Below, one piece after another: positions 1 to 45,542 of a stretch of DNA of 45,542 nt (positions within the stretch are counted from its first letter, which is position 1; the number at the start of each line of letters is the position of its first letter). The DNA lies in assembly GCA_005885125.1 (NCBI GenBank), contig VAXU01000012.1, positions 1 to 45,542 on the forward strand. Reading direction: 5' to 3'. This DNA comes from Actinomycetota bacterium. GTDB taxonomy: Bacteria > Actinomycetota > Thermoleophilia > Gaiellales > Gaiellaceae. Below the pieces are notes generated by a model. It was not told the DNA's origin. It did no database searches and saw only the letters and a program-made list of their open reading frames with translations. The position numbers were made by a program, and so were the translations under genes.

Positions 1-196
1 GCTCGCCGCGGCCGAGGCGGCTGATCTCGCTGTCGTCCTTGTAGGTGCTGAACGTCGCGTCGACCCGTCGGAACCAGTCGAACATCCGATCGAGCACGGC
101 CTCGTCGACGCTCTCGTCGCGGACGTCGACGACGATCGGCATGCCCATGATGTGCTCGACGCGGCGGACGCCGGGCGGAGCAGCGACGGCGCTCAC
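1..196 (-). CDS. apbE: FAD:protein FMN transferase (ApbE family), N-terminal part, runs off left edge
   Basis: Manual reverse translation from GTG at 196: VSAVAAPPGVRRVEHIMGMPIVVDVRDESVDEAVLDRMFDWFRRVDATFSTYKDDSEISRLGRGE, typical ApbE N-terminus (MGMP.., FSTYKDDSEISRLG). GTGA overlap with upstream FMN-binding gene. Confidence 0.85.
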   Translation of the reverse strand, partial: MSAVAAPPGVRRVEHIMGMPIVVDVRDESVDEAVLDRMFDWFRRVDATFSTYKDDSEISRLGRGE

Positions 197-612
197 GCTC
201 GCTTCGCCTTCAGGATCGCGGACTGGAGCGACTCGACGAATGCGTTGCTCAGGTCGGTCGCGCCCGAGACGAGGTCGATCCTCGCGCTCTGCGCCTGCAG
301 CGCCTCGCTGCGCAGGATCGGGACCGCGTTCGCGCTGATGTACGAGGAACGGCTCGTGTGATTCGGGTAGACAGGGACGGTCACGGCGGTGATCCTCCGC
401 GTCACTCTCTTCTTCGTCCCCGTGGTCGTCGTCGTCTTGCGAACGACAATCGCGACCTGGACGGTGCCCCAGCGGTCGACCTGAGCCGACGAGCCGGTGA
501 ACCTCTGGATGACGACCTTCTTCTTGGCGGTTGCCTTCACCGCCGCGGTCGCGTCGACGACCGGCATGGCGATCACCGCCGCGGTCAGGAACGTCATGAC
601 TGCTTTTCGCAT
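193..612 (-). CDS. Secreted FMN-binding domain protein
   Basis: Signal-like N-terminus; C-terminal SGATDLSNAFVESLQSAI matches the SGAT covalent-FMN motif of FMN-bind domains; adjacent to apbE. Confidence 0.8.
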   Translation of the reverse strand: MRKAVMTFLTAAVIAMPVVDATAAVKATAKKKVVIQRFTGSSAQVDRWGTVQVAIVVRKTTTTTGTKKRVTRRITAVTVPVYPNHTSRSSYISANAVPILRSEALQAQSARIDLVSGATDLSNAFVESLQSAILKAKRA

Positions 613-632
613 GGCTTCTCCTTCTCGTTCGC

Positions 633-2024
633 TCAGAGGGCGAACTTCTCGGTGTGGATGAAGCGGGGGGGAACGTCGGCGCGGCGGACGTTCCGCTCGA
701 GCAACTCGGTCATCGCGGGCGGCCCGCAGACGTAGACCTGGCGCTCCGCGATGTCGGGGACGAGCTCACGCAGATGACGTGGAGACAGCAGCCGCCTGCC
801 CTCGCGCGTCGCGTGATCGCCGACGACGAGCAGGAGCGTGATCCCGCGCTCGTGCGCGAGGCGCTCGAGCTCCTCGCGGAAGATGAGATCGCCTTCGCCG
901 ACGACGCGGTAGACAACGATCACGTCCCCGGACATGTCTTCCATCAGGGCGCGGATCGGCGTGATCCCGATCCCGCCGGCGATCAGAACGACCTTCTCGC
1001 GTCGCCGCGCGGCCTCGGTGAAGACGCCGAACGGCCCTTCCGCGACGACTCTGGTCCCGGGACGGATCTCGCCGATGCGGCTCGAAAAGTCGCCGAGCGA
1101 CTTGATGGTGATCCGGAGCGACCGTCCGTCAGGCGCCTCGGACAGCGAGAACGGATGCGACGCCCACCACGAGCTCCGGCTGAGGAAGCGCCAAAAGAAG
1201 AACTGACCGGCCCGTGCATTGAGCCGATCGAGGCGCCGACCGGTGATGCGAAGCGACACCACGCCGGCTCCTTCGTCGACGACCTCAGCCACGCGCAGCC
1301 GATGGCGCAGCGCCCGCGCAAGCGGGGCGAGGACGCGGAAGACGAGGAGCAGGGCGAGCGGGACGAGGTAGAGCGCCCGCCAGTAGTCCGCGGCGACGCG
1401 GTCGAGCACGAGCTCGTTTCCGGTCGGAATCTGGTGGAACCAGGCGAGCGCGATCCCGGCGTACGCCGCCAGGTGAACGGCGTACCACGTTTCGTACCGA
1501 AGCCGCCGCCGCACGATGACGACCGATGTGAAGACGACCGCGATCAGCAGGCCGGTCCCGATCGTCGCCGTGATCATCCCCGGGTAGACGCCGCCGCCGA
1601 GCATGGTCGAGATCTCCTTCGGGAGCGAGACCTTGTCCATCAACGCGTAGCCCCAGACGGTCAGGACGACGTGGGCGAGCACGAGGTCGAGACACGCGTG
1701 GCCGTTCCAGCGGTGCCAGACGGTAAGCCTGTCGAAGCCGACGAGCCGCTCCGCCAAGGGGAGCCGCGCGAGCAGCAGGACCTGGAGCAGCGCGGAGAAC
1801 GAGGCCAGGAGACCCGTGATGCGCCCCAGGCTCGTCAGCAGCTCGCCGGTCGTCAGATGCTCGGAAACATTGCCGCCGTGGACCCAGAGCCAGACGATCA
1901 CGGCCGTGTTCCCGCCGACGACCGCCCAGAGGGCGCCGATCGTCAGGGCACGGCGTGCCGCCCGCGGCCGCCTGTCGGCGGCGGGCGCAGAAGACCGTTC
2001 GACGGCGAATCCGGCACCGGACAT
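633..2024 (-). CDS. Ferric reductase-like transmembrane protein with FAD/NAD(P)H-binding oxidoreductase domain
   Basis: Multiple TM segments with His residues, then HPFSLSEAPDG..RITIKSLGDFSSRI..GTRVVAEGPFGVF...VVLIAGGIGITPIRALMED and CGPPAM motifs of ferredoxin-reductase-like domains. Confidence 0.85.
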   Translation of the reverse strand: MSGAGFAVERSSAPAADRRPRAARRALTIGALWAVVGGNTAVIVWLWVHGGNVSEHLTTGELLTSLGRITGLLASFSALLQVLLLARLPLAERLVGFDRLTVWHRWNGHACLDLVLAHVVLTVWGYALMDKVSLPKEISTMLGGGVYPGMITATIGTGLLIAVVFTSVVIVRRRLRYETWYAVHLAAYAGIALAWFHQIPTGNELVLDRVAADYWRALYLVPLALLLVFRVLAPLARALRHRLRVAEVVDEGAGVVSLRITGRRLDRLNARAGQFFFWRFLSRSSWWASHPFSLSEAPDGRSLRITIKSLGDFSSRIGEIRPGTRVVAEGPFGVFTEAARRREKVVLIAGGIGITPIRALMEDMSGDVIVVYRVVGEGDLIFREELERLAHERGITLLLVVGDHATREGRRLLSPRHLRELVPDIAERQVYVCGPPAMTELLERNVRRADVPPRFIHTEKFAL

Positions 2025-2091
2025 GCGTCAGAGAGAACCAGCGCGGCCTGAGAAACCGATGGGAACGACGTAAGAGCTGTGTAAGTGGGCT

Positions 2092-2694
2092 CTAGCCCGC
2101 GAGTGCGTGCGCGATCCGGGCTTCTTGCTTCTGTGCGAGCGCCAGCGCGACGCTAGGGCCGCCGGCGCTGCCGGTCCCGAGCACGCTCAGCTGTGCGACG
2201 ACGCGACCGTGCCGCCACAGCATCACGTACGTCGCGTCGTGGAAGTTCGGACCCTTACGGACCTTGCCGTAGAGGCACGTCTGCTGACCGACACGCGTTG
2301 TGAGACGCAGGCGGTGCAGGCCGAGGTCAAGCAATACCGACTTCTGCGTCGTGAATCCGTTCACGGCGCCACCCGCGCTGTCGAAGAGCCACGCGCCGTC
2401 GGCGATCGAGAGCTCGTCCTTGCCGCCGCGGAAGACGAAGTTCCGCTCATAGCCGGTCGTCATGCCGTAGAGGATCTGCCCCGAGTAGACGAAGCGCCCT
2501 CCGAGGAGTCCCCTCACGTCCGCAGGCTGGAGCACGAGCGCCTTTGCGTCGAGACGTCCTGCCAGCTCGTTCGTCGACACTGCTCCGGCGCCTTCTGCTG
2601 CGCCGATCAGTGCGCACGCTGCGGTAGCGATCAAGGCGAGCCTTGCCCTCACAGCACGACCGTAGGCGCAGCTTCGGTCGGAGCCATCCCCCAA
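2092..2694 (-). CDS. Secreted hypothetical protein
   Basis: ORF with signal-peptide-like N-terminus (ARLALIATAACALIGAAEGAGA); codon usage consistent; start uncertain. Confidence 0.55.
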   Translation of the reverse strand: MGDGSDRSCAYGRAVRARLALIATAACALIGAAEGAGAVSTNELAGRLDAKALVLQPADVRGLLGGRFVYSGQILYGMTTGYERNFVFRGGKDELSIADGAWLFDSAGGAVNGFTTQKSVLLDLGLHRLRLTTRVGQQTCLYGKVRKGPNFHDATYVMLWRHGRVVAQLSVLGTGSAGGPSVALALAQKQEARIAHALAG

Positions 2695-2704
2695 GCGGTG
2701 GTCG

Positions 2705-4210
2705 CTAGAGCCGCGTCGGGATGCTCTGGCGAAAGTTGAACACGTTGCCCGGGTCGTGCCTGCGCTTGACGCTCACGAGGCGCGCGAGGTTCGAGCCGTA
2801 GTACGCGTGCTTCCAGCTCGACAGCTCGGGATCGATGTAGTTCTGGTACGAGAACCCCGAGACAAATGGACGCATCGCTGCGTAGAGGTTCCGCAGGAAG
2901 CGGAGATTGGCCGCGCCGACCGCCGGCGGGTCGGTCGGCTGCCAGTACGCGAGGTACTGGAGCGAGAAGAGCGCGTCGCGATGGACGAACGCAGTCGCGC
3001 CCTTCGGAACACGGTTGATCGCGCCCCCGGACGAGTCGAGGAGCACGATCGCGCTCCCGGAGCCCCGCGTTTTCCGGGACTCGATCCCGCGCACGAGCGT
3101 GTCAACCGCGCGGGCGCTGAACAGCTTGTTCGCGTAGTCCGACTTCCCCTTGAACGTCGAGCGCCCGAGCGCGCCCTGCGGCTGCAGATGGCACTCCGCG
3201 ATCGTCCCGGAGCAGCCCGCCCACATGCGCGCCGCGTCCATGTACGTTCGGGAGACGACGGACACGCGCGTCGGCGACCCGGTCGCCGTCAGCGGAGCGA
3301 TCAGCGTCTTGAGCTGTTGCGCCGTGCCGAAGAACTGTCCGGCCGAGGTGATTCGCGGGGAACCGCCGCCGGCACAGTTCAAGTTGCAGACCGAGAAGAG
3401 ACCGTCCGGGGCGTGCGGCGCCCACTTCTGCCAGGCCTGGACGACAGGCCGCGCGTCCGACCACGGCCATTCGAGCGCGTACGTCGCGACGCCGGCGACC
3501 GGGTGGGTGCGGAAGACGAACCGCGTCACGACCCCGAAGTTGCCGCCGCCTCCCCCACGGAGCGCCCAGTAGAGATCCGCGTGCTCGTGTGCGTTGCAGA
3601 CGAGCGCGCGGCCGGAAGCGGTCACGACCGTCGCCTCGACGAGGTTGTCGCACGTGAGGCCGAACTTGCGCGCGCCGAAGCCGATCCCGCCGCCGAGCGT
3701 CAGGCCGGCGATCCCGACCGTCGGGCTCGTTCCCGCGGGGACGGTCAGCCCGTGCTCCCACAGCCCGGCGTAGACGTCGATCAGGCGCGCCCCGGCGCCG
3801 ACGACGGCCCGGCGCTGAGGGCCCAGCGCAACCCTGCTCAGCCGCGACACATCGACGACGACTCCCGGCGAGAGCGAGTAGCCGCCGTAGCTGTGGCCAC
3901 CGGAGCGCGGGGCGATGCGAAGGCCGTGCCTCCGGGCCCAGGTGATCGTCCGCTCGACGTCCGTGAGGGACTCGCAGAAAACGACGGCATGCGGATGGAC
4001 GCCGTCGAAGCGGGTGTCGAACAGCACCCGCGCCTGCCCGTAGGCCGGATCGCCCGGGACGACGACGTCGCCCTGGAGGGTCCGGGCGAGCTGCCCGTAG
4101 ATCCCCGGCGGCGCGGCGCGGGCGAGCTCGGCCAGCGGCCCGGCAAACGGGAGTACGCCGGCAGTGAGCGCGACGCGACCAGTCCGCTCCAGCAGCTCCC
4201 GGCGGGTCAT
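2705..4210 (-). CDS. FAD-binding oxidoreductase, berberine-bridge enzyme-like, Tat-like signal
   Basis: MTRRELLERTGRVALTAGVLPFA leader; RSGGHSYGGYS and FGLTCDNL motifs; C-terminal BBE-like YYGSNLARLVSVKRRHDPGNVFNFRQSI. Confidence 0.85.
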   Translation of the reverse strand: MTRRELLERTGRVALTAGVLPFAGPLAELARAAPPGIYGQLARTLQGDVVVPGDPAYGQARVLFDTRFDGVHPHAVVFCESLTDVERTITWARRHGLRIAPRSGGHSYGGYSLSPGVVVDVSRLSRVALGPQRRAVVGAGARLIDVYAGLWEHGLTVPAGTSPTVGIAGLTLGGGIGFGARKFGLTCDNLVEATVVTASGRALVCNAHEHADLYWALRGGGGGNFGVVTRFVFRTHPVAGVATYALEWPWSDARPVVQAWQKWAPHAPDGLFSVCNLNCAGGGSPRITSAGQFFGTAQQLKTLIAPLTATGSPTRVSVVSRTYMDAARMWAGCSGTIAECHLQPQGALGRSTFKGKSDYANKLFSARAVDTLVRGIESRKTRGSGSAIVLLDSSGGAINRVPKGATAFVHRDALFSLQYLAYWQPTDPPAVGAANLRFLRNLYAAMRPFVSGFSYQNYIDPELSSWKHAYYGSNLARLVSVKRRHDPGNVFNFRQSIPTRL

Positions 4211-4265
4211 CGACTCCACTTGCGCCAAGTCATACCCTCGAGAGTGCGCCAGCCGCAGGGCAAGT

Positions 4266-4281
4266 GTGTGGGTAACCACAC
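4266..4281. promoter_or_regulatory. Palindrome GTGTGG-GTAA-CCACAC in the divergent promoter region (candidate operator)
   Basis: Perfect 6-bp arms read directly from sequence, between divergent FAD oxidase and PAP2 starts. Confidence 0.35.
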
Positions 4282-4316
4282 TGCGTGGGATGGCCCCCGG
4301 GCCTAGCCTCGTTCCT

Positions 4317-5159
4317 ATGAACGTGGCTGCCCTCCGCCCCTCCCCCTCCCTCCGAGGCCTCGTGTCCTCTCCCCACCGAGGCCTGGTGGAGGGCGCCACC
4401 CTCGTGGCCCTCTACGGCGTCTACGAGCTGATCCGCGGCGGCGGGAATGCGAGCCTCTCGCTCGCCCAGTCGCACACCGACTCGATCGTCTCGATCGAGC
4501 GGCACTTCCACATTTTCGGCGAGCGCGCCCTGCAGAACGCTGCGCACGCCGTACCCGCCCTGCCCTCGCTGCTCGGAGTCGCGTACGTGGTGCTGCACTT
4601 CGTCGGGACGACGGCGTTTCTCGTGTGGATGTACCGCAAGCACCGCGATCGCTTCGCGTTCGTGCGGAACACGCTCATCGCCGCGACGGCGATCGGCCTC
4701 TCGATCTACGTCCTCTATCCCGCAGCGCCGCCGCGGCTCGCAGGGCTCGGCTTCGTCGACACGGTCACGAACGGCGCGCATCTCAATCTGAGCTCGAACC
4801 TGCTCGGCAGCGTCTACAACCCGTACGCAGCGGTGCCGTCGCTCCATTTCGGCTACGCGCTCATCGTCGGCGTCGCCGTCGCGGCGTTTGCGCGGCGGCG
4901 CGTGATCCGGATCGCGGGCGCCCTGTACCCGGCCGTGATGCTGATCGTGATCGTCGCGACCGGCAACCACTTCTTCTTCGACGCCCTCGCAGGCGGAGTC
5001 GTCGTCGGCGCCGGCTACCTCATCGCCCGCCTGGTCAGTAGTCGCGCAACGCAGCCGAGCCCCGGTGCAGACATGGAATCCGTCGTCCTGCCGTCGGCCG
5101 AGCGCTTCAACGCACGGCGCTTCCGCCCCGCCGAGCACGCGCTCGACGTCGCAGCCTAG
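4317..5159 (+). CDS. PAP2-superfamily membrane phosphatase / inositolphosphotransferase-like protein
   Basis: Hydrophobic protein with YNPYAAVPSLHFGYALIVG and ATGNHFFFDALAGG motifs. Confidence 0.8.
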   Translation: MNVAALRPSPSLRGLVSSPHRGLVEGATLVALYGVYELIRGGGNASLSLAQSHTDSIVSIERHFHIFGERALQNAAHAVPALPSLLGVAYVVLHFVGTTAFLVWMYRKHRDRFAFVRNTLIAATAIGLSIYVLYPAAPPRLAGLGFVDTVTNGAHLNLSSNLLGSVYNPYAAVPSLHFGYALIVGVAVAAFARRRVIRIAGALYPAVMLIVIVATGNHFFFDALAGGVVVGAGYLIARLVSSRATQPSPGADMESVVLPSAERFNARRFRPAEHALDVAA

Positions 5160-5172
5160 GCCTGAGAGCTCC

Positions 5173-5898
5173 TTAGGCCCGCTTCCACATCGCCGCGTAC
5201 TGCTCGTCCGGCATCGCCTCCGCTGCGCGGATCAGCGCCTCGACGTCGAACGGAACGCGACGGAACTCGACGCCGAGCTTCCCGTCGTCGGCGGTCAGGA
5301 CGGCATACTCGGCCCAAGGGTCGAACGGCCGCTCGTCCATGGGCTCCTTGTGCTCGTAGACGAGGCCGACGGAACCGGCACAGAACCAGATCCCGCGGCC
5401 CGCGCGGCGAAGCCATTGGAGGTGGACGTGGCCGCCGGCCACGGCATCCGCACGGCCGATGAGCTCCTCGACTTTCTCCCGCGGCGTCTCCGGGAGGACG
5501 ACCTCCTCGTTCGACGCCGGGGAGCCGTGACAGCAGACGAGCCTGCTCCCGCTGACGTCGAGCTCGACCGTCGGCTCGAACGCGCCGAGGAAGGCGAGCT
5601 GCTCGTCGCCGAGCTGTTGCTCCGACCACCGGCCCACCGTGACCAACTGCTCGCGCCGTTCGTCGTCCACCTCCTCACTTCCCAGCTCGAGCGTCAGCAG
5701 GAACTCGTCGGAGTTCCCGAGCACGCAGCGGCAGCCGAGCTCACGCAGCCGGTCGATGCACTCCGCCGGCTGTGGGCCGCCCTGCGCGACGTCACCGAGG
5801 GAGACGACCGCGTCGAAGCGCTCGAGCTCGAGCTCCCGCAGCACGGCGTCGAACGCGACGGCGTTGCCGTGCATGTCGGCGATCAGCGCGACGCGCAC
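5173..5898 (-). CDS. Metallophosphoesterase (calcineurin-like)
   Basis: [47 protein letters not shown] motifs. Confidence 0.85.
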   Translation of the reverse strand: MRVALIADMHGNAVAFDAVLRELELERFDAVVSLGDVAQGGPQPAECIDRLRELGCRCVLGNSDEFLLTLELGSEEVDDERREQLVTVGRWSEQQLGDEQLAFLGAFEPTVELDVSGSRLVCCHGSPASNEEVVLPETPREKVEELIGRADAVAGGHVHLQWLRRAGRGIWFCAGSVGLVYEHKEPMDERPFDPWAEYAVLTADDGKLGVEFRRVPFDVEALIRAAEAMPDEQYAAMWKRA

Positions 5899-6290
5899 GC
5901 CTGGAGACTAGCCAGGCTGCGTGCGAGCTCCGGCTCGGTTGCGACGAAGTCGAGCGGATACGCGTGCGACGCACGCCAGCCACCCTCGTGCTCGACGACG
6001 CGACCCCAGAGCAGCACGCGACCGAGGACGCGGGCCACGGTGCCGGGCTCGTCGCGGCCGCGCAGGTAGGACCAGACGGTCGCAGGCTCACGGGCCGCGT
6101 GGATGCCACAGGAGCACTCTTCATTCGGTGCCTCGTGTCGGCCGCCGCCGTCGCACCGTGCCACGAGCTCCGTCCCGCGCGGCCACAGCTCCTCGTGGAT
6201 CACCGACCCGAGCCGCAGCCCGTCCGCCGTCGCGACGACGCACCAGACGCGCCAGCCGATCAGCGCCTCGGCGTAGTCGGGAGCGCGCAC
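5883..6290 (-). CDS. Conserved hypothetical protein
   Basis: GTG-start ORF with actinobacterial-type sequence ([35 protein letters not shown]); adjacent to the metallophosphoesterase. Confidence 0.65.
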
Positions 6291-6873
6291 GGCCGCGCGG
6301 CGCCATCACCTGGTCGGCGAGGCCGTACTCGACCGCTTCCTGGGGCGACATGAAGTGGTCGCGGTCGATGTCCTTGACCACCTTCTCGAGCGGCTGGCCG
6401 CTGTGACGCGAGATGATCTCGGACATCCGCTGCGTCATCTCCAGGATCTCCTTGGCGGCGATCTGGATGTCCGCGGGACTGCCCCGGAAGCCGCCGGAGC
6501 CCTGGTGGATCATCACCTTCGCGTTCGGCAGGACGTAGCGCTTGCCCGCGGCGCCGCCGCACAGGATCATCGCGCCCGCCGACATCGCCATCCCGATCGC
6601 GTACGTCGCGACGTCCGCCTTGACGAACTGCATCGCGTCGTAGATGGCCATCCCAGCATACGACGAGCCGCCCGGTGAGTTGATGTAGAGCGAGATGTCC
6701 TTGTCGGGATCCTCGGCGTCGAGGAAGAGCAGCTGCGCGGTGATGAGGTTCGCGATCGAGTCTTCGACCTCCTGGCCGAGGAAGACGATCCGCTCGCGCA
6801 GCAGCCGCGAGTAGATGTCGAAGGAGCGCTCGTAGCGGCCGTCCTGTTCGACGACCATCGGGATGAGTGGCAT
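6121..6873 (-). CDS. clpP: ATP-dependent Clp protease proteolytic subunit ClpP (C-terminus abnormal)
   Basis: [28 protein letters not shown] (Ser), [10 protein letters not shown] (His), [21 protein letters not shown] (Asp). The last ~55 codons read through the downstream gene in another frame. Confidence 0.85.
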
Positions 6874-6892
6874 CGGGCCTCCCTGGTAAAGT

Positions 6893-6935
6893 GCAACCGT
6901 TCGGTTGCGCCTAGTATACGCAACCCTCCGGTTGC
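6893..6935. promoter_or_regulatory. Two tandem operator-like palindromes, GCAACCG-TT-CGGTTGC (6893-6908) and GCAACC-CTCC-GGTTGC (6920-6935), centres 27 bp apart, flanking TATACT (minus strand, 6918-6913)
   Basis: Direct reading; lies between divergent clpP and AHSA1-arsR starts. Confidence 0.6.
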
Positions 6936-6949
6936 GGATTGGAGGAGTC

Positions 6950-7297
6950 ATGGAGGTCAGCCGCGAGATCGAGTTCCCCGTCCCGCCGGATGAGGTCTGG
7001 GAGGCGCTGACGGATCCCGAGCAGCTCGAGGAATGGTTTGCGAACGACGTCGAGCTCGATCTCCGCGAAGGCGGCGCGGGCATCTTCCGATGGGAGGACG
7101 GCGAGGAGCGCCGGGCGACGGTCGTGGTCGCGGAGCCGCCCGAGCGGCTCGTGCTGGACTGGGAGGACGAGGGCGAGACCGAGTTCACGCTCGAGGAGAC
7201 GGACGACGGCACGAGGCTGCACGTGCGGGAGTCGACGCCCGAGTTCTCGACCGCGCTCGAGCTGCGCGCACTCGCGCTTTCGCTCGCGCACACGTGA
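6950..7297 (+). CDS. SRPBCC/AHSA1-family protein
   Basis: [42 protein letters not shown] typical AHSA1; upstream GGAGGAG. Confidence 0.85.
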
Positions 7298-7641
7298 CAG
7301 ACCCCACCGGCCGCGTGTTCGACGCGCTCGCCGATCCGAATCGCCGCTACGTCGTCGAGGCGCTGGCCGAGCGCGGGACGGCGACGGCGACCGAGCTGGC
7401 GGCGGAGCTCCAGGTCTCCCGCCAGGCAGTCGCCAAACACTTCGCGGCCCTCGGCGAGGCGGGGCTCGTCGAGAGCCGGCGCGAGGGACGGGAAACCCGG
7501 TACGAGCTGACGCCGCAGCCGCTCGCCGGCGCGCTCGACTGGATGGCCGACGTCGGCGGCAAGTGGGACGCGCGGCTTGCGGCCCTTCGGAAGCTCCTCA
7601 GCAGCGGGTCCAGGCGACACTCGCGGCGTCCGCGGTCCTAA
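7294..7641 (+). CDS. ArsR-family HTH transcriptional regulator
   Basis: [74 protein letters not shown] overlap with the AHSA1 gene. Last ~13 codons lie in the tandem repeat. Confidence 0.9.
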
Positions 7642-7938
7642 ACGCGCTTGTGCGACGGACGCGCGGGCCAAGCCCGCACGTCCTCTAGGTCGGCATCGAC
7701 AAGCGACGCCTCAGCAGCGGATCCGGGCGACACTCGCGGCGTCCGCGGTCCTAAACGCGCTTTTGCGACGGACGCGCGGGCCAAGCCCGCACGTCCTCTA
7801 GGTCGGCGTCGACAAGCGACGCCTCAGCAGCGGGTCCGGGCGACACTCGCGGCGTCCGCGGTCCTAATCGCGCTTTTGCGACGGACGCGCGGGCCAAGCC
7901 CGCACGTCCTCTAGGTCGGCGTCGCAAGCGACGCCTCA
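7596..7938. repeat. Tandem repeat: three units of 113, 113 and 112 bp plus the start of a fourth, each with two hairpins
   Basis: CCTCAGC(A/G)GCGG recurs at 7596, 7709, 7822 and 7934; units near-identical. Each unit contains GGACGCGCGGGC-CAA-GCCCGCACGTCC and a GGCRTCG..CGACGCC hairpin. Confidence 0.95.
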
Positions 7939-9270
7939 GCGGCGGATCCCGAAGCGGCGGAGGCGGCGCTCGGCGCCGGGAATGATGCGGTTGAGCGCGT
8001 CCAGCAGATCGCCGGGCTGCGCGATCCCGTAGGCGTTCCGCGCTGCGTAGTGGTGCAGCGCGCAGTTGACACGGCGTGCCTGCCCGAGCGACGCCAGCGC
8101 GACGACGCCGCCGCCGTACACCTCGCGGAAGTAGGCGACCTGACGCGTGTTCCAGTAGGACATCGGCGAGCCGACGTGCTGGAACTCCGAGCTCGGCGAA
8201 GTTGCGATGCTCCCGGGGAGGCCGCTGCCGAGCTGCAACTGGCCCCACGTCGCGAGCGCTTCGTCGAGCCACGGATCGCGCGCCTGGTCGTTGCCGACGA
8301 GCGAGTAGAACCATTGATGCGCGGTCTCGTGGTCGACGATCACGCGCAGGATGGGGCTCGCGCCGATGAAGGTGAGTGTCGGATACTCGATGCCGACGCT
8401 GCGGAGGTCGGGCGGAACGACGACCGTATATGTCTTCCACGGATACGCCCCGTAGAGTCGCGACAGGCGTTCGAGCGCGCGAACCGCCATGCGCAGGACG
8501 TTGGGACCTTCGACTTGGGCCGACCGTGCGACGCCCACGACGACCGTGACGGGGCGCGGCGCGCGCGCGATCGCCGTGAAGACCGAGAAGCGTCCCACCG
8601 CAACCGCGACGTCCCGGACGCCGTGCGCATGCCAGTGGTCCGTCCCAACCCGCGTGCCGGACACGAGCGCTTCCATCCCTGACGGCCCATCGACGCGAAC
8701 GTCGAAATCGGAGGCGGGAGTCGTGGAGCTCTCCCCCAGGATCTTTGCCGGCGGATCGGTGACCCAGCCGCGTCGCGGATCCCACGCAAGGATTGGAAAG
8801 AAGGAACCGAGGCGAACGCCGGCGGCGAATCGCGACACGCGGTCGCGCGCGTCTAGGGGAACGCGCAGCCGCCACGGTAGGTGGACCGCGATCGTCTCGC
8901 CGGCCCGGAGCTGGACTCGCAGAACGAGCGTCGTCGGGTCAGGGCGGGCCGCGTGCAAGGTGTGGCCGCCCGCAGTCGCATCGCCGACGTCGAGGCGTGT
9001 GCCCTCCCGTTCCTGCAACGGCCCGTTGGGCCAGAGACGGAAGACGAGCCGTTGTGTCGGTCGGTTCGGCGTGAACCGCACCGTCAGGTCGCCGCTGACC
9101 TCCTTCAGATCGGAGTCGACGTGCACGTTGACCTCGTAGCGCGGCCGGTCGATGCGCGGCGGCGGCGAGGGTGGGACGGCCGGGCAGGCGAACACGACGG
9201 AATCGTGCCCGACCGTAGAATCGCGCGGTGGAACAGCGTGAGATCGGTCGCGCGGGCGTGCAGCTCTCAC
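7936..9270 (-). CDS. M1-family-like zinc metallopeptidase (true start probably inside, near 9200)
   Basis: VDHETAHQWFYSLVGNDQARDPWLDEALATWG (HExxH-18-E) with GIEYPTLTF upstream; N-terminal beta domain. Confidence 0.85.
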   Translation of the reverse strand: MRAARPRDRSHAVPPRDSTVGHDSVVFACPAVPPSPPPRIDRPRYEVNVHVDSDLKEVSGDLTVRFTPNRPTQRLVFRLWPNGPLQEREGTRLDVGDATAGGHTLHAARPDPTTLVLRVQLRAGETIAVHLPWRLRVPLDARDRVSRFAAGVRLGSFFPILAWDPRRGWVTDPPAKILGESSTTPASDFDVRVDGPSGMEALVSGTRVGTDHWHAHGVRDVAVAVGRFSVFTAIARAPRPVTVVVGVARSAQVEGPNVLRMAVRALERLSRLYGAYPWKTYTVVVPPDLRSVGIEYPTLTFIGASPILRVIVDHETAHQWFYSLVGNDQARDPWLDEALATWGQLQLGSGLPGSIATSPSSEFQHVGSPMSYWNTRQVAYFREVYGGGVVALASLGQARRVNCALHHYAARNAYGIAQPGDLLDALNRIIPGAERRLRRFGIRR

Positions 9271-10172
9271 GGGTCGTCCTCGGCTGCGGCAACTTCGGCG
9301 GGATCGGGTCGGCGCCCGAGCTGTTCGGCCAGGGCGAATCGGAGGAGCGGGCGTTCGCCGTCATGGACGCGGCCTGGGCGCTCGGTATCTCGGCGTTCGA
9401 CACGGCCGACGCGTACGGAGGCGGCCGCAGCGAGACGGCGATCGGCAGGTGGATGCGCTCGACGGGGAACCGTCCCACGCTCACGACGAAGACGTTCAAT
9501 CCGATGGACGCGGGCCAGGATCACGGTCTCGGGCGCGACCGCATCCTCCGGCAGATCGAGTCCAGTCTCGGTCGCCTGGGCGTCGACCGTGTCGACCTCT
9601 ACCTCGCGCACGCGTTCGATCCCGAGACGCCGCTCGCTGAGACGATCGCGACGTTCGAGGAGCTCGTCGAACGCGGGCTGACCCGGGCCTACGGTGTCAG
9701 CAACTTCGACGACGAACAGTTGCGCGCCGCTCTCGACGCTGGCCGCCCGGCGCTCGTGCAGAACTCCTATTCCCTGCTGGAACGTGGTGACGAGCGCGAC
9801 GTGCTGCCGTTGTGCGCCGGGCGCGGGATCGCGTACGAGGCCTTCAGCCCGCTTGCGGGCGGCTGGCTGACCGGAAAGTACCGCCGGGGCGAGGAGCCGC
9901 CGGCCGGGTCGCGGATGACCCAGCGCCCGGAACCGTACGAGCACCTTCGAGACGATCGAGTGTTCGATGCGCTGGAGGCGTTCGACGCTGCCGCCGCGCA
10001 GCGAGGAGTCGACAGCGCAGCACTCGCCCAGGCGTGGCTGCTCGCACAGCCGAACGTCACGGCCGTGATCGCCGGCCCGCGCCGGCCCGAGCATCTTCAC
10101 ACCGCGTCCGACGCGCTCGAGCTCGAGCTCGGGCGCGCGGAGGCCGACGAGCTCGCGGCGCTCTTCGGCTAG
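9228..10172 (+). CDS. Aldo/keto reductase
   Basis: LGCGNFGGIGS..FDTADAYGGGRSETAIGRWM..RVDLYLAHAFDP..AYGVSNFDDEQL. Confidence 0.9.
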   Translation: MEQREIGRAGVQLSRVVLGCGNFGGIGSAPELFGQGESEERAFAVMDAAWALGISAFDTADAYGGGRSETAIGRWMRSTGNRPTLTTKTFNPMDAGQDHGLGRDRILRQIESSLGRLGVDRVDLYLAHAFDPETPLAETIATFEELVERGLTRAYGVSNFDDEQLRAALDAGRPALVQNSYSLLERGDERDVLPLCAGRGIAYEAFSPLAGGWLTGKYRRGEEPPAGSRMTQRPEPYEHLRDDRVFDALEAFDAAAAQRGVDSAALAQAWLLAQPNVTAVIAGPRRPEHLHTASDALELELGRAEADELAALFG

Positions 10173-10214
10173 AGGCGTTGGTCATGAATTCGATCGGTTC
10201 GACCGGTCGTTTCA

Positions 10215-10272
10215 GACGGACGCGCGGGCAAAGCTCACGTGTCCTGACGGCGGCGCCGCAAGCGGCGCCTAG
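10215..10272. repeat. Diverged single copy of the 7596-7938 repeat's dual-hairpin part
   Basis: gacggacgcgcgggcaaagctcacgtgtcctgacggcggcgccgcaagcggcgcctag vs gacggacgcgcgggccaagcccgcacgtcctctaggtcggcgtcgcaagcgacgcctcag. Confidence 0.8.
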
Positions 10273-10880
10273 GGCGAAAGGCGCTCGATCGTCCAGCCGC
10301 TGCCGTCGCGACGGTACCGAAGGCGGTCGTGGAGGCGGTCCTCGCGGTGCTGCCAGAACTCGTAGGTGTCCGGGAGGAGGCGGAAACCGCCCCACTCCGC
10401 CGGCAGCGGCACCTCTTCGGTTTCGTGTTGCGACTCGAGCTCGGCGAAGCGCGCTTCGAGCTCGTCACGGCCTTTGAGCGTGCTGGACTGCCGAGATGCG
10501 AGAGCAGCGATCTGGCTCGCGCGAGGCCGCGAGTGGAAGTAGCGCTTGCTCTCCGCGGCCGACGTGCGCTCGACGACTCCCTCGATCCGCACTTGCCGGC
10601 CGAGCGGGTCCCAATAGAAGAGCAGCGCGGCGCGCGGGTTCGACGCGAGCTCGACGCCCTTTCGGCTGCCGTAGCCGCTGAAGAAAACGAAGCCGCCCTC
10701 GTCGAAGCTCTTGAGAAGGACCATCCGCACGGAAGGCACAGCGTCCTCGCTCGCGGTTGCGACCGCCATCGCCTCCGGCGCGCGCACGACGCCTGCCGCC
10801 TCGCGGAACCATGCCTCGAACTGCCGCAGCGGGTCGGGATCGAGGTCGCTCTCGAGCAGCGGCCGCGCGCGTTCGTCCAC
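10269..10880 (-). CDS. pdxH: Pyridoxamine 5'-phosphate oxidase
   Basis: DPLRQFEAWFREA, AVATASEDAVPSVRMVLLKSFDEGGFVFFSGYGSRKGVELASNPRAALLFYW, C-terminal EFWQHREDRLHDRLRYRR. Confidence 0.93.
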   Translation of the reverse strand: MDERARPLLESDLDPDPLRQFEAWFREAAGVVRAPEAMAVATASEDAVPSVRMVLLKSFDEGGFVFFSGYGSRKGVELASNPRAALLFYWDPLGRQVRIEGVVERTSAAESKRYFHSRPRASQIAALASRQSSTLKGRDELEARFAELESQHETEEVPLPAEWGGFRLLPDTYEFWQHREDRLHDRLRYRRDGSGWTIERLSP

Positions 10881-10895
10881 GGGAAGGAGCCTACT

Positions 10896-11705
10896 GTGGT
10901 CGCGCGGAAGTCTTCTCCGGTGCGCCGGCTCCTCCCGATCCTCCTCGTCGCCGTGCTCGCCGCGGGTTGCGGGAAGTCGTCGTCGCACAAGGCGTCGCCG
11001 CCGACGTCGACCGGCTCGACGGTGTCGACGACGACGACGGAGTCCGTTCCCCGCGTCACGACGACGTTCGTGCGCGTGTACTTCCTGCGCGGCGGCAAAG
11101 TCGCCCCGGTCGGGCGCGAGGTGCCTGACACGAGAGCGGTTGCGTTCGCGGCGTTGGAGCAGCTCTTCGGGGGACCGAGCTCGGTGGATCGGGCGGACGG
11201 GCTCACGTCCGGGGTGCCTGCGAACGCGTCGCCGGCTGCGGTCACGCTCGTCGGCGGCGTCGCGGTCGTCGACCTGCCGCAGCTGTCGCGCGCCGGCCTT
11301 GCGCAGGTCGTCTACACGCTGACGCAGTTCTCGTCGGTTCGAGGCGTGCGGACTGCGCGGTCGATCGGCGACACGAAGCCGCTCACGCGCGCGGACTTCG
11401 AGGATGTCACGCCCCAGATCCTGGTCGAAAGCCCGTTGCCGCACGAGCCGGTGGCGAGCCCGCTGCACGTTCGCGGCACCGCGAACACCTTCGAGGCGAC
11501 CTTCGACGTTCAGCTGTTCGATTCGGCGGGCCGGAAGCTGTTGCAGAGGTTCGTCACGGCGACGTCGGGCTCAGGCACGCGCGGAACCTATGACGTGACG
11601 CTGACCTTCCCGGACACGGTGGAGCCGCGCTGGCTCGAGGTGTTCGAGCCGTCCGCCGAGAACGGCCAGCCGCTGCATCGAGTCCGGATCCCGCTCAACG
11701 GCTAA
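10896..11705 (+). CDS. GerMN-domain lipoprotein with Gmad2-like C-terminal domain
   Basis: Lipobox LAAGC; TFVRVYFLRGGKVAPVGREV..AALEQLFGGP (GerMN); SPLPHEPVASPLHVRGTANTFEATFDVQLFDSAGR (Gmad2-like). Confidence 0.8.
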   Translation: MVARKSSPVRRLLPILLVAVLAAGCGKSSSHKASPPTSTGSTVSTTTTESVPRVTTTFVRVYFLRGGKVAPVGREVPDTRAVAFAALEQLFGGPSSVDRADGLTSGVPANASPAAVTLVGGVAVVDLPQLSRAGLAQVVYTLTQFSSVRGVRTARSIGDTKPLTRADFEDVTPQILVESPLPHEPVASPLHVRGTANTFEATFDVQLFDSAGRKLLQRFVTATSGSGTRGTYDVTLTFPDTVEPRWLEVFEPSAENGQPLHRVRIPLNG

Positions 11706-11720
11706 AACGGGCATGTCCCA

Positions 11721-11813
11721 GGGACTGTCCCTCCCCAGGGACTGTCCCGCATAGGACTGTCCCTCCCCAGGGACTGTCCCGCATAGGGACTGTCCCCCCG
11801 AGGGGACTGTCCC
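11721..11813. repeat. Array of six GGGACTGTCCC palindromes (one missing its first G) in a convergent intergenic region
   Basis: Copies at 11721, 11738, ~11753, 11770, 11786, 11803; higher-order ~32-33 bp unit GGGACTGTCCCTCCCCAGGGACTGTCCCGCATA. Confidence 0.95.
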
Positions 11814-11822
11814 TGACCTGAC

Positions 11823-12482
11823 TCAACGGAACAGGTCTCGGTCGGCCGGCATGGCGAGGTCGCGCGCTCGCGCGTCACCGCGCAGGCGCAGTCCGCGCAC
11901 GACGGCGCCCGGGACGCCCTCGACCTTCCCCATCACGAGCTCCGCCGCCCCGGCGATCTCGTCGGCGACGGCGATCATCGTCGCGTGGAGCTCGTAGCCG
12001 ACGGGGTCGTGCTTTCCGCGCAGGTCGAGGACGACCGGGAGCCCGGCTGCGCCGATCGCGACGTCCGTCGTCCCCTGCCGCCACGGGCGGCCGAACGAGT
12101 CCGTGACGAGAACACCGACCGTGCGGCCGGTGAGCTCCTGCACGCGCTCGCGGATGCGCGCCGCCGATGCGTCCGGATCCTCCGGCAGGAGCACGAGCAT
12201 GCCCGGCTCGGGAGCATTCGACGTATCCACTCCGGCCGAGGCGCAGATGAAGCCGTGGCGCGTCTCGGCGATCACGAGCGGGGGCCGCACGCGGACGACG
12301 CGGGCCGCCTCGCGCAGGATCACCTCGATCCGACGCGGGTCCTCGTTACCTGCGACCTCGCGCGCACGGTCGGACGGATCGACGTCCGCGAGCCGGACCA
12401 CGCGTCCCTCGGACTTGGAGACGATCTTCTGCGCCAGCACGACGACGTCCCCGTCCTCGAGGCCGACCGCCTCGGCGACGAG
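11823..12482 (-). CDS. cofE: Coenzyme F420:L-glutamate ligase, apparently N-terminally truncated
   Basis: LVAEAVGLEDGDVVVLAQKIVSKSEGR...TDSFGRPWRQGTTDVAIGAAGLPVV..RGKHDPVGYELHATMIAVADEIAGAAELVMGK. Homology-like frame begins right after an in-frame TGA (12485-12483); no normal start codon. Confidence 0.8.
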   Translation of the reverse strand, partial: LVAEAVGLEDGDVVVLAQKIVSKSEGRVVRLADVDPSDRAREVAGNEDPRRIEVILREAARVVRVRPPLVIAETRHGFICASAGVDTSNAPEPGMLVLLPEDPDASAARIRERVQELTGRTVGVLVTDSFGRPWRQGTTDVAIGAAGLPVVLDLRGKHDPVGYELHATMIAVADEIAGAAELVMGKVEGVPGAVVRGLRLRGDARARDLAMPADRDLFR

Positions 12483-13051
12483 TCACGTGGACGATCACCG
12501 CCGTCATGCCCTCCAAGGCGCGGGCATTCGGCAACGGCCCGGCGTCGATTGCGCGACCGCTCACGAGGTGCTGGCCGAGCTCGAGCACGAGCTGCTTGGA
12601 GTCGGCGTCGTCGCCGCAGACGAGAACGTCCTCGTCGAGCAGGCCGGACTGGGCGAGCTGCGCCGCCGGCAGCGCCTGGAAGCCCGAGACGACCGGCCCG
12701 GCGACGATTGCGGCGACGTCCTCGGCGATCGAGCCGGCGTCACGCGCGGGAAACACGCCGTGCTTTTCAAACCGGAGCTCGCTGGCGACGCAGAGCACAG
12801 GCGCCGCGCCGATGACCGGCGCGAGGTCGCGTGCGGTGTCGATCGCAGCGCTGGATTGGACGGCGAGGACGACGAGGTCCGCATCGCGCACCGCCTCCTC
12901 GTTCGTCGCGCCCGAGACCCCGAGCACCGCAGCCCGCTCTTGCGCACGCGCCGCGTCGCGCGAGCCGATCGTGATCTCGACTCCGGCCTCGCGCCACCGG
13001 GCGGCGAGGCCGCGGCCGAAGGCACCTGTGCCGCCGACGATTGCGACCTTC
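12482..13051 (-). CDS. npdG: NADPH:F420 oxidoreductase-like protein (NpdG/FNO family), C-terminus apparently lost
   Basis: VKVAIVGGTGAFGRGLAARWREAGVEITIGSRD ... SGFQALPAAQL ... ALEGMTAVIVHV, then the frame runs into Arg-rich out-of-frame sequence to 12346. Confidence 0.8.
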
Positions 13052-13982
13052 ACGCGACCGCCATCGCGTCGAGTACAGCCTCGACGAGCCTCCGCCGCGC
13101 GTCCGCGTCCGACATCAACGTCCGCGTCACCACCGGCCGCACGCCGAGCCCCGCGACCGCTTCGACATGCTCCGCATCCGCCTCGTCGAACACGAGCGCA
13201 TCGATCAATCCCGCGTAACACTGCGTTACGTGCGCCGGGGACGTGCCTCCCTCGAGGCGCTGGAGCATGTCGGCCGCCGGCCCTTTCACCGCACGGCCGC
13301 CGATCAACGGACTGACGGCGACACACGGCACACGCCGCCGTTCGAGTGCTCGGCGGATCCGCTCCACCGCCAGGATCGGGCCGATCGACACGTAGGGATT
13401 GCTGGGCGCGATCAGGATCGCGTCCGCCTCGTGCAGCGCGTCCAGCACGCCGGGTGCGGGTCGCGCATCTGCCGCACCCTCGAACCGCACGCGGTCGACG
13501 GGATCCCGGTGAGAACGCGCAACGAACCACTGCTGGAACGAGTACCCGCCGTTCGGGGTCTCGAGCCACGTGCGCAGCGGCTCATCCGATGCCGGCAGGA
13601 TCGTCGACTCCAGGCCGACGGCCGCGGTCAGACGTGCTGTGACTCGCGACAACGGCTCGCCGGCGCGGAGCCGCTGCGTGCGCACCAGATGCAAGCCGAG
13701 GTCACGGTCGCCGAGCTTGAACCACGACTCGCCGCCGAACTCGTCCGCGGCGGCGAGCGCGTTCCAGGACTCCTCCGCCCGTCCCCAACCGCGCTCCTCG
13801 TCGGCAAGTCCCGCCAGCGCATAGAGGACACTGTCGAGGTCGGGCGAGACGTAGAGGCCGAGCACCTCGAGGTCGTCGCCGACGTTGACGATCGCCGTCA
13901 CGCTCGCAGGATCGACCGCCTCGACGACGCCGCGCAGAAAGCGGGCGCCCCCGACGCCGCCCGTGAGCACAGCAACCCTCAC
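13050..13982 (-). CDS. cofD: 2-phospho-L-lactate transferase
   Basis: VRVAVLTGGVGGARFLRGV..IVNVGDD..LGLYVSPDLDSVLYALAGLADEERGWG..SNPYVSIGPIL..SPLIGGRAVKGPAADML. Confidence 0.95.
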   Translation of the reverse strand: MRVAVLTGGVGGARFLRGVVEAVDPASVTAIVNVGDDLEVLGLYVSPDLDSVLYALAGLADEERGWGRAEESWNALAAADEFGGESWFKLGDRDLGLHLVRTQRLRAGEPLSRVTARLTAAVGLESTILPASDEPLRTWLETPNGGYSFQQWFVARSHRDPVDRVRFEGAADARPAPGVLDALHEADAILIAPSNPYVSIGPILAVERIRRALERRRVPCVAVSPLIGGRAVKGPAADMLQRLEGGTSPAHVTQCYAGLIDALVFDEADAEHVEAVAGLGVRPVVTRTLMSDADARRRLVEAVLDAMAVA

Positions 13983-14476
13983 GCGCGCGCCGGCTCGTTG
14001 AGGTAACCGCGCGTGAACCTCCCGACGCGGTCGCGCACGCGCTCGAGATCCTCCCACGTGTCGACATCGTCGCGCATGCCGGGCAGCGCGAGCCGAGCAG
14101 CGCGGAGATGGTCGCCGAATCGCTGCGCACTGCCCGGACCGTAGAACGGCTGGAAATCACCGGCGTCCCCGAGGGCGAGGGCGTTCGTCGTCCCATCGCG
14201 CGCGGCGACAAGCGCCGGCGCCGAGCTCGTCAAATCCTCGATCTCCGTGCTCGTCACGCACGGAATGTCGCCGTTGAGGATGGTCACCGGGCCGCGAAGC
14301 GGCTTGAGCGCCGCCGCGACCGCTTCGTTCTGGCCGCCCGGCGCGTCGACGATCAAAGCTTCCTCGCCGAGCGCGTTCACCGCCGCGGCAACGTCCCTCA
14401 TCATCTGCCGGGCAAGCTCCGTATCTCCGAGCCGAGTCTTGCCCCGGAGGCGGAAGAGAATCAGGAAGGTCGCCAC
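13979..14476 (-). CDS. cofC: 2-phospho-L-lactate guanylyltransferase (short)
   Basis: Position in F420 operon; LRGKTRLG, GPVTILNGDIPCVT, DGTTNALAL, FYGPGSAQRF, LRDDVDT-like motifs. Confidence 0.75.
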   Translation of the reverse strand: MATFLILFRLRGKTRLGDTELARQMMRDVAAAVNALGEEALIVDAPGGQNEAVAAALKPLRGPVTILNGDIPCVTSTEIEDLTSSAPALVAARDGTTNALALGDAGDFQPFYGPGSAQRFGDHLRAARLALPGMRDDVDTWEDLERVRDRVGRFTRGYLNEPARA

Positions 14477-14496
14477 GCGGCAAGACTAACGAGACG

Positions 14497-16122
14497 ATGC
14501 CCAGCTCCCTCGACAACGCGACGATCGCGGAACGCCTGGAGGCGTTCGCCGGGCTCCTCGACCTTTCAGGCTCGAGCTTCTACACGTCGCGCGCCTACCG
14601 GCGGGCGGCCGAGACGATCCGCGAGACGAAGGCGCCGGTTGCCGAGCTCGTTCGCGCGAGGCGAGTGCAGGAGTTGCGCGGGATCGGGTCGGGGATCGCG
14701 GCGCGTCTGCAGGAGCTCGTGGAGACGGGTCGCATCGCGGAGCTCGACGAGCTCGAGCGTGACGTGCAGCCGGAGCTCGTCGGCCTCGGTCGCTTTCTCG
14801 GGATCGCCCCGAAGCGGATGGTCGAGATCGGCAGAGCGCTCGGCGTCCGCACTGCCGACGAGTTTCGCGAGGCGGCGCGCTCCGGCCGGCTACAGAGCGT
14901 TTCGGGCATCGGGCCGCAGACAGAGAAGCGAGTGCTCGCCGCGCTCGACCGCGAGCGCGGGGCGGAGAAGCACGGACTGACGTTGAACCGGGCGCGGGCC
15001 CTGCTCGAGGAGATCGCGGGGGCGCTCGAAGGCGAGCCCGCAGGCGATCCACGCCGCTGGGCGGACGTGTCGTTCGACCTTGCCGTCGTCTGCTCGGCGG
15101 CTCGGCCGAAACAGGTGCTCGACGCATTCGAGCGGCTGCCGTCGATCGTCTCCGTCGTCGAGCGTGAGGCTCGGCGCGCGCTCGGCGTGACCGTCGAGGG
15201 CGTCCCGGTCGAGCTCGTCGTCGCCGAGCCGTCGCGGTTCGGAACCGAGCTCGTGCGCGCGACGGGCGCACGGCCGTATGTCGAAGCGCTCGAGCCGCTG
15301 CCGGATGCACGTGACGAGGCGGGCGTGTACGCGGCGCTCGGAATTCCCTGGTGTCCGCCCGAGCTGCGCGAGCAGCCGTTCCGGGGCGAGCCGCCGTCGC
15401 TCGTCGAGCTCAGTGACATCAAAGGCGACCTGCACTGCCACACGACGTGGTCGGACGGGAAGGCCTCGGTGCTCGAGATGGGAACGGCTGCGCGGGATCT
15501 CGGGTACGAGTACGTCGCGATCTGCGACCACACGCAGAACGTGCGCGTCGTCCCGGGGCTGGACGCGGACGATCTGCGCCGTCAGGCGGAGGAGATCGCA
15601 GCGGCGAATGAGCGGCTGGCGCCGTTTCGCATCCTGCGCGGAACGGAGGTCGACATCCGCGGAGACGGCGCGCTCGATCTTCCCGACGACATCCTCGGGG
15701 AGCTCGACTGGGTGCAGCTGAGCCTGCACGCGGGGCAGCGCGAGCGCGGCGACCTGCTGACGAAGAAAGTGACGGAGGCGATGCGCCATCCCGCCGTGTC
15801 GTGCCTCTCGCATCCGAAGGGCCGGATGATCAACCGCCGTCCGCCGAACGCCCTCGATCTCGAACGCGTCTTCGAGGTCGCGCTCGAGACGGGTGTCGCG
15901 CTGGAGACGAACGGGTTGCCCGACCGCCTGGATCTCTCCGGAACGGAGGTGCGGCTCGCCATCGATGCCGGCGTACCGATCTGCGCGTCGACGGATGCGC
16001 ATTCGGTGGGCGGCCTCGCGAACATGCGCCTGTGTGTCGCGACCGCGCGCCGCGGCTGGGCAAGCGCGGCGAACGTCGTCAACACGCGTTCGCTGGCCGA
16101 GCTGCCGCTACGCGTCAGCTAG
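14497..16122 (+). CDS. polX: DNA polymerase X family protein with C-terminal PHP domain; polymerase catalytic residues appear degenerate
   Basis: HhH-rich N-terminus (LRGIGSGIAARLQEL, VSGIGPQTEKRVLAAL), PHP motifs GDLHCHTTWSDG, ICDHTQN, GTEVDI, SLHAG, LSHPKG, STDAH. Confidence 0.88.
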   Translation: MPSSLDNATIAERLEAFAGLLDLSGSSFYTSRAYRRAAETIRETKAPVAELVRARRVQELRGIGSGIAARLQELVETGRIAELDELERDVQPELVGLGRFLGIAPKRMVEIGRALGVRTADEFREAARSGRLQSVSGIGPQTEKRVLAALDRERGAEKHGLTLNRARALLEEIAGALEGEPAGDPRRWADVSFDLAVVCSAARPKQVLDAFERLPSIVSVVEREARRALGVTVEGVPVELVVAEPSRFGTELVRATGARPYVEALEPLPDARDEAGVYAALGIPWCPPELREQPFRGEPPSLVELSDIKGDLHCHTTWSDGKASVLEMGTAARDLGYEYVAICDHTQNVRVVPGLDADDLRRQAEEIAAANERLAPFRILRGTEVDIRGDGALDLPDDILGELDWVQLSLHAGQRERGDLLTKKVTEAMRHPAVSCLSHPKGRMINRRPPNALDLERVFEVALETGVALETNGLPDRLDLSGTEVRLAIDAGVPICASTDAHSVGGLANMRLCVATARRGWASAANVVNTRSLAELPLRVS

Positions 16123-16688
16123 CGGGTGCAGAACGGAGAGCCGCGCCAGGGTCGCACGGTGCCGCCGTACAGCTTCACTGCGCCCCGTACGTCGTCGGCC
16201 TGGAGCAGCCTGCACGTCCACGTTCCCGTCGGCGGCGCGGGGCACAACGTCGTGTGATCGTCGGCGACCGAGGGATTCATCGTCGCGCAGACACCCGTCT
16301 CGTGATCGAGGCCGAGCACGTGCCCGAGCTCGTGCGCAACGATCAGCGCCATCTCGTAGCGGTCGTGGCCCGTCTGGATGCCGACCTGCGCGCTCATGAT
16401 CCGCCCGCCGAGACGCTGCACGAGCGCGTCACCGGCGGGACGCTTGTACCAGCGGATCCCGATCAGGACCTTCGCACGGGCGCGCGACGACTTGACGAAC
16501 TGGACCCGCGCGCCGCTCGTGTTCCAGGCGTAGGCCGCCGTGTCCACCGACCACGCGTAGGCCGGTGTCTCCGTGTAGTACGTGATCGTGCGCGTCTGCC
16601 ACTTGGCGCCCTCGAGGCGGTAGGCGCCCGCAGGTCGCGGGCCGAGCACAGTAAGGAGGACCGCAGTCAGGACGAGCACGCGCCGCAT
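16119..16688 (-). CDS. Secreted matrixin-like zinc metalloprotease
   Basis: Signal peptide; HELGHVLGLDHE zinc motif; downstream CATMNPS Met-turn-like motif. Confidence 0.85.
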   Translation of the reverse strand: MRRVLVLTAVLLTVLGPRPAGAYRLEGAKWQTRTITYYTETPAYAWSVDTAAYAWNTSGARVQFVKSSRARAKVLIGIRWYKRPAGDALVQRLGGRIMSAQVGIQTGHDRYEMALIVAHELGHVLGLDHETGVCATMNPSVADDHTTLCPAPPTGTWTCRLLQADDVRGAVKLYGGTVRPWRGSPFCTR

Positions 16689-16697
16689 CGATCACGG

Positions 16698-17615
16698 ATG
16701 TCGGCATGCGAGACTCGCGGCTTGAAGGTCCTGGCAACGCGACGCTATCCCGGGCCCCCATTCGACGAGCTCTCGGAGGTCGAGGTCGGCCCGTTGTCGG
16801 CTCGACGGGAGGACGTCGAGGCGGTGATCGTGGCCAACGAGCCCGTTCCCCTCGACCTGTTCCCGTCGCTCCGCCTGATCGCCAACTTCGGCGTCGGGTA
16901 CGACCGGATCGATCTCGAGGCTTGCGCTGCGCGTGGCGTCGCGGTCACGAACACGCCAGGCGTGCTCGACGCTGCGACGGCCGACCTGACGTTCGCGCTG
17001 ATCCTGGCGATGCGCCGGCGTGTCGTCGAAGGCGATCGGCTCGTGCGTGCGGGCCAGTGGCGAGGCTCGTGGTCGGAGGGCTTCCTCGGCCGCGACGTGA
17101 CCGGCTCGACGCTCGGGATCGTCGGCCTCGGCCGCATCGGCTCGGCGGTGGCCCACCGGGCCCGCGGCTTCGCCCTGCGCGTCCTCTACACGCAGCGCCG
17201 GCGTGTCGACACCGACCTTGGGGAGTACCGCGAGCTCGACGACCTACTGCGGGAGTCGGACGTCGTGACGATCCACGCGCCGCGCACGCCCGAGACCGAA
17301 GGACTGATCGACGCGCGCCGCCTCGCGTTGATGTGCGACGGAGCCTGCATCGTCAACACCGCGCGAGGCGAGATCGTCGACGAGCAGGCGCTCGTTCGCG
17401 AGCTCTCCAGCGGCCGGCTCCACGCGGGGCTAGACGTCTTCGCGCACGAGCCGAATGTCCCGAGCGAGCTCGTCGGCCTGCCGAATGTCGTGCTCACGCC
17501 GCACATCGGCAGCGCAACGGTCGAGACGCGCGCAGCGATGACGCGGCTGGTGGTCGACAACATCCTCGCCGCCGAGCGCGGCGAGCCGCTCCTGACGCCG
17601 GTAACGCCGCGTTAG
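16698..17615 (+). CDS. D-2-hydroxyacid dehydrogenase
   Basis: NFGVGYDRIDLEACAARGVAVTNTPGVLDAATADL, GSTLGIVGLGRIGSAVAHRARGF, NTARGEIVDEQALV, GLDVFAHEP, LTPHIGSATVETR. Confidence 0.92.
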   Translation: MSACETRGLKVLATRRYPGPPFDELSEVEVGPLSARREDVEAVIVANEPVPLDLFPSLRLIANFGVGYDRIDLEACAARGVAVTNTPGVLDAATADLTFALILAMRRRVVEGDRLVRAGQWRGSWSEGFLGRDVTGSTLGIVGLGRIGSAVAHRARGFALRVLYTQRRRVDTDLGEYRELDDLLRESDVVTIHAPRTPETEGLIDARRLALMCDGACIVNTARGEIVDEQALVRELSSGRLHAGLDVFAHEPNVPSELVGLPNVVLTPHIGSATVETRAAMTRLVVDNILAAERGEPLLTPVTPR

Positions 17616-17896
17616 AGGTTCGAAGCGGCGCTGCCCGGCCCGCTCGACGTCCACTCGGCGACCTCGAACCAGTGCGTCGCGCGCAGCGCCTCGCCGACCT
17701 TCGGATCCGTGTGCGCGGCGTAGAAGACGTGACGTTCGAGATCGCAGCAGATCGCGACGTCGTCGAGCGAGATCTCCGGGATCTTCATCAGCGCCTCGCC
17801 CGGCAGCTTCGCCTCGGCGACGGTGTAGTGCTTGAACTGGAGATCGGGTGCGTACTCCATCAAGATCGGCCAATCGGGACAGGTCCGCGAGCTCAT
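17612..17896 (-). CDS. Conserved hypothetical protein
   Basis: 94-aa ORF with plausible globular composition; ATG start; near-overlap with flanking genes. Confidence 0.6.
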   Translation of the reverse strand: MSSRTCPDWPILMEYAPDLQFKHYTVAEAKLPGEALMKIPEISLDDVAICCDLERHVFYAAHTDPKVGEALRATHWFEVAEWTSSGPGSAASNL

Positions 17897-18995
17897 CTGA
17901 CAACCCTTTCAGCCTGCGCCTCGATCTCCTCTGCCGACCAACGTCCCTCCAGCCGGACGGCGCCGCGCTCGTCGCCGGCAGGGTAGACGACGAAGACGAG
18001 TGCGTCGTCGAGCCAGTGGTAGAGACGTTCGCCACTGACGTCCGTGAGCCCGAGCCGCACGTGGAAACGGCCGTCTGTCAGTGGAAGTTGCTCGACCTCG
18101 AAGCGGATCGTCAACGTGGTCGTCGACTCGTCCCAGCCGAGCTCGTCGGTGGGCTGGCCGCCGCCTGCGAGCAGGAGGCCGGATTCGTCGCGCACCTCGT
18201 ACGACAGCCGAGGCGACGGCAACGGCCGCTCCGCGACAAGGCGTAGGCGGAGCGCCATCGGCTCGCCGCCGAGGAACTGCGTCCGCTCCTCGCCGTCAGG
18301 GCCGAGCAGCACGGCGTCCTCGATTCGAGCCTCGCCTGTGCCCCACTCCTTCAGACCCGCGCCGCGCTCGTCGGGGTCGCGGTCTGCCGCGAGGAGCCGC
18401 CTGTAGCGGACGATCGCGTCGTGCGTGGGGCCGTCGAACTCCATGTTCCCGTCCCGAAGCAGGATGGCGCGGTCGCAGAGCCGCTCGACGGCAGCGGCGT
18501 CGTGCGACACGAACACGATCGTGCCTCCGCGCTGCTTGAACTCGAAGATCTTGCCGAAGCACTTGCGCTGGAACTGTTCGGCAGGCCGGCGAAGGCGACG
18601 ATCTCGTCGAGCTGCTCGCGGATGTACGCGCGCTGCAGGCCGTGGATCGACCCGTTCAGGAACACGTTCTCGCGACCGGTCATGTCCGGGTGGAAACCGG
18701 CGCCTAGCTCGAGCAGCGAACCGACCCGGCCTCCCGCCTCCGCACGGCCGGAGGTCGGCTTGATGATCCCGGAGATGAGTCGGAGGAGCGTCGTCTTCCC
18801 CGAGCCGTTCCGGCCGACCAGCCCGACGGCGCTGCCCGGGTCGACCTGGAAGGAGACGTCGCGGAGCGCAACGACGTCCTGGCCGCGCGCGCGGCCGCGG
18901 GCGACGACGAGATCCTTCAGCCGCCGCGCCTCGCGCGGATAGACCCTGAAGTGTCGCGAAGCCTGCTCGACGCGAATCTCGCCCGGCTGGATCAC
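17893..18995 (-). pseudogene. wzt: Polysaccharide ABC transporter ATPase (Wzt-like) interrupted by an apparent deletion/frameshift
   Basis: Frame 1 (18995-~18585): VGLVGRNGSGKTTLLRLISGI...LDEIVAFAGL. Frame 2 (~18585-17893): EQFQRKCFGKIFEFKQRGGTIVFVSHDAAAVERLCDRAILL plus Wzt-type C-terminal domain. Signature and Walker B regions absent. Confidence 0.85.
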
Positions 18996-19801
18996 GCCCC
19001 CGAGGGTACCGAGAGGGCCCGCCGAACCAGGCCGGCCAGGACTTGGACGAAGGCGCGGTCAGCGTTCGGCATGTCGATTCGGTCGAGGTGCATCCCGAGC
19101 TCGCGCGCCTTCTCCCGCGCCTCGTGGTCGAGGTCCCAGCGGATCTCGAGGTGGTCGGCGACGAAGCCGACCGGGCAAACGAGGACGTCGGCGACGAACG
19201 TCCACGTTCGGAGCCCTGCCCGCTCCGCGACGAGCTGTGACGTCTCCAGGAGCTGGTCCTTGTAGGGATCGCCGGTTTCGAGGACGCGGGCGGGGAGCGA
19301 GTGTGCCGTGAACACGACGTGGGCCTCGGTGCCGCGCACGCGGTCGGCCAGCACCTCGACGAAGCCCGCATCGTCGTGCCAGCTGTCGATGAACGCGAGC
19401 TCGGCGCGGCCCTCGAGCGCCTCCGCGAGCTGGGTGCGGTAGCCGCCGATCGACATCGCGGAGTAGTGCGGGGCGAGCACGAGACCGACAACCGTTTGCG
19501 CGCCGCCGGCGACTGCTCGCTCCGCCGCGTCGGCGATCCGCGGCGTCCAGTGCTTCATCCCGGTGAAGACGGGCACGTCGAGCTCGCGCTCGAGCGCCGC
19601 GCGCGTCTGCTCGGTGATCGCGTTGAGCGGCGATCCGTCCTCGATCCCGAGCAGGCGATACCGCTGGACGAGATCGTCGAGCAGCTCCGGTCGAATCGGC
19701 CGCCCACCGCGGATGTCCGCGTAGTACGCGGGGACGTCGCCGAGCCGCTCGGGCGACCCGTAGGCCATCAGGACGACGGCGACCGGCGCAGCTCCCGTCA
19801 C
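18992..19801 (-). CDS. hemH: Ferrochelatase, apparently lacking an internal segment
   Basis: AVVLMAYGSPERLGDVPAYYADIRGGRP, LAPHYSAMSIGGY, FTAHSLPARVLETGDPY, CPVGFVADHLEIRWDLD; 269 aa. Confidence 0.88.
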   Translation of the reverse strand: MTGAAPVAVVLMAYGSPERLGDVPAYYADIRGGRPIRPELLDDLVQRYRLLGIEDGSPLNAITEQTRAALERELDVPVFTGMKHWTPRIADAAERAVAGGAQTVVGLVLAPHYSAMSIGGYRTQLAEALEGRAELAFIDSWHDDAGFVEVLADRVRGTEAHVVFTAHSLPARVLETGDPYKDQLLETSQLVAERAGLRTWTFVADVLVCPVGFVADHLEIRWDLDHEAREKARELGMHLDRIDMPNADRAFVQVLAGLVRRALSVPSGA

Positions 19802-19820
19802 AGCCGCGTCACACCCTCGT

Positions 19821-19839
19821 CGCGGTGCCTGGCACCGCG
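19821..19839. repeat. Palindrome CGCGGTGCC-T-GGCACCGCG (9-bp arms)
   Basis: Direct reading; hemE-hemH intergenic region. Confidence 0.7.
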
Positions 19840-19967
19840 GCGGCGCCCGCGGCGGGACGACGACGAAGCGGCGGCGGGCACTTGGTGGACCCGTGGCTCA
19901 TGAGGCCGCTTCGCTCGGGCGATGCGCCGCGCCGCTTTCGTCACACTTCGGTGCGCCTTCTGGCTCC

Positions 19968-19978
19968 GTGCCTGGCAC
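19968..19978. repeat. Second copy of palindrome core GTGCC-T-GGCAC
   Basis: Direct reading; same intergenic region, ~143 bp from the first copy. Confidence 0.65.
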
Positions 19979-19999
19979 CGGGACGCCCGACGGAACATG

Positions 20000-21028
20000 T
20001 CAGACCCGCGCCTCCACCGTCGCTTCGTGCACGTACTCCGTCAGGCGCCGCAGGACGGCCGGGTCTGTGTCTGGCACGACTCCGTGCCCAAGGTTGAATA
20101 CATGACCCGGCCGACCTGCGGCACGGTCGAGGATATCGCGCGTCGCGGCCTCCGTCCGCTCCCACGGCCCGAGCAAGACGGCCGGATCCAGGTTCCCTTG
20201 CACGCCACGATCGTCGCCGACGAGCGCCCAACCGCGGTCGAGCGCGATCCGCCAGTCGAGGCCGATCACGTCGCCGCCCGCCTCGGCCATGTCCACGAGC
20301 AGGGCGGTCGTCCCCGTCCCGAAATGGATCGTCGGTGCCTCGACGGACCGGAGAATCCGCGCGGAGTAAGGCGCAACGAACTCCTCGTAGTCGGGCGGCG
20401 AGAGCGCGCCGACCCACGAGTCGAACACCTGGATCACGTCGGCGCCCGCGCGCACCTTGCCGTTGACGTACCGCGTGAACTGATCGGCGAGCTTCTCCAT
20501 CAGCGCGTGCCACACGGCGGGCTCGCGGTACATCATCGACTTCACGTTCGCGAAGTCGCGGCTCGGCTTTCCCTCGATCAGGTAACCGGCGACTGTGAAT
20601 GGGCCACCGCAGAAGCCGATCACGGCTCGCTCGGGGGCGAGTTGCTCGCGGACCAGCCGCACGGCTTCGAGGATGAACGGCGCGGATTCCTCCGGTTCGG
20701 TCACGCGCAAGCGATCGACATCCGCGCGTGTCGCGATCGGCTGAGAGATGACCGGGCCGACGTTCTCGACGAGCTCGACGTCGACACCCATGCCGACCAC
20801 GGGGAACATGATGTCCGTGAACATCACGGCCGCGTCGACGCCGTGCGCCTCCACCGGCTGCAACGTCACCTCCGCGCACAGCTCCGGCCGGCGCACGATG
20901 TCGAACAGCCCGTACCGCTTCCGCACCTCTCGGTATTGCGGCAGCGAGCGTCCGGCCTGGCGCATGAACCAGACCGGCGTGCGCTCGACCGGCTCGCGCC
21001 GGCACGCCCTGACGAGGAGTGGTTCCAC
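20000..21028 (-). CDS. hemE: Uroporphyrinogen decarboxylase
   Basis: RTPVWFMRQAGRSLPQYREVRKRYGLFDI, MFTDIMFP, GFCGGPFTVAGYLIEG, IHFGTGT, GHVFNLGHGVVPDTDP. Confidence 0.96.
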   Translation of the reverse strand: MEPLLVRACRREPVERTPVWFMRQAGRSLPQYREVRKRYGLFDIVRRPELCAEVTLQPVEAHGVDAAVMFTDIMFPVVGMGVDVELVENVGPVISQPIATRADVDRLRVTEPEESAPFILEAVRLVREQLAPERAVIGFCGGPFTVAGYLIEGKPSRDFANVKSMMYREPAVWHALMEKLADQFTRYVNGKVRAGADVIQVFDSWVGALSPPDYEEFVAPYSARILRSVEAPTIHFGTGTTALLVDMAEAGGDVIGLDWRIALDRGWALVGDDRGVQGNLDPAVLLGPWERTEAATRDILDRAAGRPGHVFNLGHGVVPDTDPAVLRRLTEYVHEATVEARV

Positions 21029-21051
21029 CGCCGCCCTAGACTAGCCCCGGC

Positions 21052-21786
21052 TTGGAACGACTCGGCGAGCACCCCGTCCCATCCGGACCGCTGGCCATGC
21101 GCTGGCTCGCGCTCGACGTGCCGCCGGTGCAAGCGGGGACGCTCGCACGCATCGGCGTCGAGCTGGAGAACGCGGGCGGCGCACCGTGGCGCGGGCTCAA
21201 CCTCTCGTACCACTGGCTCGACGAGCGCGGAAATCCGATCGTGTGGGACGGGATTCGCACGCCGGTCGAGGCGGCGCCCGGCGAGCTACTCCGGGTCGAC
21301 GCGCCGGTGCGCGGCCCGATCCCACCCGGTTCGTACAGGCTCGCCCTCGACCTCGTCGACGAGGAACGGTTCTGGCTGGCCGAGCTCGGCAACCACACTC
21401 CGACCGTCGACGTCGACGTCGAACCGCGTGACGCGACCGCGGCGCGCGCGTTCGTGCCGAACGGCCTCGAGCTCGCGCCCGACTGGGAGGAGCGCGTGTA
21501 CGTCGCACACACGGAGGGTTACGCAGCGGTCGGCGGCTCGATCGCGTACGAAGGCGGGCGGCTGAAACGCGCGACTCCTGCGGAGCTCGAGCCGTACAGG
21601 CCGGGCGGAGGACGCAACCCGGGCTTCGCGCATCCGCTCGTGTGTCCCTCGCTGATCCCGCCGCTCGAACCGAACGCCGAGGTGTTCGGCCTCCCCGCCT
21701 GGCGCCCGGAGGGCGACGAGCCCTGGCTCTACGACGCTCGCGTCGCGCTCAGACTTCCACCGCGATCTGATCGTCGACGCGCGTGA
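21052..21786 (+). CDS. Hypothetical protein with N-terminal CARDB/Ig-like segment
   Basis: LALDVPPVQAGTLARIGVELENAGGAPWRGLNLSYHWLDERGN..PPGSYRLALDLVDEERFWL; 38-bp convergent overlap with wzm. Confidence 0.65.
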   Translation: MERLGEHPVPSGPLAMRWLALDVPPVQAGTLARIGVELENAGGAPWRGLNLSYHWLDERGNPIVWDGIRTPVEAAPGELLRVDAPVRGPIPPGSYRLALDLVDEERFWLAELGNHTPTVDVDVEPRDATAARAFVPNGLELAPDWEERVYVAHTEGYAAVGGSIAYEGGRLKRATPAELEPYRPGGGRNPGFAHPLVCPSLIPPLEPNAEVFGLPAWRPEGDEPWLYDARVALRLPPRSDRRRA

Positions 21787-22546
21787 AGACGAACGCGCCC
21801 AGCGCGAGCGCGACGATCGAAGCAACGACGAGGTAGATCACGTCCGACACGCGCGGGAGGTCCCCGTAGAACAACGGCGCGCGCAGCGCCTGGATCGCCG
21901 GGGAGAGCGGATTCCCCCAGTGGATTATCTCGACCACCTTGTGATGCTTCGAGATGTCCGGCGAGCTGAGCGGGTACAGCACCGGTGTCAGGAAGAACAA
22001 TGGCAACAGCAGCGCGGCGACGAGGAACTCGATGTCTCGAAAGAGGACGTCGAGTGAGGCGATCGCCAGCGCGAGGCCGCTAGCGATCGCGACGACACCG
22101 GCCGCGATCGGAATCGCGAGCCACTCCGTCGCCCGCACGCGCGGCAGGAGCGCGAAGTTCAGCGCGAGCAGTCCCACCAGCATGACCGCGAACGACACGA
22201 GGTGCGTGGCGACAATCGAGAGCGGCACGAGCTGGCGCGGGAAGCGCGTCTTCCGGATCAGGTTCGCGTTGTCGAGCATCGACCGCGACGCGGACTGAAC
22301 CGACGTCGAAAAGAAGATCCACGCCGAGAGGCCGACGAGCAGGAACAGCGCGTAGTGGCCCTCCGTGCCGAACGGGGTGTGCCAGAGCACGGAGAAGACG
22401 AGCAGGTACACGGCCATCAGCAGCACCGGGTTCGCAAGCGTCCATGCGACGCCCAGGAGCGAGCCTCGGTACTTCGCCTGCACGTCGCGGCGGAAGAGAT
22501 TCCCGAAGAGCTCGCGGTAGCGGATCAGGTCGCCATAGACGGTCAT
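21749..22546 (-). CDS. wzm: ABC-2 type polysaccharide export permease (Wzm-like)
   Basis: RELFGNLFRRDVQAKYRGSLLGVAWTLANPVLLMAVYLLVFSVLW..; ATGA overlap with upstream methyltransferase. Confidence 0.9.
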   Translation of the reverse strand: MTVYGDLIRYRELFGNLFRRDVQAKYRGSLLGVAWTLANPVLLMAVYLLVFSVLWHTPFGTEGHYALFLLVGLSAWIFFSTSVQSASRSMLDNANLIRKTRFPRQLVPLSIVATHLVSFAVMLVGLLALNFALLPRVRATEWLAIPIAAGVVAIASGLALAIASLDVLFRDIEFLVAALLLPLFFLTPVLYPLSSPDISKHHKVVEIIHWGNPLSPAIQALRAPLFYGDLPRVSDVIYLVVASIVALALGAFVFTRVDDQIAVEV

Positions 22547-23490
22547 CGCGGTTTCCGACTGTAGACGCTGACGCCGGCGTACCGGCCCGTGGAGAGGTGG
22601 ACGAGCGTCCCCGCCGTCATCCCGACTTTCGGCAGCTTCTCGAGCACGCGGGCGAGCCCGACGAGCGGCCATCCTTCCGCCCGCTCCATCCGGCGGACCC
22701 GCAGGCCCGCGCGGACGAACGCGCCGAAGTACGCCCAGACGGTGTGCACGTGCTCGTTGATACCCAGCTTCTTCTCGGCCTCCTGCTCCGGCGAGTCACC
22801 GCTCGCGAGCATGCCGCGCGTGCCCTCGTTCAGGGCGCAAACGACGCCTCCCGGGCGCGTCACGCGCGCCATCTCGCCCACCATCGCCGTCAGATCGAGC
22901 GCGTGGTGCAGCGTCGCAACGCAGAACGTCGCGTCGAAGACTTCGTCTACGAAGGGCAGATGCTCCGCGTCGGCTTGTATTCGCGAAAAGCCTCCGTAGA
23001 AGGCACCACGCCCGAGGCCGATGCTCTGGTCCGTGAGCGTGTCGCTGCCGATGTACGAACAGCCACGCGCCAGGAGATGGGGTGCCGCCCAGCACTTTGC
23101 CGCGCCGACTTCGAGCACGCGCATACCCGCCGCGATGTAGCGGTCGAGCATGACGGAGAACGAGTGCGCGTTCGCGAGCCAGAGGTCGCCCGCGAGCTCC
23201 GGGTCGACCCATGGGAGCATCCGGTCGATCTCGTCGTCGGGCTCGTACCAGCCCTCCGCCCGCGCCTTCGCGAGCCACCCTTCGATCTCGCGCTTCTTCT
23301 CGCGCGCGCCGGGGAGATCGTCGTGCAGCAGCAGCGGGATATCGCCGTCCAAGTCGAAGGAGCGGCCGCACGCTTCGCAGACGAGCGCAGCGTCCTCCTC
23401 GTCCAGTCGGCCGCGACAGACCGGGCAACACAGGATTTCCAGCACGGCGGCGTCCACGGCGCGGCCCAGCCTAGACTCTGACTCGTTCAT
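22543..23490 (-). CDS. Class I SAM methyltransferase with N-terminal Trm112/zinc-ribbon-like segment
   Basis: LEILCCPVCRGRLDEEDAALVCEACGRSFDLDGDIPLLL; MRVLEVGAAKCWAAPHLLARG; ATLHHALDLTAMVGEMARVTRPGG. Confidence 0.85.
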   Translation of the reverse strand: MNESESRLGRAVDAAVLEILCCPVCRGRLDEEDAALVCEACGRSFDLDGDIPLLLHDDLPGAREKKREIEGWLAKARAEGWYEPDDEIDRMLPWVDPELAGDLWLANAHSFSVMLDRYIAAGMRVLEVGAAKCWAAPHLLARGCSYIGSDTLTDQSIGLGRGAFYGGFSRIQADAEHLPFVDEVFDATFCVATLHHALDLTAMVGEMARVTRPGGVVCALNEGTRGMLASGDSPEQEAEKKLGINEHVHTVWAYFGAFVRAGLRVRRMERAEGWPLVGLARVLEKLPKVGMTAGTLVHLSTGRYAGVSVYSRKPR

Positions 23491-24575
23491 CGGCTCGCGG
23501 CCTGCAAGATCGGTGCGAGCGTCTCTGCGAAGCGTCGGGTCGAATGGCGCTGCTCGGCGCGCAGGCGCGAGCGCGCGCCTCGTTCGGCCGCGGCGCCCGC
23601 ATCGGTCAACACATACTCGATCGCGCCCCGCAGCGCGGCGGGATCATGCGGCGGAACGAGCTCGTCCGAATCGAGGTAGTCGTGGAGGATCGCCCGCTCG
23701 GTGGCGACGATCGGCTTTCCCATCGCCATCGCCTCGCAGAGCGCGGTCAGGCCGCCGCCGTCGGAGCCATACGGATACTCGTCACGCTGCTGCGGCACGA
23801 CGACGCAGGCCGCGCCGGCGTAGAGCTCGCGAAGCTCCACCGCCGGGATGAAGCTGCGAACGCGCGCGTTCGGCGGCAACGCTACGCCCGCGAGGTTCCG
23901 GGGATGTGCGACGAGCTCGACGTGGACGTCGAGGCCGCGCACGGCGTCCGCAAACGTGCGCAGGTCGCGCGCGAGGTCCTTGCCCACGGTGAGGACGTAC
24001 GGCTCCGTCGCGTGCACGTGCCTTGGCGTGAACCACTCAACGTCCGCTCCGAGCAGAAGCGTGTGCACGTTCGCCGGCTCGAGCCCCGCGCGTTCGATCA
24101 TACCCCGCCGCTGCGACTCGCCGAGACAGATGACTGCGCGCGCAGAGCGAAGCGACGCCGCGAGCAGTCGGCGGCGCGCGCGCGAGCTGCGGTCGTGGAT
24201 CACGTTCAACCCGTAGTTGACGACAACCACGCCCAGGGACGGACGGAGCCGCGCCACGAGCGGAAAGACGTTCGCGAGCGGCGTGAACACGACGTCGGCC
24301 TCGCTGATCGCCCACGGCAACGGCAGCTCGCGTGCGGTCCACGCCAGCCGTCCGACAAGGCCCGAGTAATCCCGCCTTCCGAGCAGCGGGTCCTGAACCC
24401 GCGCGTCGACGCCGAACTCCGCCAGATGATTGAGCCCGACGAGGGCGGTGTCCGGCTCCCGCCCTGCGCGAACGTCCTCGAGAAGCTGTCTGCGCGGGTT
24501 CTGGAAGACGAACGCCGCGCGGGTCACCGCCCGTACGATAGTCGGCTGTCCGTCCGCCCCTGTACGGTCACACAC
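23487..24575 (-). CDS. Glycosyltransferase family 4-like (GT-B)
   Basis: YVLTVGKDLARDLRTFADAV..GSDGGGLTALCEAMAMGKPIVATERAILHDYL; true start probably VTRAAFVFQNPRR inside ORF. Confidence 0.8.
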   Translation of the reverse strand: MCDRTGADGQPTIVRAVTRAAFVFQNPRRQLLEDVRAGREPDTALVGLNHLAEFGVDARVQDPLLGRRDYSGLVGRLAWTARELPLPWAISEADVVFTPLANVFPLVARLRPSLGVVVVNYGLNVIHDRSSRARRRLLAASLRSARAVICLGESQRRGMIERAGLEPANVHTLLLGADVEWFTPRHVHATEPYVLTVGKDLARDLRTFADAVRGLDVHVELVAHPRNLAGVALPPNARVRSFIPAVELRELYAGAACVVVPQQRDEYPYGSDGGGLTALCEAMAMGKPIVATERAILHDYLDSDELVPPHDPAALRGAIEYVLTDAGAAAERGARSRLRAEQRHSTRRFAETLAPILQAASR

Positions 24576-24649
24576 AGCCGCTTAACAGCCCTCGGTTAGC
24601 GTTCGGGCTCGGAGGAATCGGTGGAAGTCAGGCTCTCTGGGAGGCGCGC

Positions 24650-26467
24650 GTGAGGTTCGCCGTTGTCGCGGTGGGCCTGCCCGTCACCGCCCTCGTGATC
24701 TGGGCGGTCGTCCGCTCGCCGCTCGGCGGCCGTGTGGTCGCCGCACCCCGCCTCGACCGCTGGCACACGCGGACGACGCCGCTGCTCGGCGGCGTCGGGA
24801 TCTTCGCGGGCTTCGCCGCCGGGCTCGGGGCCTGCCTCGCGATCGGCGCCGCTCCCGCGAGCAAGGAGCTGCTCGGGATCGTCGGCGGCTGCACGATCCT
24901 CTTCCTCGCCGGGCTCGCCGACGACGTCTTCTCGCTCGGCCCGATTTCGAAGCTCGCCGCGCAGGTGCTCGCGGCGTGCTCGGTTCTCGTCGGCGGGCTC
25001 TCGCTGCAGATGGTGGGCAACGACGTCGTCGCGGACGTGATCGCCGTCGCCTGGCTCGTCGGGATGACGAACGCGTTCAACCTGCTCGACAACATGGACG
25101 GCCTGGCGGCGACGCTGGCCGCGATCGCCGCCTCGTTCTTCGCGATCGACGCCGTGACGTCGCATCCGAGCCACAGCTCGCTCGCGATCGCCCTCGCGCT
25201 CGCGGTCGCCTGCGCCGCGTTCCTGCCCTTCAACCTCCGGCCGCGCGGCACCGCAGCCGTCTTCATGGGCGACTCCGGGAGCCAGGTGCTCGGGTTCACG
25301 CTCGCGGCGCTCGGTCTCGCGTCGAGCTGGAAGGTCGCAGGCACGACAGTCGCGACCTTTGTGCTGCCGATCCTCGTGCTCGCGGTGCCGATCCTCGACA
25401 CGACGCTCGTCACGATCGTGCGTCTGCTCGACGGCCGTCCGATCTACCGCGGCGGGCGCGACCACACGTCGCACCGCCTCGTCTACCACGGTCTGTCAGA
25501 AAAGCGCGCCGTCATCTTGCTGGCCGTCGTCTCAGTCGCGCTGGGGACGACGAGCCTCGCGTACGAGGTGCTCGGGAACGGCTGGCTGACGCTGATCGGC
25601 GTACTGCTGACGTTCGCACTGCTCGTTCAGTTCGGCAGCCTGCTGGCGGACGTCGACCGGCAGCCGGACCACGCACCGCCCCGTGAGCGATCGCTGCTGC
25701 ACACGTTCGTCGCGAATCCGCGCCGCCTGATCGAATCGCTCGTCGACTTCGCGCTCGTGTCGGCGTCGTTCCTGGCCGCCTACTACATCCGTCTTCAGGG
25801 CAGCGGCACGACGTACGACCGCCACATCTTCCTCGTCTCCGCGCCGGTCGTGCTGTTCGCGCGCTACGCCGCCTTCATCCCGTTCGGTCTCTACCGTGGC
25901 GTCTGGCGCTACGCGGGTGCACGCGACGCGGCGGCGGTCATCGCCGCCGTCGTGACGTCCGAGCTCGTCGCGTACGGGTTCCTGGCGTCGACCGTCGACT
26001 GGGGAGATTTCCCGCGCAGCATCTTCGTCATCGACGCGATCATCTGCACGGTGCTGATCGGCGCGTCGCGGTTCTGGGAGCGCGCCGCCTTCCGGGCCCT
26101 CGGTTCGCTCCTCGGTCGCGCCGAGCGTCGCCGCACCCTGATCGTCGGCGCCGGACGAGCCGGTCGCAGCCTGCTGCGCGAGTTGCGCGAGACACCGGGC
26201 GAGATCGTGGTCGGGTTCGTCGACGACGATGCGCGGCTGCGGGGGCGGCGCCTGCAGGGCGTCCCCGTCCTCGGCGGTGCGCACGAGATCGAGCGGATCC
26301 TCGACTCGGCGCGGCCGGGGACGGTGCTCGTGACGATCCCGGACGCGCCACGCGAGCGGCTCGACCTTGTCGTCGAAGGCTGCGCGCAGGCGGAGGTACC
26401 CTGCCGGTTCGTGCGCCGCGAGACCAATCTCGATCCACGCGTCGTCCTGGGCGCAGCCCGGGAGTGA
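24650..26467 (+). CDS. Fusion: WecA/MraY-like undecaprenyl-phosphate sugar-1-P transferase + CapD-like TM/nucleotide-binding N-terminal module
   Basis: DRWHTRTTPLLGGVGIF, GLADDVFSLGPISKLAAQ, NAFNLLDNMDGLAA, VFMGDSGSQVLGF, GRDHTSHRLVYHGLSEKRAV; then LAAYYIRLQG...RTLIVGAGRAGRSLLRELRE..VVGFVDDDARLRGRRLQGVPVLG. Confidence 0.88.
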   Translation: MRFAVVAVGLPVTALVIWAVVRSPLGGRVVAAPRLDRWHTRTTPLLGGVGIFAGFAAGLGACLAIGAAPASKELLGIVGGCTILFLAGLADDVFSLGPISKLAAQVLAACSVLVGGLSLQMVGNDVVADVIAVAWLVGMTNAFNLLDNMDGLAATLAAIAASFFAIDAVTSHPSHSSLAIALALAVACAAFLPFNLRPRGTAAVFMGDSGSQVLGFTLAALGLASSWKVAGTTVATFVLPILVLAVPILDTTLVTIVRLLDGRPIYRGGRDHTSHRLVYHGLSEKRAVILLAVVSVALGTTSLAYEVLGNGWLTLIGVLLTFALLVQFGSLLADVDRQPDHAPPRERSLLHTFVANPRRLIESLVDFALVSASFLAAYYIRLQGSGTTYDRHIFLVSAPVVLFARYAAFIPFGLYRGVWRYAGARDAAAVIAAVVTSELVAYGFLASTVDWGDFPRSIFVIDAIICTVLIGASRFWERAAFRALGSLLGRAERRRTLIVGAGRAGRSLLRELRETPGEIVVGFVDDDARLRGRRLQGVPVLGGAHEIERILDSARPGTVLVTIPDAPRERLDLVVEGCAQAEVPCRFVRRETNLDPRVVLGAARE

Positions 26468-28641
26468 GCCTCGTCGCGCCGCGGACGCGCGCGGCGGGAG
26501 CCGGCGAACGGACGCTTGCCGACCGCTTCCTCGCGGCGTTCCCGCTGCTCGCGGTCTTCTTCTGGCTCTGCGTCTTCTACGCATGGGAGGCATGGCGGCA
26601 CGGCTCACCGTGGCTGTTCGGGGACGAGCTGGAGCTGACGCAGCTCTCACGCGCGATCGCCGACACCGGACACGCCGCGCGCCGAGGCCAGCCGCACTCG
26701 TTCGACTCGCTCTACACGTACTTCATCGCACCCGCGTGGCGGATCGGCAACGTGCACCACGCGTACGACGCGGTCAAGTACCTGAACGTGATCGCCATGA
26801 CCGCGACGGCATTTCCTGCCTACAAGATCGCGCGGTTCCTCGTCGGGCGGCGGGCAGCGTTGTTTGCCGCCACCGGCGCGGTCGTGATCCCGGCCCTCGC
26901 CTATTCGTCGCTGATCCTGCAGGAGTCGCTCGCGTACCCCTACTCGACGCTCTGTCTCTATCTGATCCTCGGAGCGCTGGTCCGCCGAACGCGCACGTGG
27001 ATCGCCGCCGCGGCGGTGGCGTCACTCGTCGCTCCGCTCGTGCGCGGCGAACTGGCGGTCATTCCAGCCGTGTTCGTGCTGGCCGTGCTCTTCCTCCTCT
27101 GGCGATCTCGCGCGGCAGAGACGTGGCGCGCTCGCTGGAGCGTCATGGACTGGATCGGCGCCGCAGTGCTTCTGATCGGCGCAGCGATCTTTCTGAGCGC
27201 CTACCTCGGTCATCAGTCGACGCAGTGGCTGATCGCGACCGGGTTCTACAAGCACCGCATGTGGACGCTCGGCATGCGCGCGGCCGGTGCATTCACGATC
27301 GGCCTCGGGGTGCTGCCGCTCGTCGCGGGGCTCGCCTCGCTGTGGCGAGCACCCGGAGAGATCTTCCGCTGGGAGCTGCGGGTCTTCCGAAGCGTCCTGC
27401 TCGGCTCGATCGTCTGCTTCGCTCTGTACACGGCCGTCAAGGCCTCGTACATCTCGACGTCGTTCGCGACGATCACAGTTGAGCGGAACCTCCTGTACCT
27501 CGCACCGCTCCTCATGGCGGGGACCGCCCTCTGGGTCGAGCGGCGGACGGTGCACCCCCTTGCGGTCGGCGCAGCCGCGCTCTTCGCGCTCTATCTGGTG
27601 CTGACGACGCCGTACGAGATGGACAAGCGTCTGGATTCGGACGCGTTCGGCCTCGCGCTGCTCCAGCGGCTGAACCGTGTGCAGATGTTCGCGTTCACCC
27701 CCGGCGCCGCGAAGGTCCTACTGGTCGTCATTCTCGTCGCTTCGGTCGCGGTCCTGCTCGTGACGCAGTTCGTGCGACGTGCCGGCCTCGTGGTCGCGGT
27801 CGTTGCGGCGGCGTTCGTGCTCGGCTGGAACGGCCTCGGGGAGCTGTCGGCTGCGAACGCGTCGAACGCCTTCTCGGATTCGTTCCTCTCCAACATCCAC
27901 GGGAACCCGAGGTGGCTCGACCCGATCACCGGCGGCGCGCCGACGCTTTACCTCGGTCAGCAGATGCAGGACCCGAACGGCCTCTGGCTGCTCGAGTTCT
28001 GGAACCGTTCGCTCAAACAGGTCTGGAGCCTCGACGGGACCGCCCCGGGTCCCGGGCCGACGCTCACTCCCAACCTCGACAATACGAATGGAACGCTCTC
28101 CAACGACCCGCACTATCCATACGTCGTCGCGGAGCAGGGGATCGACGTCGTCGGGAAGGTCTTGAGGGTTCATCTCCACCGCGGCGGCGGTGCGCTCGTG
28201 AAGTGGACCCTCTACCGGGTGTCGGGACCGCTTCGGCTCCGCGGCGCCGCCACGGGGCTCTACGCCGACGGCTGGTCGGGACCGAACGACTCCGCGTACA
28301 CGCGCTACTCGACCGAAGGCGGACGTGCGGGGAAGCTGAAGGTGACCGTCTCTTGGAAGCAATGGGCCGGGCCGAACCGCGCAAAGGTCACGATCACGAT
28401 TGGAACCGTGAGGATCGGGCCCGACCAGCAGCCGCGAATCGGCAAGGCGATCTCGGTGAAGACGTGGACAGTTCGTGCGCACCAGGAAAAGTCCTTCGTC
28501 CTTCAGGCCCCGGGACCGCGGTTCCGGGTGGACGTGAATGTGTCACCGCACTTCCGGCCGCACGACTATGACCCGGCGAACGGCGACCGGCGTGAGCTCG
28601 GCGCGGTGATCACATACACGTTCAGCGCGAAGAAGCGCTAG
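26464..28641 (+). CDS. GT-C fold membrane glycosyltransferase-like protein with C-terminal extracytoplasmic domain
   Basis: Many TM segments; SPWLFGDELELTQLSRAIADTGH; C-terminal GLYADGWSGPNDSAYTRYSTEGGRAGKLKVTVSW. Confidence 0.75.
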   Translation: MSLVAPRTRAAGAGERTLADRFLAAFPLLAVFFWLCVFYAWEAWRHGSPWLFGDELELTQLSRAIADTGHAARRGQPHSFDSLYTYFIAPAWRIGNVHHAYDAVKYLNVIAMTATAFPAYKIARFLVGRRAALFAATGAVVIPALAYSSLILQESLAYPYSTLCLYLILGALVRRTRTWIAAAAVASLVAPLVRGELAVIPAVFVLAVLFLLWRSRAAETWRARWSVMDWIGAAVLLIGAAIFLSAYLGHQSTQWLIATGFYKHRMWTLGMRAAGAFTIGLGVLPLVAGLASLWRAPGEIFRWELRVFRSVLLGSIVCFALYTAVKASYISTSFATITVERNLLYLAPLLMAGTALWVERRTVHPLAVGAAALFALYLVLTTPYEMDKRLDSDAFGLALLQRLNRVQMFAFTPGAAKVLLVVILVASVAVLLVTQFVRRAGLVVAVVAAAFVLGWNGLGELSAANASNAFSDSFLSNIHGNPRWLDPITGGAPTLYLGQQMQDPNGLWLLEFWNRSLKQVWSLDGTAPGPGPTLTPNLDNTNGTLSNDPHYPYVVAEQGIDVVGKVLRVHLHRGGGALVKWTLYRVSGPLRLRGAATGLYADGWSGPNDSAYTRYSTEGGRAGKLKVTVSWKQWAGPNRAKVTITIGTVRIGPDQQPRIGKAISVKTWTVRAHQEKSFVLQAPGPRFRVDVNVSPHFRPHDYDPANGDRRELGAVITYTFSAKKR

Positions 28642-28645
28642 GCGA

Positions 28646-29416
28646 TCACCAGAACGCGAGCAGGCGCTCCGGGTGCTTGCGCAGGAAGCGCGCCATCGCC
28701 TTGGCGTGCCACCAGTTGCGGCGCGTGAAGAACCGTTTGTCGATCACGGCCTGGTACTCGTGGTGCACGACGGCACTCGGCACCCACCAGCGCTCCCAGC
28801 CCGCCTTCATCGCGCGGTAGTTGAAATCGATGTCGTCGACGTACAGCTGGTAACCCGGGTCCCAGCCGCCGAGCTCGTCCAGCATCGTTCGGCGCATCAA
28901 CAGGAAAGCGCCGAGCATCGTGTCCACCTGCATCGGCTCCCCGGACGGCGCGTCGAGGAGGTAATGGCGGCGCTGCCACCTGAGCGGTGGGAACAGCAGG
29001 CGAATCGGGGTCCGGCGGACGATCGAGCCGGCAATCGTCGGGAACCGGCGGCGGGACGCCTGCAACGTTCCGTCGGGATTGACCATCTTCGGCCCGGCGA
29101 CGCCGCAGCGCGGATGGGCATCGGCAAACCCGACCAGCTCGGCGATCGCGTCGGGCTCGGGAACCGCGTCCGGATTCGAGACGATGACGTATTCGCCGGA
29201 GGTGGCGGCTATTCCCGCATTGATGTTGGCCGAGAACCCGCGCAGCTCGTGGTTCCGGATGACCTGTGCGGCGACGGGAAGGTCGCCGTCGACGCTGTTC
29301 GGGCCGTTCGCCACGACCACGAGCTCGTCCACTTGCGGCTGCAGCGCCGGGGCCGACTGTCGCATGAGCTCGGTCTCCTCGGCACCTGTGACGATCACGA
29401 TCCCGGAGACCTTCAC
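28646..29416 (-). CDS. Glycosyltransferase family 2 (rhamnosyltransferase-like)
   Basis: VVANGPNSVDGDLPV..SANINAGIAATSGEYVIVSNPDAVPEPDAI..GPKMVNPDGTLQASRRRFPT..DTMLGAFLLMRRTMLDELGGWDPGYQLYVDDIDFNYR. Confidence 0.92.
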   Translation of the reverse strand: MKVSGIVIVTGAEETELMRQSAPALQPQVDELVVVANGPNSVDGDLPVAAQVIRNHELRGFSANINAGIAATSGEYVIVSNPDAVPEPDAIAELVGFADAHPRCGVAGPKMVNPDGTLQASRRRFPTIAGSIVRRTPIRLLFPPLRWQRRHYLLDAPSGEPMQVDTMLGAFLLMRRTMLDELGGWDPGYQLYVDDIDFNYRAMKAGWERWWVPSAVVHHEYQAVIDKRFFTRRNWWHAKAMARFLRKHPERLLAFW

Positions 29417-30423
29417 GAGCCGATCGCCTCGCGGTAGGTCTGCGCCGTCGTCCGAGCAGTCTCCTCCCAGCTGAACGTCTTCGCGCGCTCGATCCCGGCG
29501 GCAGCGAGCCGCTCGCGCTGTGCGAGCGCCGCGCGAACGCACTCGGTCACGTCGTCGCCCAGGACGGCAGCGTCCCCCGCAACCTCGCGAACGGCCGGAT
29601 CGGCCAGCGCGGCAACCGGTGTGCCGCACGCCATCGCCTCGACGATCGGCAGACCGAAGCCCTCGTAGCGCGACGGGAAGACGAGGCATGCCGCGTGCTG
29701 ATAGAGCCGCACGAGCTCGTCCTTCGAGACGTAACCGCGCAGGTCGGCGCCGCGGCGGCGAAGCTCTGCGGCGAGCTCTTCGTCTTTCGTGGGCCCGACG
29801 ACGACGAGCGGGCGCTCGAGCGCGTGCGCCGCGTCGGCTGCGAGCAGCGGCTGCTTGCGGGGCTCGATCGCGCCGACGTACAGGAGGTAGGACTCGCGCC
29901 GGCCGTTGCCGAGCTGGAACGCCGGATCGACGCCAAGCGGCGTGACGACGATCTTCTCCTCCGCGACCCGGTACAGCTCGACAACGTCACGCTTCGTCCG
30001 TTCGGAGATCGCGAGCACGCGGACGGCGCCACGCGCTGCGCGCGGGACGACCGCCTTGAACGTGAGCCGCGTGCGCAGGTCCATCACACTCGGATCCCGC
30101 TCCCACGAGATGTCCTGGATCGTCACGACGGCGGGGCACGGACACCTGAGCGGCAGCGCGTGCAGAAAGTGCGCGACCGCCGGGCGGATACGCCGCAGCA
30201 GGCGCGGGACCGACCAGGCCATCCGCAGTTCCTGGCTCCGCGCTGGCAGGTTCAGCGACTCGACGCCTTCGGGCACGAGCTCGGGCCGGCGCGTAATCGC
30301 GGCGAAGCGAAGATCGTCTGCGACCCGCGGAAGCGCGCGCAGGAGCTGCTCGACGTACGTCTCGTCGCCGGTCCGCTGCCGGCCGAGCACGTCGGCGTCG
30401 ATCACAACGAGCGGCTTGCTCAA
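29413..30423 (-). CDS. Glycosyltransferase family 4
   Basis: YLLYVGAIEPRKQPLLAADAA..FPSRYEGFGLPIVEAMACGTPVAALADPAVREVAGDAAVL; TTG start, 4-nt overlap with previous gene. Confidence 0.9.
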   Translation of the reverse strand: MSKPLVVIDADVLGRQRTGDETYVEQLLRALPRVADDLRFAAITRRPELVPEGVESLNLPARSQELRMAWSVPRLLRRIRPAVAHFLHALPLRCPCPAVVTIQDISWERDPSVMDLRTRLTFKAVVPRAARGAVRVLAISERTKRDVVELYRVAEEKIVVTPLGVDPAFQLGNGRRESYLLYVGAIEPRKQPLLAADAAHALERPLVVVGPTKDEELAAELRRRGADLRGYVSKDELVRLYQHAACLVFPSRYEGFGLPIVEAMACGTPVAALADPAVREVAGDAAVLGDDVTECVRAALAQRERLAAAGIERAKTFSWEETARTTAQTYREAIGS

Positions 30424-31409
30424 GCGACCAGCTCGTTGTAGACGCCGACGGTCATGTCCGCGATCGACTTCCAGCTGAACGCCTGGGCCCGCCGGAGCCC
30501 TCGCGCGACGAGCTCGTCGCGCTGGGAGGCCGCGCGCTCGATCCCGGCCGCGATCGCGGCGGGGTCGAGTGGGTCGACGAGCACCGCCGCTCCGTCCGCA
30601 AGCTCCTCGGTGGCGCCGCCGCGACTCGTCACGACCGGTGTCCCGCAGGCCATCGCCTCGAGCACCGGGATCCCGAAGCCCTCGTACAGCGACGGGTACG
30701 CGACGCAACGCGCCCCGCGGTACAGCTCGGCGAGCTCGTCGTCGGGCACCTCGCCCAGCCACCGGACGCCGTTTCCACCGACCTCGACCCCACCCCAGCC
30801 GCGCGCCCCGACCACCCGCAGCTCGACGTCGAGGCTGCGGGCCGCGTCCACGACGCGTACCAGGTTCTTCCGCGGCTCGAGCGTGCCGACCGCGAGGACG
30901 TACTCGCCCTCGGCTGCCGGTCCGTTCCGCGTGAACGCGTCCTCGACGGCATTCGGGATGACGCGGATCTTCTCCGCGGGCACGTCGAGCAACTCGATCA
31001 GCTCACGCTTCGTGAACTCCGAGACCGCGATCACGATGCGGGCAGCGCGAACGACGCGCGGGACGACGCGCGGCCCGTACCAGCGAGACCAGCGATTGAA
31101 CGCGTCCGGATGACGCAACACGGCGAGGTCGTGCACGGTGACGACGAGCGGCGCGCGGCCGACGATCGGGCCGCGGTACGTCGGACAATGCAGGACGTCG
31201 AGGTCGCGCGCCGCGCGCGAAAGCATGAACGGGTACCACAGGGCGTCGCGCGGCAGGTTCCACGGGCGTGCTGAGCCGCCGAAGCTGAGCCGGCGTACGT
31301 CCACCTCGTCCCTACCATCGAGCTCGCGGAGCAACCCGTTGATGTAGCGCGCCGTGCCCGCGCGTGTCTGCGCGAGCGGCGAGACGTCCATCCCGACTCT
31401 GGTCGTCAC
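30420..31409 (-). CDS. Glycosyltransferase family 4
   Basis: YVLAVGTLEPRKNLVRVVDAAR..YPSLYEGFGIPVLEAMACGTPVVTSRGGATEELADGAAVLVDP. Confidence 0.92.
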   Translation of the reverse strand: MTTRVGMDVSPLAQTRAGTARYINGLLRELDGRDEVDVRRLSFGGSARPWNLPRDALWYPFMLSRAARDLDVLHCPTYRGPIVGRAPLVVTVHDLAVLRHPDAFNRWSRWYGPRVVPRVVRAARIVIAVSEFTKRELIELLDVPAEKIRVIPNAVEDAFTRNGPAAEGEYVLAVGTLEPRKNLVRVVDAARSLDVELRVVGARGWGGVEVGGNGVRWLGEVPDDELAELYRGARCVAYPSLYEGFGIPVLEAMACGTPVVTSRGGATEELADGAAVLVDPLDPAAIAAGIERAASQRDELVARGLRRAQAFSWKSIADMTVGVYNELVA

Positions 31410-32324
31410 AGCGCGTCAGCGTATCCCTGCAGGTGGATCCGGCCCGTCTCGAGCCAGGTGAACCGACCTGCGTGCTCGAGCCCGCGCTCCACCAGCTCGT
31501 CGCGGCGCGCAATCGCCTCGTGCACGGCCTCGGCAAGCGCGGCGGGATCGTCAGGATCCGCCCGGAGAGCGGCGTCGCCGGACGCCTCGTCCAGGGACGG
31601 ATGCGACGACACCACGCATGGGACACCGCAGGCCATCGCCTCGATCACCGGGATCCCGAATCCTTCGAACCGCGATGGGTAGACGAACGGCCCGCACCGT
31701 CTCGAGGTTCTTCCGCCAGTCGAGGGTCGCAGTGGTGAACGCATAGGGCCGCCCGGCGTCGTGCCGTTCGCCCTCGCGTGTGAACGCGGGGTCGATGCCC
31801 GGGTGGGCGACCCGGATCCGAGCGCGCGGTATCCCGAGCGTCTCGACGATGTCTTCCGCGGTGAACTCCGCGTTCGTGAACACGATGTCGCACCCGCGCG
31901 CCTGTTGCGCATTCGCGGTGTGCATGCGCACCGTCCGCGGATGCAGTTTCTCGGGATACTTCAGAGGCCCGAGGTCGTGGATCATCGTTGCGCGCACCCC
32001 GGCGCGCTGCGGCGGATACATCCAGTCCGTGAAGTGGAGAACGTCGAAGCGACCGACGAACCGCTCGGCCGGCGGGCGTCCGAGCCGGCTCCAGGCCCGG
32101 CGCGTCGCGTGCGCGAACGGGACGGTGAGAAACCGCTGTTCCGCCGGCACGCCGTTCAGCGCGCGCTCGAGCAACGGGCGGCCGCGGATGCTGACCGGAC
32201 CGAACGCGACCAGATCGCTCTCGCCCGCCGAGGCCTCGGCGATCCCGCGCAGCGCGCCGAGGACGTAGTTGCCGACGCCCGTCCGCGGATGCGAGAGGGG
32301 CGTCACGTCGTAGGCGATCCTCAC
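31406..32324 (-). pseudogene. Glycosyltransferase family 4 interrupted by an apparent internal deletion/frameshift
   Basis: Frame 1 from GTG 32324: VRIAYDVTPLSHPRTGVGNYV...FTTATLDWRKNLETV (to ~31697); frame 2: FVYPSRFEGFGIPVIEAMACGVPCVVSSHPSLDEASGDAALRADP to 31406. Confidence 0.85.
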
Positions 32325-35300
32325 GGCGCCGTGTAGCGGAACGACGTGAAGTGCGCGCCGAGGACCCGGGCGTCGGAGCTGCCTTTCAGCACGACCGCAG
32401 GGATCGCGGTCGGCGCGACGTTGAAGACGACCCTGCAGCTTCCGTCGGCGCGCGGCCGCATCGGCACCGTCAATGTCGCGGTCTGGGACGACTCGAGCGA
32501 GACGCTCCTCCCCTCCGCGCTCACCGTCTGGCGGCCGGTGAACAGCGTCGCGTCGCCCACGAGGTCGACCGCCAGCCTGCCGCCGCGGCACTGCAGGCGC
32601 GTGTACGTCACCTGCGGTCCGGACCACGTGTCGTTCGGATACAGGCCCGTGATGCGGTAGGCGATCCGAAGCGGCCCGTCGAGTTGTCTCAGGACCATGC
32701 CCGCTCCCGTGTCCTCGGCGACGACACGGCCCGCGAGCGGCACGCTATGAAAAGCGAGGACGTACCGCGCCGCGATCGGATCTCCGTGTGCGAGCAGGGT
32801 CCCGTCCGCGCTCTGGCTGAGCGGCGTCTCCGGCAGCGTCCCCGGTGACGGCCCGTGGAGATCGTAGACGTGCCCGACGCTCCGGTTGAAGAACTCGTTC
32901 TCCCACAGCCGGAACTGCGCGTTCTTGTCCTCGTTCGCCCAGACGAACGCGACGTTCGCGCCGCGGCCGACGAGGCGGTCGATCCAGTCGCGGTGCGGCA
33001 GCTTGATCCCCTGGTAGCGCGCGCCGATCGACGCCTTCGGGAATCCGTGGTCGAAGTTCTCGATCCGTTCGGTCAGGAACACGAACCACACGAGGACGAT
33101 GACCGGCAGCGCGTAGGCCCACCGCGCCGGAACGAGCAGGAAGGCGCACGCGAGAACGATCGCTGCGGCGACGGCGACGAGGACGACCTCCGACATCGTG
33201 ATCAGGTGCTCCTGCAGCCACCAGAACGGGAGGAGCGCGAGCGTGTCCGACTCCGCCGGCGCGTCGATCAGATCCCGGTAGGGGATCACGCCGGGAAGAG
33301 CGGCGGCAATCGCTGCACTGATCGCGATCACACGACCCGGCCGCGGTAAACCGCGCTCGATCCAGACGAGGAGCGCCGTGAGGAAGAGCGGCGCGACGTA
33401 GAAGAAGTTGCGCTCCTCGATCCGCGGCGAGATGGCTGACGCGAACGTGGCCACCTCGAGCACGAGCCAGACGGTCAGCGAGAGGGAAGCAGCGACGAAG
33501 ACGCGCGCGGGGCGGTCGAGCGTGCGCACGGTCGCCGTCAGCACGAGCAGCGCGGCGAACGGGAGGATCCCGAGATAGAGATCCAGCCCCGCGAGGTGGT
33601 AGACGAGCCACCGCAGCACGTCGCCGGCGTTGTAGTGCGTGTGTCCCGTGACGCTGTAGCTCCCGAAGACGTCGTACGGCGACTTTCCGCGCGCGAGCTC
33701 GACGACGATCGCGCCGACGACGGCGACGGCCAGCACGCCGTAGAGCACCGAGAACGTCCGCAGCGCGGCCCGCAGGCGCTGCCGGTCGGCGAGCGCGAGC
33801 GCGAACGGGGCCGTGGCGATCGCCGGGACAAGTACGACGGCCTGAGTCCGCGTCAGGTACGCGACGAGGCAGACGCCGAGCAGCGCGAGCTGGCGTACCG
33901 CGGTCGGCCGCTCCAGCGCCAAGACGAGCGCGAGCGCGACGAAGACGAAGAGCGGATAGAAGAGCGTCTCCGTCATCAGCGTGCCCGTGTAGACCATCGA
34001 CGGCACCACGACCGCCAGCACTGCGGCGAAGAGCGAGGGCAACGGCGCGAGCACGCGACGCGCGAGGAAGTACGCCGGGACCGCAGTGAGCGACATCGTC
34101 ACGGAACCGATCGCCTTCGCCGCGGCATACGCGTCCGGAATCGAGCCGAACACCTTCCACGCGGGCGCGATCAGCACCGGATACAGGAAGCCGTACGCGC
34201 CGTGGTGCTCCCCGCGGAGCAGGAAATGGCCCGTCGCAGCGAAGCTCTTCGCAAGCTCCGAGTAGATGAGCTCGTCGCCCATGATCCACGGCGCGGCAAC
34301 ACGGCGCGAAAGCGCGAATCGCACGACGGCGGAGACGAGCACGATCGCGGTGAGCCACGCCCAGACCGGCACGCGGCCGAGCCTGCTCTCGCGCGGCGGC
34401 GGCACCGGTTCGGGCCGTCCGTTGCGTGCCAGGCCCAGCTCGTCGAGCCGCGCCGTCAGCTCCTGCGCAAACGGCGTCCCGGGCTCGACACCGATCTCCG
34501 CGGCCGCGTGCGCAACCTCGGCCACGACGGCGTCCGCGACGATCGTGCCGCCGGCCGCCTCCTCGAGCGCCACCGCGTAGAGCTCCGCCGTACGCCCGAG
34601 GTCGTGCTCGCGGGCCACGTACGCACGCGCGGCATCGCTCATCGCAAGCTGCGTCGCCTCGCTCGCGGCGAGCAGCTCGAGCGACGCCGCCAGCGCCGGC
34701 ACCTCGTCCTCGTCGACCGGAACCTTGAGTGCGACCTCGTCGGGCAGCTCGGCGAACCAGCCGAGGTCGCTGACGACGAGCGGGCGGCCGAGCGACAGCG
34801 CCCGGATGACGCTGCCGGAGGTCTCGCCCATCGTCGGCGCACGGAGCGACACGCACGTGTCGCATGCCGCCATCAGCGACCACAGGCGCTCTTCGCCGAC
34901 GTAGTCGAGCCGCTCGACTCCGTCGCCGCCGAAACGGTTCGCGTCGAAGCCGGGCGATGCGGGCCCGACGAGCAGCAGCTTTGCGGCGGGATGGCGGCGA
35001 CGCACGAGCTCGAACGCCTCGACGAGCTGCGGGATGCGCTTGCTCGCATTCAGATGGCCGAAACAACCGAACAGAGGCCGACCGTCGATCGCAGCCGGCT
35101 CGATCGCGGACATCGGCCACGCCGGATGCGGAATCCGCCACACCGACCCCTGGTAGCCGGCCTCCCGCACGCGCTGCTCGACGTGGTGCGAGTGCACGAT
35201 CAACGCGGTTGCGGCCGCAAGCACCTCGCCGGCCAGTGGGAATTCGTCGGGACGTGTTTCCCAGAGCGGCGCCACTCGCCCCTCGAGCACGCCGTGCGCG

Positions 35301-35638
35301 AGCAGACGGCCCGGAATTCCCGCATCGCGCTCCATCGCCGCGAGGTATCCGGGCCCGTCCTTGCGACCGAGTGTGAGGCCCGCGACGAGGTGGTGGAGGA
35401 CGAAGTCGTGCAGGACGACGACACCGGGCCGCCGGCGGAGCGCGTCGACGATCCAGCCGTGCGCTTCGGGATCGTTGCCGACGTGATAGAGCGCGACGTC
35501 CGCCGCAACCGGACGTGTGCGTCCGCGACGCACGACCTCGACGTCGACGAAGCGCCGGAGCGCCGGCAGGAGGAGGGCGCTGTAGTCCGCGATGCCGGAC
35601 CGCTCGGGCGGGAACGGCGAGTAGTAGGCGACCTTCAC
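32321..35638 (-). CDS. Large fusion: N-terminal GT4-like glycosyltransferase + C-terminal GT-C/PMT-like membrane glycosyltransferase with periplasmic domain
   Basis: VKVAYYSPFPPERSGIADYSALLLPAL...GCFGHLNASKRIPQLVEAFELV...GETSGSVIRALSLGRPLVVSD, then TM-rich APWIMGDELIYSELAKSFAATGHF..., C-terminal GLYPNDTWSGPQVTYTRLQCRGGRLAVDL. Confidence 0.85.
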   Translation of the reverse strand: MKVAYYSPFPPERSGIADYSALLLPALRRFVDVEVVRRGRTRPVAADVALYHVGNDPEAHGWIVDALRRRPGVVVLHDFVLHHLVAGLTLGRKDGPGYLAAMERDAGIPGRLLAHGVLEGRVAPLWETRPDEFPLAGEVLAAATALIVHSHHVEQRVREAGYQGSVWRIPHPAWPMSAIEPAAIDGRPLFGCFGHLNASKRIPQLVEAFELVRRRHPAAKLLLVGPASPGFDANRFGGDGVERLDYVGEERLWSLMAACDTCVSLRAPTMGETSGSVIRALSLGRPLVVSDLGWFAELPDEVALKVPVDEDEVPALAASLELLAASEATQLAMSDAARAYVAREHDLGRTAELYAVALEEAAGGTIVADAVVAEVAHAAAEIGVEPGTPFAQELTARLDELGLARNGRPEPVPPPRESRLGRVPVWAWLTAIVLVSAVVRFALSRRVAAPWIMGDELIYSELAKSFAATGHFLLRGEHHGAYGFLYPVLIAPAWKVFGSIPDAYAAAKAIGSVTMSLTAVPAYFLARRVLAPLPSLFAAVLAVVVPSMVYTGTLMTETLFYPLFVFVALALVLALERPTAVRQLALLGVCLVAYLTRTQAVVLVPAIATAPFALALADRQRLRAALRTFSVLYGVLAVAVVGAIVVELARGKSPYDVFGSYSVTGHTHYNAGDVLRWLVYHLAGLDLYLGILPFAALLVLTATVRTLDRPARVFVAASLSLTVWLVLEVATFASAISPRIEERNFFYVAPLFLTALLVWIERGLPRPGRVIAISAAIAAALPGVIPYRDLIDAPAESDTLALLPFWWLQEHLITMSEVVLVAVAAAIVLACAFLLVPARWAYALPVIVLVWFVFLTERIENFDHGFPKASIGARYQGIKLPHRDWIDRLVGRGANVAFVWANEDKNAQFRLWENEFFNRSVGHVYDLHGPSPGTLPETPLSQSADGTLLAHGDPIAARYVLAFHSVPLAGRVVAEDTGAGMVLRQLDGPLRIAYRITGLYPNDTWSGPQVTYTRLQCRGGRLAVDLVGDATLFTGRQTVSAEGRSVSLESSQTATLTVPMRPRADGSCRVVFNVAPTAIPAVVLKGSSDARVLGAHFTSFRYTAP

Positions 35639-36666
35639 GACGACGATAACAAGCGCTCGATCGTCTCGTCCCACGAGACGCGGCGCGCGATCTCCTTGCC
35701 GGCTCGGCCCCACTCCTTCGCGTCGTCGACGTGCGTGCGAAGCCATGAGCACGCTTCGGCGAGCGCAGCCGCGCGCGGCTCGCAGACGAGACCGGTTCGC
35801 CGGTCCGCGACGACCTCGAGCGGTCCACCCGCGTCGGTCGTCGTCACGACCGGCTTCTCGGAGAGGAACGCCTCGAACGGGACCATCCCGAAGTCCTCGT
35901 CGACAGGCGCGTAGTAGACGGCGAGGCAGCGCGCGTACAGGTCGGCGAGCTCCTGCTCGTCGACGCGTCCCGTGAACCGCGCGCGCCCGTCGAGACCGTG
36001 CCGGCGCGCGACCGCTTCCAGCCGCTCCCGGTCAGGACCGTCGCCGACGATGACGCAGCGCAGCGACTCGTCAGCCGCCAGCGCGTCGAGCAGTAGCTCG
36101 TGCCGTTTCGCGCGGTCGAGCCGGCCGACGGAGAGGACGAAGTCGTCATAGCTCTCGGTCCGGTAGGGAAGCTCCTGCGGCGGGTGCGGCATCACTTCCG
36201 CGCTCAATCCGGTGGAGCGCTCGAGCCGGTCGGCGACGTTGCGAGAGGTCGCGAAGAGCTTGCGTGCCTCGCCGAGGACGACGCGATCGAGCCGCTGAAC
36301 TGCACGACGGGCCGCTCGGTCCTCGGCGCTCTCGCCGAACTGCCCGAGGTCGGTGCGATCGAGCTCGTATGCCTGTCGGAACTGGTGCAGGAGCCAGACG
36401 ACCTTGTTGCGGTGGCGCACGGCGTACGACGGGAACTTCGTCGCAATCACGAGATCGATCGTGCGGCCGTCGGCTTCCTCGAGATCGAGCAGCCGCCAGA
36501 GGAACGCCTGACTGAGCACGCGCTCACCGGGGTACCACTTGTAGGGAACCGTGACGTGATCCACCTCGTGGTCGCGCGCGCGCAACTCGGCCACGAGATC
36601 GTCCGCGAAGATCTCGGCCCCCCCGCGCGCGAACGGAACTTGCGGCGTGCAGACGGCGATCCTCAT
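35635..36666 (-). CDS. Glycosyltransferase family 4
   Basis: MRIAVCTPQVPFARGGAEIFADDLVAEL..FVLSVGRLDRAKRHELLLDAL..DEDFGMVPFEAFLSEKPVVTTTDAGGPLEVV. Confidence 0.92.
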   Translation of the reverse strand: MRIAVCTPQVPFARGGAEIFADDLVAELRARDHEVDHVTVPYKWYPGERVLSQAFLWRLLDLEEADGRTIDLVIATKFPSYAVRHRNKVVWLLHQFRQAYELDRTDLGQFGESAEDRAARRAVQRLDRVVLGEARKLFATSRNVADRLERSTGLSAEVMPHPPQELPYRTESYDDFVLSVGRLDRAKRHELLLDALAADESLRCVIVGDGPDRERLEAVARRHGLDGRARFTGRVDEQELADLYARCLAVYYAPVDEDFGMVPFEAFLSEKPVVTTTDAGGPLEVVADRRTGLVCEPRAAALAEACSWLRTHVDDAKEWGRAGKEIARRVSWDETIERLLSSS

Positions 36667-36787
36667 GGCAAAGCCTCTAAAGCAACACGCGCGTGAAACC
36701 GGAGCCCACCACGCCCGCCCACCGACAGCGTACGTTCGAAAGACGCACGCGTCTGTCGTGCAAGCGTGACGAATGCGTGACCTCCCC

Positions 36788-37912
36788 TCACGAGGACGTC
36801 CGGGCGACGAGCGCGTAGTCGAGCGGACCGAAGAGGAGCTCGTTCAGTCGCCGGACGTTCGCGGCGATGACGGGGTCGTCCGGTTCCGTCAAACGTTCCG
36901 CAGGCTCGTTGAGGAACCTGATCCCGGCCTCGGCGAAGCCCGCCTGGCGCGCGAGTAGCTCCAGCGTCTCGGGCACGAGCGGCTGGGCATGCGTCAGGTC
37001 CGCGAAGTAGTTGCGGAGGGCGAGCGGCGACAGCGGGTTGATCGTCTCCGCGACGAGGAGGCCGCCCGGCCGGAGCTTCGCCACAGCGAGCTCGAGCACA
37101 CGCACGAGTGTGGCCGGCGGCAGATGCTCCACGACCTGGCCCATGAAGATGCCGCCCAGCGATCCGTCGGTGACGCCCTCGAGGTACAAGACCGCATCTG
37201 CTTGCTCGACGTCGAGCCTTTCGCCCCGCGCGTAGGCGACCATGTCCGCGTCCGCGTCGATACCCCGCGCCTCGACCCCGGCTTCGCCGAGCAGTGCGAC
37301 CAATTCCCCGCGACCGCAACCGACGTCGAGCACCGGCGCCTGGCCGCGGAAGTCGTCGACATACCCGCGCTGGCGTTCGCGAACGGACTCGACGCTGCCG
37401 CGCATGCGGCTCTCGAAGGCGAAGTAGTCCGGCACGGCCGCCGCGGATGGCTGCGTCGCGACGGTGACGGGACCAGCACCAGTACCACCGCCGCCGGCCC
37501 GGCCGCGCCGCTCGAGCCGTGCGAGCCGTTCCTCGAGCTCACGGACCAGCCGTTCGGCTCGTTCCCGCGCGGCGCCTGCGTCGTCGCCGCGCTCGGACAG
37601 CGCGTCGAGCAGCTTGAGAACCGAATCGTTGAAGATGCGCTGGTCGGCCGCGAGCGGGTCGACGTACCACCGCATCAGCTTCCGAAGGACGCGTTTGACG
37701 AATCCCTTGGGCCCGCCGCCGACCTCGCGCTCCGCTGTGACGGGCCAGAACCGCTCGGCGAGCGCGCGGGTGGCGGCCATTCCGGCCCCAGCCGGATCGC
37801 CGTCCGACGGCCCCCGGCGCAACTCGGCGCGAAGCTGCTCGTAGAGCGCGGCGACGTCGATTTCCTCGGGCGGAAAAACCCCTGCAGCCGCGCGGTTTTT
37901 CTCCTCCCGCAT
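36788..37912 (-). CDS. Class I SAM-dependent methyltransferase with N-terminal coiled-coil extension
   Basis: APVLDVGCGRGELVALLGEAGVEARGIDADADMVAYAR..GQVVEHLPPATLVRVLELAVAKLRPGGLLVAETINPLS. Confidence 0.9.
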   Translation of the reverse strand: MREEKNRAAAGVFPPEEIDVAALYEQLRAELRRGPSDGDPAGAGMAATRALAERFWPVTAEREVGGGPKGFVKRVLRKLMRWYVDPLAADQRIFNDSVLKLLDALSERGDDAGAARERAERLVRELEERLARLERRGRAGGGGTGAGPVTVATQPSAAAVPDYFAFESRMRGSVESVRERQRGYVDDFRGQAPVLDVGCGRGELVALLGEAGVEARGIDADADMVAYARGERLDVEQADAVLYLEGVTDGSLGGIFMGQVVEHLPPATLVRVLELAVAKLRPGGLLVAETINPLSPLALRNYFADLTHAQPLVPETLELLARQAGFAEAGIRFLNEPAERLTEPDDPVIAANVRRLNELLFGPLDYALVARTSS

Positions 37913-37951
37913 GCGCGGGATTGTACGGACTGCCTCAGCTAGTGCCCCGCG

Positions 37952-39451
37952 CTAGTGCAGGGCGCGCACGTACTGCCACGCGTCCGCCAGGCCGAGCTGA
38001 CGCACCGCGACGAGGATCAAGGTGTAGACGACGAGCCCGAGCCCCGCCGCCGGAACCGCCCCGAGGAGGAGCGACGCGCCGCCGAACGCGAGCGCCGTCG
38101 CCGCACCGACGATCAACGCGAGGCGGCCGAGACCGATCACCGACAGCACCAGCATGCGCGACGAGAGCGCACGCATCAGGCCCAGGACGAGGAGGAGCGT
38201 GGAGATCCCGAGCGCGAACGCGACCCCGGTCAACCCACCCCACGCGCGCCCGGCGATCGAGACCGGGATGTCGACGGCGACCACGGCAACGGCGAGCGGC
38301 ACCAGCCAGCGAGTCCGATACGTCACGAAGAGAAGCGGATACGTGATCGAGAACGCAGCGAAGCCGATCATCCACGGCGACAGATACACGACGAGCTGGC
38401 CGAGCTGATCTCCGACGGCCCCCGAGTAGGCGTGTCCCAGCAGCGCGGTCACGACACGGCCGCCGACGAGCGCGACGATGCCCGCTCCCGCGCCGACGAG
38501 CGCGAGGCTCACCCACGCGGAGTGGACGACGTGCTCTGCGGCGCTCTCTGCGTCGAGGCCACGCCGTGTCAGCGGCGCCGCAGCGATCAAGGAGAGCGAG
38601 AACGCCGTTGCGCTCACGAACGTCGCCGCGAGGAGGTACGCGTACGAGAGGCTCGTGACCTTCCCCTCGCCCGTCCCCGCCGCGAATCGGAGTGCGATCA
38701 GATAGAGCGCCTGCACGGCAAGCGGCACCGCTGCACCCGACGCGAGGCGCCACAGGCGTGCCGAGACGGCGAGACCTCCTCGCAGATGATGAGCCCTGCC
38801 GCCGTGCGCGAGCAGCGCCACGAGCGGGATCCCGGCGGCAAGCGCGCCGTTCAGCGCCAGGCCCCACGCCAGCGAGATCAAGCCGTGGTGGTCGGCGAGC
38901 ACGATGAACATCACGAGCCCGCCGATGCCTCCGAGGCCGAAACCGGCGGCGGCGGCCGCGTAGGAGTTGCGCGCAGCAAGGGCGCTTGCGGCGAGCGCCG
39001 CAAAGAGCTGCGCGAACGCGGCCGGAACGATCCACGTCAGCGCACGGCCTGCGATCACCGCCGACGAGTGCGGCAACCGCCCGGTGATCAGCTCGCCGAA
39101 GAATCCCGGGAAGGCGGCGACCGCGACGGTCGCCGGCACCGCCACGAGGAGCATCGCGATCGCATAGGCGCCGAACTCTCCGCCCAGCCGGCCCTCCGCG
39201 GCGGCGCGGGTCAGATCGGGGACGACGACCATGCGAAACGCCTGCGCCCCGAACACGAGCACGAGGTAGACGCCGTACGCGGCCATGAAACCGTCGGTCT
39301 CGTCGTTCCGGCCGAACTTGTGCGCGAGGTACACGCCCGCGACCGCGCCCGCGACGCTGAGCGTCACGTACGAGAGGCTCGTCACCAGCCCGCTGCGAAC
39401 GGCGCTCTGGCCGCGGAAGGGGCTACTCTTCGTCTCCTCGTCGCCCGGCAC
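37952..39451 (-). CDS. Polysaccharide flippase / MurJ-Wzx-like membrane protein
   Basis: Roughly 12-14 hydrophobic segments; LAHKFGRNDETDGFMAAYGVYLVLVFGAQAFRMVVVPDLTRAAAEG. Confidence 0.8.
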   Translation of the reverse strand: MPGDEETKSSPFRGQSAVRSGLVTSLSYVTLSVAGAVAGVYLAHKFGRNDETDGFMAAYGVYLVLVFGAQAFRMVVVPDLTRAAAEGRLGGEFGAYAIAMLLVAVPATVAVAAFPGFFGELITGRLPHSSAVIAGRALTWIVPAAFAQLFAALAASALAARNSYAAAAAGFGLGGIGGLVMFIVLADHHGLISLAWGLALNGALAAGIPLVALLAHGGRAHHLRGGLAVSARLWRLASGAAVPLAVQALYLIALRFAAGTGEGKVTSLSYAYLLAATFVSATAFSLSLIAAAPLTRRGLDAESAAEHVVHSAWVSLALVGAGAGIVALVGGRVVTALLGHAYSGAVGDQLGQLVVYLSPWMIGFAAFSITYPLLFVTYRTRWLVPLAVAVVAVDIPVSIAGRAWGGLTGVAFALGISTLLLVLGLMRALSSRMLVLSVIGLGRLALIVGAATALAFGGASLLLGAVPAAGLGLVVYTLILVAVRQLGLADAWQYVRALH

Positions 39452-39458
39452 GGCCCTG

Positions 39459-40601
39459 ATGAAACCAAACGGCTCTGACTCCCCCTGGACGGACGAAGCG
39501 CTCGCCGGGCTCCGGAGGGAGTACGGCGACTTCTTCACGGGGCGGACCTGCCTGGTCACCGGCGCCGACGGCTTCATGGGCTCCCACCTGACGGAGGCGC
39601 TCGTGGCGCTCGATGCGAACGTCCAGGCGTTCGTCCGGGCCACCTCCAGCGGCGCCCTGAACAACATCGGCCATCTGCGCCGTCAGCTGGCCGTCCACTT
39701 CGCCGACCTCACGGACAAGACGTCCGTGGACTACCTGGTCAAGGAGCTCCGCAACGTGGACGACCGGCCGTATGTCTTCCACCTCGGCGCGCAGGCCCAC
39801 GTCGGGGAGTCATGGCATCGCCCGTACGAGACCGTGATGGCGAACACGATCGGCACGCTCAACCTCCTGCAGTCGATCGTCGACCACGGCCTCGAGCTGG
39901 AGAAGTTCGACACCGCCGGCACGTCGGAGGAGTACGGCAACGTGCGCGAGGCCGTCGCGCATCACCATGACTACGACGAGCACGGTGGCCTGATCCTGCA
40001 TGAACGCTCGCCGATCAATCCCAAGTCGGTCTACGCGACGTCCAAGGTGGCGGCCGACTTCCTGACGATGAACTACCACGACGCGTTCGGGCTGCCCGGG
40101 GTCGTGACGCGGATGTTCAACAACTACGGCCCGCGCCAAAACCCGCGCTACATCACCGGGACCGTGATCACGCAGGCGCTCGAGCGGGAGCGCATCGAGC
40201 TCGGCCAGCTCGAGCCGATGCGCGACTTCTGCTTCTGCACGGACGGCGTTCGCGGTCACCTGTCCGTCGCCGCGCACGGCGTTCCCGGCGACCTCTACGC
40301 GTACGGCCAGGGGGAGAACATCTCGATGGGCGACTGGGCGGCGCTGATTCTCCGGGTCGGCGAGGCCGAGGGGTACTGGCCTGCGCGCGAGGTCGTGTCG
40401 GTCCCCGAGCGGTACCGCCCGGGCGCGAGCGACGTGATGGCGCTGCGAGTCGGCTACGAGAAGCTGAACCGCGAGACAGGCTGGGAACCGACCGTGTCGT
40501 GGGAGTATGGCGTCGCGCGGACGATCGCCTGGTACGCGGCCAACCGCGAACGCTGGATCGGCCGGGTCGACTGGCTGGCGGCGGAACGCTCGCCGGCATG
40601 A
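39459..40601 (+). CDS. NAD-dependent epimerase/dehydratase (GDP-mannose 4,6-dehydratase-like SDR)
   Basis: [64 protein letters not shown]. Confidence 0.88.
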
Positions 40602-41524
40602 GGATCCTCGTCACCGGCGGGGGCGGCTTCCTCGGCTCGCACCTCGTCGAGCGCCTCGAGCGCGACGGACACGACGTGTTCGTCGCTCGGCGACGCGACT
40701 ACGACCTGACGCGCTGGGAGGACGGAGAGCGGCTGTTCCAGGACGCGCAACCGACCCGCGTCTTCCACCTCGCGGCGGAGGTCGGCGGGATCGGTGCCAA
40801 CATGCGAAATCCTGGTCGCTTCTGGTTCGCCAACCAGATCATGGGCGCGTACGTGCTCGAGCTCGCGCGCCAGCACGAGGTGCAGAAGCTGATCCTGGCC
40901 GGGACGGTGTGCGCGTACCCGAAGTTCACGCCCGTCCCGTTCCACGAGGACGACCTCTGGAACGGCTATCCGGAGGAGACGAACGCCCCCTACGGGGTCG
41001 CGAAGAAATCGATCCTCGTCGGGGCACAGGGCTATCGCGAGCAGTACGGCCTCAACGCGATCTTCCTGCTGCCGGCGAACATGTACGGCCCCCGCGACAA
41101 CTTCGACACGCAGAACGCGCACGTGATCCCCGACCTGATCCGCAAGATGACGGAGTCACGCGAGCGCGTCGTCCTCTGGGGCGACGGGTCGCCGTCGCGC
41201 GAGTTCCTCTACGTCGACGACTGCGCGCAAGGCCTCATGCTCGCGGCCGACCACTACGACGGAAGGGAGCCCGTCAACCTCGGCACGGGCGTCGAGACGA
41301 CGATCCGCGAGACCGCGGAGCTGATCGCGGAGCTGACCGGGTTCGAAGGCGAGATCGTCTGGGACACGTCGATGCCGAACGGCCAGCCGCGGCGGAGCCT
41401 CGACACCTCGCGTGCGCGCGATCTGTTCGGCTTCGAGGCACGCACGCCGCTCCGCGAGGGGCTCGAGCGGACGATCGTGTGGTACCGCGAGCACGCTGCA
41501 GCGGTTGCAGGCGCCCAGGCGTGA
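40598..41524 (+). CDS. fcl: GDP-L-fucose synthase-like NAD-dependent epimerase
   Basis: [100 protein letters not shown]. Confidence 0.9.
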
Positions 41525-43272
41525 GCTCTCCCGCGGTTGTCCTGCCCACGCGGCTGCGCCGCGCGGCCGGTTGGATCTCCGTCGCGCGTGACCGGCTGCT
41601 CGCCGTGCATCCGCTCTACGTGCTCGGAACGCTCATCGCGGTCCAGTGGGCTGCGCTTGCCGCGCTCGCGCTGACCGTCCGGCACAACGGCTGGGTCTAC
41701 TACATGGGCGGCGACCAGTTGTGGCACTACTCGGGCGCAGATCTGCTTGCGCACGGGCACCTCGCGCCCACGCTCGTCGGCGTCGGGTGGTCGACGATCC
41801 TGAGCCCGATCTCGTGGTTTGCCGGCCCGGATCTCGTCTCGGCGCTGCCGGCGATCATCCTCTTCAACGCTCTCGTACTGGCGCCGCTGGCACTTCTGTG
41901 CCTGTACGGCATCGCAGAGAGGATCGGCGGGCGACTGTTCGGCTATTGGGCAGGGCTGCTCTGGGTCGTCGTGCCCTACGTGGGGATCTGGTACGCGCTT
42001 CCGGGCTACCACCAGAAATGGACAGAGTTGACCCTGCCGCAGATCCTCGGCCTCGGCGCGATGTCCGACTTCCCTTCGATGGTTGCTCTCCTCGTCGGCG
42101 CCTATCTCTGCCTGCGCGCCGTGGACGAGGGTCACTGGCTCTGGTCCGCGGGCGCCGGTTTCGCGGTCGGCTATGCGGTTGCGATCAAGCCGTCGAACAC
42201 GGTCGTGCTGCTCGCGCCGGCATTGCTCCTGCTCGCCTTCCGTTGGCGCTCGCTGGCCGGGTTCGCCGGCGGCCTCGTTCCGCCGCTCTTCGTGCTCGGC
42301 CTCTGGAAGGAGCGCGGTTTCGGACATCTGCCGGCCTTTTCGCGGGCCGCACCCGAACGGCGTGTCGCTGCCGGCGTCGGCGACGTCTTCAAGCCGCTGC
42401 ACAAGTACACGCACGACAACTCGTGGGTGCAGCTCCACAACAACCTGATCCAGCTGCGCGAGCAGCTCTGGAGCGATCGGGTCCTCGAGTTCCTCGTCGT
42501 GGCCGGAATCGCGGCGCTCGTCATTCGCTCGCGGCGAGGCGGGATCTTCGTCGGCGTGTGGTTCCTCTCGTTCCTGCTCCTGAAGGGGACGTACCTCAAT
42601 TCTCGCGTCGAAGACGCGACGTTCTGGCGATTGCTCCTGCCCGCATTTCCCGCTTTCGTCCTCCTCGTCGCCGCCGTTCCTTTGCTCCTTCCGGGCACCA
42701 GGCTGCGTCCTTCCACTCCGCGACCCGGCCGAGTCTCACGTCGTGTGGCGATCGGCGGTGCAACCGCGGCCTGTGCGCTCCTCGTCGTCTTCCCAGCCAC
42801 GCTGATCGCGGCAGCGTCGCCCGTACATCAGCCCACGATCTCGGCACTCCAGGTCAACGCCACGCTCGTCCCCGTCTCGGCGAAGCTCGACCTCCGCGCG
42901 ACGAGGGAGACGAACGGCGTCCTCCTTTCGTGGAACCTCGAGAGGCCGTCGTCGAGCAGCGTTTTCTACCGCATGTACCGCACGCCGACGTCGGGCTCGA
43001 GCAACTGCGTCGTCATCGGGCACGGACTGCCGGACAAGTGCGGGCCCGGGGAAAACGATCTCGTCTGTCGCGTTGGTTCCAGTGCGCCCGACAACTGCCT
43101 GCTCTCCGGAAACACGCAATCGTTGGGCACGACGCGCCAGGGAGCATGGCTCGACCGGCCCGAGTCGGGGACGTGGGTGTACCGCGTGGGGCTCTCCGCG
43201 AACTGGCTGAACGATCCGCAGTTCGGTGATGTCTACGTCTTCAGCAGGCCGGTCACCGTCTCGATTCCCTAG
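41521..43272 (+). CDS. GT-C-like integral membrane glycosyltransferase
   Basis: Membrane protein; [46 protein letters not shown]...[32 protein letters not shown] overlap with fcl. Confidence 0.75.
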
Positions 43273-44467
43273 CCGCGTACCGCTCCTCGCGGGCGCCGGC
43301 ATCGTTGCAGCGACGGCGGTCGTTGTCGCCGCGGTTCACCACGCGCCAAGCACAGACGGGTCGCCGATCGTTCCGACGGGCGGCTGGCTGAACGCATACC
43401 GCGCCGCGCTGATCCTGGGGCTGGCCCTGTACGCCGCTGCTGTCATGCTGCTGCGCCGCCACACAGTGGCGCTTGCTGCCGTGCTCGCGATCGCGGCCGC
43501 CGTCCAGCTTCTTCCGCTCGCGGCTCCTCTTCTCCTGTCACGCGACGCCTACTACTACTGGAGCAAAGGGCGGGTCGAAGCCGTGCACGGTGCCGATCCG
43601 TTCGTCACGAAGCCTTCGGCCTTTCCAGGCGACGTCGCATATCCCCGTGTGGCGCAGGATTGGCGAGACCGGCCCAGCTACTACGGCCCGACGATGGCCG
43701 GCGTGTCCGACGTCCATGCGCTGCTCGTCGGCAGGTCCGCACACGCAGCGGAGTACGGCTATCGACTCCTCGCCGCGGCGTCGATGCTCGCGATCGTCGG
43801 GATCGTCGCCGCGCTCGCACCAATCCCGGCGCTGGGCGTGGCGCTCGTCGGCTGGAACCCGCTGCTCGCACTCCACTTCGCCGGCGGCGGCCACAACGAC
43901 GCGCTGATGATGGCGCTCTACCTCGGCGCGCTGCTTCTTGCCGCGCGGTCGCGGCCGCGACTCGCAGGAGCGTTGGGGGTCCTGGCGGTTGCATCCAAGT
44001 GGATCCTGGCGGTCTTCTTTCCCCTGGAGCTCCTCCGCCGGCCGCGCCGATTCAGAGTTGCGCCCTGGCTGGTCGCCGGGGCGCTCCTGTGCGCCGCCTC
44101 GTTCGCAGCCTGGGGCGTGGGCTGGCTCCACTCGATCAGCGCACTCCGCAGTCAGGCGGAGATGGTCAGCTCGAACAGCTTCGCGTGGTGGTTGTCGGAC
44201 CACGTGGGCGGCGGACGGTTCGCGTGGGCGCGGGGCTTGCGCTACGCGTTCGCGGTCGTCTACGCGGGCCTCGTCCTGCTCGGGTGGCGAACAGGCCGCG
44301 TGCGGATCGGACTGACCGCAGGCCTTCTGGTTGCCGCGACGCCGTTTCTCGCGCCCTGGTACCTCGTCTGGCCTGCGGCCTTGAGCGCGATCGAGGAGGA
44401 CGGCGCCGCGCGGCTCGTCGTGGTCGCTTTGACGGCGTGGCTCTTACGCGACGCCGTGGCGTTCTGA
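43226..44467 (+). CDS. GT-C mannosyltransferase-like membrane protein
   Basis: LLLSRDAYYYWSKGRVEAVHGADPFVTKPSAFPGD; VGWNPLLALHFAGGGHNDALMMALYLGALLLAARSRPRLAGALGVLAVASKW. Confidence 0.8.
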   Translation: MMSTSSAGRSPSRFPSRVPLLAGAGIVAATAVVVAAVHHAPSTDGSPIVPTGGWLNAYRAALILGLALYAAAVMLLRRHTVALAAVLAIAAAVQLLPLAAPLLLSRDAYYYWSKGRVEAVHGADPFVTKPSAFPGDVAYPRVAQDWRDRPSYYGPTMAGVSDVHALLVGRSAHAAEYGYRLLAAASMLAIVGIVAALAPIPALGVALVGWNPLLALHFAGGGHNDALMMALYLGALLLAARSRPRLAGALGVLAVASKWILAVFFPLELLRRPRRFRVAPWLVAGALLCAASFAAWGVGWLHSISALRSQAEMVSSNSFAWWLSDHVGGGRFAWARGLRYAFAVVYAGLVLLGWRTGRVRIGLTAGLLVAATPFLAPWYLVWPAALSAIEEDGAARLVVVALTAWLLRDAVAF

Positions 44468-44815
44468 CAGGTCCTCGCGCAACTGCTGCTCGAGCAGCGC
44501 CAGCCGCTGCGCGAGGATCGTGTTCTGATCCGACAGGCGAGAGATCACCGTTGAGTAGTGCAGCAGCACGACGAGGATGAAGAGGGCGCCGACGGCGCCG
44601 AGAATCGCGGGCGGGTACGTCGTGACGCCAAACCACCCGGCGATTGTGTTGAGACCACCGCGCCACAACGAGAGCGCCAGCAGCACGGAGCCGGTGAGCA
44701 GCCACAACAGGGCGTAGCGCTCGCGCAGGCGGCGCGAGCGGATCAGCTCGAGGACGACGAGCAGCAGTAGCAGCGAGGCCACCGCGGCTGTGATCGAGAC
44801 GGTCCAGGGGGTCAT
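44444..44815 (-). CDS. DUF2304-like small membrane protein
   Basis: ELIRSRRLRERYALLWLLTGSVLLALSLWRGGLNTIAGWFGVTTYPPAILGAVGALFILVVLLHYSTVISRLSDQNTILAQRLALLEQQL; ATGA overlap with the upstream GT2. Confidence 0.85.
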   Translation of the reverse strand: MTPWTVSITAAVASLLLLLVVLELIRSRRLRERYALLWLLTGSVLLALSLWRGGLNTIAGWFGVTTYPPAILGAVGALFILVVLLHYSTVISRLSDQNTILAQRLALLEQQLREDLSERHGVA

Positions 44816-45542
44816 CGGCGCTCCTCCTCCAGCGGGACGGCGTAACGGCGGAACAGACCGACGAAGATAGCGAGCAGCACCTTCGCCATGTAGTAGATCG
44901 AGCGGAGCGCGGTGATCGAGGAGCGACCGCCGCTGCGCTCGCGCATCTCGACGGGCACCTCCGTCAGGCGCAGCTTGTGCTTGACGCACATCACCGTCGC
45001 CTCCACCTCCGGGTAATCGTGCGGGTAGTCCGCGGCGAAGAGCGCGATTGCCTTTCGGTTGACCGCGCGAAAGCCGGACGTCGTGTCGGTGACGCGCTGC
45101 CGGACGACGGCGGAGACGACACCCGCGAAGATGCGAATGCCGATGCGGCGAGCCAGGGTCGAGCGGTACGCGCCGCCGCCGGCGAACCGCGAGCCGACGA
45201 CAAGGTCGGCCGCGCCTTCCAAGACCGGCCTGAGGATGAGCGGCAGCTGCGCCGGATCGTGCTGCCCGTCGCCGTCCACCTGCACCGCGAGGTCGTAGCC
45301 GTGCTCGAACGCGTAGCGGTAGCCGGTCTGCATCGCGCCCCCGATCCCGAGATTGAACGGCAGCCGGATCACGTGCACGCCGCGGTCGGCGGCGATCCCG
45401 GCGGTCCGGTCTATCGATCCGTCGTCGACGACGGCGATCTCGAAACCCGGATCGAACGCGCGGATCTCGTCGATCACACGGCCGACCGACGCCTCCTCGT
45501 TGAACGCAGGCACGATCGCCACTCGCTTCAGCTCGCCGAGCT
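44812..45542 (-). CDS. Glycosyltransferase family 2 (dolichol-phosphate mannosyltransferase-like), start may lie beyond right edge
   Basis: VAIVPAFNEEASVGRVIDEIRAFDPGFEIAVVDDGSIDRTAGIA..VQVDGDGQHDPAQLPLIL..GSRFAGGG; frame open to window end. Confidence 0.9.
   Translation of the reverse strand, partial: LGELKRVAIVPAFNEEASVGRVIDEIRAFDPGFEIAVVDDGSIDRTAGIAADRGVHVIRLPFNLGIGGAMQTGYRYAFEHGYDLAVQVDGDGQHDPAQLPLILRPVLEGAADLVVGSRFAGGGAYRSTLARRIGIRIFAGVVSAVVRQRVTDTTSGFRAVNRKAIALFAADYPHDYPEVEATVMCVKHKLRLTEVPVEMRERSGGRSSITALRSIYYMAKVLLAIFVGLFRRYAVPLEEERR

Follow-up and report, generated by a model that had tools for sequence, protein, structure and literature searches.

Blunt internal losses in conserved genes of an uncultured Gaiellaceae draft genome are very probably scaffold joins with underestimated gaps

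Why several conserved genes in a single bacterial tract should lack short internal stretches is the question raised by the 45,542-bp DNA analyzed here (the window), which is the entire contig C106 of a draft genome (G000; 2.83 Mb, 195 contigs, 77% complete). G000 belongs to an uncultured member of Gaiellaceae, and the named genomes closest to it come from uncultured soil Gaiellaceae (Thermoleophilia). A preliminary description had reported missing stretches at npdG/cofE, wzt, hemH, and a GT4 glycosyltransferase gene, with a frame change at some of these loci. The window was aligned with contigs of sister genomes by blastn, which gave the lengths and positions of the blocks, and breakpoints were located by scoring every position against up to ten relatives. 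The flanks of hemH and wzt were additionally searched in 100 family genomes, and a genome was counted only if both flanks lay on one contig. Alignments and domain searches confirmed all four missing stretches, and the blocks were kept in the relatives. The features concerned are the following.

11826..12482, minus strand, remnant of cofE (F420-0:gamma-glutamyl ligase) found by domain search, the only copy in the assembly
12482..12483, minus strand, npdG/cofE junction, a blunt join with 111-118 bp lost according to the relatives' alignment
17896..18995, minus strand, wzt in two frames, with the ABC domain at 18354-18995 and the Wzt C-terminal domain at 17896-18615
18582..18583, minus strand, wzt junction, a blunt join with 124 bp lost and a frameshift
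18995..19801, minus strand, hemH with an internal loss, the only copy in the assembly
19195..19196, minus strand, hemH junction, a blunt join with 84 bp (28 codons, in frame) lost
31409..32627, minus strand, GT4 glycosyltransferase gene in two frames, found by domain search
31694..31695, minus strand, GT4 glycosyltransferase junction, a blunt join with 107 bp lost and a frameshift

At npdG/cofE, the loss removes the end of npdG together with the cofE start codon and the first ~22-35 cofE profile positions; the Pfam F420_ligase match in G000 begins at profile position 23-36, and the block was kept in all ten relatives with both flanks. In wzt, the ABC_tran match stopped at profile position 101 of 137, with Wzt_C in a different frame. 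The wzt block of the relatives encodes the region of the ABC signature (YSSGM) and Walker B (LLLDE) and was present in 28/28 Gaiellaceae genomes with both flanks on one contig, its 124-134 bp spread arising from overlapping alignment ends. In hemH, positions 2-227 and 257-316 of Pfam PF00762 were matched and 228-256 were absent, and extra bases were found in all 36 family genomes with both flanks on one contig, exactly 84 of them in 33. The GT4 loss measured 107 bp against G007 and G009 and 149 bp against G010, the block being kept in all three relatives. The halves of wzt and GT4 lie in different frames, and the hemH loss is in frame. Since the relatives agree on the length and place of the block (nine to ten of them at the three deeper sites, three at GT4), chance is excluded. 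The preliminary description had also proposed comparing the same loci in related genomes; the short forms were absent there, and none of the four losses was present in any relative with both flanks, so that all four are private to G000. Separately, hemH of G025 (G025:C50:12195-12298) carries only 32 extra bases, a shortfall of 52 bp in this region and possibly another assembly loss.

Two further loci in the window, cofC and clpP, had been suspected of deletions, and neither suspicion held.

13982..14476, minus strand, short form of cofC, ordinary and common to relatives, with no loss
6124..7671, minus strand, open reading frame that contains clpP; the ClpP domain is complete and clpP itself has no loss

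The short CofC is shared with seven relatives (G001, G002, G004, G005, G007, G009, and G010), where it is the normal form. The CofC of the genus is unusually short (~165 aa) and has no Pfam match, and a longer type occupies the same place in G003 and G008, so that the genus has two types of CofC. The ClpP domain (PF00574) was matched from 2 to 180 of 182. Compared with G005, the sole comparator in this poorly conserved stretch, G000 is ~34 + 24 bp shorter at the 3′ end of clpP and beyond it, which may possibly represent a fifth, smaller loss. At 6124-6310, the clpP frame continues ~60 codons beyond the stop codon of the one relative available for comparison. A candidate at 21464, involving G010 and G012 only, was rejected because it was not unique to G000. 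Extra segments of 100-200 bp in G001, G003, G005, and G007 were likewise set aside as insertions in those genomes rather than window losses, and those examined were intergenic.

Several repeats were also observed. A tandem array at 7596-7949 holds 3.1 copies of a 113-bp unit with 96% matches. Part of this unit recurs in diverged form in G001 (two copies, L026:3249-3454), in G007 (L293:7220-7278), and elsewhere in G000 (L062:2985-3050), which suggests an intergenic repeat family of the genus. At 11717-11813, an intergenic palindromic unit (CCCAGGGACTGTCCC, period 17/32) is repeated in a short tandem array. On another contig of the same genome, ~170 bp at ~6755-6922 of L076 (G000:C27) matched many unrelated places in sister genomes and looks like another interspersed repeat family.

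The losses had been described as clustered in this one tract, and this confinement proved incorrect. Genome-wide, 490 kb of G000 was sampled, of which ~148 kb was comparable. On contig C11, a blunt 91-bp loss was found at 42738/42739, in what is presumably a gene for a luciferase-like flavin oxidoreductase, judging the family from its sequence; the block was kept in G004, G005, and G012. In contig C17, a polysaccharide deacetylase gene (Pfam PF01522) is interrupted by one N at L063:1207. The left part of this gene ends ...TVDTRDYAR and the right part restarts in another frame as DGGGDRSQTLAAL..., while of six homologous places in relatives five hold 57-72 in-frame bp and one holds 12 bp. An N marks a declared assembly gap. 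In theory a solitary N might instead denote an ambiguous base, but such a base would not shift the frame and omit ~20 residues as this one does. It makes a telling case, in which a declared gap of one base stands for ~60 missing ones. The N-runs of the assembly vary in length (1, 49, and 132), as expected of a scaffolder that writes its own estimates; the flanks of the 49-N and 132-N runs had no colinear relatives on both sides. Four events were counted in 36 kb of the window, which had been selected for such events. The other 112 kb of the comparable sample, where the power was lower, gave a single firm event, to which two weaker candidates may be added, at C11 near 29690 (compared with G004 only) and at L074:8794 (compared with G007 only). 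The excess in the window is mild, but the higher density of events there is a point against an assembly artefact.

Similar losses were detected in two sister genomes. G002 has an N-free 142-bp loss at L023:7058 and a run of 33 N standing for ~155 bp; G006 has N-free losses of 88-91 and 77 bp and a run of 35 N standing for ~101 bp. The N-run shortfalls were thus 122 bp in G002 and 66 bp in G006. A 78-bp shortfall at ~13422 of L285 (G006), seen against G000 and G004, is possibly a further G006 loss. No firm private loss of this kind was found in the comparable sample of G001, G009, and G012, and no loss was common to any two species among the genomes compared. The naming of G002 (13_1_20CM_4_69_9, MNJC01) fits a study of grassland in Northern California that used idba_ud for assembly (PMC5103831), a link drawn from the name. 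The names of G001, G009, and G012 (AC_/14_10xx) fit a later IDBA-UD study, in which scaffolding errors were corrected in dereplicated bins (PMC6784897).

The nature of the junctions and of the retained sequence bears on how the blocks were lost. The preliminary description had proposed GC-rich or short direct-repeat sites as the trigger, and loss between such repeats could result either from slippage during replication in vivo or from a collapsed assembly graph. The genome is indeed GC-rich. However, the junctions were blunt: most could be placed to within 1-3 bp (the range was wider at wzt and GT4, where relatives differ in offset or are few), their ends shared no bases, and junction microhomology was absent when tested against the relatives' blocks. 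The GC content of the lost blocks, judged on the blocks of the relatives, was ~0.64-0.77 with a mean of ~0.70, equal to the genome average, and a search for direct repeats in matching position across the joins yielded none that would explain the losses. Blunt ends, average GC, and lack of matching direct repeats together disfavor the proposed trigger, and we regard this route as highly unlikely. Blunt junctions without shared bases would fit real, recent, repeat-independent end joining of the Ku/LigD type in a deletion-prone lineage with inactivated core genes, as would the comparable losses seen in G002 and G006. But several single-copy housekeeping genes are affected without a trace of relaxed selection. 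Differences in the retained parts of hemH, cofE, and wzt, also downstream of the wzt frameshift, are biased toward third codon positions, with rates by codon position equal to those of the intact neighbors hemE and cofD; no new stop codons were present, and tests for relaxed selection or further lesions, as expected of pseudogenes, found neither. These genes are not decaying, and real losses would all have to be very recent. End joining also has to face the identical shortfalls at N-marked gaps, the lack of any loss shared by two species, and the lack of such losses in the error-corrected assemblies, and we consider it extremely improbable. Its fuller form, a soil Gaiellaceae lineage with frequent blunt end-joining deletions of ~75-150 bp and several core genes just inactivated, their function being supplied by neighbors or by mixed intact and deleted chromosomes, is hardly credible either.

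An assembly artefact, which the preliminary description had favored as its leading inference, is supported by the private blunt losses, the normal selection, and the mis-sized N-runs. Very probably, the losses are local errors in a short-read metagenome-assembled genome, made at scaffold joins where the gap was underestimated. Each loss is private to one assembly (36/36 at hemH, 28/28 at wzt, 10/10 at cofE, and 3/3 at GT4), gaps with N-runs of the wrong size occur in G000, G002, and G006, and the retained sequence is under normal constraint. The N-free events in these three genomes fall into a narrow length range of 77-142 bp, and one of the five lengths in G000 (84, 118, 124, 107, and 91) is a multiple of three, about the chance expectation. 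The contig graph would break over roughly 75-155 bp, and the two contig ends would be joined through read pairs with the gap length estimated too short. A positive estimate would be written as an N-run that is too short, whereas an estimate near zero or negative would abut the ends without N and leave a blunt, silent deletion. One N at L063:1207 stands for ~60 bp, and an estimate of zero or below would produce exactly the blunt unmarked losses of the window. Other artefactual steps, namely merging of read pairs by chance overlap, wrong local reassembly or gap filling, and stripping of N before deposition, would all yield internal losses of about read length, and N stripping would also yield blunt joins. 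Wrong read merging, however, requires overlapping ends, which are absent here, and wholesale N stripping is contradicted by the runs of 49 and 132 N still present in G000; these steps are, in sum, unlikely. Within the artefact class, underestimation of gap size is the likeliest step, with good though not complete confidence. We infer that read-pair scaffolding with gap underestimation was the exact step and that the genes are intact in the real organism.

On this best reading, the missing blocks are a database error, neither a biological feature nor the mark of a deletion-prone organism. Silent scaffold-join errors make intact core genes for haem, F420, and polysaccharide export look broken, and they can depress estimates of completeness and fill public databases with spurious split or fused proteins. 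Even without reads they can be recognized, as the loss occurs in one genome only, its ends are blunt, selection is undisturbed, and N-runs of the wrong size lie nearby.

IDBA-UD assemblies have been suspected of being prone to local assembly errors (Chen et al. 2020, PMC7111523). As in that work, local joins here leave coding sequences incomplete or wrong, and N-runs of the wrong length lie nearby. Chen et al. define the errors by missing read support, whereas those described here were judged by comparison of sequences alone, and their N error is an N inserted despite overlap, whereas the gaps here are too short. Pseudogenes made by real deletions, through end joining or slippage, share with the present cases blunt internal deletions in still recognizable genes; unlike them, the genes of this window show no decay in their remainder, and the same shortfall recurs at N-marked gaps.
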